Below are positions 1-64,000 of a stretch of 64,000 nucleotides of DNA, one piece after another. Position numbers and translations under genes: made by a program. Source of the DNA: Eublepharis macularius (lineage: Eukaryota > Chordata > Lepidosauria > Squamata > Eublepharidae). The stretch covers positions 18,548,001-18,612,000 of the forward strand of contig NC_072805.1 of assembly GCF_028583425.1 (NCBI RefSeq). The letters run 5' to 3'. The notes beneath the pieces were generated by a model that saw only the letters and a list, made by a program, of their open reading frames with translations, had not been told where the DNA came from and did no database searches. The stretch's first letter is position 1; each line of letters opens with the position of its first letter.

Positions 1-520
1 AGGTGCAGAACATGAGCTAGGAGCTGTCAAAAGGAAAGCACAAGACAACCCGGCGAATCTCTCACTCTTTCCTCTGCAACAGAGGGATAATGCTAGCCTA
101 GCTTGAAGGCCTGTTGTAAAGAGTACTGCAATAATGTATTTCAAATGCTTTGAATACTCTCAAAGCGCTAGAAAAAGTTACAGTATTGTTAAATTTGAAA
201 ATTGAGTTGGGGGCTAGAACCTCGGGCCAGAGGGACCTCGGTCTAAATCCCTGCTGTCTCCCCTGCAGACTTTGGGCAAGTCCCTCTTGCAGCTTCAGAG
301 GATGGCTGCGAGGATAAAAGGGGGTTACCTTTCTGTACGGGCCTCTCAGAGCTACTAGAAGGAAGGAAGGGTAACAGGCTTGAGAATGAAATCTTTGCAA
401 AACATTATTCTGTTGAGATCTTCATTGTGGGAAGAAGGGATTGATGCTTTGTGTAGAAGTATACATCCAACTGCTTAGGCCTATGGGGAACTGATTAACA
501 CTAGAGTATTGTGCCTCCAG
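1..520 (+). other. LDHD: LDHD intron (part), with a MIR-like SINE fragment
   Basis: Non-coding sequence upstream of the first visible LDHD exon; its left boundary is outside the window. About 205-335 resembles an old tRNA-derived CORE/MIR-type SINE, with a B-box-like stretch (CTAAATCCCTGCT) followed by ACTTTGGGCAAGTCCCTC and a CTTCAGAGG tail as in MIR. The fragment is diverged and its ends are unclear. The rest shows nothing recognisable. It ends with GTGCCTCCAG, the acceptor of the next exon. Confidence 0.6.
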
Positions 521-632
521 GACCGATTGTTGGCCACGTTGGAGACGGCAACTTCCACTGCCTTCTGATTTTTGACCCCGAAGATCCAGATGAAAGCGGG
601 CGAGTGAAGGAATTCACTGTGCGGCTGGCCAG
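521..632 (+). CDS. LDHD: LDHD, penultimate coding exon (mitochondrial D-lactate dehydrogenase)
   Basis: A 112-bp internal exon bounded by an AG acceptor (519-520) and a GTAGGA donor (633-638). It is read with two bases of a split codon at each side and 36 full codons between. The product contains [10 protein letters not shown], the histidine-rich motif of the C-terminal FAD-linked oxidase domain, followed by an acidic stretch and GRVKEF, which match vertebrate LDHD as I remember it. LDHD is a mitochondrial flavoenzyme that oxidises D-lactate and other D-2-hydroxyacids to 2-oxoacids. The conserved histidines near this motif belong to the active or metal-binding site in the family (family knowledge, not shown here). 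Upstream exons lie beyond the left edge. The reading phase fits the next exon exactly (AG + G = Arg). Confidence 0.96.
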
Positions 633-1101
633 GTAGGATCTGACCTTGTCCCACGGGTGGGTGAGAGAGTAGCTAAGCCTTTCCTATTTGCCCAGTGGGG
701 GGGGCCTTGCTTCCTAGGGAGTTCTGCCAGTAAGAACTTACGGAACAGAGAACGGGCAGCCTTTAAGCCCGTGGAGGTGATGGAAGCATTGGGGTCTCTG
801 TACCTGCTTCCCTGTTTTTCTCTACCTTTGCTTCCAAACTGGAGTGTTGTCTCTCCCTCACCCCCAATCTTGGAGCATCGACACCATGCCATCCATTTCC
901 CAGGTTTTTCCTCTCCCCCGTATACTGTCTCACAAACATTGCCTTACTACTTCTGACAGCACTCCTATATGAACCCCAAAGTTTGTATTTTTGAAGGTCT
1001 CACATCAGCGCCATTCTGCTTTGGTCAGCCCTTCGCAGCTGCCATTTTTCCTGCTACACCACTAGAGGGCTATTTTTTTTTAAGTTAGCAATTGCTGTAA
1101 C

Positions 1102-1339
1102 CAGGGCTTTTTTCAGCAGCAACATGGTGGAACAGAGTTCCGGAACCTCTTGAAAATGGTCACATGGCTGGTGGCCCCGCCCCCTGATCTCCAGACAGAG
1201 GGGAGTTGAGATTCGGAGGGCAATTTCAACTCCCCTCTGTCTGGAGATCAGGGGGCGGGGCCACCAGCCATGTGGGTTCTCTGAGGGCAACCCACATGGA
1301 CTGAATTCCGCCACCTCTTTTCCCAGAAAAAAAGCCCTG
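1102..1339. mobile_element. hAT-like MITE, foldback type 'CAGGGCTTTTTT', copy 1
   Basis: A 238-bp non-autonomous element. Its ends are inverted (CAGGGCTTTTTTCAG and AAAAAAAGCCCTG). The interior holds a second, nearly perfect inverted repeat containing GGGGCGGGGCCACCAGCC, so the single strand would fold along most of its length. It is flanked by identical 8-bp copies GCTGTAAC (1094-1101 and 1340-1347). An 8-bp duplication is the hallmark of the hAT superfamily. Copies 2 and 3 lie at 38104 and 45226. It has no coding capacity. Confidence 0.9.
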
Positions 1340-1776
1340 GCTGTAACACTGTTGCAATTACTGCTTCCCTCCCCCACAAACCCTCCTGTGGCACATCAGG
1401 GACTAAATGGGGGGGGGAATGGCTGCTGATGGAAAGCATGCAACACCCCACACCACCCCCTAGAAAAGCTCCCTTGCGGATGTTCCATTCCCAGCACAAA
1501 TGTGTATGCATTTGCAGTGGCAATGAACACAAAATGGAGGATGCTTGCCAGCTGGATGCAGCTTTTGAGAGGAAAAAGAATCTCATCCCAGACATTGAGA
1601 TTCATTACATTGATGATAAACTGACCTTGAGTGGCAGGGCTGGGGGAAGCTATTTCCTATCCTTCGGCAAAGCCATTCTTTCCCTTGGCTCTCCCTCCTT
1701 TTGCCTTCTTAAGAGTCGGTATGTAGTCATACCGTAAAGAACTGATTGTGATGAGAGCCCCTGTGGTATACTGGTT

Positions 1777-2158
1777 GGTTCTTGGGCCCCCAACCATTTT
1801 GTGCCTGTGGGTCCCTGGAATTCTGACATGGGGTGGTGGGTGCGACTACAAAATGGCTGCCTCAGGAGGTGGAGCCAACCACAAAATGGCTGTCAGATGA
1901 GGGAGAGCTGTACACCCACAAAGCCCACCTGCTGAAGGCAAGAGGGGCAATTTTAAAAAATGCACTGGGAAAAAGAAATGAGAGAATAAACCCAACACTC
2001 TGTTGGCAGGTACCTCTGAAACATTATTTCAATCGGCGCAGCCATCTCCAGTGGCCAGTCAGAAGCCCCGTTGTGCAAGAGCCACATGTGGTACCACCCA
2101 CTGTCTGAAAACACTTGGCGGGCACCATGAAAGGTGTGGGCAGGAGCCATGGACTAGA
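1777..2158. mobile_element. hAT-like element remnant, 'CAAAATGGCTGCC' type
   Basis: Diverged repeat with the phrases CCCCCAACCATTTTGTGCCTGTGGG near its left end (first 20 bases matter most), GGGTGGTGGGTGCGACTAC and two CAAAATGGCTG boxes. A short piece of the same family recurs at 54206-54280. I recognise the style from squamate genomes but cannot name the Repbase family. The right end abuts the next element. Confidence 0.5.
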
Positions 2159-2159
2159 A

Positions 2160-2680
2160 CAGGTGTGGCCAAACTGCAGCTCAGGAGCCGCATGTGGCTC
2201 TTCTATACATATCATGCAGCTCCCAGAGGTCTCTTGAGCATTGTCATGGCCATATAGTTTATTTTAGTTTATTTCCCTCCCGTTCTTTTTTTCTTTCCAT
2301 CCCTCCCATTCCATCTTTCCTTGTCTTTCATATTTTCAATAAAAACATTGGGGTTGTCAGGTCCAACTTGGAAAATACCTGAGGACTTTTGGGGTGGAAC
2401 TGGGAGACTTTGGGGGTGGTGTCTAGCAATGATGTGACATCACTTTTATGATGTCACTTCCAAGTCAAAGGCTCTTCCCAAGCCTCACCCCCTTCCGATA
2501 TCACTTCCCACATACTGCACCAACCCCCTACCCCTTCCTATGATGTCACTTTCAGGACACTCCCCCAAACCCCTCGTCCTCTGAAGTCACTTCAATGCAT
2601 CATGTCTTGTGGCTCTCAAACATCTGACTTTTATTCTGTGTGGCTCTTACATTAAGCAAGTTTGGCCACCCCCCCCCCCC
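2160..2680. mobile_element. hAT-like element, TIR CAGGTGTGGCCAAACT
   Basis: The left end CAGGTGTGGCCAAACTGC and the right end AAGTTTGGCCACC are inverted repeats. The arms also share GAGCCGCATGTGGCTCTT-like and GTGGCTCTCAAACATCTGA-like text. The middle (about 2350-2600) holds GTTGTCAGGTCCAACTTGG and TTTGGGGGTGG phrases that belong to another miniature element, probably nested. The right end runs into a C-rich tract, so the exact boundary and target duplication could not be fixed. Confidence 0.55.
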
Positions 2681-2699
2681 ACCCGCATGCCTTCACCTG

Positions 2700-3044
2700 A
2701 AGGTTTCTGGACGATCCTGGGCCAATCACACACACACTCACCTCAATATACCTCACAAGATTGTTATGAGGATAACAGGGAACAGGAATCCATTTACGCC
2801 ACCCTTGAGGAATAATAACATCATTCAATTTATATGCCGCCCTTCAGGACGACCTAACATCTACTCAGAGCGGTTTACAAATTATGTTATTATTATCCTC
2901 ACGACCATCACCCTCTGAGGTGGTTGGGGCTGAGAGAGCTGTGACTAACCCAAGGTCACCCAGCTGGCTTCAAGTGGAGGAGTGGGGAATCAAACCTGGC
3001 TCTCCAGATTAGGAGTCCCACTGCTCTTAACCACTACACCAAAT
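2700..3044 (-). mobile_element. tRNA-derived SINEs: a plus-strand tail piece (2700-2810), then a minus-strand ACA/Squam1-like copy (2811-3044)
   Basis: 2811-3044 read on the minus strand begins with a tRNA-like head: an A box around TGGTGTAGTGGTTAAGAG and a B box within GGTTTGATTCCCCAC. It continues through CAGCTGGGTGACCTTGGG and ends in CTGAAGGGCGGCATATAAAT and AT-rich bases. This is the commonest SINE type in the window (see 27721, 30061, 34211, 34786). 2700-2810 is the body and tail of a related SINE on the plus strand (GGGCCAATCACACAC, GTTGTTATGAGGATAA-like text). Confidence 0.8.
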
Positions 3045-3295
3045 TAGGAAAGAGGGTAGGATAAAAGTGTCCCAGATAGACTGAGGGGGAAAAAAAGAAA
3101 TTATTTTTTCATTCACATACGAAGGGGCCTTTTCCTCCATCAGATCGCTCACAAGAACCTCTCTTGGCCACATACTGGAAAAAAAGTTTTAACAGCCATG
3201 GAAAATCTTATGCATCATTTCCTTTGATAAGCATCATTTTACGGCACACTACTACACCCATATCACATGAACAAATGAAAGTGGTGATCCCATCG

Positions 3296-3470
3296 GGGAC
3301 AAGGCACTCTAGTCAGGATCGTCTTCTCGGGCCAGCAGTTCAGGGTCTTTGTGAGATGTCTTTCCCATCACCTCCAACCCGATCCTTTCACCTGGAGAGG
3401 TCAGAGATTGAATTCGGGACCTTTGGCATATCAAGCAGATTCATCACCCCTGAGCCACAGCCCCTCTGCT
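3296..3470 (-). mobile_element. Sauria-type tRNA SINE, diverged copy
   Basis: Read on the minus strand it starts AGAGGGGCTGTGGCTCAGGG and contains a B-box-like GAATTCAATCTCTGACC and the AAAGGATCGGGTTGGAGGTG region. These are typical of the squamate tRNA SINE whose good copy is at 57101-57312. The tail is truncated. Confidence 0.65.
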
Positions 3471-3550
3471 AAATAGCAAAGCAGGGATAAGAGCCTCTCT
3501 CTCCCACCTCCTAGTCCTCCACTCCAACCATTGTTCCACATTGGCTCTCA

Positions 3551-3784
3551 GAGCAGAACCACAAGTGACAAAAGGCACAGGCTGGACACTTGCCAGCTTC
3601 CCTCAAGTTTTGGCGGGAAACGTAGGCAGCTTGGCGGAATGTTGGACAAGTGACAGTTGAAAAGTCCATTGGACAGCAGTCGGAGAGCCAAGCTGCAAGA
3701 CCAGGACGCCTACATTTCCCATCAAAACTTGAGGGAAGCTGACAAGTATCCAGTCTGTGCCTTTTGTCACTTGTGGTTCCACTC
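3551..3784. mobile_element. Harbinger-like MITE, TIR GAG..GAACCACAAGTGACAA
   Basis: A 234-bp foldback. Left arm GAGCAGAACCACAAGTGAC and right arm (reverse complement) GAGTGGAACCACAAGTGAC agree through about 85 bp, including CTTCCCTCAAGTTTTG. Flanks are TCA (3548-3550) and TCA (3785-3787), a 3-bp target duplication as in PIF/Harbinger elements. The terminal word ACAAGTGAC is shared with the MITEs at 5789 and 50633. Confidence 0.75.
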
Positions 3785-4055
3785 TCAGTCGAGTTTAGAG
3801 TTCAGAAACTGTGTGATACGGAATGATGAATTTATGGCACTTGCTGGCCTTTCAAGAACAGCCACATTTCCATGTTCAGAGCCAGTGTGCTGTTGCATAC
3901 CTAGAAGTAGTGGTGGTGGTGGTGGTCTAATACAGGAGGGATAGCACCTTCTCACCCAGCTCAGTCTTCCCAGAGGCATCCTCAGTTTCCTTGGACTCTT
4001 GCTCTGAACCAGTAGGGGGTTTATTACATTTTGCTTTTATTTCTTCTCCTCCCAG

Positions 4056-4221
4056 GCGTGCGCTGGCCATGGATGGCACCTGCACAGGGGAACACGGCGT
4101 AGGTCTGGGCAAGCGGCAGCTTTTACGGGAGGAGGTTGGCGAAGTGGCCCTGTCCACTATGCGGCAGATCAAGGCCACACTGGACCCCAAGAACCTCATG
4201 AACCCAGGGAAGGTCTTTTGA
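4056..4221 (+). CDS. LDHD: LDHD, terminal coding exon with stop codon
   Basis: Starts after CCTCCCAG and ends in TGA (4219-4221). It encodes [20 protein letters not shown], then [10 protein letters not shown] and ends [21 protein letters not shown] is the conserved glycine-rich signature at the end of the FAD-linked oxidase C domain of LDHD and glycolate-oxidase-like enzymes, and MNPGKV is the usual C-terminus. The residue before GTCTGEHG is Asp; I recall His in human LDHD, so this is either a lineage difference or my memory at fault. No break in frame is present. The predicted product therefore ends normally, and the gene is convergent with ZNRF1. Confidence 0.97.
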
Positions 4222-4690
4222 TGCCCACTGCTTCTGTCTCGAACAGGCTGCAGGCTGTCTCAGTATTGTAACCAGTATTGGACAGAGAAACCGCCAGCAA
4301 CTATTGTTGTGTCTCAGTATTGTAGCAAAACACGCACTATTAACCACGTTACCCAAGGCCAGATATGCTGGCTCCTGGCCCTGTGCTGTGTCTGCACTAC
4401 AAAATTAAACCGTTTTGTCTTCCGTACCTTTTCCTTCTCCGAAGAAATTAAGGTCAATGTTGTTTCTCCCAGGGAGAGGAGGAGGGCTCCAGTACTTTAC
4501 TGTTAGCTGTCCCTGCTGCGTAAACCTGCCAGGTTCCCCCGAGGGAATTTTTTACCCTCAAACTCCATTAAGAAACAGGCCTGCTCTTCGTCGGAGAATT
4601 AAACTGCCAGGAACTCAGCTGAGAACTTCCCACCTGAACATTTATATTGGCAGCTGGAACTAAAATAAAGGGGATTTGGGGGGCATCCGA
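4222..4690 (+). other. LDHD: LDHD 3' UTR (predicted)
   Basis: About 0.45 kb between the stop codon and a canonical AATAAA. No repeat is recognisable in it. The phrase GTCTCAGTATTGTA occurs twice (about 4257 and 4312), a small local duplication. The end point is predicted from the signal only. Confidence 0.6.
4664..4669 (+). terminator. LDHD: Candidate LDHD poly(A) signal AATAAA
   Basis: AATAAA lies 443 bp after the LDHD stop, followed by GGGG/GT-rich sequence and a TGTGTTCTAGATCTGTG stretch that could serve as the downstream element. An ATTAAA at about 4404 is a weaker alternative. Confidence 0.55.
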
Positions 4691-5788
4691 GCTGCCTGTG
4701 TTCTAGATCTGTGATGAATTTTTCCTAACCTGAAATAGCCCGGTGGGCACTATTTGTCCTGTTCGAACTGCGCATGAACTGATGAACTACATGTTTCTGC
4801 AAGCAAACAGCCCCCCACCCCCAGTCAGGAGACTGGCACAGGAAGGAGTGAGATCTAAGCCCTCACCCCTTCCCTGCACTACAATCCTGACCCAAATCAG
4901 GCCCCCGTGTGCCTGGGAAGCTCAGAACACACCTGGGGCTGTCCCCAGAGAAAACATAACGCAACGTGTAGCTAGGTCCTTAGAAGCTGCCTCGCCAAGG
5001 GCAGAAAGGCGAAAGAAATGCAATTGCTTCGGATGCAGCAGCAGCAGGAAGAAGAGTGGAAAAACAAAGCCAGGAGAGCTTTTCATCTCAAGTGGTCCTT
5101 GATTTCACTCTGCCCTGTAAGCTTTCATCAAACTTTCCTAAGTGCTGAAGTGGCTCTTACTCCTCGCAAAGAAGTAGTGGAAGAGAATATAAGAGCCCGG
5201 GAGCAGGGTTACAGGCCTTGCCTGGCATGCAAACCTGCTGTCTGCCCCCACCCACCTCACCAGCCTGCAAATCTCTGCTCTTCCACTCCAGCCAGTGGCA
5301 GTTTGCCTGTCTTCATGCAGTCCAGCTTTTCCCAAACCTCCATGGGAGAGGCTGCAGCCAAAAGCTATTCTGTACGGCCTGGGCCGTACTAATCTGTCCC
5401 AGCCCAACAGATCCACATAGGATTAACGCCCTCATCGTTAGTGGGGGGTAGGGGAGAGGATGCTGAATAAGTACAGGCTCACTGCTAACCACACATGGTG
5501 AGAGGCCAGAGAATGCATGGCCTTGTGTATCGAACGCAAGCAAGTCCTAGGGATGCTGTGTAACGATGCATCCCGCTCCCACCTTTTCTGGTCTTCCAGT
5601 GACCAGGGAAAATGGTTTAAATTGTCAACTATGTCAGAAATTGCAGCCTGCTCAATTTTGTCTCATAGAATCTACTCTTCTTAAAATCCACTCCTGTGGG
5701 GCAAAGCCCTACTCATTCTGTTCCATCGCTTTTCATGGGGCCGTTCTAACCCAGCCCCCAGTGTCTTGCATTTCATATCCCGAACTCA

Positions 5789-6153
5789 GAGCTAAGCTAC
5801 AAGAGACGAATTACATGAGGAGGAGCACATGAAGGGATGTTAGCCGGGAAGCCGAGTTTTAAAAGAGATTGGAAGGCTTTATCAATTTCCCCTGTCTACA
5901 GAGCGAGAAAAGATCTCTCCTCAGAGGGTTTATTTCCTCTTGGCCTCCTAGAAGGGGAGGTGAAACTGACAGAGCCTTGGGGAGGCAAAGAGGAAATTAA
6001 CAAACCCTCTGAGCAGCTATCTCCCTGGCTAGTCTGTAGAGAGGGGAAATTGACAGAGCCTTCTGCCCACTTTTAAAACTCAGCTTCCCGGCTAACATTG
6101 TGACTCCCTTCATGTGCTCCTCCTCATGTAATTCGTCTCTTGTAACCTGGCTC
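5789..6153. mobile_element. Harbinger-like MITE, TIR GAGCTAAGCTACAAGAGACG
   Basis: A 365-bp foldback. The left arm starts GAGCTAAGCTACAAGAGACG; the right arm, read in reverse complement, starts GAGCCAGGTTACAAGAGACG. Both continue with AATTACATGAGGAGGAGCAC and TGTTAGCCGGGAAGC. The flank is TCA on both sides (5786-5788 and 6154-6156), a 3-bp duplication. Two ACAGAGCC / AAACCCTCTGAG modules repeat inside. Related copies: about 30710-30975 and 41640-41800. Confidence 0.8.
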
Positions 6154-6701
6154 TCAGACTCTTGTATTCCATTTCTCACCTTAAGATCATCACAGAGAAA
6201 CTGTAGGCAGGGCCTGATACAGGCCACAATTCTAGGGACTAGGCAGGGGAGAGAGGAGGGAAACATAGCATGTTATACTGGCTATGCAATTCATTTTCCT
6301 CTACCCCAGTCTGAATTTTTGAGGTCCTGCCCTCTTCAGTGCTACTGTCCTTGTCCCCATCCTCAGCGGACACCCCCCTTTTTATTGTAAAGAAAATTGA
6401 CAAAGGGCATTAAGCTACAGCAATATATGTCAATTACTGATTTTAAACTTGATCACTGATATATCACTCTAAATGCAGTTGACATGCTGTTGAAGCTGAA
6501 AATCGGAAATTGACTTATCGGTGTAGTGCAACATTATAGCCATGGAAATTACCAATTTTTTGTCATGGCTCGGGGGGGGGGGGGAACTACCCTGTGGACA
6601 CAGCTGTGAATGACTCTGCATTTGGAAAAGCTCCACCTTTGTGCCAAAAGCTTCGGCATGGCAAAAGCAACCCCTCCTGATTACATATTGCTTCACTAGA
6701 G

Positions 6702-6889
6702 TAAAGAGTCCAGTAGCACCTTTAAGACTAACCAACTTTATTGTAGCATAATCTTTCAAGATTACATCTGATGAAGACAGCTGTGCCTCTTGAAAGCTTA
6801 TGCTACAATAAAGTTGGCTAGTCTTAAAGGTGCTACTGGACTCTACTAGTTTGCTACTACAGACGAACACGGCTAACTCCTCTGGATCT
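6702..6889 (+). mobile_element. Penelope-like foldback, family A copy A1
   Basis: A short inverted arm (AGAGTCCAGTAGCACCTTTA) meets a longer plus arm that ends in the tail GCTACTACAGACGAACACGG and CTCCTCTGGATC. The flanks are a 14-bp duplication with one mismatch: TTGCTTCACTAGAG (6688-6701) and TTGCTTCACCAGAG (6890-6903). The signature CTGATGA...GAAAGC starts near 6770 on the plus strand. The long, variable-length duplication and the inverted arms argue against a cut-and-paste transposon. Penelope-like assignment is inferred. Confidence 0.8.
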
Positions 6890-7074
6890 TTGCTTCACCA
6901 GAGCCTCTCAAAATCTGCCCAATTCAAGCCATTTCCCAACCTTTCTAGCTCCGAGAATGGCATTTCTGGGCGTTAACTCTAAAAAAAGAGAAAGTTAATG
7001 CAGACCACCTTCGCCTGAGCCGCCACCTGTTACTTCCCCATGCCCTTGGGATGACCAAGAAGACAACTGAAATA

Positions 7075-8382
7075 AAATAACAGTGACTATTTTATTGAAC
7101 ATTATTTAATACCATATCAAAACACCTTGACTAATAGGGGAAGCTTCCCTTCCCAAGCTTTAAAGTTTTTGTTTTTTTTGTAATTTTTGTTAAGTTTTGT
7201 TTTTTAACTATATAAATACAGATACCTTTCCCTGCAGGATGATGGCTGCCGGCAGGGGTTTTCCCATGGCTGACATTCTCCACTTCGTGCTCAAACGTGG
7301 ATCGAGGCTGTGGGGGAGCGGTCGGGGTGTGGGTGTGTGCCACTTTACAATCCAGGTTCATTTTCCCCACAGGGCTGAGCGAGAGGTTCAGGCATCTTAG
7401 CAGGACACTTGTGAATGGCCACAGCCCTTCAGGATGTCCCCCACAACCGCCCTGGAGTGGGAAGTTCAAACCGAGACTCTCTAAGGAGAGAAGGGACAAA
7501 AACCAGGGGACTTTTGGCAATGAGGTGTGGCGTCCCCAGGAAAAGGCAAGGGGTGGGAAAAGAGATTCGGCTGCTCAGGTGCCGAATGGCTCCAGCGGGG
7601 AGGCCAAGAGGACGCAGTCTTGTAAACATCACCAGGAACACACATCAGTTGACACGAAATGGCTGTTTTTTGTAAACACTTGAAAGACAAACCTACGACG
7701 CCTTCAAAAAACAAGACAGAAAAATGCCCTTTCCTCCTCAGGATACGGGTGGGATTGGAGGCGTGGGTGGGGTAGGGGGTCTGTCTCTCTTCCTGGTTCC
7801 AAGGAAAAAAGAGAAGAAAAAAAAATTCACCGTTTCAGTGCAAAAGTGTGACCCGCGTGGAGTGGGAGGACCAAAGTTCCTTGTCAAAGCGGTGGCAATG
7901 CTCTCTCGTGCTCCGTTTGGCTAGCAGCCGGATCCGGACCAAACATCATGACGCTGCTGAAGAGGGGATGTCCGAAGGACCTCATGTGGTGGTCCTCATC
8001 CCCCGCCCCCTTAGAGACTGACTGCTGCCAAGGGACAGCTCTGCAAAGGCAGCGGCTTCTCTTTGGGGTCTTGTCTGCCCTTTTAAAGTCGAGAAGTAAC
8101 ACAAAAATCCCCTACGCGGCCGTCCCGCAGGGTTCCAGAGCTGGTTTGGAAAAGGTTTGGGAGGGGGAGGAAGGGACGAATGGGGGGTTACCTGTCAAGA
8201 GGAACAAATCACTGTATCAGCAGGGGCTCAAAGGGGTTCAGTGGACAAAAAAAAAAAAGTGAGTTTCCTTGGTCCTTTCCACACCGTGATGAGTGCTGCT
8301 GCAAATGCAGTCATTCGCAGCAGTAGCAGAGCAACCATGTGCTGGGTTCCCCTGCATTTTTCCAGCTCCCTCCTCACGTACA
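7075..8382 (-). other. ZNRF1: ZNRF1 3' UTR exon (predicted)
   Basis: Repeat-poor sequence upstream of a minus-strand AATAAA. On the minus strand a good acceptor (TTTGTCTTTACCTTCTAG) ends at 8383, so a 3' UTR exon 8382-7075 would pair with the donor found 30 nt after the ZNRF1 stop (GTGAGC from 9772). The acceptor choice is a prediction; a longer UTR or another acceptor is possible. No coding signal was recognised here: the open frames on both strands have no familiar content. Confidence 0.45.
7091..7096 (-). terminator. ZNRF1: Candidate ZNRF1 poly(A) signal
   Basis: TTTATT on the plus strand is AATAAA on the minus strand, in the context GTTCAATAAAATAG. A second AATAAA-like string (TTATTTTATTTCAG on the minus strand) lies about 20 bp further on. 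It is the first good signal after the ZNRF1 stop and lies before any LDHD sequence. Confidence 0.55.
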
Positions 8383-8621
8383 CTAGAAGGTAAAGACAAA
8401 TTGGCATAGGGGCTTGGAAAATGGCGTTCAAGTGGCTGATCCAGGCTTTCCTACCCACATGGCCGCCACTCTGACTTTGCTGCACTCATTCCAAAAAGAT
8501 CACAGTAAAGCCGAGGAAAATCCAGATGGTGAACAAAAGTACCATGAGGCTGTGTGGAAGCTGGGGGCGGGGGATGACCTGTTTTGTTCGTTTCCCATTT
8601 GCACCAAAGCTAGACCCAAAA

Positions 8622-8998
8622 GGTATTGTCGAAGGCTTTCACGGCCGGAGAACGATGGTTGTTGTGTATTTTCCGGGCTGTATTGCCGTGGTCTTGGCAT
8701 TGTGTAGTTCCTGACGTTTCGCCAGCAGCTGTGGCTGGCATCTTCAGAGGTGTAGCACCAAAAGACAGAGATCTCTCAGTGTCACAGTGTCATCCTCTTA
8801 CAGGATGACTCAGCCCAACCCCACCTTCCTGAGTAGATACAAATGACCTGCCAACTTCTTTTCCACACTGTGACACTGAGAGATCTCTGTCTTTTGGTGC
8901 TACACCTCTGAAGATGCCAGTCACAGCTGCTGGCGAAACGTCAGGAACTACAATGCCAAGACCACGGCAATACAGCCCGGAAAACCCACAACAACCAT
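8622..8998. mobile_element. Penelope-like inverted element, family C, hammerhead-like cores on both arms
   Basis: Two head-to-head arms of about 150 bp (8622-8790 and 8866-8998) flank a 75-bp spacer. Each arm ends at the outside with text such as CCACGGCAATACAGCCCGG and at the inside with GAGATCTCTGTCTTTTGGTG. Each carries CTGAAGATGCCAG...CTGGCGAAACGTC: on the plus strand at about 8908-8942 and on the minus strand at about 8750-8716. This fits CUGANGA, a hairpin, then GAAA and GUC, the hammerhead layout known from Penelope-like retroelements. Flanks are near-identical 12-mers, CTAGACCCAAAA (8610-8621) and CTAGACCAAAAA (8999-9010). Confidence 0.8.
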
Positions 8999-9467
8999 CT
9001 AGACCAAAAACTTGGGTGTGGAAATGATTCTTAGCGCTGTATCCACACACAGGTTTTCTTCCTTGGCTTCCAAACTGCCGTGTGGCTTTGGGGGTGGGGG
9101 GGGGGGGGGGGAAGTGTCCACTTACATCAACCACTAATCATCCACTTCCCAAGTTTTCCTTGTTCTCAGTATATTGAATTGACATGGTCTTTTCAGACAG
9201 AACGCAGTCCAAGCGCGTTAGCAAGCTGATGGGAAGGAGTGCGTTTTAGGAAGTCCCACCCACCTCAGATCCGTTTTCTTTCCCTCATCTCCCCTGCTGC
9301 TGCCCCCGTTTCCTCTGCAGAGAGGAGATTACAGCAAGAGGTCGTATAGAAGCTCTAAAAAAGAAGCGCTCCTGTCGGGAAGCCAATTTGGAGAAAAAGC
9401 TGTGTGGAAGCAGTCTTGGGGATTTCAGAATGCTGGGATGAGTTCTCCTGTGCCAAAGAGTGGCGTG

Positions 9468-9600
9468 TGGTGGTAGAGAGTGCCCTCGAGTCACAGCTGA
9501 CTTATGGCGACCCCTGGAGGGGTTTTCATGGCAAGAGATTAACAGAATGTGCCGGCTTTTTAAGCGTCTGCCAGTATGCATGGGTGGGCAGACAACTGGG
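9468..9600 (-). mobile_element. 5S-type SINE, 3' part
   Basis: The minus strand reads CTCTTGCCATGAAAACCCC, then GGTCGCCATAAGTCAGCTG and GACTCGAGGGCACTC. This is the tail module seen in the 5S-derived SINEs at 15477, 40150, 44724 and 55731. The 5S-like head is missing. Confidence 0.7.
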
Positions 9601-9772
9601 GTGGCAGTGCCAACATCAATCCCCAGAAAAAGGCCTAGTTTTTGCAACAAAGCTCAGCATTTGCCTGTTAGCTGTATAACCTGTGTCATCTTTTTTTTTA
9701 AATCCCCCTAAATGGGAGGAAACTAGCCGATGTTTCAAATGGGGGGGTTGTAGAGTCTTTTGAACGGCTCAC

Positions 9773-9802
9773 CTGGGGAGAGATCTGCAAGCGTTGCTAG
9801 GG
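9773..9802 (-). other. ZNRF1: ZNRF1 exon 4 untranslated end and splice donor
   Basis: Thirty nucleotides of 3' UTR follow the stop codon and end in CCCCAG|GTGAGC, a near-consensus donor. A stop codon within about 50 nt of the last junction normally escapes nonsense-mediated decay, so a 3' UTR intron here is plausible. Inference from sequence only. Confidence 0.55.
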
Positions 9803-9860
9803 TCAATCTGAAGGGTGCTCCGGGCAGGATCTGTTCACTTCAAACCAGGAATCTATACAG
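9803..9860 (-). CDS. ZNRF1: ZNRF1 coding exon 4, RING C-terminus and stop
   Basis: Acceptor CTTTGGCAG ends at 9861; the exon completes Ser223 and encodes CIDSWFEVNRSCPEHPSD before TGA (9805-9803). It supplies the last cysteines and histidine of the RING domain, including the CPEH pair. The ending agrees with mammalian ZNRF1 except for one residue (Ser for Ala, from memory). Confidence 0.97.
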
Positions 9861-10801
9861 CTGCCAAAGAAAAGGGGGGAGTCAGAAAGGGATCTATCAC
9901 CATGTGCCACAATGTCCAGGGCAGGCATCTTGCAAGGGAACCAAGGCGGAACACCCGCTCCAGCGCTTCTTTTCACATGGCAAAGGGCTTGCGGGATCTT
10001 CCCATTGTTGCCTGGTTGCCAGTACCATGCAGTGGCAAGAGGGCTTCCACATGGCAAGGGGAATGCAAAGAAACCTTGCCGAGTCCCCTGAGGCAGTCGT
10101 TTCCCTTCTGCCACTAGACGGCTTTATTTTTTAAAAAAATCAACAATGGATAGATCATTAAAACATCCTAGCTGTTACAATCTGTACAGAGATAACGGGA
10201 AAGGCGTATTTCTGCAATGAAAGGCGCCAGAACCTTACTTTTTTTAATGTGAAAGCTGGTAATTCAAAGAACGGGATAAACAGATTGTTATTACACCATT
10301 ATGGTATGGCAACTGCTGGTTATTATTTTAAAAAGACAAACCTCTCCAGTGGTGGGCAGGGGAAATGACTCCGATGTGGGCAGGACCTGGAAAATCCGGA
10401 CTTTCCAGTCCACGCGGGTATCACCCCAGCTTTGCTACAATCTTTCTCAAAACACTGCAGCAAAGCAGGCTTGGGAAAGGTTGCCAAAAGACGCCAAGCC
10501 CCACGAGATGCCAAGCACAAAAGCACCACAAAGGTATGGAGAACTGGGGGGGGAGGGGCTGCTTTCCCAACAGCATCCAAATGACGTGTAAGTGCCCCAT
10601 GATAACCAGGACAGGTAACAGCATCACTATCCCTTCCCTTTCAGGGAGAGGAAGAAACACCCCAAAGAATTTCGCAGCCCCTTGTGGAGGAAAGACGCGG
10701 GCTTTTGGGGAGCCTCGAGCAAGCCAAGTCGTTGCGGCCACACAAACAGGAATGCCCCAGAAACAGTGCCAAGTGTACGTGTAGAGGGTTTCATACTGTA
10801 C
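9861..10801 (-). other. ZNRF1: ZNRF1 intron 3
   Basis: A 0.94-kb intron with donor GTACAG and acceptor TTGGCAG. No repeat or other gene was recognised. Open frames on both strands across it are read-through of exon ends and are not supported as genes. Confidence 0.8.
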
Positions 10802-10907
10802 CTCTTGTGGTAAATGCACAGGCAGGGAAGCCGGGCTATCGTGTCCCCCTGCAGGAGCTCTTCCAGGCAGATCACACACTCGCCTGCATCCTTTGTTAGC
10901 ACATCGT
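10802..10907 (-). CDS. ZNRF1: ZNRF1 coding exon 3, first half of the RING finger
   Basis: A 106-bp exon between the acceptor CCTCCCTGCAG and the donor AG|GTACAG. It encodes residues 188-223: DDVLTKDAGE, then CVICLEELLQGDTIARLPCL and CIYHK. The CxxC pair Cys198/Cys201 and Cys216, Cys218 and His221 are the first zinc ligands of the RING. This domain recruits the E2 and transfers ubiquitin. Phase: starts by completing Asp188 (G + AC) and ends AG, which the next exon completes to Ser. Confidence 0.97.
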
Positions 10908-11166
10908 CTGCAGGGAGGCAAATAGAAAAGGCAGATGGGTGATGAGGAGCATCCGGCAAGCGACAACAACCACACACACACCCCTACACCACCTGAGCAG
11001 TGGTCTACCTTTGGGGGGCAGGGAGATGCAAAGCCCATTAACAGAACAGAGCTCCTTTTCGGGCCTGCGTAAGAACTAGCAATAAGGTCCCTTCCTTTCT
11101 CACCCAACTTTGGTCTTGCAGAAATCTCACATGCCCCTGGCTCTTATGTAGCATAAGGGAATAGAG

Positions 11167-11366
11167 TAAAGAGTCCAGTAGCACCTTTAAGACTAACCAA
11201 GTTTATTGCAGCATAAGCTTTCGAGAATCACAGATGCATCTGACAAAGAGAGCTGTGGTTCTCGAAAGCTTATGCTACAATAAAGTTGGTTAGTCTTAAA
11301 GGTGCTACCGGACTCTACTATTTTGCAACTACAGGCTAATATGGCTAACTCTTCTTGATCTATGAC
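11167..11366 (+). mobile_element. Penelope-like foldback, family A copy A2
   Basis: Inverted arms with GTCCAGTAGCACCTTTAAGA on the left and CTTAAAGGTGCTACCGGACT on the right. The tail ACTACAGGCTAATATGGCTA is at the right end. A perfect 13-bp duplication TAAGGGAATAGAG flanks it (11154-11166 and 11367-11379). It inserted in ZNRF1 intron 2 in the orientation opposite to the gene. Confidence 0.82.
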
Positions 11367-12124
11367 TAAGGGAATAGAGGCCGCTTTCATAACAAGAGCA
11401 GGATCGTAGCCTATTCCACTGTTTATTGAATGCATTACCTTGCTCTTACTGCATCCTTTCCTACTTTTGTAATTCCATTTTTTGTACTGTTCACGACGTA
11501 TTGTGTCTGATACTCTTTGTTTTTATTGTAATGCTTGTCATTCTAATCGTGCTGTTATCCTTTGTTGGATGTCTCGCCCAGCCTGATTGCATGGCCTTAT
11601 GTTGCCTTGTGTCTCAGCAATAAAGTAAATAAATATAAAACAAATACCTTTCGGACAGACTGGGAGATAAACCATGTCATAGCAACCATTTTGTAAACAA
11701 CCACCCACTGCCCCTCCACTCGTGAAGACTGAAGGGGCACAGTCCAAAAATGCCCTGGTTGTGATCGAGAACTTCCATTTCTCCCATTCCTATGCTGCGC
11801 TGGGTGGTTGGCCAAGGCCGCATATTGCAGGATCCTTTTGTTAACTTGATCAGCCTCATATGTGCATGATAGTGAACGAAGCGTGACTCACTTCTAAATC
11901 CAACAAGCTGCTTCATCACGCCTGCCAGCCCTCTCTGGCTTCTGCCAGACCAATCAAGAAAGCGTTGTGTGGCATTTGCCAACCACGGCATGCTTTAGGA
12001 TGGAAGGACACTGCCCCCATGGTGCAGATAGGAAAACCTTCCTTGCACAGACATCCCACATTAAAGGTGGCTGCACAGAGATGGGATCACAGTTGTAGTC
12101 AGTGGAGCGACACACTTTCTATCA

Positions 12125-12688
12125 GTAGGAAAGAGCAAGAGTCCAGTAGCACCTATAAGACTAACAAAATTTGTGGTAGGGTATGAGCTTTCCTGAGTCA
12201 CAGCTCACTTCTTCAGATACAGCTAGAATGAGTTCATGTGTTCTTTTATCTTGGAGAGTGGAGTGATTTCAGATGCCAAATGACAAACGGTGAATGACAA
12301 TAGCAGCTGTGATTGGATAGGGTGGGGTATGCAAAGGAATAACGAAGCTCAGGATAATGCATCCACCTGGATTGAATCGAGACCTAGGCTTCTTGTCTCA
12401 TTACCAATGCTGATTTCTCCACACCCGCCACCCCTCTGCATACCCCACCCTATCCAATTATGCCTGCTATTGTCATTCGCCTGCTATTGTCTTTTGGCAT
12501 CTGAAATCACTCCACTCTCCAAGATGTAAGGACAGATGGACTCACATTCTAGCTATATTTAAAGAAGTGAGCTGTGACTCATGAAAGCTCATACCCTACC
12601 ACAAATTTTGTAAGTCTCATAGGTGTTACTGGACTCCTGCTCTTTTCTACTCCAACAGATAAGACTAACACAGCCACCCATCCTGTCG
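12125..12688 (+). mobile_element. Penelope-like foldback, family B copy B1 (longest copy)
   Basis: A 564-bp near-palindrome. The arms match from the ends (GAGTCCAGTAGCACCTATAA / TCATAGGTGTTACTGGACTC) through TCTTGGAGAGTGGAGTG and on to GGATAGGGTGGGGTATGC, about 200 bp each side of a small loop near 12330-12430. The right arm carries the tail CAGATAAGACTAACACAGCC. Flanked by 10-bp CTTTCTATCA (12115-12124 and 12689-12698). It shows how far the family B terminal repeat extends when not truncated. Confidence 0.8.
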
Positions 12689-13109
12689 CTTTCTATCAAG
12701 CAAGCACGATTGAACAATTTAAAATGTGAGCTGAAGATTTAAAGCAACCTTAATTAATTGGGGAAACTACTCGCTTTACGGAAGACTCTTGCTTGTATTA
12801 AAAGAAATATCTTTTCTAGAGCAAAGGAAAATTTAGTTAAGGGTACTCAAACATGACACCGGGAACTGCTTAAATTAAAAATGAGTATGTTGAAAGTCAC
12901 AAGAAAAAATGGGGGGAATAACAAAGACCTATACTGCAGAATAATAACAGACTGAACAGCAGACACAGACAGTATGACTTCCAAACCTTCACAAATAAAA
13001 GCGGGCAGAGTACTGGACAGTTTCCCCTTTCGAAGGGGAAATGCAAGGTATAATTTTGAAGTTGTTTCCACCTAGCCAGCACAGTTTGGAAATCACTGGC
13101 TCGGGTTAC

Positions 13110-13690
13110 AGGCATCTTTCACACGGAGGTTTTGTGTGTTTGGATGCTTAACTACAGCAGTTTTTCCTCCAAGCTTCCTCGCAGAGATCCTCGTCCATTA
13201 ATTGTGTTCACACGGTTCCCTCACTATTCCACAGCGCTTTTCCAAAATGGGAGGAAAAGGTCGTCTGAGCAACCACAGAGAAATAACAAGCAGACGATGA
13301 TGTTGTAAAGAAACTCAGAGAGAAAAAACACTGCAGTGCAGCATTCAATCCATGAGAAACCTGTGTGAAGCCTGTGAGGCAAAATTAAAGAAATTTAACT
13401 ACAGTGTAACATGAAATCTGAACTGGGAGGGGGCTGCAAAGTTTGCAGCTGATTGGTAAAACCATGGTTTGCAAACCATGGTTCATGCTAATTGCAATGG
13501 GGCAGAAATGACAAGCTGTTCGATACGCTGCAGTTCCAGAGGCCACAGCACAGAGAAGAGAGTGCTGGGTGGACAGAGAACCAAAGTAGCCCTAAACCAC
13601 GGCTTGCCAGTATGTTTGGAAGATCAAGCCACGGGGTGGAATGTAAACTGGGGTTAGCTTAGCGGAAACCACAGCTCAGCAGGCGGTCCA
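13110..13690. repeat. Unnamed palindromic repeat region
   Basis: Contains a perfect palindrome AAACCATGGTTTGCAAACCA (rest follows, 13459-13483). Variant boxes AAACCACGGCTTGCCAG and GGAAACCACAGCTCAGC lie further right, and TTTCACACGGAGGTTTT / TGTGTTCACACGGTTCCC boxes lie at the left. The layout suggests an old miniature transposon, but the ends and target duplication were not found. Confidence 0.35.
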
Positions 13691-13934
13691 GTTTGTAAAA
13701 CTGTGAGTTTTCCTGTAACATTTGCCCCATCTGTACTAGTTCCAATTACATATTCCCCCATATGTTTACAATGCACAGCACCGGCAAGCTTTTATTTTAT
13801 AGAGTGCATCTCTTCCTCTTTGGGAAGGCCTGTTGTTGGACATAGAATAATGTCTATCTTCCTGCCCCCCTTCCCAACAGACCTAGAAGCACAGTTTGCT
13901 CTGCAGAAGTGGTTGACTAAGCAGTGGAAAAACA

Positions 13935-14050
13935 GCAGGAGTCCAGTAGCACCTATAAGACTAACAAAATCAGTGGTAGGGTATGAGCTTTCGTGAGCCA
14001 CAGCTCACTTCTTCAGATAAAAAAGCACACACACACACACACAGACAGAC
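13935..14050 (-). mobile_element. Penelope-like family B half copy B2 joined to an AC microsatellite
   Basis: On the minus strand it reads CTGAAGAAGTGAGCTGTGGC, then TCACGAAAGCTCATACCC and on to GGTGCTACTGGACTCC. It keeps the complete hammerhead-like layout (CUGAAGA, a GUGAG/CUCAC hairpin, GAAAGC). The second arm is absent. The copy is followed directly by a run of AC repeats (about 14023-14050) with a few AGAC units. Confidence 0.75.
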
Positions 14051-15476
14051 ACAAACACACGGCTCTTAAGCAATAAGGTAGCGTTTGATTTTTTTTTTCT
14101 CTTTCCCTCCCCAGTGTGAAGTTTGCACACTTAAATTAAACTGTCGTCTGCAAACCAGGATGCCAAAAAGTACTTGCAATAATTCCGGGTGTGTTAAATC
14201 TAATCAGTTAAATCTTTCAGTTGGTTAGAAGCCAGTCAATTAGCTGGAAGATCTTTCACTGGGTGACAGCCCTGAACAAATGATACCCAAACTCTTCTAG
14301 AATGCCTCTCTGCACGGGCCAACGAGGCTGGAGGACAAACACCCTCAGAGAGGCAGCGGGAGAAACTGGCACAGAAGGTGCCCACACCCCGGCCCTTTCC
14401 CTCCTTCCTAAAGTCAATTCTATGAAAATCCTCCCTTTCCTTCACAGCTCCAAAAATAGACAGCGAAGGTGATGGCAAATGGGGAGAGGGGGAGAGAGAG
14501 GAGAAAGGAAGAGTTGCTAAGCACTCAGGTTTTGCTTTCACAAATCTCTCCCCGCCCCCGGCACATCTGACCTGGCACAACCCTGAAATCGGTGGATGTG
14601 TGCCAAGGACGCCATGGGGATGGAAGGGGGGGGGGAGAGGGACCCACACAACAGGGGAAAGCAGCAGCGCCTTCTGGATTTCGTTCTCCAGCATCTCTGG
14701 CACGAGGTACAAGGCCCTGGTGCAGCTGGGCAGGCTGAGGAATTTCGGGGGGGGTGGGGATGGGGGAGAGACAGAGATGCCTTTCCTATTGCAGACTACT
14801 GTCAGGCAGGCTGGGGAAGGCCCATCTGTGCGATGCCGAATAACCAGCTCCTCCTTCTGACCTGATTTTCCGACTTGCAGCCTCAAGAGCTGCCTGGCGC
14901 TGTCTCTGCCGACGCAGACGGGGCGGGACCCGTGTAATGTCAGGGGCACTGTGGGACTGATGTGGCCTGGCACCGACAGCTGGAGCAACATCAACGTCAG
15001 TCGATCTGATCGGGCTTGTTGTCGATGGGACGGACGTACCCGTGGCTGGGGTGGAGGAATGTCTGCCTTCTCCCCACTCCCTTGGCTAGCTAGGCACCCA
15101 TGGGCACCAGGAAAGCTGGGCCTGATCATTGATATGAGAAGGTGGCAGCAAGGATGCTAATTTCATGCACGGGGCTGAAACAATAACACACAGTTCATGG
15201 GCTACAGCAACACATGTGAACACCCCCCCCCCCCGCCCCCGCCTTAGGATGCGCCTTCCTTCTCAATACCAGACGTGCCTCCGCCAGCCCAGCCTGGCTC
15301 TCACAGGGTGTGCATTCCATACACATCTTCACAACCATTCCATCCAAGCACAGAACTTAACACTTAATGTTAGGGCTGGTTTCCAGCATCCTGGAAATCT
15401 TTGCTTTGGCTGGGGGGCGGGGAAGGAAACTTCAAGTTTCTAGATCCTATGACTAAAGAAATAATTCAGAAGACAT

Positions 15477-15690
15477 CTGGTGGTGGTGGAGAGTGCCCTC
15501 AAGTCATAGCTGACTTATAGTGACCCCTGATGGGGTTTTCATGGCAAGAGACTAACAGAGGTGGTTTGCCATTGCCTGCCTCCGCAAGCCTGGTCTTTAT
15601 TGGAGGTTCAATTACTAACCAAGGCCAACCCTGCTTAGCTTCTGAGATCTGATGAGATCAGGCACACCCAAACTATCCAGGTCAGAGTAG
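15477..15690 (-). mobile_element. 5S-rRNA-derived SINE
   Basis: The minus strand carries GAAGCTAAGCAGGGTTGGCC preceded by GATCTCATCAGATCTCA. This matches the internal promoter region of 5S rRNA (GATCTCGTCTGATCTCGGAAGCTAAGCAGGGT from memory, two segments). It is followed by GAGGCAGGCAATGGCAAACC and the CTTGCCATGAAAACCCC tail. It is a SINE, not a 5S gene: the 5' and 3' ends of 5S are missing. Confidence 0.85.
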
Positions 15691-16092
15691 AAGACCTTTA
15701 GGTCCTTAAAAAAAAAAACTACCTTTTTGTAAAAATTTTCCATGCACATTACACAAAACTGGCTTTGTAGGCATGGATTTATTTCAGTCACAAAATTTAT
15801 CTTCTCTTGGTGCCCAATTCCAGATTTATGCATTGGCACACAGCACTCACAGCAGGTGGGACCAGCAGATGCGACAATATGGAAGAATTAGGCACAGCCC
15901 ATAAACACTCTTCAGGGCGCCTTAACACTGAAAGGCAGTGAGATAGGTGAACCAACGGGGGAAGCGTGTGGGCAGACAGGGCCTGAGCATCACAGAACGT
16001 CCACAAGAGACAGCAGTCTGGAAAAAAAACCCCATACTTGCCCGCATTCACATTCTGCCAGACAAGACCCCCAACAAAAAGGACCCACTTAC

Positions 16093-16188
16093 CATTGTAG
16101 GAGAGGCGGGGCTTGCTCAGACACATGATAAAGTGCATTTCCGTTTCATCGGAAGCCACGGATTTGGAGCAAATGGGACACTTGAAAC
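16093..16188 (-). CDS. ZNRF1: ZNRF1 coding exon 2, zinc-finger exon
   Basis: A 96-bp exon between acceptor TTCCTCTTCCAG and donor AATG|GTAAGT. It encodes FKCPICSKSVASDETEMHFI and MCLSKPRLSYN (residues 157-187). Cys159, Cys162, His174 and Cys178 form the ZNRF-type zinc finger just before the RING. The only difference I can name from mammalian ZNRF1 is DET for DEM. In-phase with exons 1 and 3. Confidence 0.97.
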
Positions 16189-17051
16189 CTGGAAGAGGAA
16201 GGATGGGAGAGAGTTAAAACAACTAAGTACTAGGTCTACTCCAACACCAACTGCGTAACAGCTTTGCCGGGAGAGAACCGTCTATAGCTGGTGCCGTATT
16301 CTGGAATGTGAGCGTTGCAAGACCAAGGACAGGCCTCGATTTGCTTATGACACTCTGTAAAGCCCAGCTAACTTTTGATGGCACCACTCAGTGCTGACAG
16401 TGAACATCTGCACATGGTTTTCCTGACTTGCTTTATGTATGCAATGATATAGGCTGCTCGCCACAAAAACCTCACATCAGAATATGCCAGATTGCTTCCA
16501 AAAATTGCAACACAACACATTTTGATTTCTTACTATTTAAGAGAGACAGCAACTTCTGGCAATACAGGGGAAGAGACGACAACTGAACGTGCCAGTCGCT
16601 TGCAGTAGCCTGAAATCTCCCCAGACACACCTTTCCATGATCTTTTCCCCCACCACCCTTCAAAGCAGGGGAAAACAGCAAGGCAAGGGATTTCAGTAAT
16701 TCTCATTTACTTCATTTATACCCCACTTTCTTCCCCAATGGGAACCCAAAGTGGCTTACAATATTCTTCACTGTGTTATTTCCTTGACAAAGGTTTCTAA
16801 AGTTTCCTGCTCTTTCATTTTCTCATTTTCTTAAGTTTTCTGCTCTTTTTTTTTTACTGCTTCCTTTCAGAATTGCTAGAATTCCCTTGTTTGGGATCAA
16901 ACATGGCTCTGCAGCACAGGTGTGTGTTCGCCAGTACATCCTGACTTTTTACAGAGGAGATCCGTATCATGAAAGGGCACAGACAGAGCCTGCCCCTCCC
17001 TACAGGTTCATACAAGCCCTCCTTTAAATACAGCCAAAGTTTCCTCTCTCT

Positions 17052-18181
17052 GGGGTGTGCGTGGTCAAAAGATTCGGTTTTCTGCTTTGGGTATACCCGA
17101 AGCGGGGGCGGGGGGAACTGTGGGAATCCGGAAACCCGAAGCAGAAAGCTGCTTTGAGAGTCGGGTATTTCAATCACTTTGGTATGTTCCGCAAAGATTC
17201 TGAGCATACTGAAGTGAGGGGAGAAGCTTTGTCCCAGCCCCCCAGCCCCACTTAGCACCCCACTCCCCACCCCCACTTATTCCCTCTGCCCCTCCCACTT
17301 ACTTGGAAGATCTGCAGCGGCCAGCTGGGCAGCAGGGAAGGCCGGAGCCACCGCCGTCGCCGCCTCCAGGGCCCGCAGAGGCCAGCCGGCTGGCAGGGAC
17401 GGTCAGGGAAGGCCACAGCTGCCACCTCCAGGGCCTGCAGCGGTCAGCTGGGTGGCAGGGAAGGCCAGAGCTGCCACCTCCGGCCATTCCTGCCGCTGAA
17501 ATAGCTGCCGCAGCAGTCATTTGAGGGGCAGGAAGGGCCTCCACTGCCGCCACTGTGGCCATTTGAGGGGCGTGGAGGCCTGGAGCCGGCTCCTCTGCCG
17601 CTGGCTCCAGGGCCTGCAGTGGCCAGCTGGGTGGCGGGGAAGGCCGGAGCCACCGCCTTTGGCCCTTCCTGCCCCTCAAATAGCCACCACAGTGGCCATT
17701 TGAGGGGCGGGACGGCCCAGAGCCAGCTCCTCTGCCGCTGCGCCGCCACCTCGGGGGCCTGCGTGGAAGGCTGGAGCTGCTGCCTCCACCGCCACGGAAG
17801 CTAGTGGGGAGGCAAGGGGGCTGGAGCGTCCTCCTCCACCACTGCAGTGGCCCTGCTAGCGCAAAGTAAGTGGGGGGGGGTATAGGGGGTTCGGGGCTGG
17901 GGCTGGTGGTTGGGCAAAGTTTAAAGGGCCCTGCGGCTTGCAAGTGGCAGGAAAAGGGCCCTTTAAACTTCAGCTGGCAGGAGGGGGATCCCCCCCTGCC
18001 AACTGAAGCCAGCCCCGGGCCCAAAGCTTCCTGAGGCAACCCGAATGCTTGGGGAAGCTTTGATTCAGGATTTCCTCATCAGGGCCAGCATGCTGGCTCC
18101 TATTCGTAAATCCCAAATCTTTACAGATCAGGTCCGATTCAGGTATTTTTCCCAAACTGGAAACCCGAAGTGCACACCCCT
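17052..18181. mobile_element. 1.1-kb GC-rich element with TIR GGGGTGTGC and internal tandem array
   Basis: The left end GGGGTGTGC and right end GCACACCCC are inverted. Near both ends are CCGAA-rich words (GGTATACCCGAAGCGG; GGAAACCCGAAGTGCAC), and near the right end GGGAAGCTTTGATTCAGGA. 17300-17850 is an imperfect GC-rich tandem array built from CAGGGCCTGCAGTGGCCAGC, GGGAAGGCCGGAGCC and GGCCATTTGAGGGGC units. I read it as a non-autonomous DNA transposon that captured or expanded a minisatellite. No clean target duplication was found. Confidence 0.55.
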
Positions 18182-18654
18182 ACCTCTCGCCAAGCGAAGC
18201 ACCTCTGCCTTGAGCTTGGCATGCAGATGCCTTCTAGGCTATGAAAAATCCCTCAGCATATTGCAACGATAAAACTCACAATAAGCAAGTATGCTTAAAA
18301 GCAGGCTGTGGAAGCCGCCTTGCTGAGACAGTGAGGAAGCTGCACCCACTGGAACTTGCTATCTAAATCCAGGCTCCACACAAATTGCTAAACAGATGAG
18401 CGAAATGCTCCGTCAGTCTTGCTCAGAGCTCTCCATAGCTCTGCAGGCTCTTAGGCAGCAGCCCTGCCCAGCCAAGGACACAACAGTGACTGCTCCCAAC
18501 GCTGTGCAGAACATGCGAGACTTAGTGAAATGTCATCCTCCAGGCAGGCTAGGGTGACACAGAATGTTTTGCCCAGCGCTACTTAAATTAGCTTCATGGT
18601 GGAATCTGAAGATCCCTGCAGCCAAATGCAACGCTTCAGCTACTGCACCAAAAA

Positions 18655-18868
18655 TCTATCACGTTTTTATCCCACCCTTCTTTCCATGGAACTCAAAGCG
18701 GCTTACGTGGTTCTCTCTCCATTTTATCCTCACAGTACCACACTGTGAGGTAGGTGAAGTTGAGAGACTGACTGCCTCAAGGTCATCCAGTGACCAGCAG
18801 GGCTGAATAGGAACCCTGGTCTTTCCCTGTCCTCGTCCAACGCCCGACCGCTACACTATGCTGGCTTT
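18655..18868 (-). mobile_element. tRNA-derived SINE (Squam1-like)
   Basis: The minus strand has a tRNA-like head (GCCAGCATAGTGTAGCGGTC), a B-box region and a GTTGAGGACAGG-like divergence. It then has CTTGAGGCAGTCAGTCTC and the tail GTGAGGATAAAATGGAGAGA to GGGATAAAAACG. About 210 bp. A short tail piece of the same family lies at about 16708-16772. Confidence 0.7.
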
Positions 18869-21096
18869 CGCTCTGGAGAAGAACACCTATCATGACAGAG
18901 TAGCCATTCCATCTACCAGCAAGTGGGGAAAAGGCAGCAACTTGCTTCAAAAAGTGGCAAACAAGATCTGAAGTCCCACAGGAATAAGCGCTGTTCTGTC
19001 ACATGAATGAAACAGTCTACTCAACCCCGGGGGGGCTTTAAACACTCTTCTGTTGGTACTTTCCGCAGAGATGTGCAGGGTGATGCGCATACTAAGATTC
19101 CAAAGAAAACCCCACATAGAATGTTGTACTGGATGCAGTACACGGCTTTCAAAGCACCTCATCCTGGTCCCTCTCCTCAAAAGCAAGTTTCTAGTCCTTA
19201 TGGTTGCTACAATATGCTGCATAAAGTATATGGTCACTGCTTCATGAAACCCGAGTAGGGAATTAACATTCAGCTCTTTGCATAGCTCTATGCCTCATAA
19301 AATACAAAACTAGACTACACTATGCAAAATGGGAAATGCTTTCCAATGCAAAATTATGAAATCATGCAAACCCACTCAATGTGCTTAACGCATACAGGTT
19401 GCAGAATTTTCTTGCTTGAACATATGGCATTTCAGACACAGAGTGCCTCCAGGCCTGCTCGTCTGGGACTAGCTGACTCCCTTCCCTGCTTAAGGATACG
19501 CCAGAACATCAGCGTTCTCGGCGTGAGCCAGAGAGCAGAGCTGATGAAATGCAACCATGAAATCCCACAAGGACAGAAGAGGCGGCACATTTACATAAGG
19601 TAAAGTGCCAGATATGCAGGCAAGAGGATGGGGCGACAATAAAGTCACTTGTGGTGCAAACAACCACACGAATGAGATCAACTTCTTTTGGGGAGACAGT
19701 TAAGACGCAAAATTATGCACAGCTAAAACCACCAGGCTTTATGAATAGCATTTCTTAGGATAAGCCAGTCACCACGTTGCAGCACGGACAGGAACTTAAC
19801 AACTTTGGGGATACAGAGCTGGCTGCAGTCTAAACAGGTCTATCGTGGAGGGGCAAGGCCAGAGGCAAAGCTTTGACACTGGCAACAATGATCTGAAGCG
19901 GCCAGCGGGGGTGTTCAGAGAGCATATTCTGCACCATACAGCTTGAACATTATCACGCCTTCTCTTGTAGTTCTGTAAGGAATCCAGCACAGACTGTTCA
20001 GCAACCTTCTGAAACTACAATTCCCAAGATCCTTTGGGAGAAGCCATGGCCTTGAAACGGATATACGGCCTATCTAAATTTGGGCTGTGGCTGATAGGCC
20101 TATGTTACAGGCCTACCCAAATTGTCACCACGGGGTGTTGCGCAGGGGAGGAGGGGGGGGGGGGAGAACAAAAAGAGACGAATGGCTTGAGAGAAGAACA
20201 TTCCAGAGCTCTCAGAATCTCTTAGAAAATTCTGGAATAAATTGTGTTGCTCTTTAAAGTGCCAATAGACTCCTGTTTTTATTTTGTTGGACAGAAGGAA
20301 AAACAGGCGTGTTTCTTCCTGGATTAGCGTTGAGTCCCTTAAGACTACCCTTAGCTGCTCTATAGGCAACACTTCTAGTGAAGCACAGAGAAGAATCACA
20401 CGGATGCAAATGCCGGATAAATGCCTACAACGAAAATGTGTGCGCATTCATGCACGCGCACGGTTACTTCAACAACAGCTGCTTAAAAGGGGCCATTCCT
20501 ATTTATGTGCACCAATGCCAATTTATTTAGCTGGTAGAATACTTGTTTAATCCTTTAAAACCGCAACATTTGGTATTTAGATTTGTAATACACATCTTGG
20601 AAACATTACAGATATTTCCATAGCTGTGCGGATCCCTCCCCCCGAGCCCTTTTGGAGGAAACGCGCAATCAATTTTCAACCACCCTTCCTCCCAACACTG
20701 ATCAGATATGAAAATAATCTATGCAAAAATTACAGCCCTTCCCAAATTCAGCTGAACAAACATCACTGCAAATCAACAGATAAACAACAAGATGGGGAGG
20801 TTAATTGACTCTTCCTGCCTGAGAGAACTGGGATGCCACAGCCAATCTGGAATCCTTTGGTGGAAACAAAGCAGTTCACAGCTCTGCCAAAGCCATGCGC
20901 CGCCGCCCCCCTCCCCACATCGTTCGCTTGCACATCATTGGCACTCCCCTGTGTATTCAAGTGCCACATTCACACAGTTACTGTAGCTTCACAGGTTTAA
21001 GTCTTCTGCAGTGCAGCTATATAAGGAAGTGAATACACCACTGAGTTCACACTACTCCACCTTGGGGAACAAACATTTGATCCAGAGGATCTACAG

Positions 21097-21452
21097 AGTT
21101 GCCAGGAGGGGGGAAGACCCGGCACTCACCTTTCTTGTTCTCTTCGCACGTGTGCAATGCATGCACGCACTCCCAGCTCCAGCATTATGACATTACTTCT
21201 GGAAGTGACGTTGCCCCATCACAGTGGCCACAGGAGCGCTCCCAAACAGAGTGTGGAAGTACTTCCGTGGCCAGTGCAATCACATCACTTCTGGAAGGGA
21301 CGTCCTCATGCCCGCTGGAGCACATATTCTGCGCGTTTTCCTGGGGTGTCTGCTGGTGGTGAGCAATCTCCGGGTGGCTCAAAACCTCCCACTGATTGCA
21401 ACTGGGTAAATTGTTGGGACATTCCCACCGATGGCGAGCACCTGGGATACCT
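21097..21452. mobile_element. hAT-like MITE, 'TTGCCAGG / GACGTCA' family, copy 1
   Basis: A 356-bp element beginning AGTTGCCAGG and ending GAGCACCTGGGATACC. It contains paired CATCACTTCTGGAAG and TTACTTCTGGAAGTGACG boxes around GTGGCCAGTGCAATCAC. Flanked by 8-bp ATCTACAG (21089-21096 and 21453-21460). It sits directly next to copy 2. Confidence 0.75.
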
Positions 21453-21461
21453 ATCTACAGA

Positions 21462-21814
21462 TAGGGTTGCCAGGTCCCTCTATCCTCCCGTTTGGGCCTG
21501 TAGTATGTAGATCTTCACGCATGCACATGCGTGCACTCCAGACCTGGTGTGATGACATCGCTTCCGGAAGTGACGTCACCATACCGGCTGTAAGAGTGTG
21601 GGAATGCTCCCGTGGCCAGTGCAATAACATCACTTCCGGAAGCGATGCTGCCACAATGGTTGGGAGCGCGCATGTGGCACGTGTTCCTGAGGTGCCCGCC
21701 ACTGGCGGGCAAACTCCAGGAGTTTGCCCCCTCCCCCGATCGCTGTTTGATCGATGGACAAGGGGGCAAATCCCCAGGAGTTTGCCCACCACTGGCGGGC
21801 ACCTGGGAACCCGA
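21462..21814. mobile_element. hAT-like MITE, same family, copy 2 in tandem
   Basis: A 353-bp element from TAGGGTTGCCAGGTCCC to GGCACCTGGGAACCCGA. Internal palindromic boxes GCTTCCGGAAGTGACGTCAC and ATCACTTCCGGAAGCGATG flank GTGGCCAGTGCAATAAC. Flanks TCTACAGA (21454-21461) and TCTATAGA (21815-21822) are an 8-bp duplication with one mismatch. The left one overlaps the right duplication of copy 1. Confidence 0.75.
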
Positions 21815-22211
21815 TCTATAGATGAAGTAGACGCTTCTTGGCTGCAATTTGCACAAACATGGCAGCTGAAAATGTATCAAATAGGCTCAAAGAAAGGCAT
21901 TTAAGAGAGAAGAACAGAATAACATAACCCCTGCAAAATATCTTTGTGGATACATACCTAATTCTACTGATGACATGTTCGTTTGAGAGACTGTTACACT
22001 AGCTGGGGCCTGTCTCCTCAAAAGTGTGTACGTTTACCACAGTGGGAAAGACTGCAGTTTTACATGAGCCACCTGAGAGGGCTTGGCAAGGAATTATGGG
22101 AAATTGCTTAAGAAAGCTCTGGAATAATTTTTTTTCGCAAGTGAGGAATACACTGACATTTATAAAACACAAGCAACATATATGTGAATGCAGAACACAC
22201 ATGCCATTTAT

Positions 22212-22432
22212 GTAATTCATACCCCATCTTTCTCCCTAATGAAAACTCAACGCAGCTTACGTCATTCTCACCTCCATTTTATCCTCCCAACAACCCTATG
22301 GGGTAGGTTAGGCTGAGTACATGACTGGCCCAAGGCCACTCATTGAGCTTCCATGACAAAGTGAGGATTTGAACCTGGGTCCCACGGATCCTAACATTCA
22401 TAACCATTACGCCACACTGGCACACTTGCTTC
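22212..22432 (-). mobile_element. tRNA-derived SINE (Squam1-like)
   Basis: The minus strand shows TGCCAGTGTGGCGTAATGGT (A box), CCAGGTTCAAATCCTCAC (B box), GGCCTTGGGCCAGTCATG, a GTTGTTGGGAGGATAAAATG body and a GGGGTATGAATTAC tail. Nearly full length. Confidence 0.8.
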
Positions 22433-23059
22433 TGGACAGCCCCTGTAAGAGAACCTTGTCCAGCTTGCCAAAGCTCTTCTGGGTACAGTTTATGTAACGT
22501 TAATGGTAAAACACTAAGTCTACAAATGCCAGCATTACTAAGATCTTGGTATCATACTGGTGGGCTGTCTTCAGCAAGGCAATTTGTTCAGGCCTACTCC
22601 ATGTGGTATTCTGTCTTAGTGATCTTTTAATAAAATCTGTGGAAAGGCCGCCCTCTAAAACTGCAGTAAACTTGGAAATGACACATTCACCGTCAAGTCA
22701 GAGATAAAATACTAACTTCTGCTGTAACCCAAAAGTCCAACCCCTCTGACAATTCATTGTGCCCATTAGAGTTTCTACCACAATTCTACCGAGATCCTGC
22801 TTGCTTAGGTACACACACCTAACTGAAAGAGCTTTGGCCGACAAGTCACCAGAATCAAGAACAATGCCATCACACAAACTTACAAACCCTGCCCTGGCTA
22901 CAGGAACATGGAAACGAGAAGAGAAAGTGCTGGGAGATTAAAGTCCAAAACTGACCCTCAACAACAGTCAAAGGAAGCCACTGCTTGCCGTATGCACTGA
23001 CCAGTTACTGCAGACGAAGATGCTTGCATTTTGCAACCTAGAGTAACCCACAGGCAAGA

Positions 23060-23370
23060 ATACAACGCCTAGTGCACGCTTCCGGTGCCGACACGATGAC
23101 GTCACTTCCAGAAGTGATGTCATCATGCCAGCAGTGGGTGTGGTTCCAATGAAGCGTGGGAGCACTCCCGTGACTGGCACGATTTCATCATTTCAGGAAG
23201 TGGCATCGTCGCTCCGCACCAGGAGTGCACCTGCTGCGTGCTTGCCTGGGTTGCCTGCTGGTAATGGGTGATCGCCAAGAGGTTTGCCACCTCACACCAG
23301 CGATCAGTGGGCAACAGGGCAAACAGCCAGGAGTTTACCCACAACCGGCAAGCAACTGGGAACTCTAGTA
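23060..23370. mobile_element. hAT-like MITE of the GACGTCA family, copy 3, left end lost
   Basis: Has GATGACGTCACTTCCAGAAG, TGGGAGCACTCCCGTGACTG and the right-end phrase GGCAAGCAACTGGGAACTC as in copies 1 and 2. The TIR at the left is missing. Confidence 0.6.
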
Positions 23371-23377
23371 TAAGGTC

Positions 23378-23870
23378 ACCCAGCAAGCTACCATGGTAGA
23401 GTGGGGATTTGAACCTCGGACTCCCAGAAACTAGTCCAGCCTCTAACCGCTACACCTCTGGAGTTTTTCTTTCCGCAGCTACATAACAAAGCAAGCAAAG
23501 GAATTCAGTGCTAATTATTTATGGGACAGCATTATACAAGAAGCCTTCGAGATAAATTTTACAATATTGCCTGATCAAGTCTTATTCCAACTCTGGAACT
23601 CTCGAGAAAATTAAGTGCTCCTCTTTAAAATATTCTCAAGTTGAGTGACAGATGCAGATTTGGTGAATTTTTATCTCACTCCCTACTCCATTAAGCTCAG
23701 GGAGAGGTAACACGGTTCTCCCTGCCTTCATTTTATCCTCACAACAACCCTATGAGGTTGTATAAGGTAACAACAAAAAGGTAACACCATCTGTCTCCTG
23801 GCAAATGGGGATTTGAACTTGGGCCTCCCCGGGCCTAGTCTGCTACTCTACCACTACACCATTAGCCTAT
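23378..23870 (-). mobile_element. Two tRNA-derived SINE pieces
   Basis: 23378-23460 is a head piece (B box as GAGGTTCAAATCCCCACTC on the minus strand). 23655-23870 is a longer minus-strand copy with CCAAGTTCAAATCCCCATT, a GTTGTGAGGATAAAATG body and a GAGATAAAAATTC tail. The AT-rich 150 bp between them shows nothing. Confidence 0.65.
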
Positions 23871-24399
23871 CAGCCAATTATAGGAATTTCAGTTGATTAT
23901 TAAAGGGCAGAGAATCAGATTAGATTAACATAGTTTTGCATATTTTAAAAATTCAATATAAGCACTTCTTTTGAGAACCACTGAATTTAATAAACAAAGG
24001 TTAGAAAAAACCATCCCGTTATTTTCACTTCCAGTTACCAACATGCCAGAACCGACCATGGCAGTTTCAAAGCCAAATCCCTAATTTATGACCCTAGCCA
24101 TTCCAAAATGCTCTTTAAAAGTGAACAAATAGACCTTCAGTTGCTGCACTCTACCAACTCAAGAATGGCACCCTCATGAATGGGCTTCAGAACTCTCCCC
24201 CATCTACATTCTGGCTCCAAGCTAGGTTTGCACTATTTGTGACACGCACACACACAAATGAAACAAACAATAACCTAGTCTTCCCCTGGCCAGTTTTGAA
24301 AATGTGCAAGCAGAGGCGGCGGTTTAGCACCTTCCACCTTTTATAAAGGGGAAAAAAGGAAAAAATTCAGTTTGAGGGAAGTAAAAACTACTTAACTTT

Positions 24400-24615
24400 C
24401 CATCGGTTTGGTGTACTGGTGAGAGTGTTGGACTAGGATCTACGAAACCCAGGTTCGAATCCCCACTCTACCATGGAAGCTTGCTGCGTGACCTTGAGCC
24501 TGTCATAAACTCTTAGCCTCTTAGGGTTGTTGTGAGGATAAAATGGAGGAGAGGCAAATGAAAGCTGCTTTAAATTTCCATTGGGGAGAAAGACAGGGTA
24601 TAAACCAATTAACAC
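24400..24615 (+). mobile_element. tRNA-derived SINE (Squam1-like)
   Basis: The plus strand has GTTTGGTGTACTGGTGAGAG (A box), CCCAGGTTCGAATCCCCAC (B box), GTGACCTTGAGCCTGTCA, GTTGTGAGGATAAAATGGAG and GGGGAGAAAGACAGGGTATA. Near full length. Confidence 0.8.
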
Positions 24616-25389
24616 ATTATTGGTGAAATATGAGTATTTCAGTTCCACCAACACAGAATTTACCAGACACCTAGTGAAGAGTTGTTGAAATGCCCCAGTA
24701 GTTGTCACTCTACACACCGAAGTTCTGAAGAGAAAAAAACCTGTCAGTATTTGCCAGTATGGGCTTCACAACTACCTTTCAACTTGGGAGCTTATGAAGG
24801 GCTTCAGGGTCTGCTTTTCCATCAGACGTGCTGAGCTGGTAGAGTTTAGCATGCGATTAGGGAGTTCCAGATTGGCATATATTTTGCCGCGTTGTTTTAT
24901 TATCACTGCTGGGGAGCTGCAGAAAGGCAGCCTTTGGGTCATCATCTGCCTCAAGCTGCCAAATGTCTTTGGCAGTCTCCGGGCGCAACGTTTCCCCCAA
25001 GGTTTGGAGAATTACCACCTCAGCACACGACGCCAGGAAAATCATAAAAATCAAACTGGTATGTCAAGACACCGCAACGTTCAGAGGCTTTGCTCTGCTG
25101 TTAACCACATCAAAAAGTTATTTTCTGAATCTGCCTGGCATTTTTCCTCCTCAACATTTCCATCAATGGTTCCTAGTTACACTTGCCTTTTGCCTCCTCC
25201 CTTCCTCAAACTCCTGAATATTTTGTTTAAAGCCATCTCCAACTTTTGCAGGATCGGTTTATTGCAGAGAAAGGTGCCATTTTGAGAGATGCAAGTTTTC
25301 TTCGGTATGAAAAAAACATAAAAATATACTGTAGAGTGACAAAGTCCTCCGATTTTCTCAGCAAGCCACCTGTCAAGAAGGGGTAGGAC

Positions 25390-25608
25390 TAGGGTTGCCA
25401 GCCTCCAGGTGGTGGCTGGAGATCTCCTGGAATTACAGCAGATCTCCAGGCCACAGAGATCAGTTCACCTGGAGAAAAGGGCAGCTTTGAAGGGTAGACT
25501 CTATGGCATTATACCATGCTGAGGTCCCTTCCCTCCCCAAACCCTACACTCTCCAGGCTTCACTCCCCAAATCTCCAGGTATTTTCCAACCTGGAGATGG
25601 CAACCCTA
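25390..25608. mobile_element. hAT-like MITE, TIR TAGGGTTGCCA, copy 1
   Basis: A 219-bp element with ends TAGGGTTGCCAGCCTCCAGG and CCTGGAGATGGCAACCCTA. The body holds GGCTGGAGATCTCCTGGAA and CTCTATGGCATTATACCATG. Flanks GGTAGGAC (25382-25389) and GGTAGGAT (25609-25616) are an 8-bp duplication with one difference. This is a common style of squamate repeat. Other copies: 33274 and 44934. Confidence 0.85.
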
Positions 25609-27720
25609 GGTAGGATTGCATTGCAATGAGCTACAAACTGCCTCCTACCATCTTCAAAGGGTGAGTACTGCTGCTCCATTTTTCACATGCCACTCCAAAG
25701 ACCACCAAAACTAGAATTCTTTTTTGTTAGACACAAGCAGTTTGTGCGGCACCCTGTTTTAACTCCGCTCGAATTACAGGACTCTTCCAAAAGGAGACAG
25801 CAGAACCTATTTAAACTAGTGCGTGCACTTTGCAGCTACCCACAAGCAGTTGGCCCAACTTGTGGACAAACTCACAAGCAGAGGAACAGCAGTTTGTCGG
25901 TAGACACACACTTCCCCTGGGCAACTAGGAGAGCATGTCGTCACCCAGAAACCAGGCACAACAATCTGCTATTTTTGTAATCCTGCTCAAGACCAGAAAA
26001 AGAGACGCAGTCCGAAAAACCACACATTTCCTCGAAACAATCTCATCCCCACCAGATCCAGCAGTGACAGAGCCCTTCCTTATGACCGCTGCAGGAACCC
26101 AAGCAAAAATAGACACAAAGAGCAGGTGTGCAAAGGACTTTCAGAGTTCAAGGTGTGTCCCTGCTAAAGTCCCACAAGATCAGATTCAAAAGCAGCTGCA
26201 TTAAGATCCAACTTTTCAAACTTGGTTACGCAAATCCAACTTGAGGAAAAGACGGCTCAAGTCAGTTTGCTTTGGGGCTGTCCAGAAAACGGCAAAATCA
26301 TAAACTATGAAAGGCCACGATCTGGCCCCAGCCAGGTGCTGCCGTTTTTTAAATGAAGGGCCGACGGCTGTGGCAAGGAATGCGCAGCATCACTTTCCAG
26401 CGAGCTTCATGCTGGCTGAGCTTAAGAGGGGGTTAGCCTTTTAAAGATGGACAAGAAAGAGGGGAAATCATGTGCGGCTCCGGTATTTTCCCCACTTCTT
26501 CCAACATTAACCTTTTCTTAGCAGGGTTCGGAAAAAAGACATGCTGTTACATCCCCAAACAATGTGCCAGCCAAGACCGCTCTTAAAGCAGTAGCATCAA
26601 GGGCAACAGCAACTCCTGATGCCACCCCACCTGTGCAAAGGTAGCACAGGGAGTGGCTAGTAGGAAGCATGAATGGGTCCTTTTAGCATCCTCAGGACTG
26701 GCTCAGCTTTTGCACATGCAGAATATTGTATATTTAAATATGGCAGGAAAAGTCTCAATTCTTTTAAAATCAGGAGTGCAGTGTACAGATGTGTTAAAAA
26801 AACACATCGAGTTCACACCGATGCTGACTACAAGTAAGACAGGGTTGAACCCTCAAGACTTCCCTCCCCACCCCGCCAGTCTTCAGAGTTTGCCTTGAAT
26901 TTATACCTGCAGTGGCTGCAGAAGCAAAAGCAACAGGCCCAAGGGCAATATCCATCACCGTTTCAGCTCCCCCTCTTTGCTGGCTGTGCACTTCCTATTT
27001 CCAGTGTGGGGAGGCACACCATTCAGCCCTTTAAAATGAGGACAGGGCCACATAACATGCAGGGGAGCTCCCCTTGCTTTACACACAGCCAATGGTTCCA
27101 GATTTGTGTTCAGGAAATCCCCCCTGACAAGTCACAAGGCGATTTCCCACCTCCCACTCTCCTGGAATGTGCAGAGAGGCACTTTCTAAGGTGCAGGCAG
27201 GTGGGAGCTGGCCCATGAGGCCTGGGTGACTTTGAAAGCTGATTCTAACTGGGGTGGGGGGAGAGGCTTAAGGAGGAGGGAAGAATTCAGCAAGGCTCTC
27301 ATGTGAGGCAGAAGTTCAAACGGGGCAGAAGTTCAAACTTGTCACAACCGAAGATGCGGATGACAGGATTAAAGAGCATGCACGCACACTCTTTAAAGAC
27401 CCACACCTCATGTAAACAGATGGGGCGGGTGGGAATAGGAGCTGGGAAACACAGCAAAAGTTGGGACGCTGTTTTGACCGACATCCCCAGGTGACGAAGC
27501 CTGGCTGGAATGCTGGCCTGCCTCCCAGCAGACACAGGGTCTTCGCATGCCCAGGCAGAGTTTATTTAGATTTTGGAGCTAACACAAATACACAGAGCTC
27601 TCGACTGACCTTTCCCTGGCCTCTACAAATAGCAAAGCGACAGTGCGGAGATCAAAACTGGGGCAGAAGACCTGCATTAAGGGCACACTTTTTTATTTAC
27701 TTCATTTATAATAACAACAT

Positions 27721-28060
27721 GCAATAATAATATATAATAATAACATTATATACCGCCCTTCAGGACAACTTAACATCTACTCAAAGGAGTTTACAAAGTG
27801 TTGTTATTATCCTCACGACAATCACCCTGTGAGGAGAGAGGGGCTGAGAGAGCTCTGAGAAGCTGCGACTGAGCCAAGGTCACCCAGCTGGCTCCAAGCG
27901 GAGGAGTGGGGAATCAAACCTGGCTCTCCAGATTAGAGTCCTGCCACTCTTAACCACTCACTACACCAAACTGTCTCTCACCTTTCTACTCATCGGGTAT
28001 ACCACATTTCTGCTCAACGGGATCCCAAAGCTGTTTACGTTGTTCTCTCCTCCATATCAC
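27721..28060 (-). mobile_element. ACA/Squam1-like SINE plus a second SINE tail
   Basis: 27721-27972 on the minus strand is a full ACA-like copy: TTTGGTGTAGTGAGTGGTTA, GGTTTGATTCCCCACTCC, CAGCTGGGTGACCTTGGC, ending CTGAAGGGCGGTATATAATG and an AT-rich tail. 27979-28060 is the tail of another tRNA SINE (GGAGAGAACAACGTAAACAG). Confidence 0.8.
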
Positions 28061-28364
28061 GGGGTCAAGGAAGCTTTACTTAATACACTGATGGTTTATT
28101 GGCTGGGAAAAATAGAGTTTTACTTTGAACCTGGGACAAATAAATAAACCTCCATTTCTCCCTTGAAGTCCGAGGGTGTCACTCAACAAAGATTTAATGT
28201 TTTAAGGGAACATTCAATTGCAAAGCAGAACCGTGCTTAGGTGGGCTGCTTTAATTCAGCCAAGGAGGTTTTAATCTCTATAAAACTGGATCAAGTAATG
28301 GCCCCTTACAGGTGGGTGCCTTGGATATACTAAGTATCAAGAAAGGCGGTAAACAAATTAGTTA

Positions 28365-28556
28365 CTGAGATATTTATACCCTGCTTTTCTCCCCAGTAGG
28401 GATTCAGATCAAGCTACATCATCACTCTCTCTTCCCCCATTATACCATCACAACCACTGCCCTGTGGGAGACAAAGGGGCTCAAGATTGCCCAGTGAGCT
28501 TCCTCAAGTAAGGTGATCCTATTCTGACATGCTAACCACTACACCACACTGGCTCT
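28365..28556 (-). mobile_element. tRNA-derived SINE, diverged
   Basis: The minus strand starts AGCCAGTGTGGTGTAGTGGT and ends GGGGAGAAAAGCAGGGTATA. The middle is diverged, but the head and tail are diagnostic. Confidence 0.7.
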
Positions 28557-29159
28557 ACACGTTCTTCCTGAGAATGGATCTAAGGATTTCTTCCCGAGAA
28601 TGGATCTAAGGATTTCTCCCCATTTTTCATCTATTTTATTTATGTTGGAAACTGCTGTCGCTAGAGACAGGACACTGGGTAGCATGGATAAAGATTTAGT
28701 GGATGGATTTTGTTCATGTTCAGAGATATGCTGCTCGTATGGATTTGATGCCCCGTAAAGCAGAAAAATGAAGTGCTGGGAGTGATCTTCCCGGCTCAGG
28801 AACAGATGCAGACCAGATCTTGATCATTAACAGTGGATTGCAGATCATTGTCAAACACGCTGCCCTCATCTGCTTGTTAGAAGAAAGTCTCATTAAAGGG
28901 AACTGGGTAGTAATTAAACAGTATTACTATCTCTGGCAATTGGACTGCAGCTACCTCTGCAGGTGTTTAATTCATGCTTGACCCCAGTTCACCCTTGCCC
29001 CCAATTGCAGTAACACAAACCCTGCGCCCTTTTATTCCCCCGACCCCACGTGATACCTTTCCCCTCATGGCGATACTAAAATTGACTTTCAGGTCAGGAA
29101 CCGTAGACCTTCACTTAATACTCTCGGTTTAATCCTGAACTTGTTCCAGTCTGAAGTCA

Positions 29160-29370
29160 ACCCATTAGGGAGAAAGATGATGCAGGAAATTATAGACTTG
29201 TCTCCTTCTATAACAAGGAAAACACGCAGCACGCTGAAGAACAAGTAATTTGCAAGCACAGGGGGATTTTCAGCAATCAACATGGTTTTATAATAGGCTA
29301 AACCAGTTTGCTCCTTCAAAAAGTAACTGGATAAGCCAACAAGGTGGTGGGGGGGTGTGTGGAAACCCAG
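29160..29370 (+). mobile_element. CR1/L2-type LINE reverse-transcriptase fragment
   Basis: Translation of the plus strand around 29178-29300 gives GNYRLVSFYN and later QVICKHRGIF and NQHGFIIG. These resemble the N-Y-R-x-[IV]-S and Q-H-G-F-x-x-G motifs of CR1-clade reverse transcriptases. It is a short, decayed piece with stops soon after and no flanking LINE sequence seen. Confidence 0.55.
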
Positions 29371-29529
29371 CCAATATAATACGACTGAGCAGCCCCGTGC
29401 CCCAGCAAGATAGTACTCTAAGAGGATTAGTTTGGGTTTTGTTGTGTGATTTTTATAGAACCAGTATGTTGAAGGAGGAGGAAAGAGAAGAGAATCAGCA
29501 AGGCATTTGCCAAAAGAATATATTAAAAG

Positions 29530-29553
29530 AAGCATGCCGTGTGTGTGTGTGTG
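29530..29553 (+). repeat. (GT)n microsatellite
   Basis: A short GT run in TGCCGTGTGTGTGTGTGTGT. A (CA)n run also occurs near 29698-29710. Confidence 0.8.
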
Positions 29554-29851
29554 TCATATTTAATCAATAAATTGAGTTTCAAAACAAATCAAGGTTCTAT
29601 TTCCTGGATTCCTGACTCCCTGGTCTTTGTATTGGATTATGCTGACATGTGCAGATGCAATCCAGACCTTGTCCATTAAGAAAAAATGCGTCCATTACAC
29701 ACACACACACAAAACTTGCCTTGGTAGCTTATTCTCACAATCTTCTCTGCCTCAGTTCCAAAAGGCTACTGCCTCTTTTACAAAAAAAGAAGGGGAAAAA
29801 AGCAGCCCCCACCACATAGATTTCCTCACAATGCTGTACCAAACACATGGA

Positions 29852-30320
29852 TAGCCAGTCTGGTGTAGTGGCTAGGATCTGGGAGGTCCAGGTTTGAATC
29901 CCCACTCTAGGGGCTTGCTGGATGACCTCGGGCCAGTCACATACTCAGCCTAACATGCCTCACAGGGTTGTCACAAGGATAAAATGGAGCAACGGAGAAC
30001 AATGTACACTGCTTTGGGTTCCCACTGAGGAGAAAAGGGGAGTATAAATAAATAGACAGAACCAGTTTGGTGTAGTGGTTAAGAGCGGCAGGACTCTAAT
30101 CTGGAGAACCAAGTTTGATTCCGCACTCCTCTGCTTGAAGCCAGATGAGTGACCTTGGGTCAGTCACAGCTCTCTCAGAGCTCTCTCAGCCCCACCCACC
30201 TCACTGGATGATTGTTGTGGGGATAATAATAACACACTTTATAAACTGCTCTGGGTGGGTGTTCAGTTGTCCTGAAGGACGGTGTATAAATCAAATGTTG
30301 TTGTTGTTGTTATTATTGAT
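29852..30320 (+). mobile_element. Two adjacent tRNA-derived SINEs of different types
   Basis: 29852-30058: AGCCAGTCTGGTGTAGTGGC, CAGGTTTGAATCCCCACTC, ending GGGGAGTATAAATAAATAGA (Squam1-like). 30061-30320: ACCAGTTTGGTGTAGTGGTT, TTTGATTCCGCACTCC, ending CTGAAGGACGGTGTATAAAT and TTG/TTA repeats (ACA-like). Both have recognisable A and B boxes. The second appears inserted at the tail of the first. Confidence 0.85.
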
Positions 30321-30709
30321 TCAGATCAAGACCATGGTGCAGATGAAGTGGTGTCTTCAGCATCCCCCCTCCCCAGACCCCCTTTCCCTCTCCTGAAATG
30401 ACCGTGGGATGCACTATTTGGCTCAGTGGGGGGAGCTGAAACTCCACAGTCCGTCTGAATTGGGAACTGCACACGTGGTGAAATTGAGAACTCCCAACTC
30501 ACATCTCACCATTACACAGGGCAGATCCAATCTGTGTACTCTGTTAATGTGTGAATGAGACCCTGTGTTTCGTGGCCCTTGCCTTCTAGCAAGCAGGCAC
30601 CACAGAGTCTTTTAAAGCTAACTGCCTGGAACTCTGCAGGGCGCACTTGGCGCCACACAGAACAGCAGATATCAGCCAAAGCTTCCTGAACCGAACAGCA
30701 ACAGAGAGT

Positions 30710-30975
30710 CTGTCTACACCAGACATCTTACACAGGGACGCTCAAGTGTAGAGAGACACAATGTTAGCCGGGAAGCATAGTTTAAAAAGACAGAGCCAAA
30801 GGGTCTGTCAATTTCATCTCTCTACAGGAGGGTAGTTTAAAAAGACAGAGCTGGCGGAGATGGCTCCTCAGAGGCTTTGTTAATTTCACCTTTGCCTCAC
30901 CTTGGGGAGACTAAGACGAAATTAACAAAGATGTCTCCTGTAGAGAGACTCAAAGGTGGGAAACAAAGAGAAGGA
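30710..30975. mobile_element. Harbinger-like MITE, old relative of the 5789 element
   Basis: Shares AATGTTAGCCGGGAAGCATA, the ACAGAGCC modules, CTCAGAGGCTTTGTTAATTT and GGGGAGACTAAGACGAAATT with the elements at 5789 and 41640. The ends are eroded (the left still reads AAGTGTAGAGAGACACAAT), so the target duplication is lost. Confidence 0.6.
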
Positions 30976-33196
30976 GTTTCAAGCCAGGGGAGGTAACAAT
31001 CAGGAGGGGGGGAAATAAGGCTTCTGCTGTCCCAAGACAGACTACAAGCAAGGTAACACCAATTGTGCTATAAGACTGGCAACACCACACTATTCCAGAG
31101 GCTTTGCGCCTCCTTTTTTATCAGCACTTCCCTAGATGCCCCTTTGTGCCCCCTTTCTAAGTTCTAACATTCATTTGGTGGGGAAGTCTCCTAGCTCTTG
31201 AGAACACCTCAGCTATTCAGGGCTTCCACCCTTGAAACAAGATTAAAACTACATCCTCCTCAGCTGCTGCTTTCAGAGACACTGTCCAAGAATCTGTCCA
31301 AGAACCCCCAAGATAGGAATTCCCACCACAGCACACCCATATGAATGATAAATATAAATATTTGCAGCTACCAGCCCCAGGCAGAACTGAAGACATTTCA
31401 CAATCAAAACTGAAAAAAATTTACTTTTGGAAAGAAGAGGGTAGCAGTCTTCACCCTGACAAATGTAACCACGTGTTGGAGCCGGGGTCTATTCGGAAGC
31501 CCCTTTCCCATGCCCTGTCCAAAATGCCCTCCATACCAGTCTCATGATCTCTGCAAAAAGCTTCTGCATAATTGCAGAAGACTTCAAAATGCTTTAAAAA
31601 TGGCGCCCGTTTTTAAAACATGTTATGAATCAAAGTATAAACGTTCTTGTGGCATTTGAAGGAGTTCCTTCAAGTTAGGAAGGCTTGCCTGAAGCCTAGG
31701 GAAGAAAGGCATGGCTACCCGATGAACAAGTGTTTGACTTGATTTGACGGTACCCCTGCCCTGCAAAAAGAAAAGCTGGAAAAAACTGGGCTCCAGTGGT
31801 GGGCAAAAGGTTTTCAATAATATGCCTGCCTTCACCCAAGGTGAAGGTTGTGGGGCTCCTGGGCATTTCTAAGCAAGCTCACAACTGGAACCATTCTTTG
31901 TATAGCACAGTTGCCCCAGGTAAACAAGTTCATAGCAACGATGGGCTTGCATCTTCTCCTACAGACTGCCCACTTCCTTTCCCACAGGAACCTATTATAA
32001 CCACACACGGCTGCTGTTTCCTGTAGAACACACATGCTGAAAACAGAGTTCCAAGAAGCAGCCCTGGTGCTTGAAAGAATTCAGCTCCAGTTCCCCAGCT
32101 CTTCCCCCAAGACGTGCCTGCCAGCCAATGTAAAACAGCCCATTAAACAAGGAAGTACATGGCTACAGCGCTATTTTATGAAGCCTGAGCAAAAAAATCC
32201 CACCCTAATGCCCTTTGATAAATGCGTCTTGCAGGGCTACCTAGAGGAGATCTGAGGTTGAAAGTGGGTCCCAGGACAATGAGTCTTTCCCGTGCTGTTG
32301 GTTCCAACATCCAAAAACCAGGACCCGAGTCTCTCCAGTAATCCAATTTCTGGTCCCAGACCCATAGACATCTCCCATACTATGGCCAGGAACATATTTC
32401 CCCTGTGGGTTCTACACTAAGAGTATCTGGTTTAAAAACTACAGCAACTAAACACTTCTTATGCTGCTGTTTTGAGGTGGGAGCGTTCCAAGACAGGTGT
32501 GTAGACACACTTGCTGCATGACCCAGTATACCAGCTAGGCCCCACACTTAACGTTCAGGATGAGGAATTTCTCACCACAGAGATCAAAGGAGCAGAACAA
32601 ACGGCTTCCATGTAGTGACACTCTAGACCATAGAGATTGAAGGCAGCCTACAGTGTCACCCAGAAATGATATCACATCCTCTCCAAACTCTATGCTCTCT
32701 AAATACCACTCCAATATCTCCTGGTATTTGTCCAGACAGCACTAAGAGCCCTAGTACCAGCCTGAACATCCACGCCATGCTCAAGCAAATAGGGAGGATG
32801 TGCTGGAAAGCTTCGAACCTGAACTTGCCAAGGCATTCTCAAGGGCCTAACTATACGTTACACTTTCCCTGTGTCTGCAAAATCAATGTGCATTGTGAAT
32901 TCGACAGCAGGAACTTGATCTCAGCATGCAGAGGCCCAGTTTGGATCAGGACAGACCATGGCACATGGAGAAAGGAAGCTTAAGCCCTTTTTCCAATGCT
33001 GTTTTCCTGACCTGAGATGGCTCCGGGGGGGGGCATTATTTGTAACACTGGAGAAACTCAGGAGACATGGAGCTTCCAATAGGGCAAAAAGACATCCCTG
33101 AGGAAGTTTCAGATTAAGAAAACAGTGGGGGATGGGATGGCTGAAGCCACTGCAGCCCTGCTCTGACTTGGGCCTGCACTTGCCTAGGATGATTAT

Positions 33197-33212
33197 GATG
33201 ATGATGATATAC
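33197..33212 (+). repeat. (GAT)n short microsatellite
   Basis: GATTATGATGATGATGAT near 33190-33212. Confidence 0.7.
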
Positions 33213-33273
33213 TTATATTGGCACAGAACTCACAACACACATTTGATCACGTGGACCTGGGGAAAAAAAATTA

Positions 33274-33470
33274 GGGTTGCCAACTCTGGGCTAGGACATT
33301 CCTAGAGATTTGACGGTAGAGCCTGGGGAGGGGAGGGACAGTGGGGTATAATGCCATAGAGTCCACCCTCCAAAGCAGCCATTCTCAAGGGGGACTGATT
33401 TGTGTTGTCTGGAGACTAGCTGTAAGTCTGGGAGATTTCCAGACACCACCTGGAGGCTGGCAATCCTTGA
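33274..33470. mobile_element. hAT-like MITE, TIR TAGGGTTGCCA, copy 2
   Basis: TAGGGTTGCCAACTCTGGG at the left, CACCTGGAGGCTGGCAATCC at the right, with GTATAATGCCATAGAGTCCA and a TCTGGAGACTAG stretch inside. It is more diverged than copy 1 and in opposite relative orientation. Confidence 0.75.
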
Positions 33471-33914
33471 AAAATACAGAAGATGCATTTAGGACTCAAG
33501 TAAGCCACACCTAAAGGAGCAGCTTGTAGGGCACAAGAAAGTAAGGTGGAGAACCCCAATGGTGGCCCTTGAGACATTCCCAACATAAAACTGGTGGTCC
33601 ATTCTCACCTCTGATACAAAGCACATGGGGGATTTCCACAACAGAGCTCTGTAACTTTCAGTCTTTCCAAATTTGGGACTTGCCCTGAATTGCAAGCTGC
33701 AGCATGTACAAACCTCTTTTCTGCTGCCTTCCTTCTTTTGCTCTCATTTCCCTCTCTCAGGACATAACTAATAATGCATAGCTACTTCTTTTGCTATATA
33801 AAACCTTGAAAATTCTACCCCTCCGAGCTATTGTGTGTAGAGATAAAGCTCACCACGAACCTCTTTTGCACCTACACCAAACTACAATGCTAAACTGACA
33901 AGCACAGACGTCAG

Positions 33915-34195
33915 TTTTCCTGGAAAATTTGAATAGGAAAATTTGCTGGTGCAAATATAAACAATTTTAATATTTAAATAATGTTAGCCGAAAGTAATGT
34001 TAGTTACGCAGAAGACTGAACCTTTGAACGCATTAGGGTTGGTCTACTACACATCCCACATTTTGCCCTTCAAACATAACAGATTTGCAGTGCAACAGCT
34101 CTGACAACTATAGAGAAACAACTATATTTACATATGTGAGGTGGAAAGTCTTCCATGGAAGCATATACTATCAGAAAATTTTCCAGTTTTCCCAC
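33915..34195. repeat. Unnamed AT-rich foldback repeat, copy 1
   Basis: It shares a colinear block with 52210-52490: GCAGTGCAACAGCTCTGACA then TATATTTACATATGTGAGGT here, against GCAGCACAGCAGCCCTGACA and TATATTTACATACGTGAGAT there. Both also have TAATGTTAGCC words at the left and GGAAAATTT / AAATTTTCC boxes towards the ends. I do not recognise the family. Confidence 0.6.
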
Positions 34196-34210
34196 ATCAC
34201 TACTGACAAG

Positions 34211-34460
34211 AGCCAGTTTGGTGTAGTGGTTACGAGTGGCCGGACTCTAATCTGGAGAACCGGGTTTGATTCCCCACTCCTCCACTTGAAGCCAGCTGGG
34301 TGACCTTGGGTCAGTCTCAGCTCTCTCAGAGCTCTCTCAGCTCCACCCACATCACAGGGTGATTGTTGTGGGGATAATAATAACACTTTGTAAACCACTC
34401 TGAGTGGGCATTAAATTATCCTGAAGGGCAGTATATACATCAAATGTCATTATTTATTGT
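34211..34460 (+). mobile_element. ACA/Squam1-like SINE
   Basis: AGCCAGTTTGGTGTAGTGGT, GGGTTTGATTCCCCACTCC, CAGCTGGGTGACCTTGGGTC, ending CTGAAGGGCAGTATATACAT and an AT-rich tail. Full length. Confidence 0.88.
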
Positions 34461-34785
34461 TATTAACCCATCTTGATTTTATAAAGAATTTGAGGTTCTA
34501 ACAACAAATTCCAAATGCCTTAACTCAGGGCTCTGTAAACCTGAAGGAAAGTGGGGTAAGAGAGAAAACACCATAACACTTGAATCATAGAACCAATATA
34601 AAATGTGTAGCGCAGACACACTGACAATTCTTCTCCTTTCCATTTTCCTACTTCTCTTGAAAAACAAATCCATAGGTGTGCATTCTCTTAGCTCACGTCA
34701 CACACACACACACACCGCCCCACTTGAATACCAACCCACTCATGGAGCCAAGCACTCTACACAAAGCCAAAAGCAGCTTTCAGAG

Positions 34786-35018
34786 AGCCAGTCTGGTGTA
34801 GTAGTTAAGAGTGGCAGGACTCTAATCTGGAGAGCTGGGTTTGATTCCCCACTCCTCCACTTGCAGCCAGCTGGGTGACCTTGGGTCAGTCACTGCTCTC
34901 TCAGAGCTCTCTCAGCCCCACCCACCTCACAGGATGATTGTCATGAGGATAATAATAACACACTTTGTAAACTGCTCTGAGTGGGTGTTAAGTTGTCCTG
35001 AAGGGCAGTATATAAATC

Positions 35019-35079
<61 letters not shown>
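34786..35079 (+). mobile_element. ACA/Squam1-like SINE with a long (TTA)n tail
   Basis: Full-length copy like 34211. The tail is extended into about 60 bp of pure TTA repeats (35020-35079), a microsatellite grown from the SINE 3' end. Confidence 0.88.
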
Positions 35080-35295
35080 TTTACAATGGAAGCTTCAGCT
35101 GTATATGTGACTCTGACCTTATCTCTGGGCAAAGAACCTGCTTAAAAAGCCACTCCAATGGCCCTCTAGGACAAAAAAAATAAAAGATGAATGGAACGCC
35201 CCCCCTCCTTTCCCTTAGATATTCTACCCCCCATTTTAGTGATAAAAGCCTTGCTTAAGGCTGTAAATGCTTACAACAGCCCTTCCACAGCAACA

Positions 35296-35487
35296 CCAGC
35301 GTGGCATAGTGTCAGGCTATTATCTGGGAGACCCAGGTTCAAATCCCAGCTCTGCCATGCACGTTTGCTGGATGACCTTGGGCCTGTCACACCCCCTCAG
35401 CCTAAATTACCTCATAGGGTTGTTGTGAGGATAAAATGGAAGGAAACTCTGGGTCCTACTGAGGAAAAAGGGAAATAAATAAATACC
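35296..35487 (+). mobile_element. tRNA-derived SINE (Squam1-like)
   Basis: CAGCGTGGCATAGTGTCAGG, CCCAGGTTCAAATCCCAGC, GTGAGGATAAAATGGAAGGA, ending AAATAAATAAATA. Slightly shortened at the tail. Confidence 0.78.
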
Positions 35488-36619
35488 AGCTGGTGTTCCC
35501 CAAACAGCCTCAAAAAGGGAGAAGATTTATTAGCCTGTTTTTCCAAGCAGGCTACCACAGCAGGTAAGAGCAGACCTCATCCACATCAAGTCTCAGCTGG
35601 CCCAGTCGGCTAAATGCCAAATCAGGCCACCTCGTGTGGGCTGTAACAGCAAGCACTAACAACACTGCACTGCAAAAACAAACACACACTATAACATCTT
35701 GGAGGCTCTCCTTCAGAACTTAGTCTGCACCCAGAAGTCCTATGTCTTATCTGTCACAGCCACAGAGCCAAGCAGCAACTTGAGGCACATAGATGGGCGT
35801 TGTGTACTCTTGACTTTCACACTGCTCCTGGCATTCCACCCCTTGGAAAGAAAGTATTTCCCCTTCCAATAACAGGATACCAAGAACACTGTCACACAGA
35901 TACAGCCAAGGAGAAAAGCTCCTAGAGGTATCGAGAAGAACCGGGTGATGAGAAGCATTCACTGGAAAATTAACCAAATTATCTGGACTGTACAGGCCGA
36001 TTAAAAACCCATGACTTGTCAGACCTTTTTTTTGTGAAAATAGGTATTGTAAAAACAAATCTATGGGCTTTGATTCCCCTCCCCCCACCCAAAACAATAC
36101 ATGATGTTGTCTGTACAAAGAAAATTAGCATCTGTTAAGCCACACATCTGTACTGAAATATTTTTATTTAATTAAACTCTTTGCAGTCAACATTGCTGAC
36201 CCCTTTGCAGATGGGAGGAAGAGAGAAGAGACAGGCAATAGGGGTGGTAAGCATTCAAGATGCTAAAAGTGGACTCCTTGAGTTTCAACAAAGTTTCCGT
36301 TGTAAGTACAAAATTAAAGTTTTAAAAAAGGGTTTAATATTGACAAGATGATTGCTCTTGAATCAAAACCCCAAGAGGGCTGAACAAGAGCTATGTATTA
36401 AATGGGTTCAAACCACCTGGCCTCGCTAAAGGAACGGGAGTGACTCCTGCCCCTAGAACTAGTTAACCAAAAAAGACAGCAAGAAACCCAGAGAAACTAG
36501 ACTGTAAAGCATTTTTCCATCTCAAGCACCATTGAGTCAGCAGAAATTCTGGTGAGGTCCAAAGATACACAAAACCAGTCATGTTGTTTAACAAGGCTGG
36601 ACATATACAAATATACCCT

Positions 36620-36862
36620 GGATGTACTTTACTTACTTATTTCAATTATGTCTCACCTTTTTCCCCAGAAGGGATGCAAAACAGCTTATATAATTTTCCT
36701 CTCCTCCATTTTATTCCCACAACAACCCTGCAAGGTAGGTTAGGTTGAGAGTGTGTGACTGGCTCAAGGCTACCCAGCAAGGTTTCATGGCAAAGTGAGG
36801 ATTCAAACCTGGGTCACCCAGATCCTAGTTCAACGCTCTAACCACTACACAACACTGTATTG
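36620..36862 (-). mobile_element. tRNA-derived SINE (Squam1-like)
   Basis: The minus strand has CAGTGTTGTGTAGTGGTTAG, CCAGGTTTGAATCCTCACTT, GTTGTGGGAATAAAATGGAG and a GGTGAGACATAATTGAAATA tail. A more decayed relative lies near 37600-37760. Confidence 0.75.
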
Positions 36863-38103
36863 GTATTATGCCGTTTAATTGATATTTTCAAGCAAGGCAA
36901 GTACCAGACCGTTTAATCAAGAAGAAAAAAGAAGCATGTGGCAAGCTCTGCTCTCTGCCAGAATTTTGTTGGTTACAAATATTGTCAGGAAATGTTGTCT
37001 ATGCTCCCTGTGTGTGGAAAGAAAGCCTGAATTGCAATTACATCCAAACTTATGTGGCAGAAAGGCCCATTGAACTCTATGGCACTTCCAAGTAAACATG
37101 CATAAGACAGGGCTGTGAATCTCTGTTTCCCCTCTGCCTTCCTCAAATAATTTTCTTCTCTCCGCTTCTTCTGGAAATATCTGCCTAAACACTGGTTGGG
37201 GAAACCCCCTCAGCCTTTTACCAGAAAAAGAGAAGTTTCCAGACTTTCAAAACCTCTTCGAACAAGACATTAGCTTTAAAATGCATGGTACCTGTCATAA
37301 GGGATATACTGGACCCCTTCAAAGAATTGATAAGGTGGTACTGTTTCTAGAATTTTCAGGCAGTGCCAGGCCAGACTGGCACTTGCCAAGATCCCATAAT
37401 GCCCCGAGAAGAATCTCTTCCTACAATGTTTTTCATTTGTTCCTTCCCATCACCTAAATTCTGACACCCTGTGCCTGAGCTTAAATGCTGGGATAACAAA
37501 AAAGGCTTTCACAGAGAAGCACCCCATCTTTGCACCTACAAGTTAAGAATCTTGCAGTAATCAGATGTCCCTGCAATGCTGTCTGCTCCAAGCAAGTACT
37601 GTTATCCACCTCTTCTTCCAAAAAGCTACAACCAGCATGCATGATGCTCTTTTTTCACAACAACTGTGCAAGGTAGACTAAACTGAGACTACGCAACAGG
37701 GCGTCATTATCCAGTGAGACTGATAGCTGATTTGAACCTAGATGTCCCTCTGAACACAGCCACTATGTGATCTACAGAAACCACGGCCTTGTATCTCACT
37801 TCTAGCCAGATGCACAACACGTATGCACACATCCTGGCCCTTGAAAGAAGCGGGAAAGGTGTTCCACACTTCTCAAAATGGTAACAGGAATCACGGGTGG
37901 CCAGGTTTAAACAGCATCAGTTCTCTTGACCAGGGTCCACATTCTAATGAGACGTTGCTAATATGAAGACAAAACAAGATTCCTCAAATATGTGGGTTTT
38001 CAAGGGCTTTGGCTTCCAGGCCAGAGGGAACGATGCACAGGGAAACTTAAGCCCCAGGCCTCACTGAACCACAGAAAGGTGACTAAAGGGACAGCTGTAT
38101 TAG

Positions 38104-38351
38104 CAGGGCTTTTTTTCAGCAGGAACGCGGTGGAACGGAGTTCCGGAACCTCTTGAAAATGGTCACATGGCTGGTGGCCCCGCCCCCTGATCGCCAGACA
38201 GGGGGGAGTTTAGATTGCTCGGCAGCATGAAGGACAATCTAAACTCTTCTCTGTCTGGAGATCAGGGGGCGGGGCCACCAGCCATGTGACCATTTTCTCC
38301 TAGGGCAACCCACTGAGTTCCACCACCTCTTTTCCCAGAAAAAAAGCCCTG
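38104..38351. mobile_element. hAT-like MITE, foldback type 'CAGGGCTTTTTT', copy 2
   Basis: A 248-bp element with CAGGGCTTTTTTTCAG and AAAAAAAGCCCTG ends. It is flanked by identical 8-bp TGTATTAG (38096-38103 and 38352-38359). The interior inverted repeat is as in copy 1. Confidence 0.92.
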
Positions 38352-38814
38352 TGTATTAGTATGTTAAAACTAAGTGGGAATCTAGCAGCACCTAAAACCA
38401 TTGACCAAATTTTATTCCAGCACAAACTTTCATGAGTTTGGCCTTCCATCCATTGGGTCAGGCCTAAATCGCAAAAGCCTGTGCTAGGATGAAGCTTGGC
38501 CAGTCTTTAAAGTGCCACAACATTTCTGCTTTTTTTAAACAGAAAAAAAATGCTACTCCTACAGAACTGATACAGCTCTCCGAGCATTCGACCTTAAAAA
38601 GGCATTCTGCTGCCACACCCCACCATTCACCCCTACCACAGTGACACATGTGAAGCTGCCTTGCCATTATGGGCAGTATTGCCGGTCAGATTGGCAATTG
38701 CTTCTGGGGGGTCTACTAATGCCGGTAACTGAATTGGGGAATTTCTGGACATAAAGTGTATACACAGCCACAACCCTTCCCCGAGGAACAGCAGATCATG
38801 GGACTCCAGAAAGA

Positions 38815-39385
38815 ATGGTTCCATGTGAAGAGGCCTTATAATGAGTCAGACCACTGGTTTACCAAGGTAAAACTGGCAGCAGCTCTCCAAGATCCCAGAT
38901 CCTTCGCATCACCAAAGACTGAACATGGGATCTTCTGCATACAAGAATATCACGGAGCCTCAGCCCTAAGAGCAGTCAGTATTGATCTTGATAGACATGT
39001 AAATGCACAAAGCTGCAGTCGGTGGTGATGGAGCTTAGTGGTACAGCATCTGGATTTGCACTTAGAAGGTACCTGGTTTAATCCCAACTAGAAGGATGGG
39101 GTAGTAGTCAATGCAAAAGACCCTGGAGAGCTGCCGCCAGCTGGAGAAGACAAGACTGACCTAGACAGTCCAACGGTCTGACTCAGTTTACGGCAGTTTT
39201 GTGTATTCATTTATCTATGAAGGTCAGCGCTGACTTCTCCCAAACACATGAAGCTGTCCGATACAGAGTCAGACCCTTGATCTATCAAGGTCAGTCTTGT
39301 TTACTCTGATTGGCAGCAGCAATCCAGGGTCTCAACTTGGGGTCTTTCGCATCACATCACCTCCCATCTCATCCTTTTAACTGGA
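38815..39385. mobile_element. Cluster of three Sauria-type tRNA SINEs
   Basis: 38815-38972 (minus): GAGTCAGACCACTGGTTTAC and GGGATCTTCTGCATACAAG. 39025-39200 (plus): GAGCTTAGTGGTACAGCATC, GAGAGCTGCCGCCAGC, GTCTGACTCAGTTTACGGCA. 39245-39385 (minus): CAGAGTCAGACCCTTGATCT and CATCCTTTTAACTGGAAATG. All match parts of the copy at 57101. A further piece may start near 38640. Confidence 0.7.
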
Positions 39386-39835
39386 AATGACAAAGACATG
39401 CATTGCAGAAGCTCTGCTGCTGGGCCACATCACTACCACCAGGGAGGAACTCAGGACCCCAATATCCATCCCAGCTTGTGTTGCAACCGAGGCCTGTCAT
39501 TCGTTAAACAAAATCCATTTAGCACATTTTCAACCTGCCCTTCTCCCAAGCATTCTCTCCTCCTCCAGGTTACCCCACAGCAATGAACAATCAAAGTGGT
39601 GCAGCTGTGTCAGGCTAGGACCCAGGTTTAGGGATGCCAGACTACCACCTGGTACCCCCAGGGGGTTGGATATGGGGCAGATGTGATGTTGGCACATAGC
39701 AGGACATCAGGCCTACCCCTTACTGTTTCTCCTGCTGGCCTCAGAAGCTGGGGGGAATCTACAGAACACTCACTCAGTGTGGGCACTTGAGATTCCAAAG
39801 CCACACTCTGACATGAAGTTTTAAGCTAGTCATTC

Positions 39836-40262
39836 GCTGTAGCGTGGTGGTTAAGTGGTGGGGTTGCGAATCAGCATTCTGCTGATTCGTATCCCACTGC
39901 CGCCATGAGTGGCCTTGGGTAAACCACCTCTCAACTCCAGCTATATTGTGGGATTAACAATACACTGACTGTGTCCACTGCTCTGAGAGGGGCACTCATC
40001 TGTCCAGGAGAGCAGCATATAAGCATAGTTATTGTTCTCTCTCTTGGACTAACCAACCTTGCAGGGCTGTTGCAAGGATAAAACCAAGGTGGTGGCAGTA
40101 TAGCCCCCTGGCCAGGAAAAAAAACACACATGCTAAACAGACCAGAGTTGCAGAGGCGGGCAATGGCAAACCACCTCTGATAGTCTCTTGCCATGAAAAC
40201 CCCACCAGGGGTCACCATAAGTCAGTTATGACTTGAGGGCACCACACACATACACACAAACA
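39836..40262 (+). mobile_element. tRNA SINE variant followed by a 5S-type SINE tail
   Basis: 39836-40065 has a tRNA-like head (GTAGCGTGGTGGTTAAGTGG), GTGGCCTTGGGTAAACCACC and a GAGCAGCATATAAGCATAG tail. 40150-40262 is the 5S-SINE 3' module (CAGAGGCGGGCAATGGCAAA, CTCTTGCCATGAAAACCCC, GGGGTCACCATAAGTCAGTT). It lies just inside ZNRF1 intron 1, about 50 bp from the exon 1 donor. Confidence 0.72.
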
Positions 40263-40299
40263 GATACAGTAAGAGGACGTTGTTGTTGTTTTGAAGCAG

Positions 40300-41560
40300 G
40301 AGGCCACTCACCGCTGTGCGAACTAAACCACCGGGGTCCGAGGTGCAAAGGCAGCGCATCGGCCAACGAGGCCCTGGAGCCCAGGTAGAGCATCCCGTCT
40401 CTGTGGTGACCGCCTCCCGTCTCCTGGTAACCGTTGCCATGGGCATACGGGGTGGAGTCCGCGCCCGACCCGCCGCCGCCTCCCGGGCCCCGCTCGGAGT
40501 CTCCGGCGGCGGCGGCGGCGGCCGAGGCGGCCGTGTAGAGCCCGAAGGGGACGCTGCCGGGCGCCGCCGGCTCCACGCCCAGCCCCACGCCCACGCCGGC
40601 CACGGAGCTGACGGAGCGGCTGCGCAAGCCCATGGCGGGCCCTCCGCCGCCCGCGCCCCGGTACTGCCCGAAGTGGGGCGCCCCGCCGGGCGGCGGCACC
40701 GCGCTGTCGTCGCTCGACACGCCGCCCCGCGAGCGCCCCGCGCCCGCCGCGCCCGCCGTGCTCTGCTTGCCGCCCATGCCGAGCGCGCGGAGGGGGCGGG
40801 CAGGCAGGCGAGCCCTAGGCGCTAGCGGCGCCCCCGGAGCCGGGCATCCTCGCCGGGACGCCGCCGCCGGCGCTGCCGCTGCCGCAGCCCCGCCTCCGCT
40901 TCCTTCGCGCCGCGCCGCCGCCGCCGCCGCGCCCCGCCGGGCGGCCCGCCGCGCCTCCCGGGCTCATCCACGGCGGCAAGGCAGCAGGGCCGGCGCCGCC
41001 CCGCCTTCGGGGCCCGCCCCGCGGAAGGGAGAGCCGCCGCCGCCGCCGCCGCTGCGCTCGAGCCCTCTCGCGCCGCCGCCGCCGCTCCGCATCCAGGCGG
41101 CGCCCGGGCCCGCGCTCCTGCAGCCGCTCCAGGCGCGCCCTTCAGCCGCCCCTGCGACGCGGGGCCGGCGTACGCCCGGCCGGCCGGCGAGGCTGCCTTG
41201 GGTCCGAGGGGCAGCCGCCGGTGGGCTCCCGCCTCGCCGTCGCTCCACCAGCCCTCCGCGCGGCTGCCGCGAAGACAATAGAGCCGCGCACCGCGCCTGC
41301 GCCGCCCGCCCCCTCTCCTTGCGCCGCCGCGGGGTTGCGTCAAGGGCTGGCCCGCCTCAGCCACCCCCGGGGGCCGCTGGCGCTCGGCTCCCCCCTCGCC
41401 TTGCGCTCGGGACCTCCGGGCGAAGGGGCGCCGCGCCGAAGGGCAGCCGCGTCACCCTGCAGCCCTGCGCAAACGGCGGCAGCCCGACTCCGGCCCTGTC
41501 GAGGGAGGCTCTCTTGCTGCTCCGCTCAACAAGTCATTCACTCGCTGCCCGGGCATGGAG
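40300..41560. promoter_or_regulatory. ZNRF1: CpG island covering ZNRF1 promoter, 5' UTR and exon 1
   Basis: Very GC-rich and CpG-dense for about 1.25 kb, in contrast to its surroundings. Several GC boxes (GGGGCGGG) lie just upstream of the start codon, near 40793. There is no TATA box at a convincing distance, as usual for a housekeeping-type promoter. The start site is not determinable by eye. Long open frames on both strands here come from the lack of AT-rich stop codons and have no recognisable protein content. Confidence 0.9.
40312..40777 (-). CDS. ZNRF1: ZNRF1 coding exon 1 (E3 ubiquitin ligase, N-terminal part with start codon)
   Basis: Starts at ATG 40777 and ends at AGCG|GTGAGT, giving 155 codons plus one base. 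With exons 2-4 the frame totals 726 bp, or 241 residues, close to the 227 I recall for human. It begins MGGKQS, an N-myristoylation signal (Gly2) that fits the known attachment of ZNRF1 to endosomal, lysosomal and synaptic membranes. Then come VSSDDSAVPPPGGAPHFGQY, MGLRSRSVSSVAG, PFGLYTAAS, YAHGNGYQETGGGHHRDG and MLYLGSRASLADALPLHLGP, all characteristic of ZNRF1. The extra length lies in Ala and Gly runs (about residues 85-105). The zinc finger and RING are in later exons. In mammals ZNRF1 ubiquitinates targets such as AKT and glutamine synthetase (family knowledge). It lies in a CpG island. Confidence 0.98.
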
Positions 41561-41800
41561 ATGGCTTTAAAAGGAGGTTAGACGGATCCAGGGAGAAGAG
41601 GACCAGCAATGGCTGCTAAAGGCTGGCCCCATATCCAGATTGACAGAGCCTTGCAGGAGGCAAAGGGGAAATTAACAAACCCTCTGAGGAGCGATCTGTG
41701 CCAGCTCTGTAGAGAGAGATGACATTCAAACTATGCTTCCCAGCTAACCTTGCAGCTCCCTTCACTTGAGTGTCCTCTTGTAATTCGTCTTGTGTACTTT
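41550..41800 (+). mobile_element. CR1-like 3'-end scrap followed by a half Harbinger-like MITE
   Basis: 41555-41625: GAGATGGCTTTAAAAGGAGG then CAGCAATGGCTGCT, the wording of CR1-type LINE 3' regions (similar text at 62240-62360). 41640-41800: TTGACAGAGCCTTG, AAACCCTCTGAGGAGC, AACTATGCTTCCCAGCTAAC and CTTGTAATTCGTCTTGTG, the right half of the 5789-type MITE. Confidence 0.55.
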
Positions 41801-42048
41801 AGCCGGAAGGCGGCAACAGGAGGGCTCCCCTTACATTATGGTGCAGTTCTATGCAGTTACTCCATTCTTAAATCTGTCCGTTTTGATGGCTTTAAAATGA
41901 AGTAACTCTACAGCAAAATAAAGCAGGTGTCCAGTGGCTCCTTAAAGAATAAATAATGTTGGTCTTTAAGGTGCCGCTTGACTCCTGCTTCGTTTCTCTG
42001 CATAGAGTTCTGTTGTTACGGTGCAATCCTAAGCAGTTACACCCTTCT

Positions 42049-42257
42049 GGACCAAGATGGGTAGCTGTGTTAGTCTGTCTGTAGCAGTACGAAAGAGCAA
42101 GAGTCCAGTAGCACCTGTAAGACTAACAAAATCTGTGGTAGGGTATGACCTTTCGTGAGTTTCACTACTTCTAGCTGTATCTGAAGAAGTGAGCTGTGAC
42201 TCACAAAAGCTTTGTTAGTCTTATAGGACTCTGTTAATTTACTGGACTCTTGCTCTT
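42049..42257. mobile_element. Penelope-like foldback, family B copy B3
   Basis: Left: ATGGGTAGCTGTGTTAGTCT tail in reverse, then AAGAGTCCAGTAGCACCTGT. Right: ATCTGAAGAAGTGAGCTGTG and TTGTTAGTCTTATAGGACTC. Flanked by 9-bp CACCCTTCT (42040-42048 and 42258-42266). Slightly rearranged near its right end. Confidence 0.78.
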
Positions 42258-42399
42258 CACCCTTCTAAACCCTTACGTAAAAAGGACCTGATGCTGGTAG
42301 CTTTGTGTAAGATTTGCACTGTGAGTCTGTTGCAGCAAAACAGGAGTCTTGTGGCCTGTTAGCAACTGAACAAATTGTTATTCTGCCTTAAGTTGTCAT

Positions 42400-42985
42400 G
42401 CACTAACATTCACGTCAGATGTTCCTCCTTACAGGAGATCGAGAGAGAATAGAGGCTTTGAGCCCGATATTAAATAGAGGAAATCAATGGTGGACTCCTC
42501 CTCCTTTGTAATTAACATATTTATTGGCAATTGTACGGAGGCTTTTGAAGAAGCGTGTGCATAGCGAAACGGGATATTCAGCCGGGCATACCCGTTGCCA
42601 TTCTCCCGTCGGGAGCGACCCCCCCCGGGTGGTCACTCTCTGAACAGATATTGCCAACTACGTTCGATTGTGATGTTGCCTGAGACAAAATAGTAAAACG
42701 ATATTGAGTACAAGAATTGGTTGTTCTACAACGGTCTTTTTTTGGCTCCTGCCTCATTTGTTTTCCTCTTAGGAACAAGGCAAGTACTCCGTGGGTAGAA
42801 GAGATGGTAAGTATGAATCACTTATGATCCTTAATATATTTGATGTCTTTTCTTCTCTTTTCTTTCCATACAGGTGTCTTCCCAGATGTTATTTGTAGAG
42901 TCCAACCAAAAAGCAGCCCTAACTGCAACCGGCTAAGCGGCAGATTTCGTCCTCGTGACTTCCTCAGGGGCTGGTGGACCACCTG
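42400..42985. mobile_element. Penelope-like segment, family D, with facing hammerhead-like motifs
   Basis: Plus strand 42543-42571 reads TTTTGAAGAAGCGTGTGCAT then AGCGAAACGGG. Minus strand 42967-42941 reads CTGAGGAAGTCACGAGGACG then AAATCTG. Both fit (C/U)UGANGA-A-hairpin-GAAA and converge on each other across about 370 bp. The words CGAAACGGG and CTTCCTCAGGGG are typical of terminal repeats of Penelope-like elements. No reverse transcriptase remains. Boundaries are estimates. Confidence 0.5.
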
Positions 42986-43032
42986 TACTCATAAGCATAT
43001 GTCTCACCCACCCAAAGAGCGACACATGTATC

Positions 43033-43205
43033 AGTACTCACGGTTCGAATCCCGGCTCTGCCATGGCACTTGCTGTGTCAGACACTTTCATCCTAGCCTA
43101 TTTCACAGGGCTGTTGTGAGGATAAAAAGAGGAGAGGAGAACACAGTATGCCACTGTACATCCCCACTGGGGGGAAAGGCAGCATATAAATGAAGTAAAT
43201 AAATT
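43033..43205 (+). mobile_element. tRNA-derived SINE, head truncated
   Basis: CACGGTTCGAATCCCGGCTC (B box), GCTGTTGTGAGGATAAAAAG, GGCAGCATATAAATGAAGTA. The A-box half is missing. Confidence 0.72.
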
Positions 43206-44723
43206 TAGGTACATGGTGACCTGATGTTGAAACGCTGTTGCTACTGGGCCAACAAGATCTTTATTTGTACCAGGTTTCACCCGAGCTTAACTCCAGAACC
43301 AGCCCTCTGGGCTAAATCAGTGCTCACATACACAAAGTAACAAAAAAAAAACATTGTAGCTCACACTTTAGCAAGCCCAAAAAATGTCAGCTGGAGGAAG
43401 TGCTTTACTGACGGCCAAGTGACACGTGACGTTTGCCTTGCGCTTTCCCCAGCTCCTGGCAATCAAACACACGCTGTGATTTCTGTGCTCAGGACTCAGT
43501 TGCCAGGTACGTGAGAGCCAATTTAGACAGGGATTGCAGTGCACAGAGGAAAGGGTCTTAAACCATCTCCGGCTGCTCTTTCCTGAACCGAAACCACCCC
43601 AGAAGTTGATGGATTTCAACTGTCTTAGAAGGGCGTAACTTTGCTTAGGATCACACTGCAAGGCCAGAACATGCCCTGCTGGGCTCAACATTGGCTAGCA
43701 CATGTGTGAGGGGGGCTCACATGTGCTAGCCAATGAAGAGAGCCATGTGCTAGCCAATGAAGAAAGCCATGAAGCTTTCTTCATGGAGAGGACAAAGAAA
43801 GGTTCTCTGGAAGCATGGCCCTATGAATACTGACGATGAGGGAATCCCACCTTTTGCCTGTTTTACAAATGCTCGTTTCACACTCATTATTTGTTCCCAT
43901 ACCCCAAGAGGACTCTTAAAATAGCCATTGACACACATAGCAGCACAAAGGGAGGGAGCCGATGCAGTTATTTGGGATCATGTGGGAAACCAGGAAAGTT
44001 AAGCTCTCTCTCCTCTGTCACCTTGGGTGTATCACAGCCGTAGCCTATGTTTACTTAGAATCACAGCAGCGGATCATAGCCCTACACTCCATGCCTGTGC
44101 ACAAACTGTGACACGATTGTTCTCTGGAACACAGTCTTCACATCATTTGTATGAATCAGTTTGCCGTATACTCCATACCAATGTAACGTCTTGGGTTTTT
44201 TTTTTCTTTGCACAAGATATAATTTATTTGGGGCATTAGGCCTGCAAAGAAATTCACAAGATACATGGCTAGAAATTAAATTTTAACACAGGATGTATTC
44301 TGTGTCATCTGGGGATGAAGAACTGGTTGCAATATCAGCTCAATGTAAGCAGAGATATGGGTCATGGGAACTTTAAACTTCTTGCTGCTATGTAAGAGGC
44401 AGAGCATCACCAGGCTCAGAGCAGCTTTATGTTGATTTGGCTGCTCTCCAAGGGCCTTCTCAGCTAAGGAGAGGGTCTTTGCCAGCCAGTCCTCTGCCCT
44501 CAGATCCCTTTTAAAACAGATGTCAGAAACTGGCTCACGGATTGCTTACAAAGCACCAGCACTGAGGTTAGACCGTCCCTCCTTCCTGATAGGGTACAGT
44601 AAAGAGGAGCCTTTGAACATATGCAGAATGCAGTGCCTCACAGCACCAAAGCAGCCCCCCCAAACACTAGCAGAAGAAATAAATGCTTGTAATGTGGGTG
44701 TGTGAGCCCTCTAAGTTGAGGGA

Positions 44724-44910
44724 AGGCGGCACGGTATAGCCCGATCTCGTTAGATCTTGGAAGCTAAGCAGGGTCAGTACATTGACTGGCAACCACCAAG
44801 GAAGACTGCAGAGGAAGGCTCTGGCAAACCATCTTTGCTTCTCACTTGTCTTGACAGCCCCTTGCTGGGGTCTCCATAAGCCGGTTGTGACTTGATGGCG
44901 CGCACACATG
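44724..44910 (+). mobile_element. 5S-rRNA-derived SINE
   Basis: GCCCGATCTCGTTAGATCTT followed by GGAAGCTAAGCAGGGTCAGT is a close match to 5S rRNA internal promoter sequence. Then come AGAGGAAGGCTCTGGCAAAC and the GGGTCTCCATAAGCCGGTTG tail. It is the best 5S head in the window. Not a functional 5S gene. Confidence 0.85.
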
Positions 44911-45207
44911 AGCCCTCGAAGTAGACTTGGATCCAAGGTTGCCAACTCGAGTTTGGGAAATTCCTGGAGACTTGTGGGTGGTGCTAGGACAACGTTTGGG
45001 GAGCTTTCTGGGGGTTGTAATGCAACACAGTCTGCCTTCTTACCAATTCCTCCAGGAAAACTGATCTGTACAGGCTGGAGTCTCAATTTTAATTCCATGA
45101 GAACGCCAGACCTCACCTTACACTTGACAATTTCCAGGTGGGGCCTGCTGATCTTCAGACTGCAGAGCTCAGTTCCCCTTGCGAGAATGGCTGCTTTGGA
45201 GGATGCA

Positions 45208-45623
45208 GCTCAAGATAGGTAGCTGCAGGGCTTTTTTTCAGGGGAACGCAGCGGAACGGAGTTCCGGAACCTCTTGAAAATGGTCACATGGCTGGTGGCC
45301 CCGCCCCCTGATCTCCAGACAGAGGGGAGTTGAGATTGCCAGGAGAGCAGAGGGCAATCTAAACTCCTCTCTGTCTGGAGATCAGGGGGCGGGGCCACCA
45401 GCCATGTGACCATTTTTCTCCCAGGGCAACCCACTGAGTTCCACCACCTCTTTCCCCAGAAAAAAAGCCCTGGGTAGCTGTGTTAGTCTGTCTGTAGCAG
45501 CAGAAAAGAACAAGAGTCCACTAGCACCCATGAGATTAACAAAATTTGTGGTAGGGCATGCGCTTTCGTGGGTCACAGCTCACTTCTTATCTGAAGAACT
45601 GAAGAAATGTGAGGAATCTTATT
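45208..45623. mobile_element. Penelope-like family B copy B4, itself interrupted
   Basis: After removing the MITE at 45226-45472, the sequence reads CTCAAGATAGGTAGCTG then TGTTAGTCTGTCTGTAGCAG and CATGAGATTAACAAAATTTG, the family B tail and arm in reverse. Flanked by 12-bp TTGGAGGATGCA (45196-45207 and 45624-45635). Confidence 0.8.
45226..45472. mobile_element. hAT-like MITE, foldback type 'CAGGGCTTTTTT', copy 3
   Basis: A 247-bp element, ends CAGGGCTTTTTTTCAG and AAAAAAAGCCCTG, flanked by 8-bp GGTAGCTG (45218-45225 and 45473-45480). The target GGTAGCTG is itself part of the family B tail, so this insertion is the youngest of three. Confidence 0.92.
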
Positions 45624-45739
45624 TTGGAGGATGCACTATGGCTTTATATTTTGCTGTGCTTCCCCCAAAATCGTCAGCAATTTCCTAACCCAGAGTTGGC
45701 AACCCTATCACCCCTGGAGGTTGGCAGCGTAACTTCGCA

Positions 45740-46150
45740 CCTCACACAGGACCTCCAGGCCAAGGGCGCAAGGTACAAAAGCTCAGATTTCCCTTTCGAC
45801 TCCGAGCTTCCTCAGACTACACTTCCCGACAGGTCCTGCGCGCGCGGCCTGCCTGCGTCCCTTGCGTCGGGCAGAAACTCCGCTTTCCCTTTCCCTCCGA
45901 ACCTATTTAGACTACACTTCCCGGCAGGCCCCGCGCATGCGGCCTGCGTCCGTTGCGTCCGGCCGCGTCTTCTCCACCTGGCGCTCCTGCTGCTTTCTGG
46001 GCAAGATGGCGGCGCGCTGGAGCAGCGAGAATGTTGTGGTGGAGTTCCGGGATTCGCAGGTAACCGGTTCCCGCCTCAGACCGGGCGGGTTTAAGCGGCG
46101 GGTCCTCGGTTGGGGGGGTCAAAGCGTGTCCCCATCTTTGCGAAGGGATG
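45740..46150 (+). promoter_or_regulatory. WDR59: WDR59 CpG-rich promoter
   Basis: A compact GC/CpG-rich stretch around the WDR59 start codon. It contains two ZNF143/STAF-like sites, ACTACACTTCCCGACAGG (45816) and ACTACACTTCCCGGCAGG (45911), both followed by a GCGC stretch, as in the known ACTACAATTCCCAGAATGC-type motif. The sites are part of a 95-bp duplication. A YY1-like site CAAGATGGCGGC (46002-46013) overlaps the start codon. No TATA box. Start site not determined. Confidence 0.8.
46006..46059 (+). CDS. WDR59: WDR59 coding exon 1 (GATOR2 subunit)
   Basis: ATG at 46006 opens MAARWSSENVVVEFRDSQ, identical to the N-terminus of vertebrate WDR59 as I recall it. It ends CAG|GTAACC with a complete codon (phase 0). 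WDR59 is a WD40 beta-propeller and RING-like subunit of the GATOR2 complex, which sits at lysosomes and regulates amino-acid signalling to mTORC1 through GATOR1. Only the first 18 residues are in this exon; the WD repeats start in later exons outside the window. It is divergent from ZNRF1. Confidence 0.97.
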
Positions 46151-46632
46151 AGCTTGCCTTCCCCCTGCTCCTCACTCAGGCTGGGGCTGCTGCCTTTGGC
46201 TACGTAGCGGTTTCAACCGCCCCCCAGTTCGTTTGAAAAGGCTTGTAAATTGTCTTACATTTCTGGGCCCCTTCGTTCTTTTTCCACAGGGGTCGTGCAT
46301 GGTTTTTTCGCTCCTCCCCTGTATGTTTCCAACAACCCTATGGGGCAGGCGGCTGAGTGGGTTGTTGTTGTTATTAATGATGACCATGATGTCATTTATA
46401 GTCTGCCTTTCTCACTGAGACTCAAGGCGGATTACGCAGTGTGAGATTAGTACAGTCGGTATCAAGGACGTTTCCATAAACAATACTATAGGGTAAATAA
46501 ATACAAGTTTACAAAGATAAAGGTAAAGGTAGCCCCCTGTGCAAGCACCGAGTCATTAAAGAAATGTTGAAACAGAGCACAAGCAATTCTAGGACTGACA
46601 TTAGACAACATGAAGCACAGGTAGCACATAGG

Positions 46633-46753
46633 TCTAGAGGAGTTAGCTGTGTTAGTCTGTAGTAGCAAAATAGTAGAGTCCAGTAGCACCTTTAAGACTA
46701 ACCAACTTTACTGTATCATAAGCTTTCAAGAACCACAGCTCTCCTCATCAGAT
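46633..46753 (-). mobile_element. Penelope-like family A copy A3, single arm
   Basis: Reads in reverse from AGAGGAGTTAGCTGTGTTAG through AGAGTCCAGTAGCACCTTTA to CTCCTCATCAGAT. Only the long arm is present. Flanked by 9-bp GCACATAGG (46624-46632 and 46754-46762). The single-arm form with a target duplication looks like a 5'-truncated insertion. Confidence 0.78.
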
Positions 46754-47052
46754 GCACATAGGAGCACATATTTAAATGTTTATTCTGTTTTTAGCCCTCC
46801 TTCCCTGCAAGCAGGCTCAGGACTGGTGATAACAATGATAAAACACAAAGGTATAAAGGATGAATGCATATAAAATCAAGAATCAGTCAATATAATTGTT
46901 TAAAAAATAATTAAAAAATCAGTAAACATACAATATAAAATAGAAGTAACAGTATTGCTCCAGATTATGGTATTTAAATACAGATCAGATAAGGCACTCG
47001 GAGCATTGTGGGCTGGGCTAAGAGATATTGTGAGGGAGGAGCTTGTTGCAAA

Positions 47053-47560
47053 GTGGGGATTCTCTGTTTTATGCTCACTACAACCTTGTGAGGGGAGTGT
47101 GAGTGTGAGGGAGTGGCTGGCTCACGGCAGAGCAGGGATCCTCCTTTTCTCCATTTTATCCTTGAAACAACAGTAGTCATATGAAGTAGCCGGGGCTGAG
47201 AGGGAATGGCTCGTCCCTCTCACGGCAGTGAGGATTCTCTATTTCTCCTTTTTGTGATAGCAACTACCCTGTGAGGTGGGAGTAAATGTCTCATGGCAGA
47301 GTTGGAATTCTTCATTCTTTGATTTTATCCTTGAAACAACAACAGTCTTGTGAGGTAGGCATGGCTGAGAGGGAATGGCTCATCCCTCTCACAGAAGTGA
47401 GGATTCTCTATTTCTCCTTTTTGTGATAGCAACTACCCTGTGAGGTGGGAGTAAATGTCTCATGGCAGAGTTGGGATTCTTCATTCTTTGATTTTATCCT
47501 TGAAACAACAACAGTCTTGTGAGGTAGGCATGGCTGAGAGGGAATGGCTGGCCCAAAGAT
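47053..47560 (+). repeat. Three-unit 169-bp tandem repeat derived from SINE sequence
   Basis: Units start at about 47053, 47228 and 47397. The word GATTTTATCCTTGAAACAAC at 47321 recurs at 47490, and GAGGATTCTCTATTTCTCC at 47230 recurs at 47399: exactly 169 bp apart. Unit 1 is more diverged (about 175 bp). The content (GGTAGGCATGGCTGAGAGGG, CATTTTATCCTTG) looks like the body of a tRNA SINE on the minus strand. Confidence 0.85.
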
Positions 47561-48158
47561 CACCCACTGGGTTTCATGGCTCAGTGGGGATGTGGGGATA
47601 TGAGGATGGGCCTCTTTTGTCCCTGTTTTTTCTCAATATATGTATCTGTTATGAACATAAGAATCGTCTTTCTTGGGTACCATCACCAAATGACTCTTTA
47701 TTGATAATGATTCAGGGGTACCAACTGATCAGAATGAAATAAAACCTCAACCCTGGCTTGCATCCTCGGCTTTTAATGCCTTCTTGATATGCAGGAGTTG
47801 GTAGATTCTGGAGGATCAGCCAGATTTGTCCAATGTAGCAAAAGCTACAAATAATCTTTTTCTTCTTTAAATAAGTTATTGTGACTTTCATAGGTCAGAA
47901 CCCATTTTGACAAGTGTGTGATGCATTAACCTCAGGAGTAGATGACTGCCCTTTGGTAAAACATTTCCCCTCCTTGCCTCTGTGTTCATGTTGTCTGTAT
48001 GCTTGCCTACCCACTTACGTTGCCACACACATCTGACAAAATAGGCTCTGCCTGTTTGTGGATCAGAGCTTGTTTCATCAGACACACAAAAAATTACTTG
48101 CAGTTGACATATGTAGGTCCAGAGGTTGGATAATATAAACAATTATTTTTACCCCAAA

Positions 48159-48609
48159 GAGGGGCTGTGGCTCACTGGTAGAGCATCTACTTTGCATGCA
48201 AAAGGTCTCAAGTTCAGTCCCCATCATCTCCAATTAAAAGGATCAGATAGGACGTGATGAGAAACACTTCTACGTGAAACTGCTAGTCTGAGTAGACAGT
48301 AGTGACTGTGATGAACCCAAAATAGAAAAGAGTCCAGTAGCACCTTTAAGACTAACCAACTTTACTGTAGTATAAGCTTTCGAGAATCACAGATCTCTTC
48401 TTCAGATGCATGGAGGGACCCTCCATGCATCTGATGAAGAGAACTGTGATTCTCGAAAGCGTATGCTACAGTAAAGTTGGTTAGTCTTAAAGGTGCTACT
48501 GGACTCTTCTATTTTTGCTACTACAGACTAACACGACTAACTCCTCTGGATCTATATGGTGATGAACCAAGGGTCTGATTCAGTATAAGGCAGCTTTATG
48601 TGTTTGTGA
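48159..48609 (+). mobile_element. Sauria-type tRNA SINE split by a Penelope-like insertion
   Basis: The head is at 48159-48317 (GAGGGGCTGTGGCTCACTGG, AAAGGTCTCAAGTTCAGTCC, GTCTGAGTAGACAGTAGTGA). The tail resumes at 48559-48609 (GGGTCTGATTCAGTATAAGG). The gap is filled by copy A4. Confidence 0.87.
48318..48558 (+). mobile_element. Penelope-like foldback, family A copy A4
   Basis: A 241-bp palindromic element. The centre contains GATGCATGGAGGGACCCTCC. The plus arm carries CTGATGAAGAGAACTGTGAT then TCTCGAAAGC. The tail CTACAGACTAACACGACTAA ends in CTGGATCTATATG. Flanked by perfect 10-bp GTGATGAACC (48308-48317 and 48559-48568) duplicated from the host SINE. This is one of the best-preserved copies. 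Confidence 0.88.
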
Positions 48610-50139
48610 GACTACATTTTATTTGTGCTCAAGTGTGCATTATGTATTTTTGAAAATAATACTTGATGGCAGTGTTGACATGAGCTCTAATCTGTGAAAA
48701 TTCAAGCCACAATACTTTGTGAGATGCCACAGGAACTGGCAGGCAAAGCTTTCTCTTTCTCTCACAGTACGAAGGTAGGCATTATGCACCTGCTAATTAA
48801 CTTACAGATGAAGACATAGGATAGGGATTGTGGTTAATGAGCTGGTAACCTGGCAGTGCAAATCTAAATGCAGTTGCACACTTCTAAGCCTTTTGAAGCC
48901 AATTAGCTTAGAAAGGTGCAACTGTGATTAGGATCACAGTGTTAAACCGGTTCTGAATCCTGTTTCCAGCACTGGCCAAAAGGGATGCTTCTGCAGGATG
49001 TAAAGGCCGCTCACTGCCCTGCTCTGTTCATTATCCAAAGCTTCTGATATTTAGGGCTATCCTTCCTCTGTATGTGGATTCTCACATGCTTCTGTACTAC
49101 TGGCAGGATACACGTGTAGCCCCCCAATGAGGTTGATAATATCCCTTGGTGCTGTTTTGTATTAGAAAAACAGCGCAGGTGTAGAGACTGAAGCCTCTTC
49201 TCCCCCATCATCTCAAACTGAATTGGAGGCCTCGTGTTCTTGGGAAATGACCTTGCACCTGATATTTAACTGTCTCAGTCAAAGTCAGGTTGCAGGAACC
49301 CAGACCTTACACTTTGCAAATTCTAACATGTAGTTTGTCCCTTAGCAAATCTTTATTGCTGGAGTGTATGGAATTTATTCCTAATGCTGGCAAGTACCAC
49401 TATGTTCTTACCTTTTGCTACGGGAGTGGGGAATGTTGTTATTGGTAGTTATTTTTATTAATAAATGTATATATGTCTAATAATTTGCAGAGAGCTTTAA
49501 TTATTTATCACCACTCCGCCCTTGTGTAACCAGCAGTTGTTATTCCAGTCTCACTGATGAGGAACTGATCGCATCATGAGGTCTGTTACTGAAATGTAAC
49601 ATTCTAGTTCTCTGTTGAGAGCTGAAATTTGTATAATAAGCACAAATATCTGCAGGACATGTATTGGAAAGTTCATGTTGAGCTTGTCAACGTAGTCTGT
49701 TCAGTTAAGGTTGTTGTGGCAAGTATGGCCAGCTTTTCCTTCCCTCTTCTGTAATTTTTCCTATAAAACGTGGATTATGATTTCTTCTTCAGAGCATCTG
49801 AATACGTGGGCTCTGATTCATGAAAGGTCATGCTGGAACAAATACTGTTAACCTTTTAAGCTGCCACTGGGCTTCTAGTTTCCCTAAATGTTGGTTCATG
49901 ATGGTAGAAAGAGCCATAGTGCCTGTGCAACAGTTACTCTTTTTTTAAAAAAACAATTGTTTGGGTGCTAAAACATGGCAGCCACAAAAAGGAGCAGGTG
50001 AGATTATTCCAGTTTGCCCGCTCATCTCTTTCCTTAATAAATAGGTGCTGGCTTGCCTGTCCCTGCCATCTGCTTCACACACACCCCAACCCAGTACCAT
50101 AATGGTACCACCCTTCCTCCAGTCAAGTCAGGCCAGAAT

Positions 50140-50462
50140 ACTTGGTTCAGTTCTCCATTTACTCTCACAACAGCCCTGGGAGGCAGGTCAGGCCAAGAAA
50201 GAATGGCTGATCCAAGGTTACCTGGTGGTCGTAATGGCTGAGTGAGGATTTGAGTCTAGATTTCACATAAGAACATCTATGAAGCTTCCTTGTACTGAAT
50301 CAGACCCTTGGTCCCTCAAGATCAATGCTATGTGATAGCAGCATTCCAAGATCTCAGGTGGAGGTTTTTGACATCATTTGCTGCCTGATTCTTCTCTGGA
50401 GATTAAATCCGGGACCTTCTGCATGCTAAGCAGATGCTGTATCACTGAGGCACAGCCTCTCC
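50140..50462 (-). mobile_element. tRNA SINE fragment followed by a Sauria-type SINE
   Basis: 50140-50262 is a decayed body of a Squam1-like SINE (minus strand). 50268-50462 on the minus strand runs GAGAGGCTGTGCCTCAGTGA, AGAAGGTCCCGGATTTAATC and GGGTCTGATTCAGTACAAGG: a nearly complete Sauria-type copy. Confidence 0.75.
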
Positions 50463-50632
50463 TAGAAAAGAAATTAAATATTTTCCCAGTCTTAGTCCAG
50501 TGCTCTTAACCACTCAGTTCCACTGGTGCTCTCCCATTGGAATGGGCATCAGAGAAAAGGTATCTTATTTTTTCACATTCCATTTCTGGCCCAGGGTGCT
50601 CTAGAACGTGACAGGTGTATTAATGCACCTAA

Positions 50633-50838
50633 GGGCCAAGCTACAAGTGACGAATGACACTTGAATAGCAAGTGAACAGACTCACGTGTATTCCTCCCTG
50701 TTCACTTGTGCTCCACTTGCACTCCATTCGGTCATGTGATCGAGTGGAGTGCAAGTGGAGGGCAAGTGAACAGGGAGGAATACACGTGAGTCTGTTCACT
50801 TGCCATTCAAGTGCCATTCATCACTTGTAGCTTGGCCC
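50633..50838. mobile_element. Harbinger-like MITE, TIR GGGCCAAGCTACAAGTGACG
   Basis: A 206-bp almost perfect palindrome. The left end GGGCCAAGCTACAAGTGACG and the right end (reverse complement) GGGCCAAGCTACAAGTGATG match. Arms continue through AGTGAACAGACTCACGTGTA and ATTCCTCCCTGTTCACTTG to a centre near CCATTCGGTCATGTGATCG. Flanked by TAA (50630-50632, 50839-50841), a TWA-type 3-bp duplication as in PIF/Harbinger. Little divergence between arms suggests a young insertion. Confidence 0.9.
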
Positions 50839-51716
50839 TAAGAGCTCAGGTGGTGGATGGTATTTTCCACCCAGCAACCTTGAGTTTATCATGCAGGGGA
50901 GGGGATCACTGCATTCTTATGAGTCAGGTCACACACGTGGCCAACTATGGACTTAAATATCCCACGTCTCTTAGATGTGGGAGTGGGCAAAGAAGGTATT
51001 GGATCCTTGAAATAGAAACTGTCTGGACTTCCCCTTTCGTATTGCTGTGCTGAGCTGAGACTATGTGAATGCCCCTTTATTCCAAAATAAGACTGCTGTG
51101 GGTGTGACCGCATTGCAAAGCTGCCATGACCATTCCATAGTATATATTCGACATTCCGTTTCTGGAGTCTCTGAGCAGCAGGCAGCACCGCACAAACAAA
51201 ATCTCACAGTTTTCAAGTATATCAGTCCTGCCCCGCTCTTGGCCATTGAGGAGACGGTCACAATACTTAGTGTAAAACAAGTGGTGAGGGAGAGGGAAAC
51301 ACAAGTCATTAATCTTCATGGGAAAGTATGTGCAGATAACTATCCACTAATGAATTTTTAACTAGGATCCTGGTTGCCTGTTATTGAACAGCGGCCATGT
51401 GTTCCATGAAGTCAAGAATGCTCTTCTCTAGGAGGCAGGCTGCCTTTTCTAATTGCATCACAATGTCATCTGATAGTAAAGGTGAAAGCCCGAGCTTCTG
51501 GTTTCTCAGCGCTGCAGGAGTCGGGGGATTCACTCATGCCATGACGGCAGAGCCGCATTGGCATAGACCATCGCAAACATCTAATATGCCGTAGATCTTG
51601 TTCTGCTCTCATGCAGGGTAGTGTTAAAGTGAGGAGGTAGCAAGACTTGCTCATCTTAACGTTGTTGGAGGGGGATGCTTTTCTCAGGCTGTGGTTGAAC
51701 ATCCTTATAAGGATTG

Positions 51717-51935
51717 TGAGCCGACACGGTATCGTAGTTAGAATGTCAGACGAAGATCGGAGAGACCCAGGTTTGAACCCCTGCCGTGGAGGCTTGCTGG
51801 GTGACCTGGGGTCAGTCACGCAGTCTCTGTCCATGCTACTTCACAGGGTTATTGCGAGGATAAAATGGAAGAGAGGAGCACAGTGTAAGCTGCTTTGGGT
51901 CCACATTGGGGGGGGGAAAGTGGGTTATAAAAGAA
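51717..51935 (+). mobile_element. tRNA-derived SINE (Squam1-like)
   Basis: AGCCGACACGGTATCGTAGT, CCCAGGTTTGAACCCCTGCC, GTGACCTGGGGTCAGTCACG, GCGAGGATAAAATGGAAGAG, ending GTGGGTTATAAAAGAAGTGA. Full length. Confidence 0.82.
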
Positions 51936-52209
51936 GTGAATGAACTGAGCCCCCTCCAGAGATCACAGGGGTATGCTGAGGGAGGTTTGTCTTATTTGGT
52001 CTGCACAGAATTTCCCTTTCGAGGATAAAGCGGAGAATGTTTACCATATGGGGTTATTTCTCTTTGTACAGAGGAGCACGGAGTAGAACCAAGAATAGAT
52101 AAAAGAGCATATGCAAACCAAACCTTTTCTAGTCATTCTGCTCTTGTGATTAAAAAGACTAGGAAACCATTTCCGCTTGAGAAGAGTACGGATATTAACC
52201 GATGATTTG

Positions 52210-52490
52210 AATCGGAAAATTTTCCAGTTTAAATAAATTCAGTATTTACATAACGTTAGCCAAATTTAAATGATGTTAGCCAGAGAAGGCAAACACCACC
52301 GTGCACAAGCCAGGACCATGTACAAGCACTGGGGTTTGTCCCCGCGTTCTATCCCCCATGCGGCCAATCCCACGCGGTGGGTTTGCAGCACAGCAGCCCT
52401 GACAATTATAGATAAGCAGGCTATATTTACATACGTGAGATGGGAAATTTTCCGCTGAAAAATATAGCATTGAAAATTTTTCCGGCCCAC
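52210..52490. repeat. Unnamed AT-rich foldback repeat, copy 2
   Basis: Second copy of the 33915 repeat. The left has CGGAAAATTTTCCAG and TAACGTTAGCC / TGATGTTAGCC; the right has GGGAAATTTTCCGC and GAAAATTTTTCCGG. The shared middle block is described at 33915. Inverted GGAAAATTTTCC boxes at both ends suggest a miniature transposon. Confidence 0.6.
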
Positions 52491-52957
52491 ATCGCGAGAT
52501 GTATCCAAGAAACACATTTTCTTTGTGTTGAATAATCTAATTGTGGCGCGGAGGGGGGGACGATGGCGGAGCAAGTAATTCATCTCTAGCAAACAGCGCT
52601 TGTGCTGAAAGAAGAAGAAAAAAACAGAAACTGATCTCATTGAAGCTGGAAGCCATGAAGACCTGAAAGGATGCTCCCAACCAAACTACAATCGCACCCT
52701 GCCCCGCAGTGTGCTTAGGATCCTTACGGGGTTGAATAACTGCAGTGCTCCTCATGATTAGATAAAACACAAGTCCAGTGGCCCCTTAAAGGCAAAGGAA
52801 AGTTATGCTAGCCTAAGCTTTTGTGGGTGGGTCTGAAGTGAACTCTGACTCAAGAAAGGCTATGCTGGAATATTCATTTTTCAGGTGCTACTGGGCTCTT
52901 GTTTGATTTTGCCACAGCAGACAAACGTGGCTATGCCTCTGGAGGTACTGTGATTAG

Positions 52958-53161
52958 ATGCAGAGGAGTTAGCCGTGTTAGTCTGTAGTAGCAAAATCAA
53001 AGAGTCCAGTAGCACCTTTAAGACTAACCAACTTTATTGTAGCATAAGCTTTCGAGAATCACCGTTCTCTTTGTCAGATGCATCTGACGAAGAGAACTGT
53101 GATTCTTGAAAGCTTATACTACAATAAAGTTGGTTAGTCTTAAAGGTGCTACTGGACTCTT
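52958..53161 (-). mobile_element. Penelope-like foldback, family A copy A5
   Basis: Tail at the left (GAGGAGTTAGCCGTGTTAGT), then AGAGTCCAGTAGCACCTTTA, centre GTCAGATGCATCTGAC, right arm CTTAAAGGTGCTACTGGACT. Flanked by 9-bp TGTGATTAG (52949-52957 and 53162-53170). Confidence 0.85.
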
Positions 53162-53419
53162 TGTGATTAGGTGGACATTTTTGAACTGCTGCAAACAGGA
53201 ATGGAAATGTTCAGAGTTTGCCTTCAACCTGCATCTCAGGTTTTTTTTTCATTTTAGAAAAATGATTGGCTGACACGGTTCATCTTGACTTCAAATGCAA
53301 GTGTGCCTAGGGCCTTCCTTGTTGCAGGCTGTCAAGGCTCTGCCCTGAAATATGCAAAGTAATCACAGTCAATCGGAGAGCTATTCTTAAAACCCTGGAA
53401 TAAAGTTGAGCCTGGCCAA

Positions 53420-53910
53420 ATGACATCAAATGCTGTGCTTGGGCCAAGGAGACCGAGGTTCATAGTCCCTGCTCAGCCATGAAACTCTGGGCCAGTTGCA
53501 TACACTCAACCTAATCTCGCAGGGTTGTTATGATCCTAAAACGGGCTCACTTTTGCCCCATCCTCCATTATACAATTCTGATTTCTTTGAAGGAAAGACA
53601 GTATTTAAATGTGATATGTACATCATTGTCTTTCTCATGTTCCCCAGGTAGGATGTTAGGCATATAGGAGCATGCTTGATTTCTAATGGCTGGGTAACGG
53701 AATGGATCGAGCCCCCACCCCAGTGTAGTCCTTTCCAAGGATACTGCCCATGGCATGCGGGATTTTCCAGGTTCAGTCCCCAGCAGCAAATGTTAAGACA
53801 TACTTTTTTTTGCCTGAAAACCAAGGGCAGTCAGCGTAGACAACACTAAGCTAGGTGGACCAGAGGTCTGGCTTGGAAGAGGACAGTTTTGTATGTCCGT
53901 ATGTTCCTGA
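53420..53910 (+). mobile_element. Two decayed tRNA-derived SINEs
   Basis: 53420-53540 is Squam1-like: GAGACCGAGGTTCATAGTCC and CGCAGGGTTGTTATGATCCT. 53700-53910 is Sauria-like: CAGGTTCAGTCCCCAGC and GGTGGACCAGAGGTCTGGCT. Both are diverged. Confidence 0.55.
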
Positions 53911-54297
53911 CTGCACCTGTTTACTACTTTCCCATGGGGAAAATTAAGGAGTTCACTTGGGGACACTGTTGCAGGGGAGACAATACCCACCCTTTGCCCA
54001 GGGCCAGTTCAAGGTGTTTTGCGACCCCAAGCAAAGTAGTTACCATATATCCTTCCCCAGCCCAGTCACAGTCATTCCTGATCAGTAGCCCATTGTTCAT
54101 GAAAAATAAACCACTGTCACCCCAGATATAATTTTCTCTCTTTTATGAACATTAATTTATGGAGATTAATGAACTGCAAGGTGCTTAGATTATCTTTTGC
54201 AGGAGTCCCCAATGTGCCTGAGCCTTTAGCGCCATTGGAATTTTGACACAGGGTGATGGGCGCAACTGCAAAATGTCAGGATTATGCATAACTAAGA

Positions 54298-54514
54298 TCC
54301 AGAGGAGTTAGCCGTGTTAGTCTGTAGTAGCAAAATAGACAAGAGTCCAGTAGCCCCTTTAAGACTAACCAACTTTACTGTAGCATAAGCTTTCGAGAAT
54401 CACAGTTCTCTTCATCAGATGCATCATGCATCTGACGAAGAGAACTGTGATTCTCGAAAGCTTATGCTACAGTAAAGTTGGTTAGTCTTAAAGGGGCTAC
54501 TGGACTCGTCTATT
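54298..54514 (-). mobile_element. Penelope-like foldback, family A copy A6
   Basis: A 217-bp element. Tail at the left (AGGAGTTAGCCGTGTTAGTC), palindromic centre GATGCATCATGCATCTGACG, arms identical apart from few bases. The plus arm carries CTGACGAAGAGAACTGTGAT then TCTCGAAAGC. Flanked by perfect 13-bp TGCATAACTAAGA (54285-54297 and 54515-54527). High arm identity suggests recent insertion. Confidence 0.9.
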
Positions 54515-55730
54515 TGCATAACTAAGAGTAACTCTTCAACATTTCAAGCAGAAGCTCTCTTTAATGGGATGCCTTTTAAAATGAACATCGTGTCTTAAAA
54601 TAGTTTCTTGCCTATACACAGCTTACCTGCATTCACACCTTGAAGATCCTTGTGCTGTGATGGCAGCTGCGGCCAGATCAACATTTTTAAATCTCTGCAC
54701 AGCTAATCAGAAACCATACTGGGTAAAAAGCTGCATCTGGCCTCATCCCCCTTTTTAAAAACTCATAGAGGGTGTCATAGCACCCATGAGCACCATGTTG
54801 GGTTTGTCGGAAGACTCGCACATGAAATGCCTAACCAGGTTCCTAAAATGCCTCATTACCTTTTACTTTGTTATTATTCAGCTTGAGCAGATTCTCTGAT
54901 GGTATATCAATGTTCTAAATGAATTACTCTTAGCCCTGTTTACATCGCTCCCAGAGCTTGGCACAGTTTGTCTTGTTCAGATGGTATCATCAAACAAATT
55001 AGGGGCTGTAGGACACACACAAAGAATGTGTTTCTGAGAAAACTTATAAATATCATGAATTGGTCACACTGGCCTTCTGCCTCAGTGTGTGCTCTAGGAA
55101 TGGCTAGTATGACCAAGAGGTAGTGGAGGTCTTTCCCAACTCTAGAATACTTCTCATGGTATCATTACAAAAGAGTGCAGAGGTGTTTCCCCCCCCCCAG
55201 TGGGTAGGTGAATTCTGCCCTGTGCCCAGTGATGGCAGCCTCCCCACAATTCTCTCTGCCAGGCTAAACTTCAGGAGGGGGAAGTGGGTGCCTTCTCCCA
55301 CCCACCACCCACTCCCTTTGAAGACAGCCTCCACAGTGAAGCCTGTCAAAATGGTAGGAAAGTCAATAGTAACAAGCTCTGACAACTTAGGTAGCAATGC
55401 TTCAGAGACGGTTCTGTGGGCTATAATGAATACAAGTCAAGCAGTTTGCTGTTGCACTCGAAAGGTCAATGCCATTTCTAGGCTGGATTAACAGGGTTAT
55501 GGCTTCCAGTATTTGGAAAATAACAATCCTGCTCTGTTTAGCAGCAATAAGCTCTCCTCTGGGGAGCTGTAGTTCGGCTTTGCAAGCGCATTCATCAACT
55601 TTGTTAGTCTACAAAAAAAAGTCATTGCTGTTCCAATCCAGATATCTAATATTAAAGGACTGAAAAATACGCATTTTTAAAGCTTCCTTTCTGGCTGCCT
55701 GAAGGGAATTCTCTCTCACCACAGGTGTTG

Positions 55731-55910
55731 CAGCTTGACCTTGTCAGATTTCAGAAGCTAAGCAGGGTTGGCCTTGGTTGGTAATTGGATGGGAGACCTC
55801 CAACGAAGACCAGGGTTGCAGAGGCAGGCAGTGGCAAGCCACCTCTGTTAGGCTCTTGCCATGAAAACCCCAACAGGGGTCACCATAAGTCAACTATGAT
55901 TTGAGGGCAG
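55731..55910 (+). mobile_element. 5S-rRNA-derived SINE
   Basis: AGAAGCTAAGCAGGGTTGGC, GGTAATTGGATGGGAGACCT (5S-like), then GCAGAGGCAGGCAGTGGCAA, CTCTTGCCATGAAAACCCCA and GGGTCACCATAAGTCAACTA. Nearly full length. The TTGGATGGGAGACC block is the clearest 5S match here. Confidence 0.87.
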
Positions 55911-56114
55911 GATTTCATTTTTCACAGGTGACCAGTGAGCTCTTTACAAAGCTTGCTATCTTTTTTGGGGAAAGATGGTAGATGAACTGGTGGCAACTCA
56001 CAGGAAAGTTGTGAGGCCGGCAGAGGGCCTAGGTCTCAAGTGATATGTTAAACAGATGTGGAGCAGGCTTGTGTGATTTTCACTTTGGGGCCATATTCCA
56101 CCCCTTCCTCTAGG

Positions 56115-56270
56115 TGCTGTGTGTGTGGTGTTGTCCTTCATTTTATCCCCATTACAGCCCCTTGAGGTAGATTAGGCTGTGCGATCGTGCCTGACTCAAG
56201 GGCACCCAGTGAACTTTGTGGCCGAACGAGGATTTAAAGCTAGGTCTCTGATCTAACATTCGGTTTTCTG
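56115..56270 (-). mobile_element. tRNA-derived SINE fragment
   Basis: The minus strand has AGCTTTAAATCCTCGTTCGG, GGTGCCCTTGAGTCAGGCAC and GTAATGGGGATAAAATGAAG. Head and tail are worn. Confidence 0.6.
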
Positions 56271-56387
56271 TCCTGTACCGGTTCTCCCAGAAGCAGCTAT
56301 GCAAGTAAGTCCCCAGAAGCTAGTAACTCAGTACCACTATGCGTACTGGTGTTAATAATTTGTGTGGCCTAAAAGACAAAAGGAACC

Positions 56388-56594
56388 TATAGAAAAGAGC
56401 AAGAGTCCAGTAGCACCTATAAGATTAACAAAATTTGTGGTAGGGGTATGAGCTTTCGTGAGCCACAGCTCACTTCTTCAGATACCTGTCGGTATCTCTG
56501 ACTCATGAAAGCTCATACCCCTACCACAAATTTTGTTAGTGCTACTGGTCTCTTGCTCTTTTCTACTGCTACAGACAGACTAACACAGCTACCC
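56388..56594 (+). mobile_element. Penelope-like foldback, family B copy B5
   Basis: AAGAGTCCAGTAGCACCTAT at the left, a truncated centre near ATACCTGTCGGTATCTC, and the tail CTACTGCTACAGACAGACTA at the right. Flanks AAAAGGAACC (56378-56387) and AAAAAGAACC (56595-56604), one mismatch. Confidence 0.8.
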
Positions 56595-57100
56595 AAAAAG
56601 AACCAACTTACGCAAGTTGCTTTAGTCCTTGCCTGATCCCTTCGAGGGGAGGTTCTTGCTAGCTACAGGTAACCAGGCGAGTGGCTGGTTGCAGGCAAGC
56701 ACAGGTTAAATACATCTGTAGACCCACACACATGAAATGGCAACATGGGAATCATCATGCACTGCTATGTCAGCCCAAGGTTTCTACTTGAGAATTCCCA
56801 AGAGCTAAGGTCCTTTTTGCTTGTTACTTTTTGTGCTTAATGAGTTCATTGATGTCAGATCTGGCCTTAACAAAACACATCTCCACTTTTTGAAGTCAGT
56901 CAAATTGGATTCTCCAGAAATATGTCTTTGATAGAGATGGCTCGTGAGGGGTGGATTTTCAGCAAACCAGATCATCTCCCTCAGATCTTGTGGATCGCCA
57001 TCTGTAGCTGTGACTTGGATTTCCTCTCAAATGTTGCAACCTTTTCCGTCTCCGTCTCCCAGTGGGTACTTCTGCAACAGAAGCAATTACCAGGTACCCA

Positions 57101-57312
57101 GAGGGGTCGTGGCCCAGTGGTAGAGCATCTGCTTGGTGTGCAGAAGGTCTCAGGTTCAATCTCTGGCATCTCCAGTTGAAAAGATGATGTAGCAGGTGAT
57201 GTGAAAGACCGCTGCTTGATACTCTGAAGAGCTGCTGCAAGTCTGAGTAGACAGTGCTGACCTTGATGGACCAAGGGTCTGATTCAGTAGAAGACAGCTC
57301 CATGCGTTTATG
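57101..57312 (+). mobile_element. Sauria-type tRNA SINE, best copy
   Basis: GAGGGGTCGTGGCCCAGTGG (A box), AGAAGGTCTCAGGTTCAATC (B box), CATCTCCAGTTGAAAAGATG, CAAGTCTGAGTAGACAGTGC, GACCAAGGGTCTGATTCAGT, ending GCGTTTATGTGC. Near full length. Confidence 0.88.
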
Positions 57313-57439
57313 TGCACCCTTGTAGTTGTTTGACTCTGGGCAGCCTTCCAGAGTTGTTTTCTGTTGTCCCAGAAGGTCAGACCAGAACCAACAGGTAATC
57401 AGGAGTTTTCATCTAAGAACCAACGGGTAGAAACCAACA

Positions 57440-57895
57440 GGTAGAAATTAAATCAATAGAGTTTTTGGCTAAACATTAGGAAGAACTTTCTTACAGTAGA
57501 GCAGTCCCTCAGTGGGAAAGGCTTCCTCAGGAGGTGGTGGGCTCTCCTTCTTTGGAAGTTTTAAAGCAGAGGTTAGATGTCCATCCGACAGCAATGCTGA
57601 ATCTGTGAACCTTGGCAGATCATGAGAAGGAGGGCAGGAAGGTTTACATCAGTGCTTAGTTCTCGTGGCCCCTTCTTACATGCCCAGGGTAATGCTGATC
57701 GCCACTTTGGGGTCAGGTAGCAATTTCCCCCAGTCCAGTTTGGCTAGGGATCCTTATGATGTTTTGCCATCTTCTGGGTATGGAGCAGGGGTCACTGGGT
57801 GTGTGTGGGGGGGAGGCAGTTGTGAATTTCCTGCATTGTGCAGGGGTTGGACTAGACGACCCTGGCGGTACCTTATAACCCTATGAGTCTATCAG
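57440..57895 (+). mobile_element. CR1-type LINE 3' end
   Basis: AACATTAGGAAGAACTTTCT, GAGGTGGTGGGCTCTCCTTC, TTTAAAGCAGAGGTTAGATG, CTGCATTGTGCAGGGGTTGG, ACTAGACGACCCTGGCGG, and the terminal CCTATGAGTCTATCA. This is the standard 3' region of lizard CR1 elements, with the end in degenerate ATTCTATGA-type repeats. No coding sequence is kept. Confidence 0.8.
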
Positions 57896-58584
57896 GAAAT
57901 CTGTCATAGACTTGAACCTTTTTGAGGCTGAATTTCTCCTTCCAGACTTGAGCTCTTGCCTCTTGCATAGCAAACCTTTCTCCCCAACAGCCATCCCTAA
58001 TTCAGCAGCTGTTGTGCTTACTTACCTACTGACCTAGCCTGGCACATTAGTGGAGCAGGAACCCAGCAGAGAGAAGCTGGTAGGCAGTGTTTTGTTTCTC
58101 TTCTAATCAGTCTCTAGCTTTTATGGTGCTGTATTTCACCTGCAGGCTGGCTGATTGCCATCTAGCAATGCAATATTGCTGACGTGCCAAGCATTATTGA
58201 AACGAGTGGTCCAGAAGTCCTTGGGACTCTTTGTCTGTGCCGCTTTGGGACCAGTACCGAAAGCCCCTTGTCAACTCTACCTATGCTAATTGGTTTTCAG
58301 TTGCAATGTGATTCTCAGGGGCTGTTAAAACCAGTGAAGCCAACAGCTAAGTTACTAGGAGGGTGGGGTTTTCAAGCACGGCCTTTGGAAAACCGTGTCT
58401 GCTTGTCCTTCCCACAATGTCTCTACATTCATTGCTTAGGGTTCTCACTATGGGTCTGTTTTTTTCATCAGGAGATGGGATCTTGTTAGGTAGAACAATA
58501 GACAGTTGTTCTCTTCCATGGAACTTGTTCGCTAGAAGTAACGGTGAGAATCCCAGTGCGTTTTAATTTGTCTTTAAATTCTGA

Positions 58585-58765
58585 CCTCCCTTCAGGGAGC
58601 TCAGGGAATCCTAACTGGGGTTTATCCCATTTTATGCTCACAACGGCACACTGAGGAGGTAGGTTAGCGTGAGAGAATACGGCTGACTCAGAGTTTCCCA
58701 GGGAGTTTCATGGGTGCCCAAGGACTAAACCTCCAGTCTTCTCAGCCAAAGTTCAGCACTCTGCT
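58585..58765 (-). mobile_element. tRNA-derived SINE fragment
   Basis: The minus strand shows GGAGGTTTAGTCCTTGGGCA, GCCGTATTCTCTCACGCTAA, CCGTTGTGAGCATAAAATGG and a GAGGTCAGAATTTAAAG tail. Diverged. Confidence 0.55.
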
Positions 58766-58794
58766 TGCTCATCCAAACCAGCTGGAGAACACTT

Positions 58795-59135
58795 GAGACA
58801 GCTGAAATGGATAAACTGGCAAGTTTATTGAAAGATATGGAGAACACAATATATAATAACACTTGGGAGCCATTTTACAACTGGATACAAAAGAAGTTTG
58901 AAGAAACTTAGCTTTTAGTTAAGACAAAGACTTTTATGGATGTTACCTAAAATATTTGCAAATAAATAGCTGAACTGCAGAATATAATGATGTACTAAGA
59001 AACATATTAGATTGAATGGTGCAGTGTATCAGATTTGTATAACATGAATTTCTTTTCCTCATCCCTTCTATTCTGTATTCCCTACTTTCTAGCAAAAATA
59101 AAAAACTCACTTAAAAAAAACAGCTGGAGAGGTAC
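58795..59135 (+). mobile_element. L1-type LINE 3' end (probable)
   Basis: The plus strand from about 58805 translates to EMDKLASLLKDMENTIYNNT then WEPFYNWIQKKFEET and a stop. This resembles the W-x-P-F end of vertebrate L1 ORF2 proteins. It is followed by an AT-rich 3' UTR and an A-rich end (AAAAATAAAAAAC, TTAAAAAAAAC). The short length means the assignment is tentative. Confidence 0.45.
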
Positions 59136-59931
59136 TGGGTCAGTAATCTTCAAAATGGTGCCATTTTCTTCTTCCCCAAATTATGAACCCAACAAAGCAA
59201 AGAGCCGGTCCTGGCTTGCTTCTTATTGAACCAGGTGCGTGTGTGCGCATTAGAAGAGTTCCCGAGTCTGCAGGGAGCACCCTTTCAGAAACAGTTGCCT
59301 CCATCACAGAATGATACTTGGTTTGGAACCAGCCAACATTTTGTGATTGTCCCCAGTACCCCATGGAAGCCCTTCTGCGGTGGTACCCGCTTCCTGTTCT
59401 CAGAGTTCCCAAAGTGCCCATGGGCATGGCAAAGTTGGGGAACCCTATATGCTGCCACCGAATATTAAATTGGTATGCCCCGATTTATCTACACTATGAC
59501 CTCCTTCCTAATGGCTATAATGATGTGATGGTTCTCATGAGTTGTTATCTTTTATCGTGTTGGGTTATCGTACTCCAGTCTCGGAGGTGATAAACCTCAT
59601 TACATGACATTTGTCACTTCAATGGAACTTGCAGAACTGTGGCTGTCAGGTTGCAGTCCACAAAACACTTAAGGTGGATTTTAAGCACGCAGAATGTACC
59701 TTTAAAAAAAAGAACTCTGGTGGAGCTGGCTTGTGAGTTCATTCTCTCTGTTCCCAAAATCAGCTCCTTCCTATAACTCCTATTAGCCATATTTAAACAG
59801 GTAAACACAGCTGTGGTGATCTCTTGATTGTGGGATTTTGCCATGGTTCCCAACCTCATTCTTTTCTTTCTGCATTATTTGGTAAATTGATGACAGGGGA
59901 TTTATTTTTCTCTCTTTCCCTCATTTTACAG

Positions 59932-59981
59932 GCGACTGCAATGTCTGTGGACTGTCTTGGGCAGCATGCCGTGCTTTCTGG
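59932..59981 (+). CDS. WDR59: WDR59 coding exon 2
   Basis: A 50-bp exon between acceptor TCATTTTACAG and donor GG|GTGAGT. It encodes ATAMSVDCLGQHAVLS plus the first two bases of a Gly codon. This follows exon 1 in frame and matches the WDR59 N-terminus (FRDSQATAMSVDCLGQHAVL). It is the beginning of the first WD40 blade. The next exon (beginning RRFLYIVNLD in mammals) was not found before the right edge. Confidence 0.97.
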
Positions 59982-62900
59982 GTGAGTGCTGAAACATTTG
60001 CGCTAGAGTTGCCGTTAATGCCAGCAGCCACTAGGCTGCTCTTTGGTGGTGAGCATGGAAGGCAAGTTTTTCACAGTTTGGTGCAAGGATTCTTCTTGCA
60101 TTCTCAAAGGGGCATCACTCCAGTGAAAAAACAAAGAAAGAAAGGTCACAGCCAGATCACACCCTAGCAGTTCAGTCAGTTCAATATGTCGTTTTCATCC
60201 ATGCCCAGCAAGATGCCTGTTCTGTCGGCGGTTTTTCCAGAGCATGAAGGAAAACCCACTTCTGCCCACTTCTGTTATTTTGACCAAACATCTGGAGTCT
60301 GGGGATACACTGCCTCTGCATATGACAGTTCTACGTAGCTATCATAATTGTTGAAAGGATCCATTTCCCTATGAACTTGTCCCCTATGTTAGTGACTGCC
60401 ACTGCATTTAGAGTCAATGAATTATATTATGTGTTATGTGCCAAACTTTCTTTCATCTGTCCTGAACATTCAGGACTTGGGTGATGGCTTGCCTAGAATC
60501 AGGGTCCTTGGTTCAACCGGTTTTGGAGCACGGCTAGGTTGCTCAAATCTGGAGTTGAGGAGTGTTGACTTTGAGTCGGAGAGCCTGGATCTTTCACGTC
60601 ATCTCCCACCCCCCTCCCCAGATCGCTGATGTTCGGAGCCTTTTCCTGTCTTATCTCTAATCTCGTCTTGCATGTATTTAGCTTTGCAGCTGGTGACCTT
60701 CTGCTTCTGTTGATCTGATTATCTGATGTCCTTGCATGTGTATTTTCCAAAGCCTTGCTTACATTTCTCTTTTTGTTCCAGTCTGCAGTGATGTGCCATA
60801 ATAGTCGTAGCTATCCTAAGCAGGCATTTGTTTTCTGTGTGCAGTGGGAGATTGCACCATTCCTGGCACCTTCCTCTCCAGGGCTCCTGCTGTCCACATC
60901 TGGGGCATTAAATTTGCATTTGGGGCTGTTTTTCTGCTTTTTTGTATCCTTTTCACTGGAGATTCTCCCCCCGCAAGGGGCAAGGCTATATGATTCCACA
61001 AGAATGGCAAAAACACACAAAATAAAGTATTGGGGCTCAGCTACAACCCTGCTTTTAAGGAAGTAAATTTCTAGCCCTCAAGGCCCCAAAGAAATCCTTG
61101 AAAGTGTGTGGCCGATGTCTAATGAAATTTCAAAAAGCAGAGGGCTTTTACAGTGATGAGGAGCAGTGCTTCCACGCCCTGCATCGTTAGTTCCCAACAG
61201 CAAAACAGAAAATTATGCAAAGTAAGAAAAATGACTAACTTGCATTAGCCTGTGCAGGTTCAGAACTCCCATCAGGTTAGGCAGGCCAGCCACCTACCTG
61301 ATGCCCAGGATGGCACATCCTGTACTAATTTGGTGTGGGATATGCCCTGTGGGACTCGGTTACTGCACGATTTCACAAAAGCAAAGCAAATGCCATCCAG
61401 CCCTTTTTACGGGGACCCTTCTGATTTGTATCGCCTTCGCTTTAGATTTTGGGTGGCTGATGCTGGAGTGCCAGTGTGGCAGCCTTGTAAAGCCTTTACA
61501 CCCAACTTGCTGCTTGAGACCCACTTCTAATTCTTTTTACTACATCTATCTGTTTTCCTGCTTCTTTCTTTCTCCAAGTGCCCGGATTCTGTTTTATCCG
61601 CTCCCTTTCCCTTTAAAATGTCTGGGAAAGGACAAAAGCTCCAAAGGAAAAAAATACTGGTAGTACAACCTGTTTAATTTGGCCCATTTTCCAGATTTTT
61701 AGTCTCAGCCCAACAGTTGGTATAGGGTAATCCCAGAGACAGGGTAGTTTCTGTCCATCCAGCTCTCTCTCTCTCTATAAAAGTTTTTTTGACTCTGCAC
61801 TCCACCACAAAAACTTGCTGGGTGACCTTGGGCCATAGTTACTCAGCCTTCCTCACATGTTTTTTATAAGGATGAAACAGCGGAGAAGAGCACAGTGTTA
61901 AGCCAGTTCGGGTCCCCATTAGAGTGAAAGACGGGGTATAACTGATGTACATAAAATATCTTTCCATCTGTTGGTTTCCTTCCAGTTCCAAATATTTTGT
62001 CACACAGTGGTGCAGAAAAGAGAAATCAAAATGATTTGGAGCACATTTTCCATGACAGAGGAAAAAAATCTTTGGGGCTTTTTTAAATTTAGAGAAAAAA
62101 GATGCCCAAGGGAGGACATGATAAGAGTCTTGCCAACTGATGCATGGACTGGAGAAGGTGGATGGAGAAAACTTTTTCTCCCTTTCCCCTAATACTAGAA
62201 CTCCTGGGTCAGCAAATAAAACGGCTGTGCGGCAGATCCAGGACGAAAGGAAATATTTCTTCGTACAGTGTGGAATGCCTGCCTAACTAAGGACTCGGTA
62301 TTGGTTTCGATGGTTTTAAAAGGAGATTCAAGAAATTCACGCAGGAGAGATCCATCAGTGGCTGCGTCTCCTTCTTCCTCGGGGATGTCTTGTTGGCCAA
62401 TCTAGATAACAGAATTTTGGCCTAGAGGAATGTTCAGTCATCTCTGGCAGGGCTCTTCACAATGCTTTTGTGTAGTGTGACACACAAACAGATCCAGGGA
62501 TAGGAGTAAATTTGATGGTCCTGTCCGGAGTCTTCTGCGAGGAAGGAGAAGGTTTCGTCTCAAACTCAGTATGTTCCTTCACTTTCTTCTTTTTAAAGTG
62601 GATGCTGCCGTTAGTTCCTGTGCAGTAAAGTAAAAACACTGTTCTTGTCACCTATCATCCCCGCGAGGGGGGCGTACGCCTTGCTGGTGGGAGAACCCAG
62701 TGTGCATTGCATCTCTTCCTACCGTGTGCTGTATCTCTTCTCTGTACACAAACCCTGTGTCCTTGCCACGTACAATCCTTCCCTCTGCACATCGCCTGCG
62801 ATAACGAATACCTATCTTGCTAGTGGTAGTAATAAATTCTTTTGACTCCCTCCCTTCTTATCTTTCTCACTTCTGTGAAGCTTTGGAAACAAGATGGAGC

Positions 62901-64000
62901 TTGTAGTTGACAATAGCGTCAGTGCTGTCTTAAGATGGGTGACGCTCTTCTAAGTCTGTTAAAGTCAATGGCCATAGAAGGGTGGAACTCCAGTTAGGGT
63001 GGCACGGTGAACGCCGTCACAGATCTAGCAAAGGCTGTTGAGCATCAAATGTCAAAAAATGACTGACACTGACCAAAAAGGCCTTCACAAATAAGAATCA
63101 GGTGATATCTTGCTTTGTTAAATATCTGAAAGTGTTTTGTCGAGAACAAACGAAGGTGTGTTGGTTATGAATGAGGTAATTTGAGGAGGGGTTTGAACCT
63201 TATTGGGAGAGAGAGACAATATGTTAACTGAAAGATTAAAATCAAGGTGAAAGGGGAACCAGAAAAATGACAAATCATTACAGTCAAGGTCAGAAGAAAT
63301 GCATATGCAGAGAGACGGTTGGTCAGTTCATGGGCAATAAATAATAATATGTTTGTGGAATGTTTTAGCATTAAAATTGAAATGTCTGTTATGTTTAAAA
63401 AGCAGTGAAAAAGAGCTTGACACTACCCAAAGAGACTTGTGCACAAGTCTAATTTAGGCTATCTAGAAATGTAAGAGCAAACATAACCTTGCAAGATGTT
63501 TTAATTCTGTAGGAATTTTGAAAATAAACATGCAAAGTATTGGGGGCTGCTATGTTTTGTTCAAGGTGATTTCAGTATGAGATACTTTGAAAATACATAA
63601 ATGAGACTGCTTCTGTGAGACTGAACTCCTTTCCCTCTGTGGGCAAGCTGCTTTAGACTCATGCAATGCTGTGTTTATCTTCTAACTGTTCATCTCTTCT
63701 GTTAAGTTAGTAGAGGTTGTGAGCATTGTATATCCAGGTGAATAAAAGAAAATGGGTACAAATATTCTTTGATAGTATTTTTACTTACCTGTTAAAATAT
63801 TTATCCCTATCTTTCCATTTTGGCTCAAGGCAGCTTATGGTTCCAGATTTAAAAACCTTTCAAAGTTCAATAAAACTCCAATTAACCCTTCCCTCCCCTC
63901 CCCAAGAAGCCAGCAGTTTACACCCTGCTAAAAGCCCTAGCAAATGAAATGGGTATGGTAGACCTCCTAAAAACCTCTAAGATGGCACCCCTCTCACCTC
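59982..64000 (+). other. WDR59: WDR59 intron 2 (part)
   Basis: Non-coding to the right edge. Contains a tRNA SINE at 61780-61950 (GTGACCTTGGGCCATAGTTA, ending AAGACGGGGTATAACTGATG) and a CR1-like 3' scrap at 62240-62360 (GGTTTTAAAAGGAGATTCAA, CATCAGTGGCTGCG). There is a short CT run at about 61762-61776. 60000-61770 and 62370-64000 show nothing recognisable. Confidence 0.7.

Follow-up and report, generated by a model that had tools for sequence, protein, structure and literature searches.

Hammerhead-type motifs in palindromic ends of Penelope-like elements of Eublepharis macularius

Repeats and motifs in the window

The window, a stretch of 64,000 nucleotides of the Eublepharis macularius genome (contig NC_072805.1), carries copies of three repeat families, A, B and C, which by their sequence appear as 5′-truncated terminal regions (pLTR plus tail) of three families of Penelope-like elements (PLEs). 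A sequence-only reading of the same DNA had described a CTGANGA-hairpin-GAAA signature in palindromic repeats, and we confirm this, with copies of A, B and C and their inverted pairing present. The places and the pairing that it gave stand, except that the A copy at 46633 is a single arm and the B copy placed at 45208 is really at 45471-45598; the segment 45226-45476 is a different repeat, common to 1102 and 38105. The features are listed below, palindromes without strand, with a double slash at the predicted cleavage site and target-site duplications abbreviated TSD.

6705..6888, palindromic PLE end of family A, short on the left and long on the right, with a TSD of about 14 bp
6763..6804 (+), mutated A-type hammerhead motif (covariance model, 56 bits)
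11170..11360, palindrome of family A with a TSD of about 14 bp
11235..11276 (+), A-type motif with one core mismatch, at G8 (architecture scan and covariance model)
46612..46756 (-), one arm of family A, long-tailed, whose motif at 46715-46756 has an intact core
48329..48552, palindrome of family A with a TSD of about 12 bp and motifs at 48369-48410 (-) and 48426-48467 (+)
52955..53159, palindrome of family A carrying motifs at 53041-53082 (-) and 53079-53120 (+)
54295..54507, family A palindrome, the best preserved, TSD about 15 bp
54427..54468 (+), intact A motif, GCAU-CUGACGA-A-GAGAA/UUCUC-GAA-AGCU-U//AUGC
54382..54423 (-), intact A motif with CUGAUGA (architecture scan and covariance model)
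12180..12221 (-), B motif in the left arm of the pair 12124-12230 / 12545-12651 (covariance model)
12554..12595 (+), B motif with decayed core in the right arm of the same pair (covariance model)
13980..14021 (-), B motif, intact core (architecture scan and covariance model)
42176..42216 (+), B motif, degraded (covariance model)
45555..45598 (-), B motif, degraded, within the copy 45471-45598 (covariance model)
56445..56486 (-), intact B motif, GGUAU-CUGAAGA-A-GUGAGC/GCUCAC-GAA-AGCU-C//AUACC
8622..8997, palindromic PLE end of family C, long on the left and short on the right, with approximate limits
8708..8752 (-), C motif, intact, overlapping an ATG (CTGAAG-ATG)
8903..8947 (+), C motif, CCU-CUGAAGA-U-GCCAGU..GCUGGC-GAA-ACGU-C//AGG
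49793..49834 (+), motif of a fourth family (D), stem I AGCAU/AUGCU, G8 lost

The bare core CTGANGA is found 56 times in the window against 42 expected, a slight excess that 3 of 100 shuffles reach. The full architecture (CTGANGA, a stem II with 4 bp or more, GAAANNTH and a stem I with 3 bp or more), a definition written after inspection of the copies, occurs with its CUGANGA and GAA core order at seven window sites and in none of 60 dinucleotide shuffles. Tolerating one mismatch in the core raises the number of sites to 12; 15 shuffles average 0.07. Built on rows of A, its close relative A*, B, D and E that include window copies, a covariance model picks up 16 sites in the window at E < 1e-6, among them the family D motif. 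Across the genome, exact matches to three motif patterns number 14,695, 6,129 and 30,517 (51,341 sites together), and reversed-pattern controls have none. The exact repeat strings of the families were not found in the literature searched.

Fold of the motif

From comparison of the copies, the fold that would suit them better has a stem I of 3-5 bp, CUGANGA, an extra base, stem II, GAA and a self-complementary tetramer. The hairpin stem III proposed earlier, AGC paired with GCU around a four-base loop, is rejected, as its cells are paired no more often than in shuffles (64.3 % against 64.4 %) and it fails in family B; only the tetramer, AGCU or ACGU, remains, as in the PLE variant of the hammerhead. 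With stem III a contiguous tetramer, stem I becomes 3-5 bp and the cleavage site shifts, so that the stem I earlier regarded as weak is a covarying helix (GCAU/AUGC, GUAU/AUAC or CCU/AGG). Cleavage is predicted after CUU in A, CUC in B and GUC in C.

The sequence-only reading had looked to compensatory changes in stems II and III; covariation is seen in stems I and II and not in its AGC/GCU stem III. The alignment consists of 30 rows hand-chosen from 48, with a chance match (window 33894) and others excluded. Over 28 rows, 85.4 % of cells are paired, 30 cells are changed on both sides (14.0 in shuffles) and the covariation score is 0.316 (0.196 in shuffles); none of 500 shuffles is as high in any of these three measures, and all six slid versions are lower. 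The number of base pairs with changes on both sides is three, a value reached in 259 of 500 shuffles and thus no excess, and the rows are related; the covariation reflects mainly differences between families at few pairs. At pair 5 of stem II, the first 100 sites listed have A-U 52 times, G-U 30, G-C 18 and A-C 0.

An extra base before stem II, after A9, had been pointed out from the sequence and is seen in 30 of 30 hand-picked aligned rows; the canonical hammerhead is not known to have it. The N of CUGANGA had likewise rightly been singled out as the variable base: among the first 100 A and B sites listed it is C 68 times, T 22, A 9 and G 1, and eight of the nine with A belong to family B. 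Absence of a Rfam hammerhead hit had been named beforehand as counting against the reading, and the Rfam hammerhead models do give no match to the motifs. Covariation, genome context and the published PLE ribozyme all point the same way, and we infer from this that Rfam does not cover the stem-III-poor variant.

When the bare motif is folded, stems I and II have probabilities above 0.9 in A, A* and B. The best fold of family C has instead a shifted CUGA/UCAG stem, with a stem I probability of 0.018; this competing stem is a possible reason for the reported need for a PLE protein, one that A and B should not share. In a longer single-arm context (500 nt) the A* stem probabilities fall to 0.623 and 0.767, and in one A arm given longer context stem I is lost (0.000). 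In the two palindromes that were folded, a long hairpin locks up the ribozyme, whose pairing probability is 0.000. The motif would not be expected to fold in short head-to-head copies, since the two arms are mutually antisense, and such hiding is a possible reason why many intact-looking ribozymes need cut nothing.

Linkage to Penelope-like elements

The families are tied to PLEs by the genes beside them. The motif is present in all 14 of the 3′ ends examined of A*, the sister of family A (hand-picked from 150 listed places), and the tandem A* array L083 has it in both repeats together with an intact 934-aa frame containing RVT_1 and GIY-YIG. Family B lies 125-186 nt behind the end of a PLE endonuclease in 12 of 30 loci. 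The motif of A* and B is thus located in the pLTR of an RT/GIY-YIG element, and the earlier placing of A and B among PLE carriers of hammerhead-type motifs is upheld, for A by way of its sister. These upstream frames refute, for B and A*, the view that the repeats are unrelated MITE-like palindromic DNA elements resembling hammerheads by chance; inverted repeats with flanking TSDs and the lack of a Rfam match agree with such elements, but the two fixed 3′ ends, of the kind that PLE RT starts give, and the empty shuffles do not, and we regard this view as very improbable.

Family C also belongs among the PLE ends with a hammerhead-type motif. An endonuclease-like frame was read upstream in six of seven loci examined, and locus L090 has one 45-aa RT match (E 2e-4). 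The link to the endonuclease is statistically weak, the typed C composite matching Pfam T5orf172 at E 0.016, under the cut-off. Counted on the sequence, the predicted C cut falls 26 nt past the ATG; A and B have no open frame beginning inside the motif. Among 30 PLE endonuclease (GIY-YIG) loci, viewed with about 1.5 kb on each side, the motif lies behind the endonuclease in L036 only, and other PLE families were accordingly rejected as motif carriers beyond that locus. Three other loci of the 30 have weak covariance-model matches (E 0.015-0.28), in L022 a C palindrome sits upstream of the endonuclease match at a distance of about 1 kb, and L017 has a loose pattern match only.

Palindromes, insertion and known systems

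Of 54 palindromes drawn from A*, A, B and C, 52 have a single long and a single short outer end, and two were not callable. Both ends usually lie within one TSD, and TSDs of at least 9 bp occur in 45 of the 54 own flank pairs against 12 of 300 crossed pairs. The limits (105-108) were set after viewing the data, in which short ends are at most 98 and long ends at least 115. The palindromes were picked for an exact core pattern in both arms or for the C junction, other truncation points lying outside the sample, and L126 and L127, as copies of L125, do not enter the truncation test. Of ten rows, the script classed three as short/short: window 53001, its counterpart in L001, and L003. On reading, the tail lies inside the left flanks of all three, which are long/short, and the palindrome 52955..53159, whose left end the script overlooked, is long on the left and short on the right. 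The unequal ends suggest that reverse transcription took place twice, once for each DNA strand and from two separate start sites.

Within a palindrome the two arms match fully or almost fully over 76 nt (0-5 differences, n=28); the N7 letter is common to both arms in 14 of 14 A* palindromes, and a private GGGG variant is common to both arms at 54295..54507. In the window's C palindrome, a common variant and an indel of 2 nt distinguish the arms, which counts there against one shared RNA template. Near-identical arms, the head-to-head layout and palindromic junctions would also follow from self-priming on an antisense RNA template, the explanation given for Adineta palindromes in the portions of PMC3846280 available. 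Such hairpin copying predicts equal outer ends, against all 52 resolvable palindromes, and the PAc element cuts and extends both strands (excerpts of PMC11167929); we think it improbable.

Microhomology was rejected as a general rule for the central joins, since most overlap by 0 or less, often with filler, in 29 palindromes; the overlap is 0 or less in 32 of the first 50 C junctions listed. Twelve of the first 50 listed (of 241) lie exactly at ACGT, against a random-join share of 5/81, and 11 of these 12 have their own TSD, L146 running off. Hammerhead-cleaved RNA did not emerge as the usual template, both arms ending at the cut in only two of the first 50 C junctions listed. The predicted cut is a mildly favoured arm end when judged against neighbouring positions (24 of 100 C arm ends, or 17 of 66 with repeated rows counted once; neighbours 16, 12 and 15), and by reading none of 16 A* places (9 in the control) is at the cut.

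The scarcity of junctions whose arms both end at the cut, the additional base following A9 and the competing fold of C are what one would see if the motif were a relic without cleavage, kept for its overlap with a promoter, start codon or RT-binding sequence. PAc, in the available parts of PMC11167929, needs protein to cleave in vitro, and mutants of its ribozyme are still able to insert; yet it does cleave, with partial rescue by the C3G/G8C double change. The core and stems are preserved across several families while other sequence diverges, the tandem A* copy retains the motif in both repeats, and the cut is a mildly favoured arm end, so that we consider a relic possible but rather unlikely.

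We think it highly probable that A, B and C are truncated PLE ends with a minimal, stem-III-poor hammerhead, putatively cleaving tandem transcripts, and that the palindromes arose by two reverse transcriptions. The motif would cut tandem PLE transcripts after CUU, CUC or GUC, probably as a double hammerhead with a self-paired AGCU/ACGU stem III or aided by a PLE protein. That protein would cleave both strands at a staggered site, and two reverse transcriptases would prime from opposite DNA ends, each using a different one of start sites 1 and 2, probably on one RNA, before the two cDNA ends are joined centrally. Two PLE start sites and cutting of both strands are observed in vitro (PMC11167929, in part). 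With one start site per DNA end, each palindrome would have one long and one short end, one TSD and matched 5′ truncation. Arrays of 52-nt ribozyme units are present near chromosome ends at the sites listed, and the three viewed with flanks lie inside PLE family A copies. We lean slightly towards the combination of a one-RNA, two-start, two-strand insertion rule with 52-nt minimal-hammerhead arrays from the same family near chromosome ends. The ribozyme class is already known, and A, B and C are added members and no new kind; PLE mobilisation is poorly understood, an insertion rule is what would matter, and the long/short pattern makes two-start insertion a testable model.

The closest counterparts are the small PLE hammerhead variants (Cervera & de la Peña, 2014; Lünse et al., 2017), known here by description through parts of PMC7761336, PMC10085705 and PMC6466107: a minimal type I core with stem III nearly absent, in PLE repeats, in thousands of dispersed copies and with proposed dimer action. 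The present families differ from these descriptions in the extra base after A9 in every aligned row, in many palindromic copies that hide the motif and in the 52-nt arrays. Family C resembles PAc, a Poseidon PLE of Anolis carolinensis, by the positions given in the available text of PMC11167929: the start codon lies at stem II with C3 and G8 ahead, the cut is 26 nt past the start codon, and there are two RT starts, GIY-YIG and RT; A and B, unlike this type, have no frame starting in the motif. Tandem repeats with one hammerhead per unit recall hammerhead satellites and retrozymes (the newt satellite and animal retrozymes; sections of PMC6155905 and PMC7229834), although animal retrozyme units are about 170-400 nt against 52 nt here, and the arrays viewed sit in PLE family A copies, with the listed sites toward chromosome ends. 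The Penelope elements of Adineta vaga, as excerpted from PMC3846280, share head-to-head inverted pLTRs and TSDs, and one inverted pLTR has a 31-bp tail; that tail is there termed optional, whereas here a long and a short end accompany every resolvable palindrome.

Motif structure, covariation and folding

The window (G000:C16:18548001-18612000, in a genome of 2.24 Gb) holds repeats of families A, B and C, truncated ends of Penelope-like elements (PLEs), at the places named in the sequence-only reading, although 46633 is a single arm and the B copy assigned to 45208 sits at 45471-45598. CTGANGA alone barely exceeds chance in the window (56 occurrences against 42 expected; 3 of 100 shuffles reach 56). 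The full architecture (CTGANGA, a stem II of 4 bp or more, GAAANNTH and a stem I of 3 bp or more) gives 7 strict sites against none in 60 shuffles and, with one mismatch, 12 sites against a mean of 0.07 in 15 shuffles. A covariance model (R1), built from 28 hand-chosen rows that leave out C and include some window copies, finds 16 window sites at E < 1e-6, among them:

49793-49834, motif of a fourth family

Exact genome matches to 35-letter motif patterns, just one of which contains the whole stem I strand, number 14,695 for A and B, 6,129 for A*, a close relative of A, and 30,517 for C; the reversed control patterns gave 0 matches in the genome search.

Other repeats in the window
57100-57223, tRNA-like (46 bits at 57103-57174), second copy at 48158-48281, 76 % identical; possibly a tRNA-derived SINE
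15577-15689 (-) and 55710-55825 (+), 5S rRNA-like, just below the Rfam cut-off, adjoining a shared repeat; possible 5S-derived SINE
50629-50842, palindrome of another family; arms of 106 nt, 92 % complementary, 2 nt apart
47109-47554, tandem repeat of a 169-bp unit, about 2.3 copies

Motif positions are given in hammerhead numbering, with reference to the canonical core. The pairing AGC-UUAU-GCU, earlier proposed as stem III, was dropped, since on 28 aligned rows it pairs in 64.3 % of cells against 64.4 % when shuffled, and it breaks down in B. If stem III is cut down to four contiguous bases, AGCU in A and B and ACGU in C, H17 comes next, and the stretch behind it pairs as stem I with the bases preceding CUGANGA (GCAU/AUGC in A, GGCAU/AUGCU in A*, GUAU/AUAC in B and CCU/AGG in C). 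Stem II occurs as GAGAA/UUCUC, GUGAGC/GCUCAC and GCCAGC/GCUGGC. The extra base before it, already remarked on from the sequence, follows A9 in all 30 aligned rows, and cleavage is predicted to occur after the triplet CUU, CUC or GUC.

Across 28 rows from A, A*, B and two further families, D and E, 85.4 % of the cells of stems I and II are paired; 30 cells are altered on both sides (shuffled mean 14.0) and the covariation score is 0.316 (0.196 shuffled), values reached in none of 500 shuffles, and all slid versions score lower. Stem I by itself, with C included, is 77.3 % paired (0/500 shuffles). The pairs with changes on both sides number three in the 28 rows, with no excess over shuffles (259/500), so that the covariation is carried by a small number of pairs and chiefly by differences from one family to another. 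The sequence-only reading had proposed a look for compensatory changes in stems II and III: stem II, with stem I, does covary, whereas the AGC/GCU helix pairs as shuffles do. At pair 5 of stem II the first 100 listed genomic sites have A-U 52 times, G-U 30 times and G-C 18 times, and A-C not once, though the pattern permitted it.

In bare A, A* and B motifs stems I and II form with mean pair probabilities above 0.9. For A* in single-arm context they are 0.858 and 0.839 within 250 nt, and 0.623 and 0.767 within 500 nt. One A right arm, taken as 145 nt, no longer forms stem I (0.000), with stem II at 0.933. Both stems are at 0.000 in palindromic transcripts (window A 54298, either strand; C 8622), since one arm pairs with the other. 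In C the best fold slips into another register, in which a CUGA/UCAG stem sequesters the core, with stem I at 0.018 bare and 0.010 in a 200-nt single arm. We consider it somewhat more likely than not that A* and B would cleave under some condition.

Linkage to PLE coding frames

A Pfam GIY-YIG search of the genome gave 78 matches among 150 scored of 3,593 candidates; 30 of the 78 were fetched, and in one locus among them, L036, the endonuclease is followed by an A-like motif. With the 125-aa endonuclease piece of L036 as query, there were 23,550 candidates, of which 150 places were scored, and the 149 besides L036 are 99 % identical; these A* places have open frames of up to 936 aa and include many head-to-head pairs and some tandem ones. 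The A* motif is present in 14 of 14 fetched 3' flanks, 339-348 nt in (in L078 with one stem I change). At the tandem A* junction L083 each repeat carries the motif; the two copies lie 3,143 nt from one another, and between them is a 934-aa stop-to-stop frame that matches RVT_1 (E 1.7e-11) and, exactly at the cut-off of 22.6 bits, GIY-YIG. Downstream of the motif lies a short end, ..GGACTCTT, and about 40 nt beyond it a long end, ..CTCTGGATCT, adjoining an in-frame ATG. A is thus an older sister of A*.

An endonuclease C-terminus lies 125-186 nt upstream of B, on the same strand, in 12 of 30 loci, the pieces being 43-75 % identical where matched. An endonuclease-like frame (YIGTT..R..EH) can be read upstream of C in six of seven loci inspected (L035, L085 and L090-L093; that of L090 contains a stop). 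Statistically the assignment is weak, with a T5orf172 match below cut-off (E 0.016, typed composite query); 14 C loci gave one short RT match that is possibly C's own (L090, E 2e-4). In C an ATG begins at A9 and the predicted cut falls 26 nt past the start codon, as the consulted part of PMC11167929 states for PAc, the Poseidon PLE of Anolis carolinensis.

We note that in L036, L069, L078 and L083 the A* repeat contains a decayed older A-type palindrome close behind the ORF stop. At about 4.66, 5.01 and 7.05 Mb of G000:C1, inverted A* pairs with a spacing of about 2,987 nt recur alongside a C palindrome at a fixed spacing, as if a larger segment had been duplicated.

Palindrome ends and the role of cleavage

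Neighbours within 5 kb among 299 listed sites are -/+ (5' ends facing) in 59 cases, +/- in 1 and tandem in 9. A test for one long and one short outer end was set after the pattern was seen in window copies and before further loci were fetched. The sample comprised 54 palindromes, 38 -/+ pairs within 400 nt from the site lists and 16 very short C palindromes picked by junction, with outer ends classed by local alignment; L125-L127 are copies of one segment, leaving about 50 independent events. One long and one short end were found in 52 of 54, and none had two long ends; in the two called short/short the right arm reaches the end of the fetched sequence (L117) or the left arm contains an internal repeat and continues beyond it (L146). 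Repeats of 9 bp or more, with up to one mismatch, join a palindrome's own flanks in 45 of 54 cases, against 12 of 300 crossed flanks. Arm lengths 5' of the core, some of them lower bounds owing to fillers, are correlated (Spearman 0.83), and 16 of 27 pairs agree to within 3 nt, where permutation predicts 6.4. The N7 letter is identical between the A* arms in all 14 palindromes (nine with C, five with T), and both arms of window 54298 have a private GGGG variant; the arms of the window C palindrome differ at a T/C variant that is common and by an indel of 2 nt, which counts against one template.

Self-priming on an antisense template, as the consulted part of PMC3846280 proposes for Adineta Penelope elements, should yield equal outer ends, against the long and short ends of 52 of 54 palindromes. 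Two starts and one break fit cutting and extension of both strands, which PMC11167929, in the part consulted, describes for PAc from two start sites; RT start there shows no apparent difference between strands in vitro, which is compatible with either strand using either site. Head-to-head inverted pLTRs with target-site duplications were already described in Adineta, with a tail optional on one inverted pLTR (PMC3846280, same part), whereas here one end is long and the other short in all 52 resolvable palindromes. The strict rule is an addition to that description; no statement of it was found in the portions of the literature searched.

Of 241 C junctions, the first 50 listed include two in which each arm stops precisely at the predicted cut and 12 that fall on ACGT, the stem III tetramer; 11 of these 12 palindromes (L136-L147 minus L146) have their own target-site duplication. 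Single arms end at the cut in 24 of 100 cases, against 16, 12 and 15 at neighbouring positions, or in 17 of 66 against 12, 12 and 14 with repeated rows counted once, a mild excess in a comparison that lacks a proper null. For PAc, PMC11167929 reports that no reads fell at the cut and that insertion proceeded when the ribozyme was inactive. Most 5' ends here are therefore not set by cleavage, which may play a minor part.

Tandem arrays and known PLE hammerheads

L152-L162, L050 and L117 (C1-C3, C19), 52-nt tandem arrays, up to 28 units

The 52-nt unit, one A-type hammerhead plus about 10 nt, has 2,224 exact junctions in the genome. The 100 that were listed form 53 clusters on C1-C3; as raw counts with no control distribution, 91 of them are no more than 20 Mb from a chromosome end, and none is farther from one than 32 Mb. 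Three arrays have about 13, 18 and 28 units, and all three printed with flanks (L152, L154 and L155) lie inside A copies. The core is intact in 12 of 32 strict units. The family A core (e.g. window 54432-54467) has CpGs on two catalytic positions, N7-G8 and 11.1-G12, and many units are disabled by CTGACAA and CAAAAG changes, as CpG decay would give.

The consulted parts of two reviews (PMC7761336, PMC6155905) already describe PLEs with minimal type I hammerheads that lack helix III, occur in tandem and possibly cleave as dimers. The A, B, C and A* motifs are therefore further members of a known group and add no new class; what is unusual is the insertion rule, together with the 52-nt arrays.
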